Shown here one piece after another: positions 1-64,000 of a stretch of DNA of 64,000 bases. Where the stretch lies: positions 1 to 64,000 of the forward strand of contig NZ_AULP01000004.1 of NCBI RefSeq assembly GCF_000422345.1, in the 5' to 3' direction. Position numbers and translations under genes: made by a program. The notes below the pieces were generated by a model. It was given only the letters and a program-made list of their open reading frames with translations, was not told where the DNA came from and did not search any database. Origin of the DNA: Neomelitea salexigens DSM 19753 (GTDB lineage Bacteria; Pseudomonadota; Gammaproteobacteria; Pseudomonadales; Spongiibacteraceae). The number at the start of each line of letters is the position of its first letter. The first letter of the stretch is position 1.

Positions 1-42
1 TCGGGCGTGATGGTCTGGTCATTGGGTCACCTGTAATCGAAT

Positions 43-61
43 GAGGTGATGCTATCACCTC
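43..61. repeat. Short perfect inverted repeat
   Basis: Two 8-base arms, GAGGTGAT at 43-50 and ATCACCTC at 54-61, are separated by GCT. No T-run follows on either side, so it is not a classic intrinsic terminator. It lies in the gene-free first 271 bases, upstream of the metal operon. It could be an operator, or a weak terminator of a gene left of the window. Nothing else recognisable was seen in 1-271. Confidence 0.4.
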
Positions 62-271
62 TAATTAGGTGGCCAAATTCACTATGCCACTACATAGGGC
101 GCAATGTTTTTGGCAAACCTTCCCACCAGATGACCTCCACTAAGTAATAGTTTGTATCGACGAGCAATACCACCAATCCTAATCCACTATGCTGTGAGAC
201 GGAACTTCTATCGACTACCGCAATCCTATGCGCTACCCTTTGGTTCAGTCTGGATAAAAAGCCACGAATTT

Positions 272-616
272 GTGAATACCACCCGCATCATCTACATGCT
301 CATCATGCTGATTGCTTCGCAATCGGTGTGGTCTATGCTGGATGAACACAGCTTTAATGCGGATGACGGCGCCCCCCACGAAGAGCTGGTACATCTTACG
401 GACTCCCAGCCTGACGACGATCCACAGGCCAGCGGTTCGCAAGAGAGTGCCGAAAACTGCCTGCACTGCTGCCATTGCCACTTTCACCAGATCATGGTGA
501 TACCACCGGCCGCTGCAGTCTTTGACTCTCTTGCCGCTCGAACCAGCTCATCATTTAGGCCGTCTCCACTGGCTGATGCCCACGCTAACGACGTTTTTCA
601 CCCCCCCATCATCTAA
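272..616 (+). CDS. Small exported Cys/His-rich protein, CzcI-like, heading the czc operon
   Basis: I chose the GTG at 272 because it begins a plausible signal peptide (MNTTRIIYMLIML, ending near SVWS) and gives about 114 residues. The longer frame from a TTG at 152 adds an unlikely 40-residue head. The mature part is acidic and carries a dense metal-ligand cluster, CLHCCHCHFH, about two thirds along. It lies 48 bases before czcC in the same direction. Its size, signal peptide and position fit the CzcI-type periplasmic proteins that open czc operons, which are linked to regulation or metal sensing. Similarity to a named family is inferred from these traits. No clear Shine-Dalgarno sequence precedes either start, so the exact N-terminus is uncertain. 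Confidence 0.6.
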   Translation: MNTTRIIYMLIMLIASQSVWSMLDEHSFNADDGAPHEELVHLTDSQPDDDPQASGSQESAENCLHCCHCHFHQIMVIPPAAAVFDSLAARTSSSFRPSPLADAHANDVFHPPII

Positions 617-664
617 TCCTGTTCGCCCTTATCGTCCCAAGCGTTAACAAAACAGGATATACCC

Positions 665-1927
665 ATGAAAAATTGCAAAAATCCGCTCAGGCGGTGGCTT
701 GCGCTTGTGCTGTGTCTATTGGCGCCCGCCGCCATCGCAGAACTCAGCCTGCAGCAAGCTGTTGAGCGCACACTGGCGCAAAACCCGGCGTTACAGGTGT
801 TTCCACTGCGTCTTCAGGCCGTTGCCGGCCGGCGTCAAAGCGCCGATCTCTCACCCGCGTATACCGTGGAGCTGGAAGCCGAGAATCTGGCTGGCTCTGG
901 CGAACTCTCCGGTACAGATAACGCGGAATACACGCTGTCGATTGGCTCTATTATTGAGCTAGGTGACAAGCGAGCAGCCCGCGTGGCGTTAGCCGATACC
1001 CGCTATGCCCTGACCAACGCCGAACGTGAGGCTGCCGCCGTGGATCTGGTCGCTCAGGTGACCCAGCGCTTTGTGTCGGTGCTGAGCCTGCAGCAATTGG
1101 TTTCACTCGCTGAAGGTGCTCATAAGCTAGCGGAACGCACGGCTGCCATCGTGACCGAGCGAAGCAATCGGGGCGCTGCCCCCGAGGCTGACCAGCTTCG
1201 AGCCAAGGCGGATCTGGCCCAGGCCGCGCTTCGATTGCAAAACCTTCGCTCAGAGCTGGAAGCCGGGAAACTGGCGCTGGCCATTTTGTGGGGAGATGAT
1301 CAGCCCCGCTTCGCTACCGTGAGCGGCGATCTGTTTAATATCACCGAAGCCCCCTCCTTCAATACCCTGTTTGAGCAGGTAGCCGACTCGCCGATACTCG
1401 AAATTCTGGCCGCAGAACAGCGCATGGCAGCTGCTGACCTGGAGCTGATACGCAGCCAATCCAGCGCTGATGTTGGCTGGCGCCTGGGCGTTCGCCGCGA
1501 CCAGGCCAGCGGCGACTCGTCGCTTACTGCAGGCATTTCGGTTCCGCTGTTTTCCGGGCGCCGCAATCGCGGCAATCTCGACGCAGCTTATGCCGAGCAG
1601 AACCAGCAGACCTATCGGCGAGACAATGCCGAACTGAGACTGCGCGCCCGCCTGTTTGAAGCCTGGCAAACCTACCGCCAAAGCCGGGCATCGGTTGAGG
1701 CGCTTCGCACCACCATCCTGCCAGCGCTGGAATCCGCACAGAAACAAACGCGACAAGCCTATGAGCAGGGGCGCTATCGCTATACCGACTGGGTTGCCGC
1801 ACAGAGAGAGTACCTCGACGGCAGGCGCAACCTGATTACGGCAGCCACCACGGCTCTGCATAACCAAGCCCTCATAGAACAATTGACTGCCGCCCCCTTA
1901 TCACCGGGGGTGACCAATGCACACTGA
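665..1927 (+). CDS. czcC: CzcC-type outer membrane factor of a heavy-metal RND efflux system
   Basis: The 420-residue protein starts with a signal peptide (basic NCKNPLRR, then a hydrophobic stretch ending APAAIAE) and continues with the long alpha-helical repeats of TolC-family outer membrane channels. The opening LSLQQAVERTLAQNP is typical of the family. It would form the outer-membrane exit duct for the CzcB-CzcA pump. AGGATA lies just before the ATG. Its stop overlaps the longest possible czcB frame, so czcC, czcB and czcA are one transcription unit. Within the family CzcC and CusC channels are hard to separate by sequence alone. The CzcA residues downstream set the assignment. Confidence 0.9.
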   Translation: MKNCKNPLRRWLALVLCLLAPAAIAELSLQQAVERTLAQNPALQVFPLRLQAVAGRRQSADLSPAYTVELEAENLAGSGELSGTDNAEYTLSIGSIIELGDKRAARVALADTRYALTNAEREAAAVDLVAQVTQRFVSVLSLQQLVSLAEGAHKLAERTAAIVTERSNRGAAPEADQLRAKADLAQAALRLQNLRSELEAGKLALAILWGDDQPRFATVSGDLFNITEAPSFNTLFEQVADSPILEILAAEQRMAAADLELIRSQSSADVGWRLGVRRDQASGDSSLTAGISVPLFSGRRNRGNLDAAYAEQNQQTYRRDNAELRLRARLFEAWQTYRQSRASVEALRTTILPALESAQKQTRQAYEQGRYRYTDWVAAQREYLDGRRNLITAATTALHNQALIEQLTAAPLSPGVTNAH

Positions 1928-1943
1928 ATTCAGGACGTATTCC

Positions 1944-5958
<4,015 letters not shown>

Positions 5959-5967
5959 GATCACCCG

Positions 5968-5998
5968 ATCCGGCTCATACTCTTGAGCCGGATATTTC
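5968..5998 (+). terminator. Rho-independent terminator of the czc operon
   Basis: A 9-base stem, ATCCGGCTC and GAGCCGGAT, has an 8-base loop and is followed by a T-rich stretch. It lies 10 bases after the czcA stop and just before the 3' end of the converging cadR gene. Confidence 0.85.
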
Positions 5999-6009
5999 TA
6001 TTTTTAGCG

Positions 6010-6408
6010 TTATGCCCTGTCAGTGGAGAGGCTTTTTAGTATGCCGCAATTCTCTACGCTTCTGCCGGTTGAGCAAGTCTCTCTCAGAGCACCAAGTTCC
6101 TTTTTCAGCTGCTTCAAATCCCGGATTCTTTCACTGATCGTCTGAATGTGGTCGTCGACCAGCCGGTAAACCTCGTCGCAGCCAGTGCCCGGTGACACTT
6201 TGAGTTCTGCCAGCTTACGAATTTCGCCTATGGATATGCCTAGTTGCCGGCACTGCCGGATAAATAGCAATTGCTGTAACGCGTTACTATCGTAAACGCG
6301 AAAGTTACCGTCGGTGCGGGAAATAGCGGGCAACAAGCCCTCTTTCTCATAGTAGCGAATCGTCTGAACGCTACTGCCCGACTTGTCGGCCAATTGACCA
6401 ATCCTCAT
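6010..6408 (-). CDS. cadR: MerR-family Cd/Pb-responsive regulator
   Basis: This 132-residue protein has the MerR N-terminal winged helix (MRIGQLADKSGSS, then TIRYYEKEGLLP) followed by a dimerisation helix. Cysteines at 77 (GTGCDEV), 112 (ETCST) and 121 (ENCGI) match the metal ligands of the CadR/PbrR group. MerR proper and CueR have a different spacing. It is divergent from the cation transporter at 6507, and the promoter between them has perfect dyad symmetry and a 19-bp spacer, as expected for a MerR activator that untwists its target. It is the only MerR-type gene in the window and may act on further promoters nearby. PbrR is the main alternative name, since the two families differ mainly in ligand preference. 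Confidence 0.88.
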   Translation of the reverse strand: MRIGQLADKSGSSVQTIRYYEKEGLLPAISRTDGNFRVYDSNALQQLLFIRQCRQLGISIGEIRKLAELKVSPGTGCDEVYRLVDDHIQTISERIRDLKQLKKELGALRETCSTGRSVENCGILKSLSTDRA

Positions 6409-6443
6409 GACATGCCTCCCGGTAAAACCACCCTCAGCCCCAA

Positions 6444-6474
6444 TTGACTCTATAGTAACTATAGAGTCTAAACT
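6444..6474 (+). promoter_or_regulatory. MerR-type promoter/operator for the cation transporter (CadR target)
   Basis: A -35 box TTGACT (6444-6449) and a -10 box TAAACT (6469-6474) are separated by 19 bases. A perfect palindrome at 6446-6468 overlaps the spacer, with 11-base arms GACTCTATAGT and ACTATAGAGTC around one central base. The long spacer with centred dyad is the hallmark of MerR-family activated promoters. The sequence closely resembles known PbrR/CadR operators. Confidence 0.88.
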
Positions 6475-6506
6475 GCTTTTGAATCAGGTGTACACAGGTA
6501 CGGAAA

Positions 6507-7376
6507 ATGGCTGAAAACAATCACGCGGATACCGTCACTTCGGGAGACTCCGCAGATCACAACAGTTTTGTCAGTGAATTCCATCTCGCCAAAATGGACT
6601 GTTCCTCGGAGGAGCGTCTGGTTCGAATGAAGCTCGACGGCATTCAACCGGAGGTTGCTCTTGAGTTTGACCTTCTCCAACGCTCCCTTCAGGTATTCCA
6701 TCAGGGAAATATTGATGACATCACCCAGCGCCTAGAAAGCCTCAATCTTGGCGCGAGATTGATCGAAACGCTGGAAGTGGAAGCGGCGGATTTATCGACC
6801 GCGATGGCCTCCCAGGCAGAAACAGATCAGAAAGAAGCTTCGATCCTGAAATGGTTGCTCGTAATCAATGGGACGATGTTCTTTATCGAATTGACCGTTG
6901 GCTGGATCGCGCAATCAACCGGGCTGATTGCAGACTCTCTGGATATGTTCGCCGATGCGGCGGTTTACGGCGTGGCCCTGTACGCGGTCGGGCGGGCGGC
7001 GAGCTTGAAGCTTCGCGCAGCGCATTTTGCGGGTTGGCTGCAGATGATCCTCGCCGTCGGCGTACTGAGTGAGGTCGCAAGGCGATTTATGTTTGGCAGC
7101 GAACCAGCGTCCACCCTGATGATGGGCTTCGGCCTGCTGGCACTGGTAGCAAACGTGGCTTGTTTAGTTTTAATATCCAAATCGAAAGACGACGGCGCCC
7201 ATATGAAGGCCAGCTATATCTTTTCCGCCAACGACGTAATCGCCAATGCTGGCGTTATTCTCGCGGGTGCTCTGGTAGCTTGGACTGGATTACGCTTACC
7301 CGACCTGGTTATCGGCTTGGTGATAGGCCTGGTTGTGCTTAACGGTTCGCGCCGCATACTTCAGCTTCGCTCTTGA
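6507..7376 (+). CDS. CDF-like cation transporter with N-terminal HMA-like domain
   Basis: The 289-residue protein has an N-terminal soluble part of about 100 residues resembling a heavy-metal-associated fold (FHLAKMDCSSEERLVRM, with Cys32), followed by about six membrane segments of the cation diffusion facilitator type. The metal-site signature in the second segment is D146xxxD150 (DSLDMFAD), and a later segment carries SANDVIANAG. The canonical C-terminal cytosolic domain of CDF proteins is absent. It is controlled by the divergent cadR through the operator at 6444-6474, so it probably exports Cd, Zn or Pb from the cytoplasm. Domain assignment rests on motif reading. Substrate is inferred from the regulator. 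Confidence 0.75.
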   Translation: MAENNHADTVTSGDSADHNSFVSEFHLAKMDCSSEERLVRMKLDGIQPEVALEFDLLQRSLQVFHQGNIDDITQRLESLNLGARLIETLEVEAADLSTAMASQAETDQKEASILKWLLVINGTMFFIELTVGWIAQSTGLIADSLDMFADAAVYGVALYAVGRAASLKLRAAHFAGWLQMILAVGVLSEVARRFMFGSEPASTLMMGFGLLALVANVACLVLISKSKDDGAHMKASYIFSANDVIANAGVILAGALVAWTGLRLPDLVIGLVIGLVVLNGSRRILQLRS

Positions 7377-7438
7377 ATCCTGCGATCCGGTATACGCCTA
7401 GTGGCAATCAGGCAGACTAACGGTGCAAAACTAACGCT

Positions 7439-8335
7439 TCAGTCTGCGCCGCAGCTAGCTTGCGCATCACAAGCGCGCCGGATACAACTATCTTCAGGTT
7501 GTAATGTGGAATGCTCGATACCAAACCGCTCCCGCAGTATCACTTGTAGCTGTGGCAATACCTCTTCCCAGCGATCCAGCCTGTCCAGATCCACATGCGC
7601 GGCAAGCGCATAGCTGCTAGAGGACAGGCTCCAAATATGCAAATCATGAAGGGTGTTCACGCCTTCAATCCCAGCGAGAGCCTTACATACCTCACGGGCA
7701 TCAATATCGCGAGGTACCCCTTCCATTAACACATGCAGCACTTCCCGAAACAGACGTCCGGCAGAGATCAGGATAAGCAAGCTGACAAACAGAGACAACA
7801 GCGGATCGGCAATCAGTGGCCCGCCGAAATAGATGATGGCACCTGCGCCAATCGCAGCCACGGAACCGAGCAGATCGCCCACCACGTGCAGCAACGCACC
7901 GCGTACATTCATGGTCTGCTCGCCACGCAACAATATCCAGGCAACAATCAGATTGACCAGCAAACCCAGTCCACCGATAAGCAATACCATGCCACCGGCA
8001 ACTGGCGGTGGATCAAGCAGACGGCGAATTGCCTCGTACCCGATAACAGCGATAACCGCCACCATAAAAAGCACGTTAAACAAAGCGCCAAGAACTTCGG
8101 CACGCTGCAAACCAAAGGAATGTTTGCTCGAAGCTGGTTTACGCGCCAACCAGGCAGCGAAAGCGCCAACGCCCAGCGACAGAGAATCGGTAAGCATATG
8201 CCCCGCGTCTGACAGCAAAGCCAGCGAGTCGGCCAGTATGCCGCCAACCACTTCCACGCCAGCAAAGGCTGTCGTGAAAACAAGACAAAGCAGGAGCGTT
8301 TTGCCACTCCCGTGGCTGTGGTTATGATCAGCCAT
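7439..8335 (-). CDS. czcD: CzcD-type cation diffusion facilitator (Zn/Cd/Co exporter)
   Basis: The 298-residue protein starts with a His-rich head (MADHNHSHGSGK), followed by six membrane segments and a cytosolic domain from about residue 200. The transport-site residues are clear: D43 and H46xxxD50 in segment 2 (SDAGHMLTD) and H150xxxD154 in segment 5 (HVVGD). This is the Zn-type arrangement. It exports divalent metal to the periplasm, where CzcCBA could remove it from the cell. It converges with the cation transporter gene to its left. A MerR-type promoter lies directly upstream at 8367-8398. Confidence 0.93.
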   Translation of the reverse strand: MADHNHSHGSGKTLLLCLVFTTAFAGVEVVGGILADSLALLSDAGHMLTDSLSLGVGAFAAWLARKPASSKHSFGLQRAEVLGALFNVLFMVAVIAVIGYEAIRRLLDPPPVAGGMVLLIGGLGLLVNLIVAWILLRGEQTMNVRGALLHVVGDLLGSVAAIGAGAIIYFGGPLIADPLLSLFVSLLILISAGRLFREVLHVLMEGVPRDIDAREVCKALAGIEGVNTLHDLHIWSLSSSSYALAAHVDLDRLDRWEEVLPQLQVILRERFGIEHSTLQPEDSCIRRACDAQASCGAD

Positions 8336-8366
8336 AGGTAAGCCTCTAATTCAGAAAGTAGCTTTA

Positions 8367-8398
8367 AACATAAAGCCTGTACCTGACAACAGGGTCAA
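8367..8398 (-). promoter_or_regulatory. MerR-type promoter/operator upstream of czcD
   Basis: Read on the minus strand, the -35 box TTGACC (8398-8393) and -10 box TATGTT (8372-8367) have a 20-base spacer. The spacer region carries inverted arms ACCCTGT and ACAGGCT with one mismatch. The layout matches the other metal-responsive promoters in this block, but the arms differ from the CadR palindrome. Confidence 0.62.
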
Positions 8399-8407
8399 TA
8401 CCTCAAT

Positions 8408-8746
8408 TCATCGGCTGTGACCAAAACCACCCAATATAATAATCGCTGCGCCAATCAGGATAATAATGGCGCCCAGAATATCGGTAATATTCAGCTCTAC
8501 TTCATCAATAAATCGTAACCACACCAGCGCTGTAGCTACATAAACACCACCATAGGCCGCGTAAACGCGTCCACTCGCCGTTGGATGAAGTGTCAGCAAC
8601 CAAACAAACAGCGAAAGACTTAATGCTGCGGGAAGTAACAACCACGGAGAACCATTCTTCTTTAACCACAACCAAGGCAAGTAGCAGCCGACAATCTCAG
8701 CCAGCGCAGTGACCGTAAAAAGCGCAGTCGTTTTCAGAATCAGCAT
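8408..8746 (-). CDS. ynfA: YnfA-family small multidrug-type membrane protein
   Basis: This 112-residue, almost wholly hydrophobic protein has four membrane segments. The opening [14 protein letters not shown] and the later [20 protein letters not shown] are characteristic of the YnfA (UPF0060) family, which is related to the small multidrug resistance exporters. Substrate is not established, and family members occur near metal and biocide resistance genes. It lies between the sterol desaturase-type gene and czcD on the same strand. The 72-base gap to czcD contains the MerR-type promoter, so czcD has its own promoter. Confidence 0.88.
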
Positions 8747-8792
8747 TTACATTCCCCATTACCGCAGCACTGCTTATTACAAATTGAGTGTG

Positions 8793-8814
8793 AATCTGGC
8801 CAGACAGCCAGATT
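8793..8814. repeat. Inverted repeat between the desaturase-type gene and ynfA
   Basis: Perfect 8-base arms AATCTGGC (8793-8800) and GCCAGATT (8807-8814) surround a 6-base loop. There is no T-run, so it is either a factor-assisted terminator for the gene ending at 8849 or an operator for ynfA. Confidence 0.4.
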
Positions 8815-8848
8815 TACATATTAGCTACACATTGTTCGGCGCAAGCAA

Positions 8849-9697
8849 TCATTTAAAGGGCCAAAATATTTGCTGCCAGTAGCGGATTGGCATTTCTTCA
8901 CGCATCCCTACTTCACCAACCCGTACACCGTTTTTCGCATACTTGAAGGTTCTGAACAGTTGGTCCCATATCATCCAGAATTCCCCAAAATTAACCTGGG
9001 CGTCTTCATACTCACGCTTGTGGTGCCAACGGTGAATCTCGGCAACGCCAATCACCTGTCTGAATACACCGACACTATAATCCAGGTTCGAATGCTGAAG
9101 CGCGAGATGCACAGCGATGATAGCAAACCAGCAGCCGATCACCGATGCGGGTGCACCAAGGGCTACAACGACGAGCAAGCCGGGACTGGCCAGCAACACG
9201 GCGCTTATAGGGTGCCGCCGTTCACCATTGAGCCAGTAGAGCCGCTCGGAACTGTGGTGCAGGGCGTGCAAGCGCCACAAAAAGTGATTCTTATGGCTGA
9301 GCCAGTGCATAAACCATAAACCAAAATCGATAATGGCACCGGCGATAAGTATCTGCGCCCACAGAGGCGCTTCGTGCGGCCAATTCTTATGAAGAAGGTC
9401 CCACTCCAGCGGGAGCAAACTACGCGACAAGACAACAAGTTCTACAACCCCGAAAATCAGGGTTAGGCTGAATGCCGCGTGAAAAACATCAACGACCGTG
9501 TCACCGTGGTCTTTATTCCAGTCGTGCTCATAGGCCTGGATGCGTTCGAGTACCACAATCAGACCAATACCGGCCGCAGCTACGAGCGCCGACAGAGGCC
9601 AATAAGGCAGTCCTTCCACCACGATAAAATACTGCAACCAGGCACAACCCAGGAATATCAGCGGGTAACTCCCCCAACGAATCAATGTACGCATCAC
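8849..9697 (-). CDS. Sterol desaturase / fatty acid hydroxylase family membrane protein
   Basis: The 282-residue protein has several membrane segments and the three histidine clusters of the di-iron hydroxylase superfamily: HWLSHKNH followed by HALHHS, then HLALQHSN, then HRWHHKRE. Members hydroxylate or desaturate lipids such as sterols, fatty acids or carotenoids at the membrane. The substrate here cannot be told from sequence. It sits inside the metal block upstream of ynfA without an obvious metal role. Lipid remodelling under metal stress is possible but unsupported. Confidence 0.85.
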   Translation of the reverse strand: MMRTLIRWGSYPLIFLGCAWLQYFIVVEGLPYWPLSALVAAAGIGLIVVLERIQAYEHDWNKDHGDTVVDVFHAAFSLTLIFGVVELVVLSRSLLPLEWDLLHKNWPHEAPLWAQILIAGAIIDFGLWFMHWLSHKNHFLWRLHALHHSSERLYWLNGERRHPISAVLLASPGLLVVVALGAPASVIGCWFAIIAVHLALQHSNLDYSVGVFRQVIGVAEIHRWHHKREYEDAQVNFGEFWMIWDQLFRTFKYAKNGVRVGEVGMREEMPIRYWQQIFWPFK

Positions 9698-9852
9698 CTT
9701 TTTACTCCAATAGTCAGCTTCGTCGCTGAGTTAGTGTGATGCCATACTACGAAAGCCAGGTAACGGCGTATTGAACGAAAGTGCTATCTTGCTCTATCCA
9801 TAAAATCCTGCAAATCAGCCCCGGTGGCAACCGATAACAAAGCGTGAATTGT

Positions 9853-10590
9853 TCAACCAAGCAATTCCAGTATGTCGGTGGGCCTTACCCCAAAGGCCTC
9901 CGAGACGGCACGGTTGAAATGAGATTGGTCGGAGAATCCGGCATCAACGCCCGCTCGATTCAGGCTGCCTGTTAAAACGGCAGTTTCCAGAGCCTTTATA
10001 AGCCGGAGCCATTTTCGATAGCTGCGAAGAGGCATCCCTGTTTCCTGGCTAAACCAGTGCGAAAAGCGACTGGGAGATAGATGGCAAATGCGGGCCAGCT
10101 GCTCACGGTCGATTATCACATTATCGTCTATGGCCTTTTTCAGTTCCGCCAATACCAGAGTCAGTTTGGGGTCAGCTTGCTGGCGCGAGCTTTCAGTTTC
10201 AAAAGCTTTAAAAAATAGAGCAAGGCATTCAGACAAAGCACAATCAGCTGGAAAAAGAGAGACAAGCTTTTGAATGCTGGCGTCAGACAAAGCATGTATC
10301 GCAGCCGAATGTGACAAAGAAATGTTCAGCCCATCCAAAAAGGAGCTGGTGGGGTCAACATAAACAGAGAACACATTGGCTTCAAGCTGCCGATGCTTGA
10401 CACCAGCCGGTATCAGAAACCCGGCCCCACAGTATTCGATATCGTTTACGTTGAATTCTATAGTTCCATCGAGTGCCAAGCTTATCTGGTGGGCCCAGTG
10501 GCGATGGGCCCGGTTGTCGCCAGAGTGGCCTCGGAAAAGACCAATTCCGGGAGCCAGGGCGGCTTCCCCGTGCCAGTGCGCCGCGCCCAT
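9853..10590 (-). CDS. AraC-family transcriptional regulator
   Basis: The 245-residue protein has an N-terminal cupin-like sensor region with a His-rich stretch (NRAHRHWAHQ) and a C-terminal double helix-turn-helix of AraC type (ARICHLSPSRFSHWF, then GVDAGFSDQSHFNRAV). It starts 3 bases after the cytochrome gene, so it is the last gene of the copper operon copA-copB-small protein-cytochrome-araC. That position suggests it senses something linked to this operon, but no target site could be identified. The ligand is unknown. The histidines in the sensor half make metal binding conceivable, which is an inference. Confidence 0.85.
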   Translation of the reverse strand: MGAAHWHGEAALAPGIGLFRGHSGDNRAHRHWAHQISLALDGTIEFNVNDIEYCGAGFLIPAGVKHRQLEANVFSVYVDPTSSFLDGLNISLSHSAAIHALSDASIQKLVSLFPADCALSECLALFFKAFETESSRQQADPKLTLVLAELKKAIDDNVIIDREQLARICHLSPSRFSHWFSQETGMPLRSYRKWLRLIKALETAVLTGSLNRAGVDAGFSDQSHFNRAVSEAFGVRPTDILELLG

Positions 10591-10593
10591 GAC

Positions 10594-11160
10594 TTAGTGA
10601 TGCCCTCCCTGATCAGATTCTCCTCGCGCGGTAAGAATTTGATATTGCATTTCATTGAGCTCGGGTAGCTTCTGAATAAAGGCAACCATCGCCCAGATAC
10701 GCTCATCGGTGTGTGTTTCACCCCAAGCGGGCATACCCGATGCCTTGATGCCATGTTTGATTATCCAAAACTGACGACGTAAGGCAGCATCCCAGTCGTG
10801 CTCACCAAACGGATGGGCATGATCGTGTTTGTCTGCAGAAGCCGTCAGATCCGGCGGCGCCGGGTACAAACCCAAACTCAAGTCGGTTGACGAAACACCC
10901 GGTTGCAGGTGGCACCCTGCACACATGTCGTTGTAGTCGGCACCGCCACTTAGCAACAAGTCAGAGTCTCCAAGGTCAGGGACGCTAATATTCTCCGATG
11001 CACGTTTTATAGATCTTTCGCGAAGCGTCTCCAAAGCCCAGTAGCTAACACCCCAATGACGGTCATCTGCGCCCATGGGGTAGAGCCCTGAGTACAGGAA
11101 CCCGACTCCAGTCGCAATTAGCAAAAGTATCAAGCCGAGCGTTATTTTAATTGCCTTCAT
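10594..11160 (-). CDS. Membrane-anchored c-type cytochrome of the copper operon
   Basis: The 188-residue protein starts with a membrane anchor or uncleaved signal (KITLGLILLLIATGVGFLY). It has a single haem-binding motif CAGCH and a likely Met axial ligand in GMPAWGE near residue 145. The last residues are rich in histidine (GGHH). It is a small monohaem periplasmic cytochrome. It lies directly downstream of copB and the small Cys protein and next to an AraC gene. It might accept electrons during periplasmic Cu(I) oxidation by CopA, which is an inference from gene order only. General electron-transfer cytochromes of the same fold are the alternative. Confidence 0.85.
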   Translation of the reverse strand: MKAIKITLGLILLLIATGVGFLYSGLYPMGADDRHWGVSYWALETLRERSIKRASENISVPDLGDSDLLLSGGADYNDMCAGCHLQPGVSSTDLSLGLYPAPPDLTASADKHDHAHPFGEHDWDAALRRQFWIIKHGIKASGMPAWGETHTDERIWAMVAFIQKLPELNEMQYQILTARGESDQGGHH

Positions 11161-11244
11161 GAAGAAAACCTCGATTCAGCCGGTTGAAAGATGGCGCCGA
11201 GATCAGCTGCAATGGATTACAGAAATCGCGGCACCATGCCAGGG

Positions 11245-11499
11245 TTAGTGATGGTGCTCGTCGTTTTCCAAGGCCGCGTTTCCCTTGCTCTCAGTTTGAT
11301 CTTGTTGCTCGACCTCACATTTTTTCATCATGGCGCGCGTTACCGGGTCGCTGGCATCCATCTCTTCTTTTGGTTTTTTTAAAAAGGCTTCACATTGCGG
11401 CTTTTTTGCCTGTTTGCGAACCTTGTCGGGGCTGTGGGCGCTCGTCGTTGTGCTAAAAAGCAAAGCCAGAGCCAGGGTAGGCACTATTCGGATTAACAT
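11245..11499 (-). CDS. Small exported Cys/His protein of the copper operon
   Basis: This 84-residue protein has a signal peptide (MLIRIVPTLALALLF, ending near SAHS). The mature part is charged, with two cysteines (KPQCEAF and MKKCEVE) and a terminal histidine run (EHHH). It lies 12 bases after copB and before the cytochrome gene, on the same strand. I do not recognise the family. Two Cys plus terminal His suggest periplasmic metal binding or delivery. The predicted export signal and operon position are its main support as a real gene. Confidence 0.65.
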   Translation of the reverse strand: MLIRIVPTLALALLFSTTTSAHSPDKVRKQAKKPQCEAFLKKPKEEMDASDPVTRAMMKKCEVEQQDQTESKGNAALENDEHHH

Positions 11500-11511
11500 A
11501 CATTCTCTCCT

Positions 11512-12231
11512 TTAGTACCAGGCACGAATGCCCAGCACAAATTGTGTATCTTCAATATCTTCACTGTGCGCTGCTGCAAAATCTGCGGTGTTGCCGTACT
11601 TCTTGCTCCAGTTGACACCGAGGTAAGGCGCAAACTCACGACGGATTTCATAGCGCAATCTCAAGCCCGCTTGGATATCAGCCAGACCGGAACCCACACC
11701 GATATTACGATCATTGTGGCCGTATGCGTTAAGCTCTACTTCCGGGCTCATGATCAGGCGCTGGGTGAACATAAATTCGTATTCTGCTTCTAGCCTCAAA
11801 GCAGTACGCCCTGAACCGCCGACAAAAAGAGCTGCGTCTACCTCGAAGAGATAGGGGGCCAGCCCCTGGAGACCGATGACGCCCCACTCCCGGTCGGGCT
11901 CAGGTTTAAAATCCTTGCGAATACCCACCTGAACATCCCAAAAAGCGGAAACGGCACGGCTGTATAAGGCCTGAAGCTCCAGCTCTTCGCTCTCGTTATC
12001 CACACGCTCGACTTCTGCTTTGAGCCAGAACTTGTTCAGATCGTAGCCGGCCCATAGCGAGCCTTCCAACACCAGCGGATCGTCGCCTTCAGTATCACGC
12101 ACCTCGAATTGATCCAGCTTGCCCATAATCAGAAAGGGGTCATCTTTACCGCCGGCGAGGGCTGCAGGACCAGTAAGTGCGAAGGCTCCCGCGATACAGA
12201 GCCAGATACGGTTGTACGTTAAAGTTTTCAT
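11512..12231 (-). CDS. copB: Copper resistance outer membrane protein CopB
   Basis: The 239-residue protein has a signal peptide ending near PAALAGG, followed by the outer-membrane barrel domain of the CopB/PcoB family. Characteristic stretches include LWAGYDLNKFWLKAEVE, ALYSRAVSAFWDVQ and the C-terminal aromatic residue of outer-membrane proteins (RAWY). The Met/His-rich N-terminal region of longer CopB proteins is absent, so this is a minimal version. Its start overlaps the copA stop by four bases (ATGA), showing translational coupling. It would bind or gate copper at the outer membrane. Confidence 0.92.
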   Translation of the reverse strand: MKTLTYNRIWLCIAGAFALTGPAALAGGKDDPFLIMGKLDQFEVRDTEGDDPLVLEGSLWAGYDLNKFWLKAEVERVDNESEELELQALYSRAVSAFWDVQVGIRKDFKPEPDREWGVIGLQGLAPYLFEVDAALFVGGSGRTALRLEAEYEFMFTQRLIMSPEVELNAYGHNDRNIGVGSGLADIQAGLRLRYEIRREFAPYLGVNWSKKYGNTADFAAAHSEDIEDTQFVLGIRAWY

Positions 12232-14078
12232 GCGCGACCTCCTTTTTCCACCCGCACTTCCCGCATCATGCCCGGCATGTGATAAAGCAAATGACAGTGG
12301 TAGGCCCAGCGACCCAAGGCATCGGCTGTTACCAGGTAACTGATGGAGGAACCCGGCTGAACAATCACCGTGTGTTTTCGCGGAATATAAGCGGCGTCAC
12401 CGGTTTCCAGTTCACTCCACATACCGTGCAGGTGAATGGGGTGAGTCATCATGGTGTCGTTAACGAGGGTAATGCGTACCCGCTCGCCGTAGGTCAGCCG
12501 TAGCGGCTCGGCATCGGCAAACTTGATGCCGTCAACGGACCACATATAGCGACTCATATTGCCGGTCAGATGGAGCTGAATTTCGCGCTCGGGGTCTCGC
12601 TTGTCGAGCGTTGGATAGAGGTTTTTAATATCCCCGTAGGTGAGCACCTTTCTGCCGTAACGCTCTTGGTGATCACGTAAACCCACCCCGGGGTCGTTCA
12701 AGCCATTCTGCGGTGCGGGCGCAAGCATATCGACATGTGGCCCGTATTCAGTCGAATCATGCTTTATGGGGCTATTGCTGCCCTCGCCTGCACTGGCAAT
12801 GGATTGCATACGGTGCTGACTGTGATCCATCCCCTGCATGCCATGCATCTTGTGCATGCTGTGATCCATGCGCTTGTCACCCATTGCGGACATATCATGC
12901 TTCATGCCCTTCATGCTGCCCATATCATGGCCGCCATGATCCATGCCACCCATTGCCGCCATCCCCATATCGGCGTGGCTGAGCACCGGGGTGTAATCCA
13001 TGTCGGGCACTTCGGCTGTCCACGCGGGATCTGGTGTGAGCGTACCGCGAGCATAGCCAGAACGATCAATGGTCTGGGCGAAGATTGTATAGGCGCTGTC
13101 GTCACTCGGTTCGACCACAACGTCGTAGGTTTCCGCAACACCGATACGAAATTCGTCGACGCTGACCGGCTCGATATTCTGGCCGTCTGTCGCAACCACG
13201 GTCATTTTCAAACCGGGAATACGAATATCGAAAATGGTCATTGCAGCGCCATTGATAAAACGCAGGCGCACTTTTTCACCGCGTTTGAATAAGCCGGTCC
13301 AGCCGCTATCGGGTGTGATGCCATTCATCAGGAAGGTATAGGTGTAACCAGTGACATCAGCGATGTCGGTCTGGCTCATGCGCATGGTGTTCCACATTTT
13401 GCGCTCGTTCCAGGTCTGCGCCAGCCCCTTCTCTTTAATATCTCGCCACAGGTCGCCCGCTGTGCGCTCCTGAAAATTGTAGTAGTGACTCATCTTTTTC
13501 AGTTTGGCGTAGATATCGTGGGGGTTGTCGTCTGACCAGTCCGACAGGAGCACCACGTAATCCCGATCACACACCACGGGATCAGGCTCTTTCGGATCAA
13601 TCACGATGGCGCCGTACAGACCGGTTTGTTCTTGAAACCCTGAATGGGAGTGATACCAGTAGGTGCCGCTTTGATTGACATCAAATTCGTAGTGATAGGT
13701 TTCCCCCGGCTTTATACCGGCAAAACTCAAGCCCGGCACCCCGTCCATATCCGTCGGCAAAATGATGCCGTGCCAGTGAATGGAGCTGTCGTGGGCCAGG
13801 TGGTTCGTTACATTCAATCGGACCCGCTCCCCCTCCTTCCAGCGCAAAATGGGGGCAGGCAGGCTTCCGTTTACCGTGGTAGCGGTACGCTCGGCACCGG
13901 TAAAGTTGACTGACTGGTAGCCAATAGAAAGATCGAAGTTATTGCCTGTAAGCACTCGAGGTCGGGGATTGGCCTCTGCGGCTCTAAGGGGCAAACCGAA
14001 CCCCGCAAGCGCGGCGCCAGCCGCCGCGCCAGTGACAAAACGACGACGGGAAAGGGACGAAAAATTTTCCAGATTCAC
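12228..14078 (-). CDS. copA: Copper resistance multicopper oxidase CopA
   Basis: The 616-residue protein starts at a GTG with a good AGAGGA site and has a twin-arginine signal (SRRRFVTGAAAG). The multicopper oxidase ligands are visible: HWH near residue 101 and HSH near 143 in the N-terminal cupredoxin domain, and HPIHLHG plus HCHLLYHMPGMM near the C-terminus. A Met/His-rich segment at about 370-425 (MGGMDHGGHDMGSMKGM and similar) fits copper binding and Cu(I) oxidation in the periplasm. It is coupled to copB and lies downstream of a small Cys-rich exported protein. This is the PcoA/CopA type rather than CueO. Confidence 0.95.
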   Translation of the reverse strand: MNLENFSSLSRRRFVTGAAAGAALAGFGLPLRAAEANPRPRVLTGNNFDLSIGYQSVNFTGAERTATTVNGSLPAPILRWKEGERVRLNVTNHLAHDSSIHWHGIILPTDMDGVPGLSFAGIKPGETYHYEFDVNQSGTYWYHSHSGFQEQTGLYGAIVIDPKEPDPVVCDRDYVVLLSDWSDDNPHDIYAKLKKMSHYYNFQERTAGDLWRDIKEKGLAQTWNERKMWNTMRMSQTDIADVTGYTYTFLMNGITPDSGWTGLFKRGEKVRLRFINGAAMTIFDIRIPGLKMTVVATDGQNIEPVSVDEFRIGVAETYDVVVEPSDDSAYTIFAQTIDRSGYARGTLTPDPAWTAEVPDMDYTPVLSHADMGMAAMGGMDHGGHDMGSMKGMKHDMSAMGDKRMDHSMHKMHGMQGMDHSQHRMQSIASAGEGSNSPIKHDSTEYGPHVDMLAPAPQNGLNDPGVGLRDHQERYGRKVLTYGDIKNLYPTLDKRDPEREIQLHLTGNMSRYMWSVDGIKFADAEPLRLTYGERVRITLVNDTMMTHPIHLHGMWSELETGDAAYIPRKHTVIVQPGSSISYLVTADALGRWAYHCHLLYHMPGMMREVRVEKGGRA

Positions 14079-14178
14079 GATAATTTCCTCTTTTTACCTG
14101 TCATAACAACGAAGGCGGTCATGACACAACACACTGCGCGTGATTAATAACGCTTAGCACAGACGGACTAACCCTGTG

Positions 14179-14562
14179 TCAGGCAAAAATCGGTGGGCGG
14201 AAGTGACTCTGATTAGTGGTGCGAGTTGATTGAGAGGCAGCCTGAAAACGGCTGTGGTTTGAGGAGTAGACGTCAATGCTCAGAGGAATGAGGGCGAGCG
14301 TGGATTGGCAATGCCCGACGCAGCATTCACACTCCAGGTTGCAACAGTCTTCTGCTTCTGACTCGGCAACGGACTCCCTTACATCGGCGTGGTGAGCCTG
14401 CTCGGTGCTGTCGCAATGCCCGGCCATCGCGTCGTCTGCCACTGGCGCGACAGAAGGAAGGCCATTGGAATGGCCATTGAACATCGCGCCAGCCCACACC
14501 GAACCCGCCTGCTGTCCCAGGAAGATCAGTATGACCATAATGGCTACACGTTGCATGTTCAT
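14179..14562 (-). CDS. Small exported Cys-rich protein preceding copA
   Basis: The 127-residue protein starts MNMQRVAIMVILIFLG, a clear signal peptide ending around VWAGA. The mature part has a dense cysteine cluster, DCCNLECECCVGHC, plus several His residues. It lies 100 bases upstream of copA on the same strand, downstream of a MerR-type promoter. In size, signal and cluster position it parallels the Cys-rich proteins that head the czc and cus operons in this window, although the clusters differ. A role as periplasmic copper or silver buffer or as a sensor is inferred. I cannot name the family with confidence. Confidence 0.65.
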   Translation of the reverse strand: MNMQRVAIMVILIFLGQQAGSVWAGAMFNGHSNGLPSVAPVADDAMAGHCDSTEQAHHADVRESVAESEAEDCCNLECECCVGHCQSTLALIPLSIDVYSSNHSRFQAASQSTRTTNQSHFRPPIFA

Positions 14563-14716
14563 GAACGGAATTCTATCACCATCCTTCTGATCATCTAAAC
14601 CCTCTATAAGGTTAATGGCAGGCCTTGCCGCGCCAGTAGTTATAGGGCCAAGGTGCCAGGAAACCGGCTATCAAGCTGGAAATGATAGTCTACCAGGCTC
14701 ACAAGGATTAGCCCTA

Positions 14717-14747
14717 TCTGAAACCCTGTACCCTACTTCAGAGTCAA
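14717..14747 (-). promoter_or_regulatory. MerR-type promoter/operator upstream of the copper operon
   Basis: On the minus strand a -35 TTGACT (14747-14742) is followed by a 19-20 base spacer with imperfect dyad arms ACTCTG and CAGGGT. The -10 is poor (TTCAGA or TCAGAT). The nearest gene downstream is the Cys-rich protein at 14562, then copA. It resembles the merC promoter at 15425-15455 in both arms. Confidence 0.55.
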
Positions 14748-14789
14748 CTAGAAACGGATTATTTAATGCATTGCCTCCATTCAGGCAGT

Positions 14790-15017
14790 TTATCTATCGG
14801 CTTCAAGATCACAGCATCCGCCGCCCGTTTGCATCGGCGGACAGGGCACGCTGCTGTAGGAACAGTAAACGCAGCAGTCGCCGGATAATGGTTTCAAAAC
14901 TGCGCTGCAGTGCCGGCACTCGTAAAACCATTGGCAGGCATCAACCGGCATGGTTTCCGGCGAGGCTTCGCCGCACTCCGGGCACGTTAATACGGTTTTC
15001 AGCTCTACGTTCGACAT
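14790..15017 (-). CDS. GDCCVxC-domain protein (Cys-rich, MerC partner)
   Basis: The 75-residue protein contains the signature GDCCVYCSYSSVPCPP together with a zinc-ribbon-like CPECGEAS and CRHCSA. The GDCCVxC family often sits beside mercury or thiophilic-metal transporters, and in some organisms one Cys is a selenocysteine. Here every position is an ordinary TGC or TGT codon. Its start lies 13 bases inside the merC coding region, so the two are translationally coupled. A cytosolic metal-binding or chaperone role is likely. The biochemical function of the family is not established. Confidence 0.8.
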   Translation of the reverse strand: MSNVELKTVLTCPECGEASPETMPVDACQWFYECRHCSAVLKPLSGDCCVYCSYSSVPCPPMQTGGGCCDLEADR

Positions 15018-15397
15018 TGAATCGCCCCCGCAGATTTCAACAAATCAAAGACGGACAAGGCAAACATTGCGACCAGCGCCGCGTAGAAAAGTTTTGTACT
15101 CCAGGCATAGGCCCACAGGGGATACAGCACCAACAGAATGGCGATCGGCGGCAACACTGACCGCAAGCCCCGCCAGAATACACGGTGTCGCGTCCAGTTA
15201 AAGGCGTTCAATAACAGCACAACCAGCGCAAAGAGCGGCAGCAGTGTATTGATAAAAAGGCCTTCGTACTGGGAGAGAAAACCCAGCCCCAATGTCGCAC
15301 CCAGCGCGCCCAATGCCGGAAAACAGCCCGCGCAACCCAAGGCACTGACAACCACACCCAGATTGCCCAACTTTTCAAATACCCTGGTAAAGATCAT
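15005..15397 (-). CDS. merC: MerC-family mercury/thiophilic metal membrane transporter
   Basis: The 130-residue protein has four membrane segments and the MerC signature near its N-terminus, SALGCAGCFPALGALGA, with the metal-binding pair Cys22 and Cys25, followed by LGLGFLSQYEGLFI, a stretch typical of MerC. MerC moves Hg(II) across the inner membrane in mer operons. No merA, merP, merT or merR is present here, so a mercury-detoxification operon is not complete and the substrate may differ. It overlaps the GDCCVxC gene downstream. A MerR-type promoter immediately upstream overlaps the end of cusA. Confidence 0.88.
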   Translation of the reverse strand: MIFTRVFEKLGNLGVVVSALGCAGCFPALGALGATLGLGFLSQYEGLFINTLLPLFALVVLLLNAFNWTRHRVFWRGLRSVLPPIAILLVLYPLWAYAWSTKLFYAALVAMFALSVFDLLKSAGAIQCRT

Positions 15398-15424
15398 AGT
15401 GATACCCGCGTGTAACCCTGACCC

Positions 15425-15455
15425 ACGGTAAACCCTGTAGCCGCTTCATAGTCAA
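15425..15455 (-). promoter_or_regulatory. MerR-type promoter/operator of merC, overlapping the cusA stop codon
   Basis: The minus-strand -35 TTGACT (15455-15450) includes the TGA stop of cusA (15454-15452). After a 19-base spacer comes the -10 TACCGT (15430-15425). The spacer carries partly symmetrical arms (ACTATG and CAGGGT). merC starts 28 bases after the -10, so this can serve as its own inducible promoter. Confidence 0.6.
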
Positions 15456-18400
15456 AATTTCTCCCGATAGCACAGCACATACAGTGCGGGAAATACCAGC
15501 ATTACGGTTAGCAACGACGTTAACGTCCCCCCGACCATTGGCGCGGCGATACGCTTCATAACATCGGCACCTGTGCCGTCGCTCACCATCACGGGTATGA
15601 GCGAAAACAGCAAAGTAAGGCCTGTCATCAACATCGGGCGAATCCGCAAAGAAGCAGATTCCACAATGTTTTGATTGCTCTGCTTTACTTCGCCCCTATC
15701 GAGGTAATGCAACATCAACAACCCAAGCTCCGCAGCCAAACCCGCCATGGCAATAATGCCCACCCAAACCGCGACACTCAGTTTGTAATCGAGCATGAAC
15801 AGAAGCCAGAAGGCCCCGGTGAGACCGAAGGGAACCGCGCTCAGCACAAACAGAGCGTCCTTGAAACTCGACCGGTGCAGGTAAAGAAGCAGCAAAACGA
15901 TGGCCAGTGTGGCAGGCACCATCCACTGCAGTCGCGCCTTGGCGCGCTCGAAGTACTTGTACTGCCCTGCCCACTCCAGTGCATATCCCGCCGGCAAAGC
16001 AACCCGGTCTGCCACCACGGCTTTGGCATCTTGTACATAATCTGCCACCCCGATACCCGGTTGCACATCGACGAAAACCAGCCCCACCAGCTGGCCATTT
16101 TCATTGCGAATCATCGGAGCCCCGGTGCGAAAACGCAGTTCAGCCACTTCACTGATCGGCACCTGTTGCCCACCGGGTGTTGCAACAAGCAGCCGCTCAA
16201 GTTCATTCAGGTTCTGGCGATAGTCCCGCGCGTAGCGCATATTCACGGCGTAGCGCTCGCGCCCTTCTACGGTCTCTGTCAGCGGCATTCCGCCGGCCGC
16301 GAGGGTCAGCGTGTTCTGTATGTCCTGCACCGTCAGGCCGTAGCGTGCGGCGGCCATGCGGTCGATATCAAAATCGAGAAAGTAGCCGCCGGTCAGCCGT
16401 TCGGCGAAGGCACTGCGGGTATTGGCGGCGGTTCGGGCATCCTCCTGCAATGCTTTCTCTATCGCCGTGGCTTGTTCTTCAATGGTTGCCAGATCGTCAC
16501 CGAATACCTTGATGCCCAGGGTGCTGCGAATACCGGTGGCGAGCATTTCGGTGCGGGTTTGAATGGGCATCCACCAGATGTTTGGCATGCCGGGGTAGCG
16601 CAGCTTTTCGTCCATCTCAGCGATCAGTCCATCCCAGGTCAGTCCGGGGCGCCACTCGGACTTTGGCTTGAGGGTGACCACCGTCTCCACCATCGACAAA
16701 GGCGCCGGATCGGTAGCGCTATCGGATCGGCCGATCTTGCCAAACACCCGCTCGACTTCCGGAAAACTCGCCAAGGCCTTGTCCATGCTCTGCAAGACCC
16801 GCCCCGCTTCACTGATCGACATACCCGGCAACGCTGTGGGCATATACAAAATGCTGCCTTCATTGAGCGGTGGCATAAATTCGTTGCCCAATTGTCGTGC
16901 CACAGGCACGGTAGCCAGCAGGGCTATAACGGCCACGGCGATGGTGATTCGCCCATGACGCACAGCGATTCCGATCAGCGGCGTAAGCGCTCTTCGCAGG
17001 CGAACTTCAACGGTGTTTTCCCGCAAGGGTTTATCACCCCTCAGCAATACAACTGCCAAGGCTGGTATCAAAGTGACTGATAGAATTGCTGCAAAGGCCA
17101 TGCTGTAGGTTTTGGTAAATGCCAGGGGTTGAAACAATCGGCCTTCGGTGGCCTGCAGGCTGAATACCGGTAAAAAGGATACGGTGATGATAAGCAGCGA
17201 AAAGAAAATGCTCGGGCCTACATCCTGCAAGGCGCCAATCAATAATTCTTTCCGATCTGTTTCGCTATCCGCATCGCGCAGTTTTCGGTGCACGTTATCC
17301 ATCATCACCACCGCGGCGTCCACCATGGCGCCAATCGCAACGGCGATACCCCCGAGCGACATGATATTGGCCGTTAGCCCTTGCGCGGCCATCGGGATAA
17401 AGGCCAGCAGGATGGCAATCGGCAGCGTGATACACGCCACCAGTGCGGAGCGCACATGCAGCAAAAAGGCGATGATCACCAGCGATACCACCACCATTTC
17501 TTCCAGCAGGGTGAACTTCAGGGTATCAATGGCGCGTCGGATTAGCGTTGAGCGGTCGTAGGTGGTCACAATTTCCATGCCCTCGGGCAGCGACGATTCC
17601 AGCTCCGCCAGACGCGCTTTAACCCGATCGATAACCGCCAAAGCGTTTTCACCGTAGCGCATTACCACAATGCCGCCGACCACCTGCCCCTCGCCATCCA
17701 GTTCAGCCAGGCCACGCTGCATGGCAGGCCCGAGCGTGATGTCGGCTACCTGCTTGAGTAATATCGGCACCTGTTTGTTATCGAGGCCTATAACGACGTT
17801 CTCAAGATCCTCCCGACTTTTTAGATAACCCCGCCCGCGAATAAAGTGCTCGTGCCCGGCAATTTCCAGCACACGCCCGCCCGCATCCTGATTGGATTGA
17901 CGCACTGCATCAGCCACTTTTTGCAGACTGATATTGGCGGCCGCAAGGCGGTGCGGATCCAGGTGAATCTGGTACTCCTTGAGAAAGCCGCCCACGGTCG
18001 CGACTTCAGCAACACCATCAAGACTGCTGAGCCAATAGCGCAATTTAAATTCCTGAAAACTGCGCAGGTCCGCGAGGCTGTGCTGGCCACTGCGATCTAC
18101 CAGGGCGTACTGATACACCCAACCAACGCCGGAGGCATCGGGCCCAAGCGTGGGTTGAACGCCGTCCGGCAGTTCGCTACCCAGACTGCTCAGGTATTCC
18201 AGTACCCGGGAGCGGGCCCAGTAGATGTCGGTGCCATCTTCAAATATGACATAGACAAAACTGCTGCCAAAAAAGCTCTGGCCACGCACCGACTGTACAC
18301 CGGGGACGGATAACAATGCGCTGGTCAGAGGATAGGTGATCTGGTCTTCCACCAGATCCGGGCTACGCCCTGACCAGTCGGTCTGGATAATGACCTGCAC

Positions 18401-18544
18401 ATCTGACAGATCAGGTATGGCGTCCAGCGGGGTTTGGGACAAACTGCGCCAACCAAAAACCGCCGCAAAGGCGACCAGCAGGATGGTCAGGCCAGCGTGT
18501 TCTGCGCAGAAGCGAATAAGACGGGCTATCGGACTGGTCACCAT
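15452..18544 (-). CDS. cusA: CusA Cu(I)/Ag(I) RND efflux pump
   Basis: This 1030-residue HME-RND protein carries the three methionines of the CusA periplasmic copper/silver site: Met568 (ILYMP), Met618 (LSMVET) and Met667 (TEMLAT). By alignment from memory these equal Met573, Met623 and Met672 of Escherichia coli CusA. The accompanying acidic and Arg residues (NEG before the first Met, D612, E620, R664) are also kept. The proton-relay helix reads AIGAMVDAAVVMMDN. It is therefore specific for monovalent copper or silver, unlike CzcA at 2851. Its start overlaps the end of cusB. It is the last gene of the cusCBA operon, and its stop codon lies in the -35 box of the merC promoter. Confidence 0.95.
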   Translation of the reverse strand: MVTSPIARLIRFCAEHAGLTILLVAFAAVFGWRSLSQTPLDAIPDLSDVQVIIQTDWSGRSPDLVEDQITYPLTSALLSVPGVQSVRGQSFFGSSFVYVIFEDGTDIYWARSRVLEYLSSLGSELPDGVQPTLGPDASGVGWVYQYALVDRSGQHSLADLRSFQEFKLRYWLSSLDGVAEVATVGGFLKEYQIHLDPHRLAAANISLQKVADAVRQSNQDAGGRVLEIAGHEHFIRGRGYLKSREDLENVVIGLDNKQVPILLKQVADITLGPAMQRGLAELDGEGQVVGGIVVMRYGENALAVIDRVKARLAELESSLPEGMEIVTTYDRSTLIRRAIDTLKFTLLEEMVVVSLVIIAFLLHVRSALVACITLPIAILLAFIPMAAQGLTANIMSLGGIAVAIGAMVDAAVVMMDNVHRKLRDADSETDRKELLIGALQDVGPSIFFSLLIITVSFLPVFSLQATEGRLFQPLAFTKTYSMAFAAILSVTLIPALAVVLLRGDKPLRENTVEVRLRRALTPLIGIAVRHGRITIAVAVIALLATVPVARQLGNEFMPPLNEGSILYMPTALPGMSISEAGRVLQSMDKALASFPEVERVFGKIGRSDSATDPAPLSMVETVVTLKPKSEWRPGLTWDGLIAEMDEKLRYPGMPNIWWMPIQTRTEMLATGIRSTLGIKVFGDDLATIEEQATAIEKALQEDARTAANTRSAFAERLTGGYFLDFDIDRMAAARYGLTVQDIQNTLTLAAGGMPLTETVEGRERYAVNMRYARDYRQNLNELERLLVATPGGQQVPISEVAELRFRTGAPMIRNENGQLVGLVFVDVQPGIGVADYVQDAKAVVADRVALPAGYALEWAGQYKYFERAKARLQWMVPATLAIVLLLLYLHRSSFKDALFVLSAVPFGLTGAFWLLFMLDYKLSVAVWVGIIAMAGLAAELGLLMLHYLDRGEVKQSNQNIVESASLRIRPMLMTGLTLLFSLIPVMVSDGTGADVMKRIAAPMVGGTLTSLLTVMLVFPALYVLCYREKF

Positions 18545-20082
18545 GCATCGCTCCCCAGCTTCAGCTTGCTTTCAGCGGCGATAAGAAACACACCCGAAGT
18601 GACAATACGGTCGCCTTCCTTCAAACCTTTACGGATAACAATATGCTGACCATCGTTATAGCCGGTTTCCACTTTTACCGGCTGCAGTTTCCCTTCGCCG
18701 AGATCCTTGAACACTATGCGTCTGTCCCCGGCCACCACCACCGCGTCCAGTGGCACCAGCAATTGCTCACCCAGGCGTTTGTATAACCACACGTCGGCGA
18801 ACTGCCCGGGCATAAAGGTTTCATCGGAGTTTTGCAGGCTTAGCCTCACCCGCGCGCTGCGCGTTGCACCGCTGACAAAGGGGCTGATCAGGTCTACGCT
18901 GGTTTCTTTCTCTACACCGCTATTCGGCGGCTTTACCCGCGCAGACATTCCCTCCTGCAACAGCGGAATATCTCGCTCATAGGCGTAGGCTTCCACCCAG
19001 ACTTGATCAATGGATGCTGTTTGTAGAACGCTTTGACCGCGCTGCACGGCGGCGCCTTCAGTTAATTGACTGCTGACGATCACCAGCGGCTGCGGCGCCA
19101 GTATCGAAATGTGCGATTGGGCGCCCTTGCGCTCTATGGTTTGAATCTGCTCCGCCAGCAATCCCGCCAGCCGCAGGCGTTCGCGGGACGCCTGCAAGGT
19201 CGGACTATTTGCTGTTGGGTTGCGCCTGTAGCTTTGATAGTGCGCTTCCTGCAAGGCAAACAGCTCCGGGCTGTAAAGGGAAAAAAGTGCTTCGCCTTGG
19301 TTGAAGCGCTGCCCCGGCTCCAGGGCGCGTACCTTGCTCACCCAGCCACCGTATTGCAGATTGATCGCCTTTACCCGGCTCTGATCAAATGCGATTTTCC
19401 CCTGCAATCGCAAAGGAAAGTGAAAGGGCTTGTGCACCACCTCACCGATTTTTATGCCAACGCTCTGGCGGCGGTCTTCATCCACCCGAATGGTGACGCT
19501 GCGCTGCTCCTCACGTGTCACCGGCACCAGATCCATACCGCAGATCGGGCAGGTTCCGGGCGTGGTAGATTTCACCGAGGGGTGCATGGAACAGGTGTGA
19601 TAGGCAATTTCTCCGGCCGCCGGAGCGCTGACCAGGGCCAGCCCCTCGCGACCGGTCGCCATATCAAACACCAGGTCGACATGCTGGTTCTGACCGCTTT
19701 CATCCTCCCAGGCGATATCCACCGCCAGCGGCCATTCACCTTTCATCGGCAGATCAAAAGTGCCTTTATAGCGCCCTTCGCCTGCGGCCTGCATATTAGC
19801 CGCGCTGCGCATTGCCGGCATACTGCCCATGGCGGGCATTTCCGCCACGGCCCGCACCGTGGCATCGTTCAACGCCTTGCCCTGCTGATCCTTCACGTGA
19901 ATAAGCAGTGTGTTTTCACCGACTGTTGGCGGATCGTGTTGCAGGCCAACCTGCACTTGCAACTCGCCGGCTTGAATGACCTCGGTCGCGGAAACCGCAC
20001 CCGTTTCGTTGCCACCCTTTAAATCGCAGCCCGCCAACACCAACAAAAGCACCCAAAAGAACGTCAGATAAATCGGTTTCAT
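18538..20082 (-). CDS. cusB: CusB periplasmic adaptor with extra N-terminal metal domains
   Basis: The 514-residue protein is a predicted lipoprotein (lipobox LAGC, Cys19). Three parts follow. First comes a domain of about 120 residues resembling YtkA/FixH-like beta-sandwich modules, with the Met-rich stretch MPAMGSMPAM. Next is a heavy-metal-binding domain at about 155-190 (HTCSMHP, then CPICGMDLVPV). Last is the normal adaptor core. The core links CusA to the outer-membrane channel, and the N-terminal modules may pick up periplasmic Cu(I) or Ag(I). No CusF gene is present, so these modules may replace it (inference). The gene overlaps cusC by four bases and cusA by seven. Confidence 0.92.
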   Translation of the reverse strand: MKPIYLTFFWVLLLVLAGCDLKGGNETGAVSATEVIQAGELQVQVGLQHDPPTVGENTLLIHVKDQQGKALNDATVRAVAEMPAMGSMPAMRSAANMQAAGEGRYKGTFDLPMKGEWPLAVDIAWEDESGQNQHVDLVFDMATGREGLALVSAPAAGEIAYHTCSMHPSVKSTTPGTCPICGMDLVPVTREEQRSVTIRVDEDRRQSVGIKIGEVVHKPFHFPLRLQGKIAFDQSRVKAINLQYGGWVSKVRALEPGQRFNQGEALFSLYSPELFALQEAHYQSYRRNPTANSPTLQASRERLRLAGLLAEQIQTIERKGAQSHISILAPQPLVIVSSQLTEGAAVQRGQSVLQTASIDQVWVEAYAYERDIPLLQEGMSARVKPPNSGVEKETSVDLISPFVSGATRSARVRLSLQNSDETFMPGQFADVWLYKRLGEQLLVPLDAVVVAGDRRIVFKDLGEGKLQPVKVETGYNDGQHIVIRKGLKEGDRIVTSGVFLIAAESKLKLGSDAW

Positions 20083-21389
20083 TGCGTCAGCTCCTTGGTT
20101 GCAACTTCCTCACCCTGCAGGTCTTCAAGAAACACCAGCCCGGCGGCCGCAATAAATTCGGCGCGGCTCAAACGCAGATCGCGTTGCGCGGCGTGATGAC
20201 GTTTGCGGGTTTCCAGATTTTCCTGCTGGGCAATCAGCAGGCTTTGAAAATCAATCGCGCCGGTGCGAAAGTCCGCCAGGCTTGCTTCCAGTTGCTCACT
20301 GGCCATAGGCAGCAGTTCTTTTTCATACAGCGCCCCCCGCTCAAAATGCTCCTGCCAACTCAAGAAGCTGCGCTGCAGTGTGCTTTCAAGCTGCAACAGG
20401 CTATCCCGCTGTTGCCACCTCAGCGCATTCGCCTGTGCGGTGAGGCTGTCTTCGCGAGCCCTGCGTTTGCCAAAGTCCAGCGGCAGGTTCATCCCGACAC
20501 CGACCGTCCAGCGCTTGTCTTCGTTGTCCCACAGGGTGTTGTAGCGGGCCATCAGAGCTACATCCGGCAAGCGATCTTTCCTTTGCAGGGCCAGACGATC
20601 GGAAACTTCTGACTGGTTTGCGCGCAGGGTTTCTATCGCGGGGTGTTGTTCCAGCCGGGTGAGGCTGGCTTTCAGATAGCGCGGCTCAGGATTCAATAGC
20701 GCCCAACCGGTGCCAGTCTCTTCGACAGCGCTAGCCACGCCGGTCGCAGACGCGAGCATAATTTCATTGCGTAGCGTTAGCTTGCGCAGGTCTGCAGCAT
20801 CCTGTTTCAGACTCAGCAGCTGTTGCTGGGCCCGGAGCAGGGCTGAACGAGCGGTGCTGCCGCTGCGATACCCGGCCCGCAGCTGCTCGACAATTTGCTC
20901 GAGCACCGCAACATGCTCATTGCTCAGCGCCAGCGTGGTGTGGGAATGCAGCCACTGGGCATAGGCCTGCCGTACTCGCAGGGCAATGTGGATTCGCTCC
21001 CGATCAAGTTCTGCGTGGCCTTTGTGAATACGAGCCTTTGCCAGCGAGCTATCGAGCGCACGTTCCCCCGGCCAGGGCAGCGCCTGCGACAGTTCTATCT
21101 GATAGCCTTCATCAACCTGGTCAGAGGAATACGTTTCTGGCGCTATACCGAAGCTCAGCCGAGGCTCGGCAAAACGCCCGGCTGCCTTCACACTTTGACT
21201 GTGGGCATTCAGGCGGCTTTGCTGCGCCTGAATAAGAGGCGCACAGGTCAGCGCCAGCGAAACCAGTTCGCGCTCATTGACTGGTGCAGATCGTGTGCAC
21301 TCAGACCCTGAGGGCTCGTTCGCATGCAGATTCGGCGCAATGCTGGCAAGCCCGACTAGCAGCCAGCAATAATATAGTTTCAGTTTCAT
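20079..21389 (-). CDS. cusC: CusC-type outer membrane channel (TolC family)
   Basis: The start at 21389 (MKLKLYYCWLL) is preferred to the longer frame from 21410 because it opens a signal peptide. The protein of about 436 residues has the TolC-family outer membrane factor fold: long helices with repeated heptads and LSFGIAPETYSSDQ in the beta segment. It forms the exit duct for CusB-CusA. Its mature N-terminus has a lone Cys (GSECTRSAP) but no lipobox, so it is probably not lipid-anchored, unlike E. coli CusC. It is first of the three structural genes and follows a Cys-rich exported protein. Confidence 0.88.
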   Translation of the reverse strand: MKLKLYYCWLLVGLASIAPNLHANEPSGSECTRSAPVNERELVSLALTCAPLIQAQQSRLNAHSQSVKAAGRFAEPRLSFGIAPETYSSDQVDEGYQIELSQALPWPGERALDSSLAKARIHKGHAELDRERIHIALRVRQAYAQWLHSHTTLALSNEHVAVLEQIVEQLRAGYRSGSTARSALLRAQQQLLSLKQDAADLRKLTLRNEIMLASATGVASAVEETGTGWALLNPEPRYLKASLTRLEQHPAIETLRANQSEVSDRLALQRKDRLPDVALMARYNTLWDNEDKRWTVGVGMNLPLDFGKRRAREDSLTAQANALRWQQRDSLLQLESTLQRSFLSWQEHFERGALYEKELLPMASEQLEASLADFRTGAIDFQSLLIAQQENLETRKRHHAAQRDLRLSRAEFIAAAGLVFLEDLQGEEVATKELTQ

Positions 21390-21475
21390 TTTTCTCACCC
21401 ATTGCATCAATCAGCGCGTTAGACGCACGCGCAAACATCCTGGCTGCGAAAGTGCAGCCCTGTGGCGAGAAGGGT

Positions 21476-21892
21476 TTAAATGCGAAGGCGGAGTGTAGAG
21501 AGGTAGGTCGCGCGTCCCGTTCGAGCGAGCGCGTGGTCAATGTAATATGAGGCTGTTACAGCGGTTGGAGCAACCGACGGATAAAAATCGAAGGAAGCTG
21601 CGGTAGGAGGTAATTTAAGTAGCGGCTGTATGTCCAGAAACAACACATCGTGCTGATCTTCTGGATCACTGCCCGTGAGCTGCAACTGAACACCAAAGTC
21701 GCAGCAGCCGCCCTGCGTCGATGGCATGGAGTCCATCGCATCACCGTCACAACAGCAATGCTCCATCGCCCCGCTCATGCTCTCATCGAGCTGACAGGCG
21801 AACACACCCTGCGCCTGAACCGCGAGGCTCAGCAGGAGGGCAACCACCAGCGCAATGCGGCGGTCAATTCTTGGCAAGGACAGTTCAATCAT
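21476..21892 (-). CDS. Small exported Cys-rich protein heading the cus operon
   Basis: The 138-residue protein has a signal peptide (RRIALVVALLLSLAV) and cysteine clusters EHCCCDGD and GGCCDFG with intervening Met and Asp residues. It lies upstream of cusCBA on the same strand and directly downstream of the MerR-type promoter at 21921-21951, so it is the first gene of the operon. The Cys-rich mature part and position parallel the leader proteins of the czc and cop operons here. Periplasmic metal binding is likely. The family is not recognised with certainty. Confidence 0.65.
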   Translation of the reverse strand: MIELSLPRIDRRIALVVALLLSLAVQAQGVFACQLDESMSGAMEHCCCDGDAMDSMPSTQGGCCDFGVQLQLTGSDPEDQHDVLFLDIQPLLKLPPTAASFDFYPSVAPTAVTASYYIDHALARTGRATYLSTLRLRI

Positions 21893-21920
21893 TCAAGACA
21901 ATCTATCTTCTAAACTTCTT

Positions 21921-21951
21921 ACAGTAAACCCTTGAGTTGCAAAAGGGTCAA
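21921..21951 (-). promoter_or_regulatory. MerR-type promoter/operator of the cus operon
   Basis: The minus-strand -35 TTGACC (21951-21946) and -10 TACTGT (21926-21921) have a 19-base spacer. Perfect 6-base arms ACCCTT and AAGGGT lie in the -35/spacer region. This is the clearest of the non-CadR MerR-like sites and fits a CueR/CusR-like Cu(I) sensor encoded elsewhere. Confidence 0.68.
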
Positions 21952-22070
21952 TCTTCGAACCCTGCCGACTTATATTCATTAAAACGCGTCGAAGTTGTAA
22001 AACGTCAGCTTATCCTATATAACTATTTCAATTAAATCAGTATGTTACTAATTCTATGAAAGTCTTGTGC

Positions 22071-22385
22071 TTAATATGTCAACACACCCACGTTAAGCTT
22101 GTCTTCGCTGATACCGAGGTCGCGCTGGCATTTGACCACCGTGGCGGCAAAGGCTTCATGCAGTTCGAACAGGTCGATGTCGTCGGCGGTTAACGCCTGC
22201 TCCTGCATAAGCTTTTGCGTGGCGGCGCAGCAACCTGAGATGACAGTTAATGGATCGTCGCAAACACTGGCGACGGCGCAGATACGCGCGCGTGGCGCTT
22301 TACCCAGCGTCTCGCCCAATGCTTCGTCGCCCACCAACACCAAGGCAGCGCCATCGGCCAGTGACGGCTTCGCCAGGCGCCGAGC
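22071..22385 (-). pseudogene. Thiolase (acetyl-CoA acetyltransferase) fragment, truncated at both ends
   Basis: The frame reads KPSLADGAALVLVGDEAL, then DLFELHEAFAATVVKCQ with the thiolase HEAFA motif, and stops soon after DKLNV. In intact thiolases that point is followed by NGGAIA and the GHP active-site region. No such sequence follows here. On the 5' side the fragment abuts the TGA stop of the pseudopilin gene in the same frame, so the first two thirds of a thiolase are missing. It is a remnant at the junction between the metal block and the housekeeping chromosome. I see no other remnant of the gene in the window. Confidence 0.85.
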
Positions 22386-22859
22386 TCAGTAGTCGCTGTC
22401 ACTTTCAAAAACAACGAGCAAATCCCGGTTCTCACCACTGCCTCCTTCGACGCCATCAGCACCTAAGGTTTTCACGCTGAAGGATGGCGGCGCGTCGGAG
22501 CTGTGATAGATATAATCGCGCTTCCATGGGTCGCGAATCAGGCTACTGCGACTTAAATAGGGACCGGCCCAACGCGGGCTGAGAGGCTCTAAGACAGGAC
22601 TTTCCAACAGCGCGTATAGCCCTTGGTCAGGGCTTGGGTAACGCAAATTATCAAGCTTATATTGATGCAGCGCCCGGGTAATTCGCTCTAGATCAATTTC
22701 CGCTTGTTCATGCAAAGCCTCATCGACACGCTGCTTAACAAGGCTGCTTACATATATCGTTAGTGCTGAGGCGATCAGCAAGACAAAGAGGATTTCGCGA
22801 CGGGTAATACCCCGGCTAGTGCCGGGGCCTGGGTTTGCCATACGGAGGCGAAGGTGCAT
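22386..22859 (-). CDS. GspG-like type II secretion pseudopilin
   Basis: The 157-residue protein has a prepilin-peptidase site RGITRREILFVLLI with Gly at -1 and Glu at +5, followed by the hydrophobic helix. The rest resembles the GspG major pseudopilin, with YPSPDQGLYALL and the conserved DPWKRDYIY. The terminal half is shorter than in GspG of full type II systems, and no other gsp gene is present. It is therefore a stand-alone minor pseudopilin or a degenerate GspG. It lies immediately downstream of the reductase gene (no gap), probably co-transcribed, and is followed by the thiolase fragment. The N-terminus could start slightly further in. Confidence 0.7.
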   Translation of the reverse strand: MHLRLRMANPGPGTSRGITRREILFVLLIASALTIYVSSLVKQRVDEALHEQAEIDLERITRALHQYKLDNLRYPSPDQGLYALLESPVLEPLSPRWAGPYLSRSSLIRDPWKRDYIYHSSDAPPSFSVKTLGADGVEGGSGENRDLLVVFESDSDY

Positions 22860-23852
22860 TTATAGCTTTACTCTAATTCTCCCGCTCACTGATACCTCAA
22901 GGAAGCGCGCCAAATAATCAGGCACTTCGTCGAGGGTTATTTCAGTTAGCAGAGCAGACCACGCCGCGTCATCGAGCTTCCACTGCTCGGCAAAACGCTG
23001 CCATATATCAGCTTTCCGTTGCTGACTAATTTCTACTGAATCGACACCCAGTAAGCATACACCGCGCAGAATAAATGGGAAAACGCTGCTGTTGATATTC
23101 ACCCCGGCAGCCAGTCCACAACAAGCGACGGCACCCTCGGGCTGAATAATTTTTAACAGGTTTGCCAGTGGATCGCCGCCGAGCGTGTCAATTGCCGCAT
23201 CAAACAATGGCTTCGCCATTGGTTTTTTATCGAACTCTGCCAGCATCGACGGCGCCACACAATGTTGAGCGCCAATGCCCTGTAAAAAGTCATATTGTTG
23301 CGTCTTGCCACTGATCGCGGTGACCTCCGCACCCAGTTGATTAAGCAATGCAATGGCAACACTACCAACACCACCACTGGCACCCGTTACGGCAATTTTA
23401 AGACCGCTCAGCTCGCCCAATTGGCGCTGGAGCTTCTCCACGCATAGGCCGGCCGTCAATCCAGCGGTGCCGAGTGCCATCGCCTCTGCACTGTCCAAGC
23501 CATCCGGGGCGGCCAGTAACCATTCACCGGGCACTTGAATTTGTTCTGCCAGGCCGCCGTCGGTGTTCATTCCCAGGTCATAGCCCGTCACGATAACGCG
23601 GTCACCCGCCTTCCAATTGTCGCTGGACGAGGCCAGCACTGTGCCCGCGGCATCGATGCCCGGGGTGTGCGGGTAGTTGCGGGTTACCCCTTTGTTGCCC
23701 GCGGCAGACAGTGCATCTTTATAGTTGAGCGACGAGTATTCTACCGCTACGCGCACTTCGCCATTACTGGGCTGAGCAAAGTCGTCTTTGTCGACAACGC
23801 TGCACTGATAGGCGTCCTGCTCTTCTCTGACCTGTACGGCTTTAAATGTCAT
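22860..23852 (-). CDS. acuI: AcuI/YhdH-family acrylyl-CoA reductase (medium-chain dehydrogenase)
   Basis: The ATG at 23852 (MTFKAVQVREEQ) is preferred to the longer frame from 23900. The protein of about 330 residues is a quinone-oxidoreductase-type MDR protein. It has the N-terminal GroES-like domain (YSSLNYKDAL, HTPGIDAAG) and a Rossmann domain with VTGASGGVGSVAI. These features are typical of AcuI, which reduces acryloyl-CoA to propionyl-CoA with NADPH, for example in DMSP breakdown. No other DMSP gene is present, so the substrate is uncertain. It starts 14 bases after the sohB stop. Confidence 0.85.
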   Translation of the reverse strand: MTFKAVQVREEQDAYQCSVVDKDDFAQPSNGEVRVAVEYSSLNYKDALSAAGNKGVTRNYPHTPGIDAAGTVLASSSDNWKAGDRVIVTGYDLGMNTDGGLAEQIQVPGEWLLAAPDGLDSAEAMALGTAGLTAGLCVEKLQRQLGELSGLKIAVTGASGGVGSVAIALLNQLGAEVTAISGKTQQYDFLQGIGAQHCVAPSMLAEFDKKPMAKPLFDAAIDTLGGDPLANLLKIIQPEGAVACCGLAAGVNINSSVFPFILRGVCLLGVDSVEISQQRKADIWQRFAEQWKLDDAAWSALLTEITLDEVPDYLARFLEVSVSGRIRVKL

Positions 23853-23865
23853 TATTTCCCCCGAT

Positions 23866-24900
23866 TTAGCCGACAAAGCGGCTGTTGCGAATTTTTTCAA
23901 CGACTCCCCAAAAGCCTCTGTCTATCGCCGTTTCAGCAGCGAAGCCAAGGCGCTCGGGTAAGCTGCGCTTTTGCTTAAAGTGCACCGCATAAATATCGGT
24001 GTCTTCACGTTTGCTCAGCAGATAGTCATCGCTGGTGGAAATACCGTCAATTAGACCTTTGTCCAGTGCGCGGCGGCCATACCACACCTCGCCAGTGGCA
24101 ATGGATTCAATATCCAATGACGGCCGGTTCTCACTGACAAACTCTTTGAACAGCTGGTGGGTTTCCTCAAGCTCTTCAATAAATTTTTTCCGCCCTTCAT
24201 CCGTGTTTTCGCCAACCATAGTGAGGGTGCGCTTGAACTCGCCAGCGGTGTGCAATTCAACATCGACATCGTGCTTTTTCAGCAAGCGGTGGAAGTTGGG
24301 CATTTGCGCCACGACGCCGATTGAACCAATGACGGCAAAGGGTGCCGCAAGCAATTGATTGCCGATACACGCCATCATATAGCCACCGCTGGCGGCAACC
24401 CTGTCGATGGCGATGGTGAGGGGAATCCCCTTGTCGCGCAGTCGCTGCAGTTGCGATGAAGCCAGGCCGTAGCTATGCACCATGCCGCCAGGGCTTTCCA
24501 GGCGCAGCAGCACTTCGTCCTGGTCATTGGCAACGGTGAGTATTGCGCTGATTTCGTGGCGTAATGACTCCACTGCAGAGGCGCGAATATCGCCGTCGAA
24601 GTCGAGAACAAATAGCCGCTTTTTCGTTTTTTCCTGCTTGGCTTTGCGCTCGGCCTTGTCTTGCTTTTTCTTATCCTTGCGCAGTTTTTTGTACTTTTCT
24701 TCGCTGAGCAAGCCATAGTTCATGGTGTCTTGCCAGTCTTCAAAACGCTCGTGCAGACGGCTGACTTCAACATGGCCGTCTTCACCCTCGCGCTTGCTGC
24801 GCTGGCTAAACGAGGTAATAACGGTGAGCAATAAAACAATAAATACCAATGCCGTAACCGCTTTCGCGAGAAACAGACTGTAATCCACTAGAAAGTCCAA
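23866..24900 (-). CDS. sohB: SohB inner-membrane S49-family serine protease
   Basis: The 344-residue protein begins with a membrane segment (SLFLAKAVTALVFIVLLLTV) and a charged linker, then a peptidase S49 domain. The nucleophile region reads DRVAASGGYMMACIG, with the serine in ASGGY and the conserved IGSIG further on; the catalytic lysine is probably in GEFKRTLT. The N-terminal SohB extension is present, separating it from SppA. SohB degrades signal peptides or misfolded peptides at the inner membrane. It follows the reductase and precedes the predicted membrane protein in the leftward gene series, with a gap of 60 bases to the latter. Confidence 0.93.
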   Translation of the reverse strand: MDFLVDYSLFLAKAVTALVFIVLLLTVITSFSQRSKREGEDGHVEVSRLHERFEDWQDTMNYGLLSEEKYKKLRKDKKKQDKAERKAKQEKTKKRLFVLDFDGDIRASAVESLRHEISAILTVANDQDEVLLRLESPGGMVHSYGLASSQLQRLRDKGIPLTIAIDRVAASGGYMMACIGNQLLAAPFAVIGSIGVVAQMPNFHRLLKKHDVDVELHTAGEFKRTLTMVGENTDEGRKKFIEELEETHQLFKEFVSENRPSLDIESIATGEVWYGRRALDKGLIDGISTSDDYLLSKREDTDIYAVHFKQKRSLPERLGFAAETAIDRGFWGVVEKIRNSRFVG

Positions 24901-24959
24901 AAACGGGCTCCAAGTCAGTTAGAAAAGGTTCGTCATAGTGGTACGGGGCCGATCAACAG

Positions 24960-25613
24960 TCAAGTTGACCAGTTACGCAACGCCTTGATAGCAATTGGGT
25001 TTTTGGGCCGAATAAACATGCCGCTGCGGCCGAGGAAAACATCAAAGACTGCGCCGTCCTGCAAGGGAGCATAAACGCCGTTGCCGTAGTCGACATCCAC
25101 CCAACGCCAAATAAACGCGTAGTTACTGAGCATTGGCCAACTATCGAGCCATTCACCGCTGGGTAGCGGGTGCACCGTTCGCTGGCTATTCGCTTCGCGC
25201 TCGGGGTGTTGATAGCGACCGCTCAGGCGCTCAAGGCGAACCAGGTTATTCAAACCCAGCTTTGCCAGCGCAGCATCCCAACGCAGCACCCTACCCTCAA
25301 GCCGCCATTCATCGCCGCGCACGGGGAAGTGAAATGGCATGGGATTACCGTCGATATCCAGGCGCAGCGCAAAACTATTCTCGCTGGACTGCGCAACGAA
25401 TACGGTGGCTATGCGCTGCTCCTCTGCCAAATTGCGATAACTGATTAGGTCTTGGCTGACCAGGACAGTCGTAGCCGTCATCGGCGCAAATGCGAGGAGT
25501 AAAATCCCGCAAGACAGCGGGCGGCGGCGCAGCGAAAGCAACAGAACGACGCAAATTAGAAGGCTGCTGGCGCAGATTAACAGTAACAGCGTAGAGAGAT
25601 CAGGAAGCGGCAT
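24960..25613 (-). CDS. Hypothetical membrane protein downstream of fimL
   Basis: The 217-residue protein has two N-terminal hydrophobic helices (about residues 7-27 and 33-53) and a soluble remainder of about 160 residues with no recognisable motif. It overlaps the 3' end of fimL by 14 bases, so the two are probably translated together. The soluble part contains aromatic-rich beta-type sequence such as WLDSWPMLSNY, which suggests a periplasmic globular domain. I could not assign a family. The lack of enzymatic motif, membrane anchor and coupling to fimL suggest a role in envelope or pilus regulation, which is only an inference. Confidence 0.6.
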   Translation of the reverse strand: MPLPDLSTLLLLICASSLLICVVLLLSLRRRPLSCGILLLAFAPMTATTVLVSQDLISYRNLAEEQRIATVFVAQSSENSFALRLDIDGNPMPFHFPVRGDEWRLEGRVLRWDAALAKLGLNNLVRLERLSGRYQHPEREANSQRTVHPLPSGEWLDSWPMLSNYAFIWRWVDVDYGNGVYAPLQDGAVFDVFLGRSGMFIRPKNPIAIKALRNWST

Positions 25614-27387
25614 TTCCCGTGTCCTGCGCCATCTCTACCGGAAAGCCCAATTGTTTTAATGAGTCTTCTGCAATAAGCAAAATTTTCTCGTCGGGGATAT
25701 GGCGCGATTCCAATTCGCCGAGATAATACTCGACGCTGATCATCGCATCGGCAAGCGTCTCTAGTGCTTGCGCATCGCCCTGTGCATCGCTGCTTTCGCG
25801 TCCCATAAAGGCCTTAACGAAACGAGTTGCTGACCCGGTGACCGCCGCCAAGCGGCGCATTTTCAAAATATCGAAAGCGCCCCGCACCGAGCTCAAACTA
25901 CTCGGCACGTTTGCAATATGTGTGCTATCAAAGCCAGAGTCGATATAGGAAGCGATGGCGCGCTTAATCATGCCAATGGCGCTTTTCGCCTCTTCAATCA
26001 CGATTGCCGTGGCCTCGCTCACCTGGTTGTCGGCACTGATGCTATCGCGCTTATCAATGCTAAGCGCATTTAGCTCATCGTAGTTGAGCTTGCGTCGGTC
26101 GATCTGAGCCAGGCTACTTTCGATAAACAGCAGTGTTTCCGCCAACTCTTCAAGTACCGCTCTGGCATTGCTGAGGTCAGTGCCGATGAGATCCAGCAAC
26201 ACGCCGGCATAGCGCCCCAATACTTCAGAGAGTGATGGCAGGTTGAGCACTAGCAGCACATCGGCGCCCTGCTGCAGCAATTCGCTGAGCGGGCGAATTT
26301 CTTCGTCGTCACTACGGCCGTGTTGTGCCAGTAACTCGAGAATATCTTTGGCATGACGCAGCTCTGTCCGGAGCTCGTTGAGCACGGAGGAGACCGTGTC
26401 GTAGCTTAAGCCCAGCATCTGCGTGCGCAGGCGTTGGATTTCTACATCATTAATATCGAAGGGGCGAGTACCAATAGCCTGTAATAATTTGCCGTTAAAC
26501 CCCTCCTGCCAGGACGACAATCGAAGCAGGAATAACAGCTCTTGTTCCAGGATTTCGTCCCCAGCCTTATCTGAACCCAGTCGCCGCAGAGCGCCATCCA
26601 AGCCGGTTAGCAGGCGTTTTCTCCGGGGGTTCAGTTCCAAGCCACCCTGGGCAAAGGCCTCTATGACCGCGCTGGCCAGCAGCCAAAATCGCTGATTCCG
26701 TCCCGCCGGCAGCGCCCCACACAAACGACGCAGCGCACGCGACATTAAGGTGAATTGCATTGCTGGTTGCGCGTCTCGCAGCAGTCCCAATAAGGCCCGC
26801 TGGTAACTTTGTCGAACACGCTTAAGCAGCTCTGCTAAGGCGTCAGGGGACATTGCCTGACTGCGCAACTTCAACTCCGAGTCGCGGCTAAAGACATAGG
26901 CATCATTCGTGCAGAAATAGCTATCGGGCAGCAGTAATTGGCGGTGAGCCTCTCGCAGCTCGTTGGCGTGAGTAATCGCCATCAACGGAATTTCGTTGCC
27001 TCGACTTTGTACAAACTCTAGGTAGCGCGGCAGAACAAAAAAAGCCGTGCTCAGGGCGTTCAACTGGGCATCTGGCAAGGCTGCGGTATTGCTGACAATC
27101 GCTTGGCAGAGCGAGCGCATTTCATCGGCGATAAGCGCGGCGCCACGCACTTCGATCAGCCGCAGGGTTCCCCCTATTTGACGAAGCGCCATCTCGCACT
27201 CATCCAACAGGCGCAAATCGTGGCGCTCCGCCAAGAAGGTTTCAAATATATTGGTGGCTTGCTGCAGGGTATTACTGAGCTCCTCCCCCACCAATGCGTA
27301 GGAGCTACTGTTGATACTATTTTGCAATGCGGCTTGCTTGAACACTGGTAATGCCCCGTTGTCACGAGCCTGGCGCGGCTCAAACAA
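25600..27387 (-). CDS. fimL: FimL-like Hpt-related scaffolding protein
   Basis: The 595-residue, mostly helical protein resembles the N-terminal part of ChpA/PilL-type chemotaxis kinases, with LRLIEVRGAALIADEMRS near residue 100. That segment lacks the phosphate-accepting His of a working Hpt domain. FimL in Pseudomonas is such a degenerate Hpt protein that supports cAMP and type IV pilus function. The location downstream of dnaQ and near rnhA matches my recollection of the Pseudomonas region. The remaining length has no kinase or receiver domain. The alternative is an unassigned Hpt-like scaffold. No pil or vfr gene is in the window. Confidence 0.72.
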   Translation of the reverse strand: MFEPRQARDNGALPVFKQAALQNSINSSSYALVGEELSNTLQQATNIFETFLAERHDLRLLDECEMALRQIGGTLRLIEVRGAALIADEMRSLCQAIVSNTAALPDAQLNALSTAFFVLPRYLEFVQSRGNEIPLMAITHANELREAHRQLLLPDSYFCTNDAYVFSRDSELKLRSQAMSPDALAELLKRVRQSYQRALLGLLRDAQPAMQFTLMSRALRRLCGALPAGRNQRFWLLASAVIEAFAQGGLELNPRRKRLLTGLDGALRRLGSDKAGDEILEQELLFLLRLSSWQEGFNGKLLQAIGTRPFDINDVEIQRLRTQMLGLSYDTVSSVLNELRTELRHAKDILELLAQHGRSDDEEIRPLSELLQQGADVLLVLNLPSLSEVLGRYAGVLLDLIGTDLSNARAVLEELAETLLFIESSLAQIDRRKLNYDELNALSIDKRDSISADNQVSEATAIVIEEAKSAIGMIKRAIASYIDSGFDSTHIANVPSSLSSVRGAFDILKMRRLAAVTGSATRFVKAFMGRESSDAQGDAQALETLADAMISVEYYLGELESRHIPDEKILLIAEDSLKQLGFPVEMAQDTGNAAS

Positions 27388-27502
27388 AGCTCAACCCACT
27401 TGTAAAATTGACAGTTAAGCTGCGGTATTTATTCGTCTTTTTATCAGTTATTTTTGCTTATGCACAGCGTCAAACAGCATAAAGCGCGACTGCGCCACGA
27501 AA

Positions 27503-28234
27503 TCAGCTGCCGTCACTCGCCTCAGTGCTGCGCCAAAGGCAATTGCCGCCACTGGCTTTATCAATGATCTGCAGTTGCTCGAGGTGAGCGGCCAGCTCAT
27601 CCTCGCTGGCGCGCACCACCGTTAAAGCAGGCCGCTCCGCTGGCAAGCGCCGAATCCCCTTGGTTCCGCCTTCCCCGCCCTCGTTGCTATCCTCACCGGC
27701 AAGCGCCAGATTGGTCTGGCCACCGGTCATGATTAGATACACATCGGCCAGTATCTCAGCATCGAGCAATGCGCCGTGAAGGTCGCGCTGAGAATTATCT
27801 ACATAGTAACGCTGGCACAATGCATCAAGGCTATTCCGCTGCCCGGGGTGCTTCTGGCGCGCCATGACCAAGGTGTCGACCACACCGCAGATTTCTGCAA
27901 GCTTTGGCTGCCGGCCCGGTAGTCTGGCCAGCTCCATATCGAGGAAGCCAACGTCGAACGGCGCATTGTGAATGACGAGCTCGGCGCCGCGAACAAAATC
28001 GAGAAATTCCTCAGCCACGGCTGAAAACAACGGCTTATCGGCAAGCATTTCATTGGTAATACCGTGGACCTCTATCGCCCCCGCTTCAACTTCACGCTCG
28101 GGGTTGATATAGCGGTGGAAGTGCCGCCCCGTCAGCTTTCGACCAACGAGCTCCACACAACCTATTTCGATAATCCGGTGGCCATCATTAGGGTCAATAC
28201 CGGTGGTTTCTGTATCGAGGACAATCTGGCGCAT
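27503..28234 (-). CDS. dnaQ: DNA polymerase III epsilon subunit (3'-5' exonuclease)
   Basis: The 243-residue DEDDh exonuclease shows motif I MRQIVLDTETTGID (Asp7, Glu9), motif II in VIHNAPFDVGFLD and motif III HGALLDAEILADVYL with the catalytic His and Asp. It proofreads during chromosome replication as part of the Pol III core. The C-terminal tail binds the alpha subunit. It begins two bases after the rnhA stop, so the two form one unit, as in most Gammaproteobacteria. Confidence 0.96.
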   Translation of the reverse strand: MRQIVLDTETTGIDPNDGHRIIEIGCVELVGRKLTGRHFHRYINPEREVEAGAIEVHGITNEMLADKPLFSAVAEEFLDFVRGAELVIHNAPFDVGFLDMELARLPGRQPKLAEICGVVDTLVMARQKHPGQRNSLDALCQRYYVDNSQRDLHGALLDAEILADVYLIMTGGQTNLALAGEDSNEGGEGGTKGIRRLPAERPALTVVRASEDELAAHLEQLQIIDKASGGNCLWRSTEASDGS

Positions 28235-28236
28235 CG

Positions 28237-28686
28237 TTATCGTCTCAACTCGTCAATGCCGCGATTCGCTAAGCTATCGGCAATTTCATTTTCCCTGTGA
28301 CCCGAGTGCCCTTTTACCCAGTGCCACTCGATGTCGTGCTGGCTATTAAGAGCATCCAGCTCGCGCCACAAATCCGCGTTTTTCACGGGTGCTTTGCTAG
28401 CCGTCTTCCAGTTGCGCTTTTTCCAGTTGGCCATCCACTCGGTGATGCCTTTTCTGACGTACTGAGAATCAGTGGTTAATGCCACCTGACAAGGCCGCTT
28501 TAAGGCCCGGAGCGCTTCGATAGCGGCGGTCAGTTCCATGCGGTTATTGGTTGTATCGGCTTCACCGCCGTACAGTGTTTTTTCTTGCCCGTGGCTGCGC
28601 AGCAGTGCGCCCCAACCACCGGGACCGGGGTTACCCTTGCAGGCACCATCGGTAAAAATTTCAACTTTACTGTCACCGCTAGTCAT
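28237..28686 (-). CDS. rnhA: Ribonuclease HI
   Basis: The 149-residue protein has the four catalytic acidic positions of RNase HI: Asp13 ([12 protein letters not shown]), Glu51 ([12 protein letters not shown]), Asp73 (TTDSQYV) and Asp137 (EIADSLA), with the conserved His127. It cleaves RNA in RNA-DNA hybrids. It follows the methyltransferase gene after four bases and runs into dnaQ, so all three probably share a transcript. Confidence 0.97.
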
Positions 28687-28690
28687 TCAG

Positions 28691-29455
28691 TTACTCATGT
28701 TTAATATCACGTGTTGCCCCAAGCATGCTTGGATGCCGGAGAATTTTAGCGCGCTTACGGACCTCCGCCGCTGGGGTTAGCGGCGCGCGGTATTTTGTCG
28801 CGCTCAGTACAAAAACACCACCCATTGGCATGGACGGAGAAAATGGCCGATGGTTCATAAAGAAACTGGGAGAACTGATCGGCAGGCGGTGAAAGCCATA
28901 GCTAACGTCTGCCGTTTCAAAGCCGAGCAATGACAACCAATCATTAATGCGATTGATGCTCAAGCTGTGGTTCTGCCACATTGCACTGCGTTTAAGCCTG
29001 CCCAATAGCCCTCGCAGGGCCAGCGGGGACCATGGGTTAATGCTGCATATTACCAGTTTGCCGTGAGGCACAATAAGCCGCTCGACCTCGCGCAATACGG
29101 TATGGGGGTTTTCTACAAACTCCAGGAGGTGGTGCAATACCACCATATCGACCGATTCATTGGCCAGCGGCAATTGGTCGAAGTCACAAACGGCATCCAG
29201 TATCTGACTGTAGCCATACTGCCCCAGCCCGCCGAGGTGTAATTGGCGCTGGCACAACTGCGGATCAACGTTAAAACGCTCGGGAATCACACTGAGATTC
29301 AACAGTTGACGACCGGGGGTACTTCGGTCGCTGAGCGCGTGGTGCATCAAACGCTGCTCTTCGTGTAACACGGTGCCACCGACGGGCCCGCGAAACCATT
29401 GCCGCAGTGCGGGCAACAATACTTCAGGCGAATGCTGAGCGCGCCATCTTGCCAT
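28691..29455 (-). CDS. SAM-dependent methyltransferase (class I)
   Basis: I choose ATG 29455 (MARWRAQHSPE) because AGGGGTG lies seven to ten bases upstream, while the longer frame from 29593 adds 46 residues that look non-native. The protein of about 254 residues contains SVDMVVLHHLLEFVENPH in the second half of a class I methyltransferase domain. The nucleotide-binding segment (GGLGQYGYSQILDAV) is degenerate. The gene sits between rnhA and the divergent gloB. A matching gene occupies this place in Pseudomonas, as I recall it. The substrate is unknown. Confidence 0.8.
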   Translation of the reverse strand: MARWRAQHSPEVLLPALRQWFRGPVGGTVLHEEQRLMHHALSDRSTPGRQLLNLSVIPERFNVDPQLCQRQLHLGGLGQYGYSQILDAVCDFDQLPLANESVDMVVLHHLLEFVENPHTVLREVERLIVPHGKLVICSINPWSPLALRGLLGRLKRSAMWQNHSLSINRINDWLSLLGFETADVSYGFHRLPISSPSFFMNHRPFSPSMPMGGVFVLSATKYRAPLTPAAEVRKRAKILRHPSMLGATRDIKHE

Positions 29456-29549
29456 GATTTCACCCCTGTTTTGACCCATGTCACCATGAGCTAATACCTT
29501 GTCTGACAAGGGAAAACTGTATACCCTGACGCAAAATGAGGGTTTATTT

Positions 29550-30320
29550 ATGGGCAAGCTGTCGGTCACGCCAATAGCGGCATTCAGCGACAATTACATC
29601 TGGTGCATCTCGTCTGGCGAAGACGCTGTTATCGTCGACCCCGGCGATGCAGCGCCCGTCATCGACTTCCTCAAGCATGCCCGGCTAAAGCTTACCGCAA
29701 TTCTAATCACCCATCACCACTGGGACCATACTGGCGGTGTTGAGGCCCTACTGGCGCAACACCCCAACGTCGACGTCTGTGGCCCGGAAACGTCCTGCCC
29801 GCACATCAACCGCCCATTGGCAGACCGCGACACCATTGGCGTGCTGGGCGAAACTTTTCGTGTATTGGCTGTCCCCGGCCACACCTTGGACCATCTGGCC
29901 TTCTACAACGAAGCGTCTGCCCTGCTATTTTGCGGCGATACGCTGTTTGCTGGCGGCTGCGGCAGGCTTTTTGAGGGTAGCCCGGCGCAAATGTTGAACT
30001 CACTGAGTAAACTCCAGTCTTTACCTGGCTCTACTCGGGTTTACTGCGCTCATGAATACACAGCAAGTAATTTGCAGTTCGCCTTGAAGGCAGAGCCCAA
30101 TAACGCCACACTGCGCAATCGTTATGAGCAGGTGCAGGCTTTGCGAGAGCGCGGAGAGATAACGCTTCCCTCGACCATTGACGAAGAGTCGGCGACCAAC
30201 CCATTCCTTCGCACCGCACAAGACGGTGTTCGCCAGGCCATTTGCCTGCGTGAAGGCAACGATAACTTAAACCAGCAAGAGGTGTTTGCCGCGCTTCGAA
30301 GCTGGAAAGACAACAGCTAA
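29550..30320 (+). CDS. gloB: Glyoxalase II (hydroxyacylglutathione hydrolase)
   Basis: ATG 29550 (MGKLSVTPIAAFSDNYIW) follows a GAGGG site and gives 256 residues, the normal length. The metallo-beta-lactamase motif THHHWDHTGG (His55, His57, Asp59, His60) binds the two metal ions, and HEYTASNLQFA further on is typical of GloB. It hydrolyses S-lactoylglutathione to lactate and glutathione in methylglyoxal detoxification. It is divergent from the methyltransferase gene and ends 6 bases before mltD. Confidence 0.95.
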   Translation: MGKLSVTPIAAFSDNYIWCISSGEDAVIVDPGDAAPVIDFLKHARLKLTAILITHHHWDHTGGVEALLAQHPNVDVCGPETSCPHINRPLADRDTIGVLGETFRVLAVPGHTLDHLAFYNEASALLFCGDTLFAGGCGRLFEGSPAQMLNSLSKLQSLPGSTRVYCAHEYTASNLQFALKAEPNNATLRNRYEQVQALRERGEITLPSTIDEESATNPFLRTAQDGVRQAICLREGNDNLNQQEVFAALRSWKDNS

Positions 30321-30326
30321 TTTTTC

Positions 30327-31898
30327 ATGAAAAACACGACCTACCAGCTCTTGTTGAGGCTAACTCTCGCCACCGCGCTTATCAGCGTCGGCGCTTGTGC
30401 GAGCAATCGTAGCCAGCCCCCCCAGGCCAAGAATGATGCCCCTGTTTGTTTAGACGGCTGCAGTGAGCATATCGCTAAACTCGAGAACCAATTACTGCCG
30501 CCACCGATCCCTGACAGTGAGCGCCGCTACAGCGATGTTTGGGCGCGCCTGAGCGCGCAGCTGAGTTTCTTGCCGCTAACCGAGCGCCGCGAAGTCGATA
30601 AACTGGAAGACTGGTACAGCAAGCACCCCCACTACATGGCCAAGATGAGTGCGCGCGCTGGGAATTATATCTATCACGTCGTGAAAGAGCTTGAAGCCCG
30701 CGATATGCCGATAGACTTGGCGCTACTGCCATTTGTCGAAAGCGCCTACGACCCCTTCGCATACTCCCACGGCCGCGCTGCGGGTCTCTGGCAATTTATT
30801 CCAAATACCGCCAAATATGTCGGCATTCAACAAAACTGGTGGTATGACGGTCGCCGCGATGTTCTGGTCGCCACCGACGCCGCGCTGGATTACCTCACCA
30901 CCTTAAACAAGCGCTTCGACGGCGACTGGATGCTGACCCTGGCGGCGTACAATGCCGGCGCGGGAACGGTGAATCGCGCCATTCGCCGCAACCGCAAAGC
31001 GGGCAAGCCAACAGACTTTTGGTCGCTAAAACTCCCCAAGGAAACCAAGCGCTACGTGCCAAAACTGCTGGCGCTGGTCAAAATTTACCAAAACCCCGCG
31101 CGCTACAATATCAGTTTGCCCGCCGTTGCCGACGCGCCCCGCTTTGAAAAGGTGGCCATAGACAGTCAAATTGACCTAGCCAAAGCCGCTGCACTGGCGG
31201 ATATCAGCGTCGAGGAGCTGTATCGCTACAACCCCGGTTTCAACCGCTGGGTGACAGCGCCAGAGGGCCCTCACCACCTTCTGATCCCGAGCAAACAGGC
31301 CGAAAAATTTAAAACACGCCTGGCCGCTCTGCCCAAAGAACAGCGCATTGCCTGGCAGCGCTACCGAGTTTCACCGGGTGACAACTTGATTAGCATTGCC
31401 AAGCGCCACCACATCGATATTGCCAGCATTAAGCGTTTCAACAAGCTCAATGGCGATATGTTGCGCGTGGGCCAGGAACTCTTGATACCGGCCAGCAGCC
31501 AGGCGACCACCTCCCCCAACTTGGACCGCGGTATTGCTGAGCGCGGCCGCCACCAGTCGCAACATATTGTTCGCCGCGGCGACACCCTCAGCGGCATTGC
31601 TCAACGGCACAAGGTCTCAGTCAAGCAACTCATTCGCTGGAATCGCCTGGATCAAGGTGCACTCATCAAACCGGGGCAAAAACTGGCGATCTGGAAAAAA
31701 GGTCCATCGTCGGGCGACGGCATCGTGCGTAAGGTGGGTTATAAGGTTCGCAGCGGCGACTCGCTGTCGCGTATCGCGAGCCGCTTCAAGCTTAAAATTG
31801 CCGATATTCTGGAGTGGAATTCAATCGGCCGCAGCAGTTATTTACAACCCGGCCAGTCGCTAACCCTCTACGTCGACGTGACGCGGGCCGACCTGTAG
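30327..31898 (+). CDS. mltD: Membrane-bound lytic murein transglycosylase D
   Basis: The 523-residue lipoprotein (lipobox VGAC, Cys24) has a lytic transglycosylase domain with catalytic Glu138 in LLPFVESAYDPFAYS and the usual AAGLWQFIPNTA. Three LysM repeats occupy about residues 345-390, 413-455 and 475-517 (YRVSPGDNL, HIVRRGDTLSGIA, YKVRSGDSL). It cleaves the glycan strands of peptidoglycan to 1,6-anhydro products at the outer membrane. It starts 6 bases after gloB and 28 bases before the ABC permease gene, with no terminator in between. Confidence 0.95.
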   Translation: MKNTTYQLLLRLTLATALISVGACASNRSQPPQAKNDAPVCLDGCSEHIAKLENQLLPPPIPDSERRYSDVWARLSAQLSFLPLTERREVDKLEDWYSKHPHYMAKMSARAGNYIYHVVKELEARDMPIDLALLPFVESAYDPFAYSHGRAAGLWQFIPNTAKYVGIQQNWWYDGRRDVLVATDAALDYLTTLNKRFDGDWMLTLAAYNAGAGTVNRAIRRNRKAGKPTDFWSLKLPKETKRYVPKLLALVKIYQNPARYNISLPAVADAPRFEKVAIDSQIDLAKAAALADISVEELYRYNPGFNRWVTAPEGPHHLLIPSKQAEKFKTRLAALPKEQRIAWQRYRVSPGDNLISIAKRHHIDIASIKRFNKLNGDMLRVGQELLIPASSQATTSPNLDRGIAERGRHQSQHIVRRGDTLSGIAQRHKVSVKQLIRWNRLDQGALIKPGQKLAIWKKGPSSGDGIVRKVGYKVRSGDSLSRIASRFKLKIADILEWNSIGRSSYLQPGQSLTLYVDVTRADL

Positions 31899-31925
31899 TT
31901 AACAGCCACCTGACTGGAAGTACCT

Positions 31926-32954
31926 ATGCTTGGCTATTTCGTTCGTCGCGGCCTGTTGATTATTCCTACATTCATTGGCATCACCCTGCTGGTGTTCAGT
32001 ATCACCCGTGTTGTTCCCGGCGGGCCGATAGAGCGAATGATGACCCAGGCCCAGCTCGGTGGCGAGGCAGGCAGCCTCCACCGCAGCGAGGGCGGTGGTA
32101 CCCTATCAGACGAGCAGCTTGAAGAGCTCAAACGCTACTACGGCTTCGACAAACCCTTGCTAAGCAGTTATGCCAGCTGGCTAAAACAGGTGCTGCGCTT
32201 TGACTTGGGCCTCTCCACTCGCTACCAAGACCCCGTTTGGGACATCATCAAGGAGCGCTTTCCGGTCTCCGTATTCTACGGCGTGACAACACTGGTGCTC
32301 ACCTACCTCGTCTGTATCCCCTTGGGCCTGCTCAAAGGCATGTACCACGGCAGCCGCTTTGACAATCTGTCGTCAGCAGTGGTGTTTCTGGGTTACGCGC
32401 TACCCAGCTATGTCATCGGTATTGCATTGATTTCGGTGTTTGCCGGTTACTACGACTGGTTTCCTCTCGGCGGCTTCGTCTCCGACAACTTCGAGGAACT
32501 CTCGCCGTTGGCCAAGGCCAAAGACGTTTTTCACCACGCCGCGCTGCCGCTCATTGCCTATTTAGCGGGCAGTTTTGCGGTGACAACCCTGATGATGAAA
32601 AACGCCTTGATGGATAATTTATCGGCAGACTACATGCGCACAGCGGCGGCGAAGGGCCTGAGTTTAGGAAAAAGCGTTCGCCGGCACGCGCTGCGCAATA
32701 GCCTCATTCCCGTCGCCACCTCCTTTGGCAACAATATCTCCCTGCTGATTGGCGGCTCGTTTTTGATCGAGACCATTTTCAATATCGACGGTATTGGCCT
32801 GCTCGGCTACGAAGCCATTATTGAGCGAGACTACCCCATTGTGATGGGCATCTTGGTGATCTCCTCCCTGCTCTACCTTATCGGCAATATTCTTTCCGAT
32901 ATCTGCGTGGCCATTGTTGACCCCCGCATTCGCTTTGGTGGAGGGAGCCGTTGA
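31926..32954 (+). CDS. Peptide ABC transporter inner-membrane permease (YejB/DppB type)
   Basis: The 342-residue protein has an N-terminal membrane helix (RGLLIIPTFIGITLLVFS) and about five further segments. It carries the inner-membrane ABC EAA-type loop and the C-terminal pattern NNISLLIGGSFLIETIFNIDG of DppB/OppB-type permeases. The five-gene set downstream, permease-permease-binding protein-ATPase-ATPase, resembles the YejBEAF or Pseudomonas dipeptide importer. It ends by a 1-base overlap with the next permease (TGATG). Substrate is probably a peptide or peptide-like compound. Confidence 0.9.
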   Translation: MLGYFVRRGLLIIPTFIGITLLVFSITRVVPGGPIERMMTQAQLGGEAGSLHRSEGGGTLSDEQLEELKRYYGFDKPLLSSYASWLKQVLRFDLGLSTRYQDPVWDIIKERFPVSVFYGVTTLVLTYLVCIPLGLLKGMYHGSRFDNLSSAVVFLGYALPSYVIGIALISVFAGYYDWFPLGGFVSDNFEELSPLAKAKDVFHHAALPLIAYLAGSFAVTTLMMKNALMDNLSADYMRTAAAKGLSLGKSVRRHALRNSLIPVATSFGNNISLLIGGSFLIETIFNIDGIGLLGYEAIIERDYPIVMGILVISSLLYLIGNILSDICVAIVDPRIRFGGGSR

Positions 32955-34003
32955 TGACTCTGCTGCGAAACCCCGTCGCCCAAAAGCGCTGGCAGCGTTT
33001 CAAACAATCCCGCCGAGGCTATATTTCCGCTTGGTTGCTGCTGGTATTGACCACCCTCAGCTTCGGCGCGGAGCTGCTTGCCAACCATCGGCCACTGCTG
33101 GTGAGTTATCAGGGTGAGCTTTATTTCCCAACCTTCGGGGCGCAACACAGTGGCAAGGATTTTGGCCTGGATATCGACTACGAACCGAATTACCGCGAAC
33201 TACAAAAGCAGTTTCGCGACGCCGGCGAGGGCAATTGGGTGCTCATGCCCCCTATTCCTTTTGGTCCGCTGGAAAATGACCTGATAGCCGGGGATTTCCC
33301 GCCTCACGCACCGTCGCTCACCACACGGCATTATCTGGGCACCGACACCAGCGGACGCGACGTTCTCGCCAGGCTGATCTACGGGTTTCGCACGGCGATG
33401 CTATTCTCGCTTGTGCTATTGGTATTTAACTACGCTATTGGCGTCGCCATTGGCTGCATGATGGGATACTGGGGCGGCGCCTTTGACTTATTTTTCCAGC
33501 GCATTATCGAAATTTGGTCCAATGTCCCCTTCCTGTATGTGATTATGATTGTCGCCTCCATCATCACCCCGGGTTTCTGGACCCTGCTGTTCATTATGGC
33601 GTTCTTCGGCTGGACCGCCATGACCTGGTATATGCGTACCGCGACGTACAAGGAGGTCTCCCGAGACTATGTGATGGCAGCGCGAGCCCTCGGCGCCTCG
33701 GGTAGCCGTATTGTTTTTCGGCATATCCTGCCGAATAGCGTATCGACACTGATCACCTTTGTTCCCTTCTCCGTGGCGTCGGGTATCACGGCACTTACCG
33801 CACTGGATTATTTAGGCTTTGGCCTTCCCGCGCCAACACCCAGCTGGGGAGAACTGCTCAAGCAGGGCACAGAAAACATGGAATCGCTGTGGCTGGTTGG
33901 CTCGGTAGTCGTGGCCATGACCCTAATCTTGATGCTTGTTGCCTATGTCGGCGAGGCGATTCGCGATGCCTACGATCCACGAAAATTCAGCTTCTATGAA
34001 TAA
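32954..34003 (+). CDS. Peptide ABC transporter second permease (YejE/DppC type)
   Basis: I start at ATG 32954, which overlaps the preceding stop. A TTG at 32951 gives one more residue. The protein of about 349 residues has an N-terminal segment and a large periplasmic loop (about residues 50-125). The permease domain that follows includes HYLGTDTSGRDVLARLIYG, characteristic of DppC/YejE-type subunits, and ALTALDYLGFGLPAPTPSWG near its end. It would form the channel with the preceding permease. It overlaps the binding-protein gene by eight bases. Confidence 0.9.
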   Translation: MTLLRNPVAQKRWQRFKQSRRGYISAWLLLVLTTLSFGAELLANHRPLLVSYQGELYFPTFGAQHSGKDFGLDIDYEPNYRELQKQFRDAGEGNWVLMPPIPFGPLENDLIAGDFPPHAPSLTTRHYLGTDTSGRDVLARLIYGFRTAMLFSLVLLVFNYAIGVAIGCMMGYWGGAFDLFFQRIIEIWSNVPFLYVIMIVASIITPGFWTLLFIMAFFGWTAMTWYMRTATYKEVSRDYVMAARALGASGSRIVFRHILPNSVSTLITFVPFSVASGITALTALDYLGFGLPAPTPSWGELLKQGTENMESLWLVGSVVVAMTLILMLVAYVGEAIRDAYDPRKFSFYE

Positions 34004-35822
34004 ACGCCTCTCACAACTGCTGTTGTTATTCGTCGCGGCTTTTCCCTTGTGGCTTTACGCCGGGGAAGACGCCAAGCTGCCCGAACAGTTGCCCGCGAAT
34101 CTCTCTTGGCAAACCAACCTGAGCGACCCCTTTTTCGCCAGCCCTGAAGCCAAGCGCGGCGGCCGCTTTCGCAGCTTTATTACAACCTTCCCGCTCACGC
34201 TGCGTTTGGTAGGCCCCGACTCCAATGGCAGCTTTGCAAGCTATATGCGCGCCAACCATCTTGGGCTGGTCGGCATACACCCGAACACGCTTAACCCCAT
34301 CCCGGAACTTGCCACGCACTGGGCGTTTGGCGACGACGGACATAGCCTCTATTACCGCTTAGACCCGGATGCTCGATGGTCCGACGGTAAACCCGTTACT
34401 GCCGACGACTATCTGTTTGCACTGCAATTTATGCGTTCTAAATTCATATTGGCACCGTGGTATAACAACCATTACAACACCGTGATCCTCGATGTCGTAA
34501 AGTATGACGACCACACGATCGGCATTCTCGGCAGCGTTGCCAAACCCCGCGATGAAATGCTGTTTGAATACAGTATTTCGCCGGTACCCGCCCATTTCCA
34601 CAAACTGGATGAAAACTGGGTGCGCGACTACAACTGGAAAATAGCGCCCAACACCGGCCCTTACGTTATCGACACCATTCGCAAGGGCAAATATATTGAG
34701 TTCCGCCGAAAACAAGATTGGTGGGGGAATGACAAGCGTTACTTCCAGCACCGCTTCAACCCCGATTTTTTGCGAGTAAAGCTCATACGGGACATCAATA
34801 TCGCGTATCAGTACTTTCGCAAAGGCGAGCTGGATAGTTTCCCCCTGCTCATGCCGCGGCTGTGGCATAAAAAAGCCCAGGGGCGCATTTTTGAGCAGGG
34901 CTATGCGGGTAAAATCAAATTTTATAACAGCGTTCCCAGGCCGATTTCCGGCTTGTTCCTCAACGAGGATGCCCCACTGCTCAGCGACCGCAACGTTCGC
35001 TATGCCATTGCTCATGCCCTTAATATCGACAAGGTGATTAACACCGTGCTGCACGGTGACTACGAACGCCTACAAACCGCCCACGAAGGCTATGGTGATT
35101 ACAGCAACCCCGATATTCGCGCCCGCGAATTCGATTTAGACAAAGCCAACCGTCTGCTAAACGACGCCGGTTGGGACACGCGTGGTCCCGACGGTATACG
35201 GCAAAAAGACGGGCAGCGCCTGAGCATTCGCGTAACTTACTACAGCAGCGGCCACAACGACCGCCTGGTGATCTTGGCGCAGGAGGCGCGCAAAGCCGGT
35301 ATAGAGCTGTCACTGCAACTTCTCGACCCCTCGGCCGCCTTCAAACAAATTCTGGAAAACAAACACCAAGCCGCCTGGATGGCGTGGTCAGGCGGAGGCT
35401 TGTCGCCACGCTATTGGCAGTTCTATCACTCGGACAATGCCCACAAGCCCCAAACAAACAATGTGACCAACACCGACAACCCGGAAATCGACGCAAAAAT
35501 CGATGCCTATCGCGCCGCCACAGACAAGGTCAGTCGAGTCAAATTGGCACACGAATTGGAACAATTGGTGTTCGAGCAGGGCTCATTTATCCCCACTTTT
35601 AAAGTGCCTTACACCCGCGAAGCATTCTGGCGCTGGCTAAAACTGCCGGACTTTCACGGTACTCGCAGCACCGACAGCCTATTCGATCCGCTGGGCAGCA
35701 CAGGCGGCCTATTCTGGATCGACAGTGATGAACAGCAGCGGGTTGACGAGGCCAAATCCCGCAACAAGGCCCTGGACCCTGTCATGATTGTGAACAAACG
35801 CTGGGCAGCTAACGATGAATGA
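33996..35822 (+). CDS. Extracellular solute-binding protein of the peptide importer (YejA/DppA type)
   Basis: The ATG at 33996 (MNKRLSQLLLLFVAA) opens a signal peptide. The longest frame begins inside the preceding gene. The protein of about 608 residues belongs to the SBP_bac_5 class, with GLVGIHPNTLNPIPELATHW and YYRLDPDARWSDGKPVTAD, and lies in line with an ABC importer of oligopeptides. It is larger than DppA and closer in length to YejA. It overlaps the upstream permease by eight bases and the downstream ATPase by eight bases, so the genes are coupled. The peptide specificity cannot be read from sequence. Confidence 0.9.
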   Translation: MNKRLSQLLLLFVAAFPLWLYAGEDAKLPEQLPANLSWQTNLSDPFFASPEAKRGGRFRSFITTFPLTLRLVGPDSNGSFASYMRANHLGLVGIHPNTLNPIPELATHWAFGDDGHSLYYRLDPDARWSDGKPVTADDYLFALQFMRSKFILAPWYNNHYNTVILDVVKYDDHTIGILGSVAKPRDEMLFEYSISPVPAHFHKLDENWVRDYNWKIAPNTGPYVIDTIRKGKYIEFRRKQDWWGNDKRYFQHRFNPDFLRVKLIRDINIAYQYFRKGELDSFPLLMPRLWHKKAQGRIFEQGYAGKIKFYNSVPRPISGLFLNEDAPLLSDRNVRYAIAHALNIDKVINTVLHGDYERLQTAHEGYGDYSNPDIRAREFDLDKANRLLNDAGWDTRGPDGIRQKDGQRLSIRVTYYSSGHNDRLVILAQEARKAGIELSLQLLDPSAAFKQILENKHQAAWMAWSGGGLSPRYWQFYHSDNAHKPQTNNVTNTDNPEIDAKIDAYRAATDKVSRVKLAHELEQLVFEQGSFIPTFKVPYTREAFWRWLKLPDFHGTRSTDSLFDPLGSTGGLFWIDSDEQQRVDEAKSRNKALDPVMIVNKRWAANDE

Positions 35823-36807
35823 ATCAGCCGTTATCCGCGCAGATAAGCTCTGCATCAGCATTACCGACGATGGCGGCCAGCAGCATCAGCTGGTCAATCA
35901 ACTGAGCTTGCAGATTCTCCCCGGCGAAACATTGGGTCTGGTCGGCGAATCAGGCTGCGGCAAGAGCCTTACCGCCATGTCGCTGATGGGCCTGCTACCG
36001 CGGCCCCAGGCGGAGATCTCCGGCGGGCGAATTCACTACTGCGGCAGCGAAATCGACTGCCGCGACGCACAGGCCTTCCGGTCACTGCGCAGTCGCGATA
36101 TCGCAGTTATTTTTCAGGACCCGATGACCGCACTGAACCCGGTGCACACTATCGCACAACAAATTGGCGAAACACTGCGCTTGCACTGCCCTGAACTCAA
36201 CCGAAAACAGCGACGTGAACGCTGTATCGCGCTGTTGCAAGACGTCGGTATGCCCGCCGCCGAGCAGCGGCTTTCCAGCTATCCCCACCAGCTCTCTGGC
36301 GGCATGCGCCAGCGCGTGATGATTGCTATGGCACTGGCCGGCGAGCCCAAACTGCTTATCGCCGATGAACCGACCACCGCTCTGGATGTCACCATTCAGG
36401 CGCAAATACTCCAGCTACTTAAAACCCAGCAGCAAAAACGCGATATGGCAATGCTGTTTATCACCCATGACCTGGCGCTGGTTTCCCAGCTGGCCGACCG
36501 TGTGGCAGTGATGTATGCCGGGGAAATTGTTGAGCAAAATCGTGCCACAGCGCTCTTTGCCAAACCCAAGCATCCCTATACGAAAGGGCTGTTAGCCGCA
36601 CTACCCGCGAAAGCTGCCGCGCCGAAGAGCCGTTTAAACGCGCTGGGTGGTCAAGTGCCCAGTATTGACGCCATGCCGCCAGGCTGCCGTTTTGCCAATC
36701 GCTGCGACCATGCAACGCCGCAGTGCCAGCAAAGCGCGCCCGCTATTACGCCGCGAGACAATGGCGCAGAGATTGCCTGTCACCACTGGAGGGTAATTGA
36801 TGACTGA
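35815..36807 (+). CDS. Peptide ABC transporter ATP-binding subunit (DppD/OppD type)
   Basis: The 330-residue ATPase has the Walker A GESGCGKS, the ABC signature LSGGMRQRV and the Walker [13 protein letters not shown]. The C-terminal oligopeptide-transporter extension contains three Cys near [12 protein letters not shown], which in OppD relatives can hold an iron-sulfur cluster. It provides ATP hydrolysis for the two permeases. Its stop overlaps the next ATPase gene start by eight bases. Confidence 0.94.
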
Positions 36808-37783
36808 AGCACTGCTACGGGCCGAAAACCTATCACTGCACTTCCCTCAGTCCCAGGGCTTCCTAAAACCAAAACTGCTACTACGGGCAGTGGACGGCGT
36901 TAGCTTCGCTTTGCAGCCAGGTGAGACGTTAGGGTTGGTTGGGGAGTCCGGCTGTGGCAAAAGCAGTCTGGGTAAAGCACTACTTAACCTGCACCGCCCT
37001 ACCTCCGGCACGGTAGAGTTCGAGGGCCGGGATATTACTGGCCTCAGCGCTACGCAAATGCGCCCGCTGCGACGCGATATGCAGATGGTATTTCAAGACC
37101 CGTTCGAGTCCTTGAACAGCCGTCACACGGTGGCAACGATTCTTGAAGAGCCGCTGATCATCCACCGCTTAGGCAGCAGCAGTTGGCGTCGTCGCCGCGT
37201 CAACGAATTACTCGAACTCGTTGGCCTACCGCCCTCTGCACTTGGCAAATACCCTCATGAATTTAGCGGCGGTCAGCGCCAGCGCATTGGTATTGCGCGC
37301 GCCATTGCCCTGGAGCCCAAACTGCTGATCTGCGACGAAGCCGTTTCTGCGCTCGACGTCTCAGTACAGGCGCAAATCTTGAATCTGCTATTGGACATAC
37401 AGCAACGGCTGTCACTGGCGATGCTGTTCATTTCTCACGACATCTCCGTTGTCAAACACATGAGCGACCGCATCGCGGTGATGTATCTCGGAGAGTTGGT
37501 AGAAATCGGTGATGCTCGGTCGCTGTGCGAGCGGCCCGCCCACCCCTACACCCGCGCCCTGCTCAGTGCAGTGCCACAATTGGCCAGCCCGACACTGCCC
37601 CAAGCTGCCCTAAGCGGCGATATGCCATCCCCCATGGCAATGCCCCAGGGCTGTCGCTTTGCCGGACGCTGCCGCCACCAACGCCCCGAGTGCCTCACGC
37701 AGCCGCCGCGTTTGGAAAAGCGTCACGACGGCCGCGAAATCGCGTGCCACTTCTGGCGGGAAATTCCCGATGATTTACCGTAA
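36800..37783 (+). CDS. Peptide ABC transporter ATP-binding subunit (DppF/OppF type)
   Basis: I start at ATG 36800 (a TTG at 36797 is the alternative). The 327-residue ATPase has Walker [16 protein letters not shown], the ABC signature FSGGQRQRIGIARA and Walker B LLICDEAVSALD. The C-terminal extension repeats the Cys arrangement FAGRCRHQRPEC. It pairs with the previous gene as the second ATPase of the importer. The AraC-type regulator follows 33 bases later, with no terminator between, and might control the importer. Confidence 0.93.
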   Translation: MTEALLRAENLSLHFPQSQGFLKPKLLLRAVDGVSFALQPGETLGLVGESGCGKSSLGKALLNLHRPTSGTVEFEGRDITGLSATQMRPLRRDMQMVFQDPFESLNSRHTVATILEEPLIIHRLGSSSWRRRRVNELLELVGLPPSALGKYPHEFSGGQRQRIGIARAIALEPKLLICDEAVSALDVSVQAQILNLLLDIQQRLSLAMLFISHDISVVKHMSDRIAVMYLGELVEIGDARSLCERPAHPYTRALLSAVPQLASPTLPQAALSGDMPSPMAMPQGCRFAGRCRHQRPECLTQPPRLEKRHDGREIACHFWREIPDDLP

Positions 37784-37816
37784 ACTAGCCAGCAAAACTG
37801 ATCTCGGATAATCGTC

Positions 37817-38920
37817 GTGCGCAGCAACCCCCACGCTAAAAGAGACCCCGTGCCGCTGAAATATGCCCGCAGCATGCTGCAGGTTGCCGAAGCGCAGGGC
37901 TACAACGGTGCCGAACTCCTCAGGTCTCTACAGTTACCGATAGACCCGCTGTCCCCCAGCGCGGACCTGGACTCTCCCATTGACGCCCAGTATTACTCGC
38001 AGATTTATCGCCGCGTTATGTGGCTGCTGCAAGACGAGTCTTTTGGCCTGGGCCTTCGTCAGCGAACGCCGGCCGGCAGCTTTCGCATGCTGTCACTGTT
38101 TATCATCCACTGTGAAACACTGGAACAAGCTCTGCGCCGCGCCGCCGAATTTATCGTGTTTTGCAGAACCTTGAGCGACGTTCCCAGTGCGGCGCGCCGA
38201 CCGGTGGAGCGCCTCGGCGACGGTACCGCCTTTTACCGCTTCCCCAGCGACGTGGAGCTGGCAGAAAGCGATGACACCATTGACCAGCGCTACACCATGG
38301 CGCATACCATGGCGATCTGGCGCCGCTTCTGCCAATGGCTTATTGGTAAACCGCTTGAGTTGATTGCCGTGCACATGCAGGCCAGCGCACCCGACAACCC
38401 CGAGTACTTTGAACACCTGTTTAACTGCGAAATTCACTACGGCCGTGAACACAACGCTTTCTTATTGGCCGAGCACTGCCTGGACTGCCCGTTGATTCAC
38501 ACGGAGGAATCACTGCGCAAATTCCTTCGCGATGCCCCCTACCATCTGTTGGTATCGCAAGACGATGACGACAGCTCTCTGCTGTCACAAATGAAGCGCA
38601 TCGTCGGCAATGATCTCAGCCACGAATTCCCTAGTGTGGTGACAATGGCAGAAAACCTGAATATGTCTGTGCGCACCCTGCGCCGCCGGCTCAAAGATTT
38701 GGGAACCACCTATCAGCAATTCAAGGACGAGCTACGCAAGGAGCACGCTCTGCGTTGGCTCAACCAGCCGGAGCTTAAAATCAATGCCGTGTCGGCACTA
38801 TTGGGTTTCGATGAGCCCAGCGCTTTTCACCGCTCCTTTAAAAAATGGACCGGCATGACACCCGGCGAATACCGCGCCAGCCGGCAGTCACCCCACTCCG
38901 CCGAGAAACCCGCCCAATGA
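37817..38920 (+). CDS. AraC-family regulator with arabinose-binding-like sensor domain
   Basis: The 367-residue protein has a long N-terminal sensor domain of the OruR/ArgR-like type, with RSLQLPIDPLSPSADLDSP and QYYSQIYRRVMWLLQDESFG, and a C-terminal AraC helix-turn-helix (NMSVRTLRRRLKDLGTTYQ and INAVSALLGFDEPSAFHRSF). The first codon is a GTG at 37817. A downstream GTG at 37850 is also possible. It follows the peptide importer and overlaps the tyrosine phosphatase gene (ATGA). The inducer is unknown. Confidence 0.87.
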   Translation: MRSNPHAKRDPVPLKYARSMLQVAEAQGYNGAELLRSLQLPIDPLSPSADLDSPIDAQYYSQIYRRVMWLLQDESFGLGLRQRTPAGSFRMLSLFIIHCETLEQALRRAAEFIVFCRTLSDVPSAARRPVERLGDGTAFYRFPSDVELAESDDTIDQRYTMAHTMAIWRRFCQWLIGKPLELIAVHMQASAPDNPEYFEHLFNCEIHYGREHNAFLLAEHCLDCPLIHTEESLRKFLRDAPYHLLVSQDDDDSSLLSQMKRIVGNDLSHEFPSVVTMAENLNMSVRTLRRRLKDLGTTYQQFKDELRKEHALRWLNQPELKINAVSALLGFDEPSAFHRSFKKWTGMTPGEYRASRQSPHSAEKPAQ

Positions 38921-39807
38921 GTCAGTACGACAAGATTGCAAAAAGCCTCCACTTGGCCTCCCAACACCGTGGCTTGACTGCGGCGCAGCGGCCAATTCCC
39001 AGCCAGTTGCCCCATCACGAACGCCACAGCCTTCGCAAATTGCCCTTTGAACAAGCGCATAATTTTCGCGACCTCGGCGGCTATAAAAATCGCGATGGTC
39101 AGCAACTTAAATGGGGCATGATTTATCGCACCGACAAGCTGTCCTCACTCAGCGAGGAGGACCAGCGTTACTTGCAGAGGCTGGAAGTAAAGCGGATCGT
39201 TGACTTCAGGTCAGACGAAGAACGCCTGTCGGCGCCCCATGCACTGGCCAGCGGTTACGCGGTTCGGGTCGATGCCATGCCCATCACCGTCGATGCGGCA
39301 CAAATTGAGCTGGTCACCGCGCGCCTGCAACAGGAAGATGTCAGTGCCGATGATATGGCGGCTTTTCTGGTAGACGCCAATCGCGAGATGGTGGTGCGCT
39401 ACACACCCGTTTACCGTCAGTGGATGCACTCCCTTTTAGAACAGGACCACTACCCCCAGCTCTTTCACTGTACCGCAGGAAAAGATCGAACCGGCCTTGC
39501 CGCCGCGCTATTGCTTCACGCCCTGGACGTCCCCGACGATACGATAATGGAGGACTACCTGGCGACCAATCACTACACGGCGGAGCGCATCGACCAGGTG
39601 ATCGAGCAGATTGCCCAAATGGACATGTTAACCGCCGACGAAGCGGTAATTCGCACCTTATTTCATGTTCAGCCACAGTTTATTAACGCCGCCTTTGAGG
39701 CGATCGATGAGCACTACGGCAGCTTGGCGGATTACTTTGAGCATGGCCTAAAACTCGACGCGCTGGCACGTCAGCAGCTTCGCGAGCTTTTACTCGAAGA
39801 CGGCTAA
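38917..39807 (+). CDS. Tyrosine-protein phosphatase (Y_phosphatase3 family)
   Basis: The ATG at 38917 (MSQYDKIAKSL) overlaps the preceding stop and is preferred to 38845. The protein of about 296 residues has the Y_phosphatase3 opening NFRDLGGYKNRDGQQ and the phosphate-binding loop HCTAGKDRTGLAAALLL with the catalytic Cys. It probably dephosphorylates tyrosine residues or phosphoinositide-like compounds. It is coupled to the AraC gene and ends four bases before rlmG. A second, unrelated phosphatase lies at 41010. Confidence 0.9.
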   Translation: MSQYDKIAKSLHLASQHRGLTAAQRPIPSQLPHHERHSLRKLPFEQAHNFRDLGGYKNRDGQQLKWGMIYRTDKLSSLSEEDQRYLQRLEVKRIVDFRSDEERLSAPHALASGYAVRVDAMPITVDAAQIELVTARLQQEDVSADDMAAFLVDANREMVVRYTPVYRQWMHSLLEQDHYPQLFHCTAGKDRTGLAAALLLHALDVPDDTIMEDYLATNHYTAERIDQVIEQIAQMDMLTADEAVIRTLFHVQPQFINAAFEAIDEHYGSLADYFEHGLKLDALARQQLRELLLEDG

Positions 39808-39811
39808 ACCT

Positions 39812-40933
39812 TTGAACACCACTATTCTGGAAAGTCCTTTCGGCGAACTCACCCTGCAGCGCCGGCCCCGCCGTCGCAACGAAGTACTTCAGGCCTGGGA
39901 TGCCGCCGATCGCTACCTGCTCAATCAATTTGCCGAGAACCCTCCGCCACAGGGCAGTCGCCTATTGCTCGTAAACGACGCCTTTGGCTGTCTCGCTGCC
40001 GCGCTGTCGGACTATGAGTGTATTTCCTGGTCAGACTCGGCGGTCGCCCATCGGGCATGCCTCGAAAATTGCGCGGCAAACCAACGCAATGCTCCCGCAC
40101 TGCTGAGCAGCTGCGAGGCACCCACCGGCAGCTTCGATCGCATTATCTATCGGCTGCCACGCAACCACAGTTACATGCGTTATCAGCTCCAGCACATCGC
40201 TCAGCTACTGCACTCACCCTCGGCATTTATTGGCGCCTGCATGGCCAAGTACCTGGACAACTCAACCATGGCGGTGTTTTCAGAAAGCATTGGCGAGGCC
40301 GCAGCGAGCCTGGCATGGAAAAAAGCCCGCCTGATACACCTGCAATCACTAAGCCCCGGCGCGGCCGTCGATGACGACTCGCTGGCTCTAGACAGTAGCG
40401 AACTGGGCATTTCACTCAGCAATCGCGCCAATGTTTTTTCACGGGGCAAGTTAGACCGAGGTAGCCGCTTGTTGCTCGACGCATTGGGCGACCTTCGCAC
40501 CCCCGGCTCACTGGCGGACTTGGGTTGCGGCAACGGGCTGTTGGGCATTATGGCGGGAAAGCGTTGGCCCGAGACGGCGCTGCACTTTTTCGATGAATCC
40601 TATATGGCAATAGACAGCGCCAAGCACAATGTGCGCGATAATCTGCCGGGTGCCGCTGCCCAGTTTTATGCCCGCGATTGCATGCACGGTTACGATGGCG
40701 CCCCGTTCGACACCATCGTTTGTAACCCGCCGTTCCACCAAGAGCAGCAGCTGGGAGATCACATCGCGCGCCAGATGTTCTCAGACAGCCATGCGCATTT
40801 GGCACCCGGCGGCCAATTCTGCGTTGTGGGGAACCGTCATCTCGACTACCACAAATTATTAAAGAAGCGCTTTGGCAACTGTGAGGTGCTGCGCTCGGAC
40901 GCGAAGTTTGTCGTCTTGCTAGCGCAGAAATAG
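39812..40933 (+). CDS. rlmG: 23S rRNA (guanine-N2) methyltransferase RlmG
   Basis: The 373-residue protein has a degenerate N-terminal methyltransferase-like half and a C-terminal catalytic domain with the SAM site LADLGCGNGLLGIMAG, the guanine-N2 motif NPPF and the RlmG-type ending GNRHLDYHKLLKKRFG. It modifies a guanine in 23S rRNA (G1835 in E. coli). The start is a TTG. RsmC shares the architecture, and the final segment decides for RlmG. Confidence 0.88.
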   Translation: MNTTILESPFGELTLQRRPRRRNEVLQAWDAADRYLLNQFAENPPPQGSRLLLVNDAFGCLAAALSDYECISWSDSAVAHRACLENCAANQRNAPALLSSCEAPTGSFDRIIYRLPRNHSYMRYQLQHIAQLLHSPSAFIGACMAKYLDNSTMAVFSESIGEAAASLAWKKARLIHLQSLSPGAAVDDDSLALDSSELGISLSNRANVFSRGKLDRGSRLLLDALGDLRTPGSLADLGCGNGLLGIMAGKRWPETALHFFDESYMAIDSAKHNVRDNLPGAAAQFYARDCMHGYDGAPFDTIVCNPPFHQEQQLGDHIARQMFSDSHAHLAPGGQFCVVGNRHLDYHKLLKKRFGNCEVLRSDAKFVVLLAQK

Positions 40934-40951
40934 CGGCCCACCAAATGGGTG

Positions 40952-40973
40952 ATGCTGCGCTCCGGTGCAGCAT
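40952..40973 (+). terminator. Hairpin after rlmG, weak terminator candidate
   Basis: Perfect 7-base arms ATGCTGC and GCAGCAT with an 8-base loop lie 19 bases after the rlmG stop. Only a short T-poor sequence follows, so any termination would be factor-assisted. Confidence 0.35.
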
Positions 40974-41009
40974 GCTACTTTGACGGCTCTGTTATTTATT
41001 GAGCTGTTT

Positions 41010-41489
41010 ATGTCTATTCACGTAGTGTTTGTTTGCCTGGGGAATATCTGCCGTTCGCCTGCGGCCCAGGGTATTCTCGAATATAAAGTTGCCGAGGCCG
41101 GACTTAGCGAGCATATCTCAGTGGACTCCTGTGGTACCGCAGCATTTAACATTGGCAAGGCGCCCGACCCACGCTCCATTCAGGCCGCTGAGAAAGCGGG
41201 CTACGATATTTCCCAACAAATCGCCCGGCAAATATGCGATGACGACTACCATCGCAGCCACTACGTCATAGTGATGGATCGCAAAAATCTCAGCAATGTT
41301 GAGGCCTGGGCACCAGCGGACTTTGACGGGGAGATCAACCTACTGCTTCACTATCAAAGCAACGGCGGTAACAGCCAAATACCCGACCCGTTTTATGACA
41401 ACGCCGAACAGTTCGACCATGTCATACGTACGCTGGAAAACGCCATTGACGCCTTACTGAGCCACATCCGTCAGCAGCACCAGCTCTAG
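41010..41489 (+). CDS. Low-molecular-weight protein tyrosine phosphatase
   Basis: ATG 41010 (MSIHVVFVCLGNICRSP) gives 159 residues with the active-site loop C9xxxxxR15 (CLGNICRS) directly at the N-terminus, as expected for the family. The general-acid Asp lies in DPFYDNAEQF. The fold is that of arsenate-reductase-like LMW-PTPs, but with no arsenic genes nearby a protein-tyrosine substrate is more likely. The longer frame from 40965 has no support. Confidence 0.92.
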   Translation: MSIHVVFVCLGNICRSPAAQGILEYKVAEAGLSEHISVDSCGTAAFNIGKAPDPRSIQAAEKAGYDISQQIARQICDDDYHRSHYVIVMDRKNLSNVEAWAPADFDGEINLLLHYQSNGGNSQIPDPFYDNAEQFDHVIRTLENAIDALLSHIRQQHQL

Positions 41490-41533
41490 CGTGGCACGCC
41501 CCGAATAATAATCAAATACGGCAGGAACCCACT

Positions 41534-42400
41534 GTGAAATTCGTTCTCTCCTCCTCTTTTTGCCCCCTGAAAGAACTCCGTGAACTCGCCATCGCCGCTG
41601 ACGAAAGCGGTTGGGAGGCCATGTCGTTTTCCGACCATGTGGTCAATCCCGAAACATTGAGTCACGACTACCCCTACACAGAAGATGGCGAGCGTCGCTG
41701 GCAGCCTTTCACCGACTGGCCAGATCCCTGGGTGATGATTGCCGCTCTGGCGGCGGTGACCAAAAATCTTAAATTCACCAACAATATTTTTGTGCTGCCG
41801 ATGCGCAACCCGTTTCTGGTTGCTAAGGCGATTAGCACCGCGGCTATCGTTTCGGAAAATCGCGTTATACCGGCGATCGGTGTCGGCTGGTCTAAGGATG
41901 AGTTTGGGCTGTTGCAACAGGACTTCCATACTCGCGGAAAACGCGCCGATGAGATGCTGGAAATATTGCCGCTGCTCTGGAGTGGCGAGATGGTGAGTTA
42001 CGAGGGACAGTTCTACCAATTTCCCCGCTTGGAAATGAACCCGGCGCCCAGTGAGCTGCCGCCGATCTGGGTGGGCGGTATCAGTAAGGCGGCCATGCGT
42101 CGCGCCGCCCGCCACGACGGTTGGGTGAGCGATTTACAAACCAGCGACGACATCATCGACTCCGTCAAACTGATTCGCCGCTACCGTGAAGAGCAGGGAT
42201 TCGACCCCGAGCAGTTCTCAGTGATGGCGACCCCGTCAGACGCCTTTACGCCCGATGCTTACCGTAAACTCGAAGACAATGGTATTACCCATATCCTGAC
42301 TCAACCCTGGCCGTTCTATCATGGCAATACCGACGACCCGGAGAAAAAACGTGACGGCGTGCTGCGCTATGCGCAGGACATTATTGCAAAAATGGCCTAG
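41534..42400 (+). CDS. LLM-class F420/flavin-dependent oxidoreductase
   Basis: The 288-residue protein begins at a GTG and belongs to the luciferase-like monooxygenase class, shown by ESGWEAMSFSDHV, PAIGVGWSKDEF and ELPPIWVGGISKAAM. The TIM-barrel members use FMN or F420. It is probably FMN- or F420-dependent, but the substrate is not known. Gammaproteobacteria usually lack F420. It overlaps the 3' end of the converging rlmD by four bases. Confidence 0.82.
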   Translation: MKFVLSSSFCPLKELRELAIAADESGWEAMSFSDHVVNPETLSHDYPYTEDGERRWQPFTDWPDPWVMIAALAAVTKNLKFTNNIFVLPMRNPFLVAKAISTAAIVSENRVIPAIGVGWSKDEFGLLQQDFHTRGKRADEMLEILPLLWSGEMVSYEGQFYQFPRLEMNPAPSELPPIWVGGISKAAMRRAARHDGWVSDLQTSDDIIDSVKLIRRYREEQGFDPEQFSVMATPSDAFTPDAYRKLEDNGITHILTQPWPFYHGNTDDPEKKRDGVLRYAQDIIAKMA

Positions 42401-43695
42401 CGCTCCAGCAAAATCAGCGACTCCATATGGTGGGTATGGGGAAACATATCGACCATCGCCGCTTTTTTGATCTCGAAGCCCGACTCACACAAAATTGCGA
42501 GATCGCGGGCCAAGGTCGCGGGGTCACACGACACATACACCACCCTGCGCATCGATAGTGAGCCAGCAATGGCTTCGCACACAGCCTTAGCGCCAGCCCT
42601 TGGAGGGTCCAACAAGGCCGCGCTGGCCTGGCGAAGCGGGATCTGCGTCGAGTCAAACAGGTCAGCGCAGGCAAACTCCATTGTTAATGCCTGCGCCTGA
42701 GCACGCTGCCGCGCCTGCGCCAGCATATCCTCACCGGCATCGACCGCGAGCACCGAGGCGCCCGACTGGGCAAGGGAGAAGCTGAAATTGCCCAGCCCGC
42801 AGAAATAATCGATCACCAATTCCCCGGCCTGCGCGCCCAGCCACGCTACACTGCGCTCGACCAGCTGCGTATTCAGCTCGCGGTTAGCTTGGGTGAAGTC
42901 AGTCGGCGTAAAGTGCAATGCATGGGAAGTCGATCTGCTGTATCGCAGCGGCTCGCATTCATTTAGCCACACCCCGCCCGAACTACGCACTCGATACAGC
43001 TGCACCGTTGGCAATAAGGCGCTCGCTAAAGATTCGCTCCATTGACTGCTTCTGCGGCGACTGTCCTCAACAACCAAGCCGACTCTACCGCCCTCACCCA
43101 GGCTAAAAAGCAATTCGGCTTCGTGGCTTTGTTTTAGCGCGCGCATCAGGGTCTCGCGAACGGCAGTAATTGCCGCATCCAGCGCTGGCTCTAACACTGG
43201 ACAGGCTACTGTGTCGACAATATGGTGGGTAGCGGCCGCCTTGAACCCCAAGTGCCCAGCGCGGTACGACAAGCGCGCCCGGTGGCGGTAACCCTCTGGC
43301 GGCCCAGTAATTACCTCTACATCCACGACCTCATCAATAATCGCGGATAGCCGTGAGCGCTTATGTACTACTTGCTCGGGGTATGCCAAATGCTGGAGCT
43401 GACACCCCCCGCACTGCCCGTAATGCGAACACGGCGGTGCGGCGCGATGCCCAGACGCTGCCAGCAGCTGGACACACTCTGCTTCATCGAAGCGCTTGTG
43501 ACGCTTGAGCAAGCGCGCTTGCACACGCTCGCCAGGCAATGCGCCGAGGACGAATACGACCTTGTTGTTATGATGGGCGATACCCCTGCCGTCATCGGCC
43601 AAGCGCTCAATGTGCAATTCAAACACGCCCTTATCGGCAGGCGTTGCGCGCTTAGCACGCGCGTTACGCTTCGAAGGTTTAAAAATCGTCGCCAT
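42397..43695 (-). CDS. rlmD: 23S rRNA (uracil-5-)-methyltransferase RlmD
   Basis: The 432-residue protein has an N-terminal TRAM-like domain (FELHIERLADDGRGIAHHN), an iron-sulfur motif CSHYGQCGGCQ with another Cys in VACPVLEP, a SAM site DYFCGLGNFSFSLAQ and the nucleophile loop VSCDPATLARD. It methylates U1939 of 23S rRNA in E. coli. The length and Fe-S cluster point to RlmD (RumA) instead of RlmC or TrmA. It converges with the oxidoreductase gene. A small signal-peptide protein lies directly upstream on the same strand. Confidence 0.95.
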   Translation of the reverse strand: MATIFKPSKRNARAKRATPADKGVFELHIERLADDGRGIAHHNNKVVFVLGALPGERVQARLLKRHKRFDEAECVQLLAASGHRAAPPCSHYGQCGGCQLQHLAYPEQVVHKRSRLSAIIDEVVDVEVITGPPEGYRHRARLSYRAGHLGFKAAATHHIVDTVACPVLEPALDAAITAVRETLMRALKQSHEAELLFSLGEGGRVGLVVEDSRRRSSQWSESLASALLPTVQLYRVRSSGGVWLNECEPLRYSRSTSHALHFTPTDFTQANRELNTQLVERSVAWLGAQAGELVIDYFCGLGNFSFSLAQSGASVLAVDAGEDMLAQARQRAQAQALTMEFACADLFDSTQIPLRQASAALLDPPRAGAKAVCEAIAGSLSMRRVVYVSCDPATLARDLAILCESGFEIKKAAMVDMFPHTHHMESLILLER

Positions 43696-43956
43696 CTAGC
43701 GCAGCCCCGTTGCTGGAATAAATTGCTGGTAGCGTTGCAAGCACTGCCTTTTCCGCTCGCGCAGTTGCCGCTGCTGCTTATCATTCACAACGGTCACCTC
43801 GCTGAGACGGTCGCAGGGCCACTGTGCGATCGCAGGCTCAGACGCAGGGCGCACCGCTGGCGACCAACGCTCTATCGGCGGCTGTGACGTCGGCGTCTCA
43901 GCCGCCAAAGGCGATGACACCACAAGTACGAAAAGCAATGGAAATGCGGTTGGCAT
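43696..43956 (-). CDS. Hypothetical small exported protein upstream of rlmD
   Basis: From ATG 43956 (MPTAFPLLFVLVVSS) this is an 86-residue protein with a clear signal peptide ending near LAAE. A longer start at 43971 gives five more residues. The mature part is charged, with two Cys (QWPCDRLSE and RQCLQRYQ) that could form a disulfide. It ends where rlmD begins, so the two are read together. I do not recognise a family. Confidence 0.6.
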   Translation of the reverse strand: MPTAFPLLFVLVVSSPLAAETPTSQPPIERWSPAVRPASEPAIAQWPCDRLSEVTVVNDKQQRQLRERKRQCLQRYQQFIPATGLR

Positions 43957-44093
43957 AGGGCTCTCTTGCAATTATTCGTCGAAAAGCCGCTATTTTAGCC
44001 CTGTTCACCGCCAGTTGATATTTTATTGGCACGCTTTTCAGTTAGAATATCAGGCTCTATAACGTTTTGATTCGGGACAGAATCCGGTAAGCC

Positions 44094-45170
44094 ATGTCAG
44101 AAACCATCATCGAAAACCTTAATGTCGAAGCACAGGAAGTGCTGATTACTCCCGCGCGCCTGAAGGCGGCACTGCCAATGAGCGACAGCGCCAAAGCCGT
44201 TGTTTCTGCCGGTCGCGAAACCGTGCGCAATATCCTGGACGGCACAGACCACCGCATGTTTATTGTGGTTGGCCCCTGCTCTATTCACGATGTCGAACTG
44301 GCTATGGATTATGCCCAGCGCTTGAAAACGCTGGCTGACGAGCTTCAAGACACGCTAGTGATCGTTATGCGCGTGTATTTTGAAAAACCGCGTACTACCG
44401 TGGGCTGGAAGGGTTTAATCAATGACCCCTACCTTAACGACACCTTTAAAATTGAAGAAGGTCTGCATATCGGCCGCAAATTGCTGCTTGATATTGCCGA
44501 GCTGGGCTTGCCGACATCAACCGAAGCTCTGGACCCTATTTCGCCTCAGTACTTGCAGGATTGCATTTCCTGGTCGGCGATTGGTGCAAGAACAACCGAG
44601 TCGCAGACTCACCGCGAAATGGCCAGCGGCCTGTCTTCTGCCGTCGGCTTTAAGAACGGCACCGACGGCGGCTTAGACGTCGCGATGAATGCTATCGGCT
44701 CAGCAGTAAAGCCCCACCGTTTTCTCGGTATTAACGGCGAAGGCCAGGTGGCTGTGATCCACACGCGCGGCAACCGTTACGCCCATGTAGTACTGCGCGG
44801 CGGTAGTGCCGGGCCTAACTACGACTCAGTCCATATTAAATTGTGTGAGGCCGCCCTGGATAAAGCAGGATACCCACTCAATATTATGGTGGATTGCAGC
44901 CACGCAAACTCCAACAAGCAACCGAGTCTCCAGCCTCTGGTTATGGAGAATGTCACTAACCAGATCATTGAAGGCAACACCTCGATTATCGGTTTGATGA
45001 TCGAAAGTAATCTTAAACCCGGCAACCAAAAAATTCCGGCTGACCTTTCTGAGCTCGAATACGGTGTATCAGTCACTGATGGCTGCATCGGCTGGGAGGA
45101 AACTGAGGCTGCGCTGCGCGATATGCGCGATAAACTTCGCGATGTGCTCCCCGGCCGCAAGCGCGGTTAA
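44094..45170 (+). CDS. DAHP synthase (3-deoxy-7-phosphoheptulonate synthase), AroF/G/H type
   Basis: The 358-residue type I DAHP synthase contains VVGPCSIHDVELAMDYA, MRVYFEKPRTTVGWKG, and DCSHANSNKQPSLQ with metal and substrate residues. It condenses phosphoenolpyruvate and erythrose 4-phosphate in the first step of the shikimate pathway. Which aromatic amino acid inhibits it (the AroF, AroG or AroH question) cannot be told with confidence from sequence. It is monocistronic, with two intrinsic terminators after it and 122 bases of upstream sequence. Confidence 0.95.
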   Translation: MSETIIENLNVEAQEVLITPARLKAALPMSDSAKAVVSAGRETVRNILDGTDHRMFIVVGPCSIHDVELAMDYAQRLKTLADELQDTLVIVMRVYFEKPRTTVGWKGLINDPYLNDTFKIEEGLHIGRKLLLDIAELGLPTSTEALDPISPQYLQDCISWSAIGARTTESQTHREMASGLSSAVGFKNGTDGGLDVAMNAIGSAVKPHRFLGINGEGQVAVIHTRGNRYAHVVLRGGSAGPNYDSVHIKLCEAALDKAGYPLNIMVDCSHANSNKQPSLQPLVMENVTNQIIEGNTSIIGLMIESNLKPGNQKIPADLSELEYGVSVTDGCIGWEETEAALRDMRDKLRDVLPGRKRG

Positions 45171-45194
45171 AAGCCCCACCGGAAAGATTAAAAT

Positions 45195-45217
45195 GCGCCA
45201 ATTGGCGCCTTTTTTAT
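45195..45217 (+). terminator. Intrinsic terminator after DAHP synthase
   Basis: A perfect 14-base palindrome GCGCCAATTGGCGC (45195-45208) is followed by CTTTTTTAT. It is 25 bases after the stop. Confidence 0.85.
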
Positions 45218-45282
45218 TATTTGTTGATCCACCCGAATATTTTTGGCGTAAAGCTAAGTGCTTCTACACCATCTATGGCTTT

Positions 45283-45308
45283 GCCCCGGTTTATCCGGGG
45301 CTTTTTTT
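45283..45308 (+). terminator. Second terminator after DAHP synthase
   Basis: Arms GCCCCGG (45283-45289) and CCGGGGC (45295-45301) around TTTAT precede a run of seven T. It acts on plus-strand transcripts and abuts the stop codon of the converging nuclease-fold gene. Confidence 0.82.
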
Positions 45309-46048
45309 TAGCGATTGGGTAAAGCAAATTCAGCATAGAGGGCGCAGTGATCAGACAGCGACCGCCACGGCTCTCCGCGCAGCACCTTCGCTTCACGTAA
45401 TGCTAAGCCCTTGTAGTAAATGCGATCCAGCGGCAACAGTGGATATGGCGCGGGAAAGCTCTTTGCCGGCCGACCCTGCATTTCAGTCATCGCCTCCCGA
45501 ACATCCAGATCACGATAGAAATGCTTGTGCAGACGCAACTGCCAGTCGTTAAAATCACCGGCGATAATCAAGCCCTCAGCAGCGCTACCTCGCGCCATAA
45601 GCTGATGCTTCAATTGCTTGAATTGGCGGCGTCGCTCCCAAGCCAACAAGCCCATATGCGCACAAACAAGCTGCACACCGGGAGTAATTTGCGCGAACAG
45701 TAAGCCGCGCTGGGAGCGCTTCATCACTGACACATCGACATTGTCGCTGTTAACAATGGGATATTTGCTGAGGATGGCATTGCCGTGATGACCGTGCTGA
45801 TAGATCGCATTGCGGCCGTAGGCAAAATGCGGCCACACGCTGTCAGCCAGGTACTCAAACTGGCCGGCGTCCACCCAATTTTCCCAGCGTTTAGCGTGGT
45901 CGCGGTTTTCGCCAACAACTTCCTGTAGAAAGACAATGTCGGCGTTTACACTGCGAATGCCCTCGCGAATTTCATCGAGCAAATAGCGCCGATTGCGGGC
46001 ACTGAACCCTTTGTGCACGTTATAGGAAAGTATTCGCAGCGACTTCAC
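45308..46048 (-). CDS. Endonuclease/exonuclease/phosphatase family protein
   Basis: The 246-residue protein begins MKSLRILSYNVHKG and shows FLQEVVGEN, a Glu near residue 43, and HSDHCAL-like ending SLSDHCALYAEF with the catalytic Asp-His pair. It belongs to the exonuclease III/DNase I-like superfamily. It could hydrolyse DNA, RNA or phosphate esters. It lies four bases after a YchJ-type gene in the same strand, so they are likely co-transcribed. Confidence 0.88.
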   Translation of the reverse strand: MKSLRILSYNVHKGFSARNRRYLLDEIREGIRSVNADIVFLQEVVGENRDHAKRWENWVDAGQFEYLADSVWPHFAYGRNAIYQHGHHGNAILSKYPIVNSDNVDVSVMKRSQRGLLFAQITPGVQLVCAHMGLLAWERRRQFKQLKHQLMARGSAAEGLIIAGDFNDWQLRLHKHFYRDLDVREAMTEMQGRPAKSFPAPYPLLPLDRIYYKGLALREAKVLRGEPWRSLSDHCALYAEFALPNR

Positions 46049-46051
46049 AAG

Positions 46052-46504
46052 TTAGCATTCCGCATGGCAGTGTTTCTGTTTACGGCCACTGCCACAACAG
46101 CAGCGGTCGTTGCGCGCAAGCTTGATAGCTGGCAGTTGTTCACCTTCGGTGTAGTACCACCTGCCGTCCATACGAATAAACCGAGAGCGCTCATGCAACT
46201 GCGCTACGCGCCCCTGTTGACTATAAAATGCCACAAATTCGACGGTCGCCGCGTCTGCGTGTGGGGCTGGTGCAGCCAAAATACGCAGGCCTAGCCAGGG
46301 CGTGTCATCGCTAATAAGGGGGTCTTGCGGGCGAAAATCGGGGTGCCAGCTCTCGCGAAGGTAGCGATTGTCGCCCACCACGAATGCACAATAGCGCGAG
46401 CGCATCAATTGCTCCGCCGTGCTCGCGGTGGCCTGATGAGAGTGATAGGGCTGACAGCAATCCGCGTAGTTGCTATCACTGCCGCAGGGGCACGCCGTAT
46501 CCAT
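46052..46504 (-). CDS. YchJ-family SEC-C zinc-binding protein
   Basis: The 150-residue protein has an N-terminal SEC-C motif CPCGSDSNYADCC and a C-terminal motif CCCGSGRKQKHC, each binding zinc, around a central NTF2-like region. This is the YchJ (UPF0225) layout. Its function is not established in general. The start overlaps the thioesterase stop by one base (TAATG), and the nuclease-fold gene follows. Confidence 0.88.
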   Translation of the reverse strand: MDTACPCGSDSNYADCCQPYHSHQATASTAEQLMRSRYCAFVVGDNRYLRESWHPDFRPQDPLISDDTPWLGLRILAAPAPHADAATVEFVAFYSQQGRVAQLHERSRFIRMDGRWYYTEGEQLPAIKLARNDRCCCGSGRKQKHCHAEC

Positions 46505-46914
46505 TAGGCCGGTTTTGCAGGAACTAAACTGGGATCAGTGGCTTGCCAGTCACTTGGCAGTGCAATGGCACTGCGTGTCTCGCGATCAAAACCAACAATC
46601 ACACTGCTTGAGGTGGTGGCACATTCGCCATTGGCATAGATATGGTGTTCGATGGTCATGCTTTTGTTGCCAACGTGTGAGCACCAGGTATCGACAACAA
46701 CCTCGTGGTCGAAGCGAATTTCACGCAGCATATCCATTTTTACACTCGCCACCACGTTGTGGGGCGCTTTGGAGACTTTATCCAGCTCGCGAAAAAAATC
46801 GATTCGCGCCAAGTCAAAATATTGCGCGTAAACGCTGTTGGACACGTGGCCGAGAAAATCTAAGTCGGAAAAGCGCACCTGTATGCAGGTGCGCGTATAG
46901 GGAAGCGAAATCAT
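46504..46914 (-). CDS. Acyl-CoA thioesterase (4HBT hotdog fold)
   Basis: I choose ATG 46914 (MISLPYTRTCIQV) because AAGGA lies seven bases upstream. The longest frame begins at 46938. The protein of about 136 residues has the hotdog-fold signature RFSDLDFLGHVSNSVYAQYFDLAR, shared by YbgC/FadM-type enzymes that cleave acyl-CoA. The Asp in SDLDFLGHVSN is the usual catalytic residue. It lies upstream of the YchJ-type gene and downstream of nfuA on the same strand. Confidence 0.85.
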   Translation of the reverse strand: MISLPYTRTCIQVRFSDLDFLGHVSNSVYAQYFDLARIDFFRELDKVSKAPHNVVASVKMDMLREIRFDHEVVVDTWCSHVGNKSMTIEHHIYANGECATTSSSVIVGFDRETRSAIALPSDWQATDPSLVPAKPA

Positions 46915-46964
46915 GGCAAATCCTTCTGGCGCCGCCACGCGGCGCGGAATGCGAGGAAGCAGAC

Positions 46965-47567
46965 TTATTTAAAGTAGGCGTTATCGGTGTTGCTGTGATC
47001 AGTCATATCCCGCACGCCATTCAATTCGGGCACCTGCTCAACCAAGGTTTTCTCAACCCCCTCTTTGAGGGTGACATCGACCATACCGCAACCCTGGCAA
47101 CCGCCGCCAAATTTCAAAATGGCAATATGGTCTTCGGTAATTTCAACTAGCGACACTTCACCGCCGTGGGCAGCAAGTGAAGGGTTAACCTCGTTGTACA
47201 GCACGTAATTGATGCGATCTTCCAAGGGGCTGTCAGCACTGACTTTTGGCAACCGAGCATTGGGCGCCTTGATCGTTAGCTGACCACCCATGCGATCTTT
47301 CGAATAGTCGATCAGCGCATCTTCTAAAAATGGCACGCTGCGACCCTCGAAATAGGCCTTGAAACCGCTGTAATCAATGACGATATCGTCATCTTTAGCG
47401 TCGTCATCGCGACAATAAGCAATGCAGGTTTCCGCCTTTGGCGTGCCCGGTTGCGTAATGAACACACGAACACCGATCACGTCATCTTGTTTGGAAAGCA
47501 GTTCAGCCAGGTAGCCCTGCGCGGACTCAGTGATGGTTAATTTAACCTCGGCTTGCTCTGTCGTCAT
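46965..47567 (-). CDS. nfuA: Iron-sulfur cluster carrier NfuA
   Basis: From ATG 47567 ([17 protein letters not shown]) the protein has about 200 residues, the normal NfuA size. The N-terminal half is a degenerate A-type scaffold domain and the C-terminal Nfu domain has [14 protein letters not shown] with the cluster-binding CxxC. It carries 4Fe-4S clusters to apoproteins. The longest frame from 47681 adds 38 unlikely residues. It is divergent from metH. Confidence 0.94.
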
Positions 47568-47729
47568 ATGTACCTCGTATGGACTCCGGACGGATCGTAA
47601 GCGGCAGTGAGATGAAATTTCTATGCCAAGCTGACAATCTGATAGAATTGCGCAGTTTAGCACGAAGGCCATTCCGGCCACAGCCTATGAACGGCTACTT
47701 GCCCCACGTAAAACAGCATCAGGACCTAC

Positions 47730-50700
47730 ATGACTCACTCTACTGCCCGCGCCGATCTACTAAAAGCTGCCATCAAAGACCGCATACTGGTGATAGATGG
47801 GGCCATGGGCAGCATGATTCAACAGTATAAGCTGGAAGAATCTGCTTACCGAGGCGAACGCTTTGCCGACTACCACAAGGACGTGCGTGGCAATAATGAT
47901 CTACTAACACTGACCCAGCCTCAGCTGATTCGCGATATTCATCAGGCGTTTTTGGATGTTGGTGCCGATATCATCGAGACCAACACCTTTAACTCCACCA
48001 TGGTCGCGCAGGATGACTATGAACTGGGCGAGATTGCCGAAGAGCTCAATGTAGTAGGCGCCCAGCTTGCCCGAGAAGTGGCTGATGCCGAAACAGCCCG
48101 CAACCCGGATAAACCCCGGTTTGTAGCCGGTGTTATCGGCCCCACCCCTCGGACCGCGTCTATTTCTCCCGATGTAAATGACCCCGGCGCGCGCAATATC
48201 AATTTCGACAAACTGGTCAGCGACTACTACGCCGCCACCCGCGGTCTGGTGACCGGTGGCGCGGATCTGCTGCTAATCGAGACCATCTTCGACAGCCTGA
48301 ACGCCAAGGCCGCCGTATACGCGGTGCTGCAGTATTTTGAAGACCACAATATCGAGCTACCGATCATGATATCGGTAACGTTTCCCGACACCAGCGGACG
48401 CACCCTTTCCGGCCAAACCCCAACGGCGTTCTGGAATAGTATTGCCCACGCTAAGCCGCTGATCGTTGGCACCAACTGTGGCCGCCGATTTAGCGAAATT
48501 CGTCCCTTTGTTGAAGAGCTCGCCGACGCGGCAGACTGCTATTTTAGCGGTCACTTTAATGCTGGCTTACCTAATGAATTCGGCGAATACGACGAAACCC
48601 CCGATGATATGCACGGCGAGCTGCGCGAATTTGCACAGCGCGGCTACCTGAATTTAGTGGGTGGTTGCTGTGGCACGACCCCTGCCCATATCGAAGCAAT
48701 CGCACGTGCCGTAGAAGGCGTGACTCCCCGTGCGCTGCCCGAACGAGCGCCCGCATGTCGGCTGTCTGGCCTGGAGCCGTTCAACATCACCGCCGACAGT
48801 CTGTTCGTCAACGTCGGTGAGCGCTGCAATGTAACGGGTTCGGCAATCTTCAAACGGCTGATTTTAGAAGGCAATTACGACGAGGCGCTATCTGTTGCTC
48901 GCCAGCAGGTGGAAAATGGCGCGCAGATCATCGACATCAATATGGATGAAGGCATGCTCGACGCCCAGTCGGCAATGGTGACCTTCCTCAATTTGATTGC
49001 CTCCGAACCCGACATCTCGCGCGTGCCCATCATGGTGGACTCCTCAAAGTGGGAGATTATCGAGGCTGGCCTGAAATGCATTCAGGGAAAACCCGTGGTC
49101 AATTCGATCTCACTAAAAGAAGGTGAGGAGGAATTTCGCGATCGCGCCCGTCAGTGCATGAAGTTCGGCGCCGCCGTGGTGGTGATGGCCTTTGACGAAG
49201 ATGGCCAGGCAGATACCTTTGAGCGCAAAGCAGAAATCTGTAAGCGCTCCTACGATATTTTGGTCGATGAGATCGGCTTCCCCGCTGAAGATATTATTTT
49301 CGACCCCAATATTTTTGCGGTTGCCACCGGCATCGACGAGCACAACAACTACGCGGTCGACTTTATTGACGCCACCGCCTATATCAAAGCCGAACTCCCC
49401 GGCGCCATGGTCTCCGGCGGCGTTTCCAATGTGTCGTTTTCGTTCCGCGGCAACAACCCGGTGCGCGAGGCGATTCACTCGGTGTTTCTCTACCATGCGA
49501 TCAAAGCCGGCATGGACATGGGTATCGTTAACGCGGGTCAGCTCGCCATCTACGACGACCTGCCAGACGAGCTGCGCGACGCGGTAGAAGACGTCATCTT
49601 GAATCGCCGCGACGACAGTACCGAGCGGCTGCTCGATATCGCCGAGAAATACCGCGGTGACGGCAAAGGCATGGCCCAGCAGGAAGACCTTAGCTGGCGT
49701 GAATGGCCCGTCGCCAAGCGCATAGAGCACTCCCTGGTAAAAGGGATCACCACGTTTATCGAAGAGGACGCCGAGGCCGCGAGACAAGAAGCGGCAAAAC
49801 CTATCGACGTGATTGAAGGCCCGTTGATGGACGGCATGAACGTCGTTGGTGATCTATTCGGCGATGGCAAGATGTTCCTGCCTCAGGTCGTAAAATCTGC
49901 CCGGGTGATGAAACAGGCCGTTGCCTATCTAAACCCCTTTATTGAAGCTGGGAAAGAGGTCGGCGCCAAAGCCAACGGCAAGGTGCTAATGGCGACGGTG
50001 AAAGGCGATGTTCACGACATTGGCAAAAACATTGTTGGCGTTGTTCTACAGTGTAATAACTTTGAGGTCATCGACCTGGGTGTCATGGTCTCGGCCGATA
50101 AGATCTTGGAAACGGCAAAAGCCGAAGAGGTAGACATTATCGGCCTTAGCGGGCTGATCACGCCCTCACTTGACGAGATGGTCCACGTGGCGAGTGAGAT
50201 GCAGCGTTTGGATTACCAAGTGCCACTGATGATCGGCGGCGCCACAACGTCGAAAGCACATACCGCGGTAAAAATTGAGCCAAAGTATCAAAATGATGTC
50301 ACCGTCTACGTGCCTGATGCTTCGCGCAGCGTTGCCGTTGCCACCCAACTGATTAGCCAGGACCTGAAGGCACAGTTCGTCGCTGACCGCCGCGATGAAT
50401 ACGAGCGCATTCGCGCGCGCCGCGCGGGCAATGCCCAGAAAACCCGACTGCTGGACTATTCAGCGGCCTGCGAGCGCGCCCTGCCTTTCGATTGGAGTGA
50501 CTATCAGCCACCAAAACCCAGCTTTACTGGCACCAAAGTCTTTGAAGACTACCCACTGGAAGCCTTGCGCGAGACCATAGACTGGACGCCATTTTTCATC
50601 TCCTGGGGGCTGGCAGGCAAGTATCCGAAAATACTCAGCGACGAGAAAGTCGGCGAGGCTGCGCAAAATCTATACGATGACGCGCAGAAGATGCTTGATA

Positions 50701-51425
50701 AATTAATTAACGAGAAGCACATCAAGGCCAACGCCGTAATTGGTTTTTGGCCCGCCAAGCGTCGTGGTAGCGACGATATTGCGGTGTTTAACGAGCAGGG
50801 TGAGGAAATCGCCCTACTCCACCACCTGCGCCAACAGGCCAAAAAAGCGGACGATAAACCGCAAATGAGCCTGGCCGACTATATTGCCCCCGAGGGTAGC
50901 GATGTCGAAGACTACGTTGGCGGCTTTGCGGTGACCACCGGCATTGGCGCTGAAGAGCTAGCGAAACGTTACGAGGATGCCAACGACGATTACAGCGCCA
51001 TTATGGTGAAAGCGCTGGCTGATCGCTTGGCAGAATCGTTTGCCGAACACATGCACCTGCGCGTTCGCAAGGAGTTCTGGCCTTACGCCCCAGAGGAAAA
51101 CCTGGACAACGACGCACTGATTAAAGAAGCCTATCGCGGCATACGCCCTGCTCCCGGCTACCCGGCTTGCCCCGACCACACAGAAAAAGAAACACTGTTT
51201 ACACTACTCAATGCCACTGAGAACACAGGCATTAGTTTGACAGAACACTTGGCGATGTTCCCTGCGGCCGCCGTGAGTGGTTTCTACTACTCCCACCCGG
51301 AGTCACGCTATTTTGCCGTGGGACGCATCGGCAAGGACCAAGTGGCCGATATCGCTAAGCGAAAAGGGATGGAAATGGCAACAATGGAACGCTGGCTGTC
51401 GCCGATTTTGGACTACGATCCCTGA
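47730..51425 (+). CDS. metH: Cobalamin-dependent methionine synthase
   Basis: This 1231-residue protein has the full MetH layout: homocysteine-binding domain (residues 1 to about 330, with the zinc motif [10 protein letters not shown]), pterin-binding domain (about 350-620), cobalamin cap and binding domain with [11 protein letters not shown] around His762, and AdoMet activation domain from about 900 ([12 protein letters not shown]). It methylates homocysteine from methyltetrahydrofolate. No cobalamin or SAM riboswitch could be seen in the 162 bases upstream. It ends at the bidirectional terminator at 51437-51466. Confidence 0.97.
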
Positions 51426-51436
51426 CAGCGGCAAAC

Positions 51437-51466
51437 AAAAAAGGCTGCCAATTGGCAGCCTTTTTT
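51437..51466. terminator. Bidirectional terminator between metH and the small membrane gene
   Basis: The stem AAAAAAGGCTGCCA and its complement TGGCAGCCTTTTTT form a self-complementary 30-base unit with T-runs in both directions. It serves metH on the plus strand and the 39-residue gene at 51486-51605 on the minus strand. Confidence 0.9.
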
Positions 51467-51485
51467 GTTGCTGGCGGTGATGACT

Positions 51486-51605
51486 TTAAGAAGGCATACC
51501 TGACAGCCAGTATACGACGGTTGCAATAACAATCGTCAGGATCGCTACAGACGCGCAGGCGTCAGCAAAATTATCTTCACGGGCTTCTTGGTTTTGGTCA
51601 GACAT
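51486..51605 (-). CDS. 39-residue single-pass membrane protein between metH and the sulfite reductase gene
   Basis: The reading frame translates to MSDQNQEAREDNFADACAS followed by one hydrophobic helix (VAILTIVIATVVYW) and LSGMPS. A GAGG sequence lies eight bases upstream of the ATG. An acidic cytosolic head and a single transmembrane helix are the pattern of small regulatory membrane proteins. It faces metH and shares the bidirectional terminator. I do not know its function or a family name. Too short for usual gene calling, it is supported by the ribosome site, terminator and composition. Confidence 0.65.
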   Translation of the reverse strand: MSDQNQEAREDNFADACASVAILTIVIATVVYWLSGMPS

Positions 51606-51862
51606 GACAACCTCAATGGAATAATGACGTTAACACCCGGCGAACCGGCTTGGAAAAACCGCCAGTATAGCAAGATTATGAAAAAGACTGCTATTTGCTG
51701 AGACAGGGAGTGAAGTAATCGGTCAAACGCATAAGGCTTATCCGCAAAAAGCGTTAGTGGCAGAACCGATTAAAATTTATCATTCGCTCCGATTTATAAT
51801 TAAGCGCCCTGCCCTCACACGTCGGGAGCGCATGACACTTAACGCGAGAGATTACACGTTAT

Positions 51863-53506
51863 ATGTACGCATACGACCAGTACGATCGGCAGATCATCAG
51901 CCAGCGCGTCGCTCAGTATCGGGATCAAACCGAGCGCTACCTGGCTGGCAAAATCACTGAGGAACAGTTTTTGCCACTGCGCCTTCAAAATGGCCTGTAT
52001 GTTCAGCGCCTTGCTCCGATGCTGCGCATTGCGGTGCCCTATGGCACATTGAACAGCCAGCAGCTGCGCAAGCTAGCCTTTATTACCCGCGAGTATGACA
52101 AAGGCTATGCACACATTAGTACCCGCCAAAATGTTCAGTTGAATTGGCCAAAACTGGAAGAAGTTCCCGATATTTTGGAACATCTGGCTGAGGTGGAAAT
52201 GCACTCCATCCAGACCAGTGGTAACTGCATTCGAAATGTCACCGCAGACCAGTTCTCTGGCGTTGCCGCCGATGAAGTTGAAGATGCCCGCCCTTGGTGT
52301 GAAATCATTCGTCAGTGGTCCACTTTTCACCCTGAATTTGCCTTCCTTCCCCGCAAATTCAAAATTGCAGTGTGCGGCTCTGAGCAAGACCGGGCGGCGG
52401 TATTGGTTCACGACATCGGCTTGCAGATCGTTAAAGACGAAAGCGGCAATACCGCGTTCAAAGTGATTGTAGGCGGTGGCCTGGGCCGTACGCCGGTTAT
52501 CGGCAGTGTTATCCACGAGGCCTTACCACCGCGCCACCTGCTCAGCTACCTGGAGGCCATCGTTCGGGTTTACAACCAGTTGGGCCGCCGTGACAATAAA
52601 TTTAAAGCGCGTATTAAAATTTTGGTTCGCGCGATGGGCGCAGACGCCTTCAAAGCTAAAGTGGAAGAAGAATGGGCCTTTATTAAAGATGGCAATCTAG
52701 ACCTTCCCGACGAGGAAATTGCCCGCGCTCAGTCATTTTTCACTCGCCCGGATTACGAAGCGCTGGAAAATGAAGATCTCCAGGCCCTCGCCCTCGAGAA
52801 TGTCGATTTCGCCCGCTGGCTCAACCACAACGTGCACGCCCATAAGCAACGTGGCTACGCGATCGCTACCCTATCGCTGAAAACCACCGGCGTCGCACCG
52901 GGCGATATCACTGCAGAACAGTTTGAAGCGGTCGCGGACCTCGCCGAGGAGTTTGGCTTTGGTGAAATTCGCTCAACCCATCAACAGAACCTAGTACTAC
53001 CCGATATTCAGCAGCGCCAGCTTTTTGCTCTATGGCAAAAACTTGTCAGCCTGGAGCTTGCCAGCCCGACGGTAGGCACGATGAACGATATCATCTGCTG
53101 CCCCGGCGGTGATTTCTGCTCGCTGGCCAACGCCAAGTCGATCCCCATTGCAGAAGCCATTCAGCGTCGCTTCGACGATCTGGACTACCTCTACGACCTG
53201 GGCGACATAGAGCTGAATATCTCTGGCTGTATGAATGCTTGTGGCCACCACCACATTGGTAATATCGGTATCCTCGGCGTCGACAAAAAAGGTCAGGAGT
53301 TCTATCAAGTGTCGCTCGGCGGTCAGCAGGGGCTGAATGCATCGCTGGGTAAGATCCTTGGTCCTTCTTTTGCACAAGACGAAATTCCCGACGTCGTTGA
53401 GAAAATACTCAACTGCTACCTTGAAAAGCGCCACCCCGAAGAGCGCTTTATCGATACCTACGAACGCATAGGCCTGGCGCCGTTTAAGGAGCGTGTATAT
53501 GCCTAA
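51863..53506 (+). CDS. cysI: Siroheme-dependent sulfite/nitrite reductase (CysI type, ferredoxin-like)
   Basis: The 547-residue hemoprotein has the two-domain repeat of the sulfite reductase family and the 4Fe-4S-siroheme ligands CCPGGDFCSLANA and GCMNACGHHHIG. It reduces sulfite to sulfide for cysteine synthesis. No flavoprotein partner (CysJ) is adjacent, so it probably uses ferredoxin, as in Pseudomonas. The DUF934 gene follows with an eight-base overlap, a pairing known from that group. A TATAAT at 51795-51800 may be a -10 box, without an obvious -35. Confidence 0.9.
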   Translation: MYAYDQYDRQIISQRVAQYRDQTERYLAGKITEEQFLPLRLQNGLYVQRLAPMLRIAVPYGTLNSQQLRKLAFITREYDKGYAHISTRQNVQLNWPKLEEVPDILEHLAEVEMHSIQTSGNCIRNVTADQFSGVAADEVEDARPWCEIIRQWSTFHPEFAFLPRKFKIAVCGSEQDRAAVLVHDIGLQIVKDESGNTAFKVIVGGGLGRTPVIGSVIHEALPPRHLLSYLEAIVRVYNQLGRRDNKFKARIKILVRAMGADAFKAKVEEEWAFIKDGNLDLPDEEIARAQSFFTRPDYEALENEDLQALALENVDFARWLNHNVHAHKQRGYAIATLSLKTTGVAPGDITAEQFEAVADLAEEFGFGEIRSTHQQNLVLPDIQQRQLFALWQKLVSLELASPTVGTMNDIICCPGGDFCSLANAKSIPIAEAIQRRFDDLDYLYDLGDIELNISGCMNACGHHHIGNIGILGVDKKGQEFYQVSLGGQQGLNASLGKILGPSFAQDEIPDVVEKILNCYLEKRHPEERFIDTYERIGLAPFKERVYA

Positions 53507-53987
53507 GATTATTAAAAATGGTCAGGTTGTTGACGACAACTGGCAAGTTTGGCGCGACGCCGAGACCTTACCGAGCACCGACCACGTTATTGTTCCGCTG
53601 GCGCTCTGGCAGCAGCAGCGCGACGCCCTGCTCGCCTTGGGCGAAATAGCCGTTTATCTGGCCAGTGACGAGTCACCTAAATCACTGAGCGACGATGACT
53701 TGTCAGCGCTCAGCTTTGTGGCGGTAGACTTTCCGAAGTTTATGGACGGTCGCGGCTTCAGTTATGCCCGCGAGCTACGCGAGCAACGCCAATATCAAGG
53801 CGAAATTCGTGCCGTCGGTGATTTTATTCGCGACCAGCTGTTCTATATGAAGCGCTGCGGGTTTTCCAGCTATGCCCTGCCCAGCGACGAGCTGGAAGCG
53901 GCGCTGGCCAGCCTGAACGACTTCAGCGAAAGCTATCAGCCTGGTGTGGATCAGCCACTCCCGCTGTTCCGGCGTCGCCAAGCGTAA
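53499..53987 (+). CDS. DUF934 protein, partner of sulfite reductase
   Basis: The ATG at 53499 (MPKIIKNGQVVDDNW) is preceded by AAGGAG seven bases upstream. An upstream GTG at 53493 is the alternative. The protein of about 162 residues contains VDFPKFMDGRGFSYARELRE and the C-terminal FYMKRCGFSSYAL, typical of DUF934 proteins encoded with ferredoxin-type sulfite reductases. It probably supports electron delivery or assembly of that enzyme. It ends at a strong terminator, and no cysH follows. Confidence 0.9.
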   Translation: MPKIIKNGQVVDDNWQVWRDAETLPSTDHVIVPLALWQQQRDALLALGEIAVYLASDESPKSLSDDDLSALSFVAVDFPKFMDGRGFSYARELREQRQYQGEIRAVGDFIRDQLFYMKRCGFSSYALPSDELEAALASLNDFSESYQPGVDQPLPLFRRRQA

Positions 53988-53996
53988 TTGCACACT

Positions 53997-54019
53997 AAAC
54001 CCGCTATGCGGGTTTTTTT
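53997..54019 (+). terminator. Intrinsic terminator of the sulfite reductase operon
   Basis: Arms AAACCCGC (53997-54004) and GCGGGTTT (54008-54015) with a 3-base loop run into a T-stretch. It begins 10 bases after the DUF934 stop. Confidence 0.9.
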
Positions 54020-54097
54020 ACGCCTCCCTTTCCCTCCGCTATGCTGAGTAGTGCCGGATCATTGTGATACGGCGCAAGTAGAGCAGCGGGAGCGCGT

Positions 54098-55264
54098 GTG
54101 GAAACCAGCCTGACCTTCTCATTTTTTCTTATTTTCAGCGGCGCCGCCTTGCTGGCCTCGCTCGCCTTAATCAGCCGTCAACCGCTACTCATTGCCTATA
54201 TTGCACTGGGCGCAATCATTGGTCCCTACGGTGGCGGCTGGGTTACCGATTTAGGCTTGTTGGCAGAGATCGCCGAGTTTGGCATCGTATTTTTGCTTTT
54301 CTTGCTAGGCCTGGATATGCAGCCCCAAGCGCTGCTGCACAGCCTGAGAAAAACCACAGGCATGGCGCTAATTAGCTCCACAATATTCCTGGCCATTGGT
54401 TACAGTGTTGGCGTGGCGTTTGGCTTTACTCAGGCCGAGGCGTGGGTAATCGGGGCCGCGATGATGTTTTCCAGCACCATTATCGGCATTAAATTACTGC
54501 CAACCACCGTTTTGCACCACCGCGAGAACGGCGAACTAATGGTCGGGATTTTATTGCTGCAAGATATGATCGCGATACTCGTGCTCCTGTTAATATCGAG
54601 CGTTAGCCAAGGGGAGTTATCGCCGATCAGCCTCGGTAAAACCCTCGTCGCCCTCCCCCTTCTCTGCGCCCTGGCGTTGGTCGCTGTACGCTACTTATTA
54701 CTTCCACTTATTCAGCGCTTTGACCGCTTTCAAGAATACATTTTTTTACTGGCGATAGGTTGGTGCTTAGGGCTTGCCGAAGCGGCCCATGCGATGGGGC
54801 TTTCTGCGGAAATGGGCGCCTTTCTCGCCGGCATAAGCCTCGCTACCAGCCCGATCTCCCAGTACATCGCGATTAGCCTTAAGCCGTTAAGAGATTTCTT
54901 TTTAATATTGTTTTTTTTCTCATTGGGGGCTCGCTTCAATCTGGCGCTGATCACAGAAATAGCCGCCCCAGCCCTCCTTCTCGCGGCGATACTACTCACG
55001 ATAAAACCACTTAGTTTTCGCTTCTTGCTGCGGCGAACATTAGCGTCTAAGCGGCTATGCTGGGACCTGGGGCTTCGCCTGGGGCAGATCAGCGAATTTT
55101 CGCTGTTGATCGCCTACCTGGCTTTTGATCAAGGGGTCATTGGCAGTAACGCGTCTCATCTTATTCAGGCTACCGCCATTCTGAGTTTTGTTGTGTCATC
55201 GTATATTGTCGTGCTTAACTGCCCGACGCCCATCGCGATTCGCGATGAGCTACGCCGGGACTAA
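54098..55264 (+). CDS. Kef/CPA2-type cation:proton antiporter, membrane domain only
   Basis: The 388-residue protein starts at a GTG and has about 12 membrane segments of the CPA2 fold, with FGIVFLLFLLGLDMQPQALL, SSTIIGIKLLPTT and GAFLAGISLATS. It ends shortly after the last segment and lacks the C-terminal RCK (TrkA-N) domain found in KefB and KefC. It would exchange sodium or potassium for protons. It converges with the yceI gene, leaving a gap of five bases. Confidence 0.85.
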   Translation: METSLTFSFFLIFSGAALLASLALISRQPLLIAYIALGAIIGPYGGGWVTDLGLLAEIAEFGIVFLLFLLGLDMQPQALLHSLRKTTGMALISSTIFLAIGYSVGVAFGFTQAEAWVIGAAMMFSSTIIGIKLLPTTVLHHRENGELMVGILLLQDMIAILVLLLISSVSQGELSPISLGKTLVALPLLCALALVAVRYLLLPLIQRFDRFQEYIFLLAIGWCLGLAEAAHAMGLSAEMGAFLAGISLATSPISQYIAISLKPLRDFFLILFFFSLGARFNLALITEIAAPALLLAAILLTIKPLSFRFLLRRTLASKRLCWDLGLRLGQISEFSLLIAYLAFDQGVIGSNASHLIQATAILSFVVSSYIVVLNCPTPIAIRDELRRD

Positions 55265-55269
55265 GCGCT

Positions 55270-55839
55270 TTATTGAAACAGCACCGAAAAGGTGACGGGA
55301 ACTGCCAGCGTAATGGATTTCAGCCCAGCAAGCTGTCGCAGTTTGTCTATGCCCTGCTCCAAGCCCAAAGCGGCGATATCGATAAATGCCGGCGATGTAG
55401 TTACCACACGAATATCACCATTTTCCAGCCGGCTTACCAGCGTATTAAAACGCAATGCTTGACGCTTGCCACCCAGCATCAATTCGCCCTCAACGGTCAT
55501 CGCTTGCGGCGAAGATACCTCAATAGCAGCAAGGGCATCTGTATCAATCGTGGCATTGAACGTGGCCGATGGCTGCTTATCGACATCAAAAAGGTACTTT
55601 TTGATTCGCTTGTCACGAATATCAATCCCTGAGTCAATGCTTGCCAAGTCGATATTGATAATCGCTTTGCCGGTGGTGGTATTAAGCTGCCCGGTAACTT
55701 GATCAAAGCTAAATAACTCGGCGACACGATTGTTTTTTACGCTCACCACATTGAGCACTGACGACCCGCCAACCAGCTCTAAAGCCTGAGTTGCCATCGC
55801 TGCGGCATACAAGCAAAGCCCAAATACGATTTTTTTCAT
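55270..55839 (-). CDS. YceI-family periplasmic lipid-binding protein
   Basis: The 189-residue protein has a signal peptide (KKIVFGLCLYAAAMATQ) and the YceI lipocalin-like fold, seen in VDKQPSATFNATI, GELMLGGKRQALRF and the C-terminal VTFSVLFQ. Members bind isoprenoid chains in the periplasm, and some are induced by alkaline pH or stress. It lies downstream of the etfBA unit but is separated by a strong terminator. Confidence 0.88.
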   Translation of the reverse strand: MKKIVFGLCLYAAAMATQALELVGGSSVLNVVSVKNNRVAELFSFDQVTGQLNTTTGKAIINIDLASIDSGIDIRDKRIKKYLFDVDKQPSATFNATIDTDALAAIEVSSPQAMTVEGELMLGGKRQALRFNTLVSRLENGDIRVVTTSPAFIDIAALGLEQGIDKLRQLAGLKSITLAVPVTFSVLFQ

Positions 55840-55931
55840 TACCTGTCTCCCACCGTGAACAGACGCCGGAGTACCCGACTTCCAATTGTCTTTATCTGAC
55901 TCTATTTTCTACGCTAAATTCCCCATATTGC

Positions 55932-55972
55932 GAGCACAAAAAACCCGGCCTGAGCCGGGTTTTTTTGTGCTC
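55932..55972. terminator. Bidirectional terminator after etfA
   Basis: A long stem has inner arms AACCCGGC and GCCGGGTT around CTGA and continues through A/T runs to GAGCAC and GTGCTC. Run from the etfA side, it ends the etfBA transcript before yceI. Confidence 0.9.
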
Positions 55973-55988
55973 ACTAGCTGAAGGGCTA

Positions 55989-56918
55989 TTAGATAGCGCT
56001 TTCCAGCTCAGGCAAGGCGTCAAACAGGTCTGCAACCAGACCGTAATCAGCAACCTGGAAGATAGGAGCATCTTCGTCTTTGTTGATGGCAACAATGACT
56101 TTTGAGTCCTTCATACCAGCCAAATGCTGGATAGCACCAGAAATGCCGACAGCGATGTACAGCCCCGGTGCGACGATTTTACCCGTCTGACCTACTTGCA
56201 TATCGTTAGGTACGAAGCCCGCGTCAACAGCCGCGCGCGATGCACCAACTGCTGCACCAAGTTTGTCTGCCAGGGAGTACAGCATGCTGAAGTTGTCGCC
56301 GTTCTGCATACCACGGCCACCAGAGACAACGATGTCTGCCGCAGTCAGGTCTGGACGATCGCTCTTAGCCAGCTCTTCTTTCTCGAAGCTGGACTTACCC
56401 GCATCGTGTGCGCTAGCAACCGCTTCTACGGCAGCAGAACCACCTTCTGCAGCAGCAGCATCGAACGCCGTTGCACGAACAGTAATGACTTTGATCGCGT
56501 CAGAAGACTGAACAGTGGCGATAACGTTACCGGCATAGATGGGACGCTTGAAGGTATCCGCGCTCTCTACCGAAATGATTTCTGAAATTTGCGCAACATC
56601 CAGCAACGCGGCAGCACGAGGAAGCGTGTTCTTACCGTTAGTGGTCGCAGGAGCCAAGATGTAACCGTAGTCTTTGCCCAGTTCTGCGATCAACAGTGCC
56701 ACATTCTCAGCCAGCTGGTGACCATAGGCAGCGTTGTCTGCAACCAGTACCTTGCTAACGCCGTCGATTTTAGCCGCCGCTTCAGCCGCAGCACCACAGC
56801 CTTCACCCGCAACGAGTACAGCGATATCACCACCGATAGCTTTCGCTGCGCTAACTGTGTTCAGGGTTGCCCCATTGATAGAGGCGTTATCGTGTTCTGC
56901 AATAACTAGAATACTCAT
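55989..56918 (-). CDS. etfA: Electron transfer flavoprotein alpha subunit
   Basis: The 309-residue protein has the EtfA N-terminal domain ([29 protein letters not shown]) and the FAD-binding C-terminal domain with [17 protein letters not shown] and [20 protein letters not shown]. With EtfB it carries electrons from acyl-CoA dehydrogenases to ETF-quinone oxidoreductase, encoded divergently at 58069. It overlaps the etfB stop by one base. Confidence 0.97.
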
Positions 56919-57667
56919 TAGATTACCTTCGCCTCGTTCTTCAGTTTCTCAACCAGTTCGGCAACGTCCGCAACCTTGATGCCCGCTTGACGCTCCGCAG
57001 GCGGCTCAACCTTCAAGGTTTTCACACGTGGTGTAACATCAATACCCAGCTCGTCTGGAGTCAGTGTATCGAGAGGCTTCTTCTTCGCCTTCATGATGTT
57101 AGGCAGTGACGCGTAACGAGGCTCGTTCAAGCGCAGATCAGTCGTTACGACTGCGGGCAATGCCAGCTTAACGGTTTGCAGACCGCCATCAATTTCACGA
57201 GTAACTGCAACGCTGTCGCCGTCGACGGCAACTTCTGATGCGAAGGTACCCTGACCCATTCCGGTCAGTGCCGCCAGCATTTGACCGGTTTGGTTGTTGT
57301 CGCCGTCGATCGCCTGCTTACCCATGATCACGAGTTGCGGCTGCTCTTTATCAACAACGGCTTTGAGTACTTTAGCAATACCCAGTGGCTGAACGTCTTC
57401 TTCAGTTTCTACCAGGATGCCGCGGTCAGCGCCCAGGGCCAACGCAGTACGGATCTGCTCTTGAGCCACTTTAGGACCGATTGAGACAGCAATGATTTCA
57501 GTAGCAATACCCTTCTCTTTCAGGCGTACCGCTTCTTCAACAGCGATTTCACAGAATGGATTGATCGCCATTTTGACATTATTCAGATCAACGTCTGTAC
57601 CGTCCGACTTCGGACGTACTTTGACGTTGTAGTCAACAACTCGTTTGACAGCAACAAGAACCTTCAT
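56918..57667 (-). CDS. etfB: Electron transfer flavoprotein beta subunit
   Basis: The 249-residue EtfB begins [19 protein letters not shown] and carries the signature [22 protein letters not shown] that binds the second nucleotide. It is the first gene of the etfBA operon and is divergent from the ETF-quinone oxidoreductase gene across a 401-base intergenic region, which suggests shared control. Confidence 0.97.
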
Positions 57668-57703
57668 GGATTCCCCAGTAAACGCGTAAATGAAATGAAA
57701 CAG

Positions 57704-57808
57704 CTAGTCGTCTTTACGCTGCGGACCAATATTTCGATCCGTCCAGACGTTTAGCCCCGTTAAAAAAAGCGCCGTTATATTGACGGCATTGGCCTTCAAG
57801 GTCAACAT
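57704..57808 (-). CDS. Possible 34-residue hydrophobic peptide upstream of etfB
   Basis: The frame MLTLKANAVNITALFLTGL followed by a polar tail NVWTDRNIG ends with TAG at 57704. It has a short hydrophobic segment and a charged tail and lies 36 bases upstream of etfB on the same strand. There is no convincing ribosome-binding site, so it is weak evidence of a real peptide. It could instead be part of the etfBA leader. Confidence 0.25.
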   Translation of the reverse strand: MLTLKANAVNITALFLTGLNVWTDRNIGPQRKDD

Positions 57809-57972
57809 GAGCACGCTATTCAGCAGCTGAATAACAGGCATAGCGCAGTTCTATTTAGCTGAATATCGCCGAAAATACGATCTACGCGGTCATTCCTGCC
57901 ATATAAAAAAGAACAACCCCGCGTAATATTAAAGCTAAGTTTAGAAGCTAAGCGGTGCTTATGTGGCGTTTT

Positions 57973-57988
57973 TAAGTGCTGACACTTA
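57973..57988. repeat. Inverted repeat in the etf divergent region (operator candidate)
   Basis: Perfect arms TAAGTG and CACTTA surround CTGA, about 80 bases upstream of the ETF-QO start. The size and symmetry fit an operator. The factor is unknown. Confidence 0.45.
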
Positions 57989-58068
57989 TACTTGCGCCTT
58001 CGAAAATGGTGTCAAAACGCCCAGCCAATAAGGGCTACACCTGTGCTTAATCTTAGAGGAGAGAGTCT

Positions 58069-59724
58069 GTGGAACGCGAATCAATGGAATTTGACGTCCT
58101 GATCGTCGGTGCTGGGCCTGCAGGTTTGGCAGCAGCTTGCAAAATTCGTCAGTTAAGTGAAACCAGCGGAAAAGACATCAGCGTTTGTGTTGTAGAAAAA
58201 GGTTCTGAGGTCGGCGCCCACATTCTATCTGGCGCAGTATTTGAACCCACCGCGCTGAACGAGCTATTCCCGGACTGGAAAGAAAAAGGCGCGCCGCTGC
58301 ACACGCCAGTGACTGGCGATGACATCTACTTTATGACCAGTGGCGAAAAAGCCATCAAAGTCCCCGACTTCGCCGTGCCCAAAACGATGCACAACGAAGG
58401 TAACTACATAATTAGCCTGGGCAACCTGTGCCGTTGGCTGGCCGAGCAGGCCGAAGGCATGGGTGCAGAAATCTACCCCGGCTTTGCCGCTGCTGACGTT
58501 CTGTACAACGATGACGGTAGCGTAAAAGGTATCGTCACTGGCGATATGGGTATTGCCGAAGACGGCAGTCAAAAAGACAGCTACATGCCTGGCATGGAGC
58601 TGCATGCTAAATACACCCTGTTTGCTGAAGGCTGTCGCGGTCACCTCGGCAAGCGTTTGATGGAAAAATTCGACCTGAATGCAGGCAAAGAACCCCAGCA
58701 TTACGGCATCGGTATTAAAGAGCTGTGGAAGATCGACCCCGCCAAGCACGAGCAAGGTAAGGTCGTCCATACTGCGGGTTGGCCACTTTCTGAAAACGGC
58801 GCCCTCGGTGGCTCCTTCCTCTACCACTTGGAAGACAACCAAGTCGCAATCGGCCTGATTACCGACCTCTGCTACGATAACCCGTGGCTGTCTCCCTTCG
58901 AGGAATTCCAACGCTATAAGCAACACCCCGTCGTTAAGCAGTACCTGGATGGCGGTGAGCGCGTATCCTACGGTGCTCGGGCTATCGCAAAAGGCGGCCT
59001 GCAATCTCTACCAAAGATGACCTTCCCCGGCGGTCTGTTGATTGGCTGTGACGCGGGCACGCTGAACTTTGCCAAGATCAAAGGTAGCCACACCGCGATG
59101 AAGTCCGGTTTGCTGGCTGCGGAAGTTGTTCATAAGGCGCTGACTGAAGACGATAAATCCGGTGAAGAACTCACCGAATACACCACTGCCTTTGAAGGCT
59201 CTTGGCTGTATAAAGAGCTGTACGCTCAGCGCAACTTTGGCCCGGCACAGCACAAGTTCGGTAATTTCTTCGGCTCGGCCTATGCCTTTATCGATCAGAA
59301 TATCTTTGGCGGCAACCTGCCCTGGACGTTGAGCGATACCAAGCCTGATTACGCGCAAATGAAGCCTGCGGACAGCTGCAAAAAGATTGAGTACCCCAAG
59401 CCTGATAACAAGCTGAGCTTTGACCGCTTGTCGTCAGTGTTCCTCTCAAACACTAACCATGAAGAAGATCAGCCCTGCCACCTGACATTGAAGGACGCAG
59501 AGCTGCCCATTCGTGACAACTTGCCCAAATACGCCGAGCCCGCTCAGCGTTACTGCCCGGCAGGTGTGTATGAGGTGGTCGAAGACGAAGGCGGCCAAGC
59601 GCGCTTCCAAATCAACGGTCAAAACTGCGTACACTGCAAAACCTGTGACATTAAGGACCCCGCCCAGAATATTGTGTGGGTGACTCCTGAAGGTTTGGGC
59701 GGACCGAACTATCCCAACATGTAG
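58069..59724 (+). CDS. Electron-transferring-flavoprotein:quinone oxidoreductase
   Basis: The 551-residue protein has an FAD motif IVGAGPAGLAAACKI near the N-terminus, a quinone/FAD domain with GCDAGTLNFAKIKGSHTAM, and a C-terminal 4Fe-4S domain with CPAGVYEV and NCVHCKTCDIKDP. It passes electrons from EtfAB to the quinone pool at the inner membrane. The GTG start at 58069 has an AGAGGAGAG site upstream. A downstream ATG at 58084 is possible. It is divergent from etfBA. Confidence 0.96.
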   Translation: MERESMEFDVLIVGAGPAGLAAACKIRQLSETSGKDISVCVVEKGSEVGAHILSGAVFEPTALNELFPDWKEKGAPLHTPVTGDDIYFMTSGEKAIKVPDFAVPKTMHNEGNYIISLGNLCRWLAEQAEGMGAEIYPGFAAADVLYNDDGSVKGIVTGDMGIAEDGSQKDSYMPGMELHAKYTLFAEGCRGHLGKRLMEKFDLNAGKEPQHYGIGIKELWKIDPAKHEQGKVVHTAGWPLSENGALGGSFLYHLEDNQVAIGLITDLCYDNPWLSPFEEFQRYKQHPVVKQYLDGGERVSYGARAIAKGGLQSLPKMTFPGGLLIGCDAGTLNFAKIKGSHTAMKSGLLAAEVVHKALTEDDKSGEELTEYTTAFEGSWLYKELYAQRNFGPAQHKFGNFFGSAYAFIDQNIFGGNLPWTLSDTKPDYAQMKPADSCKKIEYPKPDNKLSFDRLSSVFLSNTNHEEDQPCHLTLKDAELPIRDNLPKYAEPAQRYCPAGVYEVVEDEGGQARFQINGQNCVHCKTCDIKDPAQNIVWVTPEGLGGPNYPNM

Positions 59725-59739
59725 CTGAGACGCTTCAAC

Positions 59740-59769
59740 AAAAAAGGCAGCCTTCTGGCTGCCTTTTTT
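59740..59769 (+). terminator. Intrinsic terminator of the ETF-QO gene
   Basis: Arms AAAAAAGGCAGCC (59740-59752) and GGCTGCCTTTTTT (59757-59769) around TTCT make a symmetrical unit 15 bases after the stop. It could also end the converging DUF1285 transcript. Confidence 0.9.
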
Positions 59770-59802
59770 GGTTTTAAACGCCCCAAAACCCCTGGGGGTT
59801 AC

Positions 59803-60345
59803 TTACACACGCCCTAGCTCAAATTGCTCACCAGCGCTGCGAACAATGAGTCGATCACCATGTTGCTCAGCCAGGTCCACCAAGCGGTAAAAACACGCGC
59901 GATTCACTCTTGCTGACAAGCCGTGCTCGAGGGAAACCGCCGGCCTAGGCTCCCCGGACTCAGGTGACTCGGTGACACTGAGCCGATACTGAGGACCGAG
60001 TTCATGCCATGTATCGACGTTAGTTTTAACGGCAATTCTACGCCCTTCCGACGTCGATTCGCCTACTTCCATATCGACAATCAGCAGTGGGAGATCTTCA
60101 ACCTGTAAGCGCCATTTCTCGACCGGGGTGACTAAATAATAGTGGCCATCCGCTTCGCACCGCAAAATCGATGCAAATAGCTTAACCAACTCATGGCGCT
60201 TGATTTCGCCACCTTCGTGAATCCAACGCCCGTCAGCCAAAATCTGAATGTCGATTTCGCCACTCAGCGCCGGCTGCCACTTTTCAATCGGTGGCCTGCC
60301 GGCTTGGTCTTTCAATAAGCGTTCAATGGTTTCTAGGCTACTCAT
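59803..60345 (-). CDS. DUF1285 protein
   Basis: I prefer ATG 60345 (MSSLETIERLLKDQ) to the longer frame from 60408. The protein of about 180 residues contains GRPPIEKWQPALSGEIDIQI, DGRWIHEGGEIKRHEL and the terminal GEQFELGRV, which mark the DUF1285 family. Its function is unknown. It lies 34 bases after serA and runs to the convergent terminator near 59769. Confidence 0.88.
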   Translation of the reverse strand: MSSLETIERLLKDQAGRPPIEKWQPALSGEIDIQILADGRWIHEGGEIKRHELVKLFASILRCEADGHYYLVTPVEKWRLQVEDLPLLIVDMEVGESTSEGRRIAVKTNVDTWHELGPQYRLSVTESPESGEPRPAVSLEHGLSARVNRACFYRLVDLAEQHGDRLIVRSAGEQFELGRV

Positions 60346-60379
60346 GGGGCTCTCCCTAGGGTCGCCAAGTGAGCTGCAC

Positions 60380-61555
60380 TCAGCGAATGACTCGCACGTT
60401 AACCACACCGTCTAGGTCAGCAATTTTTGCAAGCAATGCGTCGTCGACATTGCCGTTTAAGTCGATAAGGTTATAGGCAATTTCATCGCGGCTTTTGTTA
60501 AGCATATCAACGATATTCACGTTTGCATCGGATAACAATGCCAGAATGCTGCCCAGAATTTTCGGCACATTGCGATTCGCCACCGCCAGGCGCACATCGC
60601 CACTGCGTTCAAGCTGAAGATTCGGAAAGTTTACCGAGTTCTTGATGTTTCCGTTACGCAGGAAATCATCTAACTGATCAGCCGCCATGATCGCGCAATT
60701 TTCTTCGGCCTCATCGGTACTGGCACCGATATGCGGCATCAATACCACGTCCTCATCACGCGCAATCAATTCCGGCGTTGGGAAGTCCGTGATAAAGCGA
60801 CGTAGCTGCCCGGCATCCAGGGCATCGATCACCGCGGCAACATCGACAATCTCTTCACGCGCAAAATTCAACAAGCACGTGCCCGGGCGACAATTACTCA
60901 GAAGCTCGGCATTCACCAGCCCTCGCGTTGCATCGAGTACCGGTAGATGGAGGGTGATGTAATCGGCACGCGCAAACAAACTGCCCAGGTTCTCCATTTT
61001 TTTCACCGCGCTTGGCAACCGCCATGCTGCATCGACTGATAGCGCGGGATCATAACCAATGACCTTCATGCCTAGGTCGAGCGCGGCTCTTGCTATCATC
61101 GAGCCAATAGCCCCCAAGCCAACAATACCCAGGGTGCGGCCCGCCAGTTCATTTCCCTTAAAGCGCTTCTTTTCCTTTTCTAATAATTTGGCAAGAGCGG
61201 CGCCATCTTTCATGTCCCCCAGCGTATTCACATAGGAAATTCCCTCTAGAATACCGCGCGAACCCAATGTCAAGCCTGCTATTACCAGCTCTTTTACCGC
61301 GTTGGCATTAGCACCGGGGCTATTAAATACCGGGATACCCCGGTCTGTGCACTCAGCGACGGGCACGTTGTTAGTACCAGCCCCTGCGCGAGCGATGGCT
61401 TTGACCGATTGCGGAATATCCGCGCTCTGCAATTTGTGGCTACGCAGCAAAATGGCATCGGGCGAGCTAAATTCACTGGCGATCTCATATTGGTCGCGAG
61501 GCAGGCGCTCAAGCCCTTTCACAGAGATTTGGTTCAGGGTAAGAATTTTGTACAC
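60380..61555 (-). CDS. serA: D-3-phosphoglycerate dehydrogenase (SerA)
   Basis: A GTG at 61555 has an AGGAGG site four bases upstream. The longest frame from 61648 has no such site. The 391-residue enzyme has an NAD domain (GIVGLGAIGSMIARAAL), catalytic residues in REEIVD and MPHIGAST, and a C-terminal ACT domain (VNIVDMLNKSRDEIAYN). It oxidises 3-phosphoglycerate in serine synthesis and is likely controlled by serine through the ACT domain. It lies 37 bases after the phosphopantetheinyl transferase gene. Confidence 0.94.
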   Translation of the reverse strand: MYKILTLNQISVKGLERLPRDQYEIASEFSSPDAILLRSHKLQSADIPQSVKAIARAGAGTNNVPVAECTDRGIPVFNSPGANANAVKELVIAGLTLGSRGILEGISYVNTLGDMKDGAALAKLLEKEKKRFKGNELAGRTLGIVGLGAIGSMIARAALDLGMKVIGYDPALSVDAAWRLPSAVKKMENLGSLFARADYITLHLPVLDATRGLVNAELLSNCRPGTCLLNFAREEIVDVAAVIDALDAGQLRRFITDFPTPELIARDEDVVLMPHIGASTDEAEENCAIMAADQLDDFLRNGNIKNSVNFPNLQLERSGDVRLAVANRNVPKILGSILALLSDANVNIVDMLNKSRDEIAYNLIDLNGNVDDALLAKIADLDGVVNVRVIR

Positions 61556-61592
61556 ACTTCCTCCTTGGCAGGGACTGCAGCAGAAACCAAAC

Positions 61593-62363
61593 CTATGATT
61601 TCGTCGCAGGTAGTAATTCAGCGAGTTGACCGAGCTCGGATATATCAACGAGAGGTAAACAATGGAACGCCTTGATTTCCGCTATCTTGCCGGCCACAGC
61701 GATGGCAGCCGTAAAATCTTCATCTTGAGCAAGTAAACGCAATTCCCAACGCTCGGCATCATCGGCATCAAAGCGACTTACTTCCAAACCGTCGAGTAGT
61801 ACCGAAAAATCGTGCAGCGGAATCGACAAGCCTTTGCCACGCGCTTTCAAATACGCCTCTTTTAATGTCCAGGAGCGAAAGAAAACACTTAGCCGCCCTT
61901 CTTCCTCAACGTCGCGCAATGCAGCCATTTCCGCGGGGGAAAGGTAATCATCAGCAGCGTCTAACATTCCTTGGCTATCGGTTTGGAACTCGACGTCCAC
62001 ACCAATATCGCAGCCACTGGTCACTGCACAAAGCGTTAAGCCGTGGGTATGAGCGGCATTAAAGCTTACGCTACCGCTATGCGCTGGCAGAAAAGGCTTA
62101 CCGAAGTCATTACTGTCGAATGTTAGCTGCTCCGGCTCCTGCCCCGTGTACTGCGCCAGTACTGTGCGTAAGAAAGCTCTACTAGCTACGTATTCTTCTG
62201 CTTGTCCGGCATGCTGACGCTGCTCGTATTCCTGCTTCTCTTCGTCAGAGAGCATATTCAAATAGCGGTCCATATTCGCTAATAGTCGAGGGTCATCAGT
62301 CGCACAACACCAAACATCCACCTGACCCACCGACAGGCGCCGTTGTTCGCTCGCCTTATTCAT
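61593..62363 (-). CDS. Phosphopantetheinyl transferase (Sfp type)
   Basis: The 256-residue protein is of the Sfp/AcpT class, with the motifs CDIGVDVEF and WTLKEAYLKARGKGL, and a W(S)xKEA-like core for Mg and CoA binding. It transfers phosphopantetheine to a carrier protein, presumably in a peptide, polyketide or fatty-acid pathway not seen here. It precedes serA by 37 bases on the same strand, which may only reflect operon neighbourhood. Confidence 0.9.
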   Translation of the reverse strand: MNKASEQRRLSVGQVDVWCCATDDPRLLANMDRYLNMLSDEEKQEYEQRQHAGQAEEYVASRAFLRTVLAQYTGQEPEQLTFDSNDFGKPFLPAHSGSVSFNAAHTHGLTLCAVTSGCDIGVDVEFQTDSQGMLDAADDYLSPAEMAALRDVEEEGRLSVFFRSWTLKEAYLKARGKGLSIPLHDFSVLLDGLEVSRFDADDAERWELRLLAQDEDFTAAIAVAGKIAEIKAFHCLPLVDISELGQLAELLPATKS

Positions 62364-62435
62364 TATTCTATCCTTACCAGGGCGTTCGCCCCGGTAGTGT
62401 ATGGGGTACTTCGTCGCTTACTTGATATCAACCTG

Positions 62436-64000
62436 TTAATTGATGGTGATATCTGCGTTATTCCACAAATTGTTAAAATAGTTGGCAAACGCTTGAGATG
62501 ACGCATTTTGGGCAACACTTCGACGCAAGTTCAACAACGCTTCGGCCTCGAGAGCGGTGCGGTGACCGGGCTCGCTCGCAAGAAGTTGAACGACCGTGTA
62601 ATCGCCGTTCTGCTGATGCAGTGTCGCAGCAACGGGGTTGTCTTGCGCCGGCGCCGCCAATTCAAATACGAAACGTCGCAGCGCCGGCTCAACACTGATG
62701 TCACTGCGGCGAATATCCTGCATTGCCTGCCAATCCAGGCCGTGCTGCTTGGCGACCGCCTCTGCACGCTGACCTTCGGCTAATTGTTGCTCTATCTCCT
62801 GGGCATCGGCTTTCGCTCGCTGTGCCGCTTTCTCTGTTTGCAAGCTCACTTCAATTTCTGCTCGCACTTCTTCAAACGGCTGCAGCTGGGGCGCTTGATA
62901 TTGATCGACATGCAGAACCAAGAAGTGATCAGGAGTGAGTTCGAACACATCGCTGTTTAACTCTTGCTCCCTCAATTCGCTATCAAATGCGGCCTGTTTG
63001 ACTCTCTGGTCAGCAAACAAGCCGTCATTATCCTCAGAAGAAAGCCAGTCACTGCGTTTAACTTCCAGCCCCAGCTCGGCGGCCGGCATCGCGAGACTTT
63101 CTGCGTTAAAGACAAGGTCGCGCAGGGATTCAACCGCGGCCAATAACTTTGGACGTGCCTTTTGGCGACGAAGTCTTTCGGTAATTGCTAAGCGCTCCGA
63201 GTCCAAACTGGGCACCTCAGGCTGCTTGACACTGAGCAGTTTAATCAAATGAACACCCGCTTCAGTTTCGACTGGATCGGAGACTTGCCCCGCCTCAAGT
63301 GCTGCCAAGGCATCCTCAAACTCTGCTGGAAAGCTATCGCCTGCGGTGAAGCCCAAGTTCCCACCATTGGACGCTGAGCCCGGGTCCTCGGACAACGACT
63401 TAGCCAACTCGGCAAACGATTCGCCGGACGACAGGCGCTGCTTAACCTCATTGAGCTTAGCTATCGCCTGGTCGCGATTAAGCTCATCATCAATTTCTAA
63501 CAGTATATGGGCTGCTTCACGCTCTGTATTCTGGGTCATCCCCTCGATAAGGCGCTCGTACTCGGCAAGCACCTGCTGCTCTGACACTGGCTCGTAGAAT
63601 TGCTCTTCTTTCAGCTCCAGATATGACACTTTTACCTTTGGCTCACTCTGGAAGCGCGCGCCATTTTCTTCGTAATAGCGTTTGAGCTCTTCATCAGTCA
63701 GCGTGATTGCCTTGCGATATTTTTCGAGCGGCACTGTTACCGTTTGGAAGTCGCGGCTCTCGTGGATATAGGCGATGGCTTCGTCCAACTCTCTTTCAGT
63801 AACGAAAGCCGATGCCGCCACAGATGCCGACAATTGCTGAATTAGTAAGTCAGAGCGCAGTAATTGTTTGAACAACGCGCTGTTATAGCCCTGTAAGCGC
63901 AATACTTGCTGGTAGCGCTCTTGCGAAAAACGACCATCTTCCTGGAACTGAGGCATGGAAGCGATGGTGATATTTAGCTGCTGGTCTGAAATCTCAATGC
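62436..64000 (-). CDS. ppiD: Periplasmic chaperone/peptidyl-prolyl isomerase PpiD (5' part outside the window)
   Basis: The reading frame runs off the right edge, so the N-terminal membrane anchor is not seen. About 521 residues are present: a SurA-like region with MPQFQEDGRFSQERY, a parvulin domain (HILLEIDDELNRDQ, NGGNLGFTAGDSFPAEFEDAL, GVHLIKLL), then a long C-terminal chaperone region ending NNLWNNADITIN. PpiD helps fold outer-membrane proteins at the inner membrane surface. It is followed by the phosphopantetheinyl transferase gene 72 bases on. Confidence 0.92.
   Translation of the reverse strand, partial: IEISDQQLNITIASMPQFQEDGRFSQERYQQVLRLQGYNSALFKQLLRSDLLIQQLSASVAASAFVTERELDEAIAYIHESRDFQTVTVPLEKYRKAITLTDEELKRYYEENGARFQSEPKVKVSYLELKEEQFYEPVSEQQVLAEYERLIEGMTQNTEREAAHILLEIDDELNRDQAIAKLNEVKQRLSSGESFAELAKSLSEDPGSASNGGNLGFTAGDSFPAEFEDALAALEAGQVSDPVETEAGVHLIKLLSVKQPEVPSLDSERLAITERLRRQKARPKLLAAVESLRDLVFNAESLAMPAAELGLEVKRSDWLSSEDNDGLFADQRVKQAAFDSELREQELNSDVFELTPDHFLVLHVDQYQAPQLQPFEEVRAEIEVSLQTEKAAQRAKADAQEIEQQLAEGQRAEAVAKQHGLDWQAMQDIRRSDISVEPALRRFVFELAAPAQDNPVAATLHQQNGDYTVVQLLASEPGHRTALEAEALLNLRRSVAQNASSQAFANYFNNLWNNADITIN

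Follow-up and report, generated by a model that had tools for sequence, protein, structure and literature searches.

A ZntR-like regulator may also serve copper-resistance promoters in a Spongiibacter genome in which CueR was not found

Which regulators serve a block of metal-resistance genes that has five MerR-type promoters and a single MerR-family gene? This question is raised by a 64-kb stretch of DNA (the window, C4:1-64000), in which the promoters (S1 to S5) precede predicted cation exporters, a copper operon, a merC-like transporter gene and a cus-type pump. MerR regulators are textbook examples of metal selectivity, with ZntR selective for zinc and CueR for copper. The preliminary description had left the choice between one regulator with several targets and CueR or MerR genes acting from elsewhere. 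CueR, which would normally regulate copper genes, was not detected in this genome, and a ZntR-like regulator may therefore also run copper resistance here.

Promoter sites and genes of the block

S1 (6444..6474, plus strand, -35 starting at 6444, 21-bp dyad at 6447-6467) lies between cadR (6010..6408, minus strand; CadR-PbrR profile TIGR02047, 153.5 bits, cut-off 151.45) and a CDF-type cation exporter gene (6507..7376, plus strand; PF01545, 54.1 bits, under the TIGR01297 cut-off), the presumed target of CadR. The other four sites and all the genes that follow them are on the minus strand. S2 (8367..8398, -35 starting at 8398, 22-bp dyad) precedes its presumed target, a ZitB-like CDF exporter gene (7439..8335; TIGR01297, 285.5 bits; PRK03557 ZitB, 224.9 bits, under the cut-off of 408). 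S3 (14717..14747, -35 starting at 14747, 22-bp dyad) precedes a copL-copA-copB operon, which begins with a gene for a copL-like metal-binding protein (14179..14562; NF033807, 38.5 bits, just under the cut-off of 40) and continues with the multicopper oxidase gene copA (12228..14078; TIGR01480, 889.5 bits) and copB (11512..12231; PF05275, 287.6 bits).

S4 (15425..15455, -35 starting at 15455, 21-bp dyad) is followed by a merC-like transporter gene (15005..15397; NF033784, 155.5 bits, cut-off 140) and a gene for a GDCCVxC protein (14790..15017; NF041374, 98.3 bits over the stretch 14802-15020), and its -35 element overlaps the TGA stop codon of the upstream RND pump gene. S5 (21921..21951, -35 starting at 21951, 21-bp dyad) precedes a gene for a 138-aa Cys-rich protein (21476..21892), for which no family was found in Pfam or NCBIfam at E 0.001, and then a cusCBA-like operon encoding an outer membrane efflux protein (20079..21410; PF02321), a membrane fusion protein (18538..20082; PF16576 and PF19335) and the RND pump (15452..18544; PF00873, 742.8 bits).

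The spacers to the -10-like hexamers are 20 bp in S2 and S3 and 19 bp in S1, S4 and S5. These hexamers share four of six positions with TATAAT in S1 and S2 and three of six in S3, S4 and S5; an equally good hexamer also occurs at spacer 17 in S1 and S4 and at spacer 18 in S3, and a better one (4/6) at spacer 17 in S5. The dyads are paired at 6 of 11 positions in both S2 and S3 and at 7 of 10 in both S4 and S5, and S1 is a perfect palindrome (10/10).

The window was scanned with a half-site matrix that required TTGAC[CT] and was trained only on operators preceding zntR-like genes (11 distinct). It returned exactly five matches, S1 to S5, compared with a mean of 0.01 at the same threshold in 100 dinucleotide shuffles. 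Without the -35 requirement they still ranked at the top, with scores of at least 18.0, and the next dyad scored 10.0. Exactly the same five were recovered in the window with two reduced training sets, one lacking the operator of the window genome's own zntR-like gene and the other comprising only six sites from outside the genus; without the -35 requirement, the next dyad then scored 10.9 against at least 18.5 with one of these sets and 11.9 against at least 17.0 with the other. S1 to S5 are thus real and far from chance, and their positions, 19-20-bp spacers and spacer dyads, as given in the preliminary description, are borne out by both the sequence and the matrix scan. Two further sites of this class occur elsewhere in the genome, at C3:57565 and C5:26917; the former precedes a second copper operon, copL-DUF411-copA-copB.

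Candidate regulators and operator classes

A PF13411 profile search found five MerR-family proteins in the genome, one of them (CadR) within the window, so that cadR is indeed the sole MerR gene there, as had been noted; PF00376 added two sub-threshold matches, neither inside the window. The only metal-type MerR proteins found are CadR and a ZntR-like protein on contig C5. The remaining three (C1:254664, C1:293075 and C9:101636) are far under the cut-off of every metal profile, and their neighbours include what we take to be integration-host-factor-like and acyl-CoA dehydrogenase genes. The genome search for CueR and MerR homologues that the preliminary description had called for was negative for both: no protein passed the TIGR02044 cut-off for CueR (best 113.6 bits, cut-off 147.4), and none of the five MerR-family proteins passed that for mercury MerR, on which ground the latter is rejected as the regulator. 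A CopA exporter was likewise not found in the genome, since the only Cu P-ATPase over the cut-off is encoded after a FixH gene.

The ZntR-like gene (C5:26982-27413) adjoins a gene for an SO_0444-type Cu/Zn exporter. Its product passes NF007069 (176.9 bits, cut-off 143) and PRK09514, and is just under the cut-off of TIGR02043 (165.9 bits, cut-off 167.95). A cysteine at position 79 is a mark of divalent-metal sensors. The zinc ligands of ZntR are C79, C114, C115, H119 and C124, according to PMC7911910. When the C5 protein was aligned to 1q08, the cysteines at 79, 114, 115 and 124 were kept, and His-119 was aligned with a valine; given the conserved Cys-79, a direct response to Cu(I) is not expected.

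Operator models were built for three regulator types. For ZntR, 13 zntR-like loci (the best matches of a longer list) yielded 11 distinct operators, one locus (G013) being identical to another (G000) and one (G041) having no site found; in 12 of the 13, a 22-bp TTGAC operator lies 60-83 bp before the start of the match. The CadR model used 13 distinct operators from 27 loci, and left out L188, L189, L195 and L196, at which no operator of their own was detected, as well as L191 and L197, whose site is degenerate. The CueR model comprises seven operators. Five come from CueR-linked regions of the genus, of which 13 were searched (6 yielded a site, 7 did not), and two (L037 and L045) adjoin MerR genes that score below the CueR cut-off. 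A separate dyad search covered 17 loci and detected sites in one, L037.

The CadR class, a 21-bp ACTCTATAGTnACTATAGAGT operator adjoining cadR, includes S1 only. S1 shares its operator with the CadR loci of relatives and scores 35.3 under the CadR model versus 23.3 under the ZntR model, in agreement with the earlier proposal that its palindrome suits CadR. The 22-bp dyad in a 20-bp spacer that defines the ZntR class is found in S2, S3, the C3 site and the promoter of the C5 gene itself. S2 to S5 and the C3 site all score higher under the ZntR model than under the CadR or CueR model (ZntR, CadR and CueR scores of 19.8, 11.8 and 4.3 for S2; 23.1, 18.2 and 2.3 for S3; 18.8, 12.4 and 0.4 for S4; 18.0, 8.7 and 3.1 for S5), with S4, S5 and the C3 site (18.0-18.8) falling below the left-out zntR own-operators (19.2-28.5). 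Several copper sites have GGTACAGGGT as their inner right arm, in which they depart from the own-operators, and no covariation between own-operators and copper sites was found within genomes (65 of 120 permutations were as good or better).

Those CueR operators that were detected in the genus have ACCTTnCC..GGnAAGGT arms, which fit none of the sites. Both the protein cut-off and the operator class therefore lead us to reject CueR as the missing regulator. The suggestion of a regulator acting from elsewhere remains a good explanation, with the ZntR-like class fitting the arms and length of S2 and S3, whereas its identification as CueR or MerR did not hold. A CueR or MerR gene could also have escaped the assembly, which consists of 21 contigs, by lying in a gap or on a plasmid that was not assembled. 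However, the completeness is given as 99.99% and the operator class speaks against CueR, and we consider such an omission highly improbable.

S4 and S5 are ZntR-like in their arms but have 21-bp dyads and 19-bp spacers, and are therefore not filed in the ZntR class; given their length, CadR remains a candidate at these two sites. CadR might then be a shared cadmium and copper regulator, acting on S1, S4, S5 and perhaps S3. The dyad length and 19-bp spacer of S4 and S5 are those of CadR operators, CadR-like loci with ACCCTGAAGT arms are known at the order level (L186 and L187), and PMC11591864 describes an action of CadR on CopI and CopA, two copper proteins, in Rubrivivax gelatinosus. However, 15 of 20 CadR-like loci of the same genus have ACTCTAT..ATAGAGT arms like those of S1, and S4 and S5 score clearly lower under the CadR model. 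Moreover, in G001, a relative that has the ZntR-like gene but no CueR, the homologous merC-GDCCVxC pair carries a 22-bp site of the ZntR class. A shared role of CadR thus appears unlikely.

Distribution among relatives

The association of sites with copA was counted over 35 loci, namely all 34 over-cut-off loci of 21 genomes (G000-G020) plus that of G023. A ZntR-class site lies within 1250 bp upstream of copA, a limit chosen after the distances were known, in 7 of 14 loci in genomes with a ZntR-like gene and in none of 21 in genomes without one (Fisher 0.0005, the genomes being related and kinship not corrected for). Where a ZntR-like gene is present, half of the copA loci thus have no site, and most site-free loci adjoin another regulator; if only copA operons in whose vicinity we saw no regulator gene are counted, the site is present, by our reading, in 7 of 8 versus 0 of 3. 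Outside this count, no site scoring at least 12 was found in one copA locus from each of eight further genomes of the order with copA over the cut-off. Two genomes outside the family (G023 and G024) have the ZntR-like gene and no such site near copA. In G020, a genome that is 70% complete, the cus operon is preceded by a 22-bp site, and no ZntR-like orthologue was found.

Within the genus (18 genomes), the ZntR-like gene and CueR hardly ever occur together: five genomes have only the former, eleven only the latter, one both (Spongiibacter marinus DSM 17750) and one neither (Fisher 0.004, kinship not corrected for). A protein over the CueR cut-off is present in 12 of these 18 genomes, that of the window not being among them. 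The copper sites could therefore be left over from a copper MerR regulator, CueR-like or other, that has been lost, and now be unregulated or weak. This view is also favoured by the weak -10 elements at S3 to S5 and by G019, in which a MerR-family gene adjoining copL-copA-copB itself carries a site of this class. Against it, the CueR operators of the genus belong to another class (S2 to S5 score at most 4.3 under the seven-site CueR model), and sites of the present class occur in several genomes that have the ZntR-like gene but no CueR (G000, G007, G010 and G018). We regard such relics as quite unlikely.

Proposed regulation and known systems

We favour, with some reserve, the reading that two MerR-family regulators, CadR and the ZntR-like protein of C5, serve the block, the latter doing the work of CueR. 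CadR, encoded in the window, would control S1. The ZntR-like protein is predicted from operator class to bind its own promoter, S2, S3 and the C3 site, and probably S4 and S5, and would thereby switch on the CDF exporter and two copL-copA-copB operons, and probably the merC-GDCCVxC pair and the cus pump. The usual MerR mechanism would apply, in which a dimer sits in the over-long 19-20-bp spacer and, once metal-bound, distorts the DNA and so makes the promoter usable by RNA polymerase. In the absence of CueR from this genome, its role in sister species would fall here to the ZntR-like protein, and the copper-resistance genes of CueR-less Spongiibacter may have been taken over by a ZntR-type regulator.

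More tentatively, and with more doubt than confidence, a ZntR-type regulator that is of the divalent-metal kind by its cysteines might have replaced CueR as the copper master switch in part of Spongiibacter, governing a single Cu/Zn regulon (two copLAB operons, the cus pump, merC-GDCCVxC and a zinc-type exporter); the inducer would be copper sensed directly or zinc displaced by copper. Sister species that swap a ZntR-like protein and CueR in the role of candidate copper-operon regulator would offer a natural test of the basis of selectivity, and the regulator family alone, if the swap is true, would be a poor guide to target metals. In the literature covered, which largely lies outside subscription journals, no paper was recognised on ZntR controlling copLAB or cus operons.

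In the CueR/HmrR regulon, copper exporters and multicopper oxidases are controlled via promoters with 19-bp spacers (PMC1526738); the present genome differs in having no over-cut-off protein of this type, and the operator class is not matched. The CadR/PbrR regulon is represented by S1, which lies between cadR and an exporter gene and has the standard operator, whereas S2 and S3 are 22 bp long and have other arms. In Shewanella oneidensis, SO_0444 is needed under zinc or copper stress and its predicted regulator is SO_0443, a putative ZntR orthologue, according to PMC3219624. The arrangement here is similar, with a ZntR-type gene adjoining a gene for Cu/Zn efflux that belongs to the SO_0444 family, but distant copper-operon sites are predicted here and none is described in the passages of PMC3219624 considered. 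Finally, the system resembles ZntR/zntA of E. coli and its relatives (PMC1526738) in its 22-bp dyad and 20-bp spacer, near the consensus ACTCTGGAGTCGACTCCAGAGT. It differs in that 12 of 13 zntR-like loci have their own operator, while none precedes zntR according to PMC1526738, in that the gene adjoining the C5 zntR-like gene encodes the SO_0444-type exporter rather than zntA, and in that the predicted targets include copper operons.

Promoter sites, gene context and candidate regulators

The window is positions 1-64000 of contig C4 (NZ_AULP01000004.1) of the home genome (3.44 Mb in 21 contigs, 99.99% complete), and had been described as carrying five MerR-type promoter sites and a single MerR-family gene, cadR. 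Re-reading the sequence at each position found all five sites, family profile searches found cadR as the sole such gene in the window, and the observation as a whole holds. S1 (6444-6474, plus strand) is flanked by cadR and a CDF exporter gene. S2 (8367-8398), S3 (14717-14747), S4 (15425-15455) and S5 (21921-21951) share the minus-strand orientation of their downstream genes, and lie upstream of a CDF exporter gene, copL-copA-copB, merC-GDCCVxC, and a gene for a Cys-rich protein of 138 aa that precedes a cusCBA-like operon, respectively. An AraC-type regulator gene adjoins a cytochrome c gene (9853-11160) in the part of the metal block that separates S2 from copLAB. At the contig end (665-5958), two ORFs precede an RND efflux pump gene (2851-5958), whose promoter region may be partly lost there.

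A PF13411 search of the whole genome found five MerR-family genes, two of which encode metal-type proteins: CadR, which exceeds the TIGR02047 cut-off, and a ZntR-like protein on contig C5 (C5:26982-27413), which scores 176.9 bits against NF007069 (cut-off 143) and falls slightly under the TIGR02043 cut-off (165.9 vs. 167.95). The next gene downstream of the zntR-like gene encodes an SO_0444-family Cu/Zn exporter (414 bits). The preliminary description had considered a CueR or MerR protein acting from elsewhere; in a genome-wide profile search for CueR, the best protein reached 113.6 bits, below the cut-off of 147.4. The interpretation in that description was half right. A locally encoded regulator would serve one site and a distant one the others, but the distant one is predicted to be ZntR-like rather than CueR or MerR. 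Only one Cu P-type ATPase in the genome exceeds its cut-off; because its gene is 3' of a FixH gene and it has an ATPase-cat_bd domain, it looks like an oxidase-assembly pump rather than CopA.

Operator classes and assignment of the sites

Among 13 zntR-like loci examined, which hold 11 distinct own-operators, a TTGAC promoter with a 22-bp dyad precedes the zntR-like match start by 60-83 bp in 12, including the home locus (L004, C5:26917-28430; operator TTGACCCTGTAGTAACCTACAAGCTCTATTCT); none was found upstream of the gene in G041. Among the CadR-like loci of the genus, 15 of 20 carry a 21-bp operator whose arms are ACTCTAT..ATAGAGT, the remainder having ACCCTAT arms (one), a degenerate site (two) or none found (two). 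A 21-bp ACCTTnCC..GGnAAGGT-like site was found in 6/13 CueR-linked copA ATPase regions.

Half-site matrices trained on such operators gave ZntR/CadR/CueR scores of 23.3/35.3/3.2 for S1, 19.8/11.8/4.3 for S2, 23.1/18.2/2.3 for S3, 18.8/12.4/0.4 for S4 and 18.0/8.7/3.1 for S5. A further site at C3:57565 (TTGACCCTGTAGCAATAAACAGGGTTTAGCGT) scored 18.0/10.2/0.8; downstream are another copL-like gene (27.2 bits; the cut-off is 40), a gene for a DUF411 protein, and then another copA-copB. The relative G013 keeps this operon with a weaker version of the site (score 14.7). S4, S5 and the C3 site are slightly under the leave-one-out range of zntR own-operators on the ZntR matrix (19.2-28.5).

With TTGAC[CT] required and a score of at least 12, S1-S5 were the only matches of the ZntR matrix in the window, against a mean of 0.01 matches in 100 dinucleotide shuffles. 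The five dyads were also top ranked in the window without the -35 requirement, and when the training set was cut to 10 sites, or to 6 sites taken from other genera. Genome-wide, a 22-bp pattern with at most three mismatches found four places (S2, S3, the C5 own promoter and the C3 site) and a 21-bp pattern found S4, while the reversed control patterns found none; as both patterns were derived from the sites themselves, these counts show rarity rather than independent prediction.

S4 and S5 resemble ZntR operators by their arms and CadR operators by their length. S3 and S4 have TTGACT.TGAAG and TACAGGGTTT in common, S4 being shorter by one base. A homologous merC-GDCCVxC pair in G001 (62% and 59% identical) has a 22-bp site, TTGACTCTGAAGCCTGCACAAGGGTTTACGCT, and the cus operons of G019 and G020 also have 22-bp sites, their cusC being just 30% identical. 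On balance, we would rank ZntR somewhat ahead of CadR as the predicted regulator of S4 and S5. merC-GDCCVxC pairs occur both without a neighboring MerR-family gene (L070:9956-10604 in G001) and adjoining one of their own (L038 in G022, L049 in G029).

Co-occurrence of ZntR-like genes and copA sites

We identified copA loci by TIGR01480 and counted a ZntR-class site if it scored at least 12 and lay at most 1250 bp upstream, a limit chosen with the distances already known. Such sites precede copA at 7/14 loci in genomes with a ZntR-like gene (two in the home genome, and one each in G007, G010, G013, G018 and G019), vs. 0/21 loci in genomes without it (Fisher 0.0005, kinship not corrected). Of the latter 21, 10 follow cueR and 8 adjoin a response regulator and sensor pair, one of which, examined by Pfam, contains a CusS sensor domain. 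The seven site-free loci in ZntR-like-positive genomes include three adjoining such a pair, two near a MerR-family gene (G019), one adjoining a metal-sensitive repressor gene (G023), and one with just an IS66 transposase and a MauE-like gene as neighbors (G007). After regulator-linked loci are removed, the contrast is 7/8 vs. 0/3.

Across the 18 genomes of the genus, 6 have the ZntR-like gene and 12 have CueR (Fisher 0.004), with both in G013 and neither in G012; as a caveat to these counts, G010 has an additional MerR-family protein below the listed cut-offs with a CueR-like operator nearby (L045, G010:C21:2383; CueR/HmrR-like, 21 bp). G023 and G024, which are outside the family and have the ZntR-like gene, showed no ZntR-class site near copA. 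G020 has its 22-bp site upstream of the cus operon, and no ZntR-like orthologue was found in this 70% complete genome. In G019 (L066:4494-7736), copL-copA-copB is divergent from a MerR-family gene with a P-type-ATPase-like gene downstream of it; since the MerR-family protein lacks a cysteine at the position that aligns by eye with Cys-79, it may be a different, copper-type regulator.

Metal sensing and comparison with known systems

In an alignment, the ZntR-like protein keeps the cysteines corresponding to ZntR C79, C114, C115 and C124, and not H119. C79 is a mark of divalent-metal sensors, and its retention argues against direct sensing of Cu(I). Judging from their over-long spacers, S1-S5 would be activated by DNA distortion, as established for the MerR family (PMC1526738). 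There is precedent for crossing metal lines, since Shewanella SO_0444 is needed under zinc or copper stress (PMC3219624) and the Rubrivivax CadR acts on copper proteins (PMC11591864). The ZntR regulon as given in a 2006 survey has no operator upstream of zntR (PMC1526738), whereas nearly all of the zntR-like loci here (12/13) have an operator of their own.
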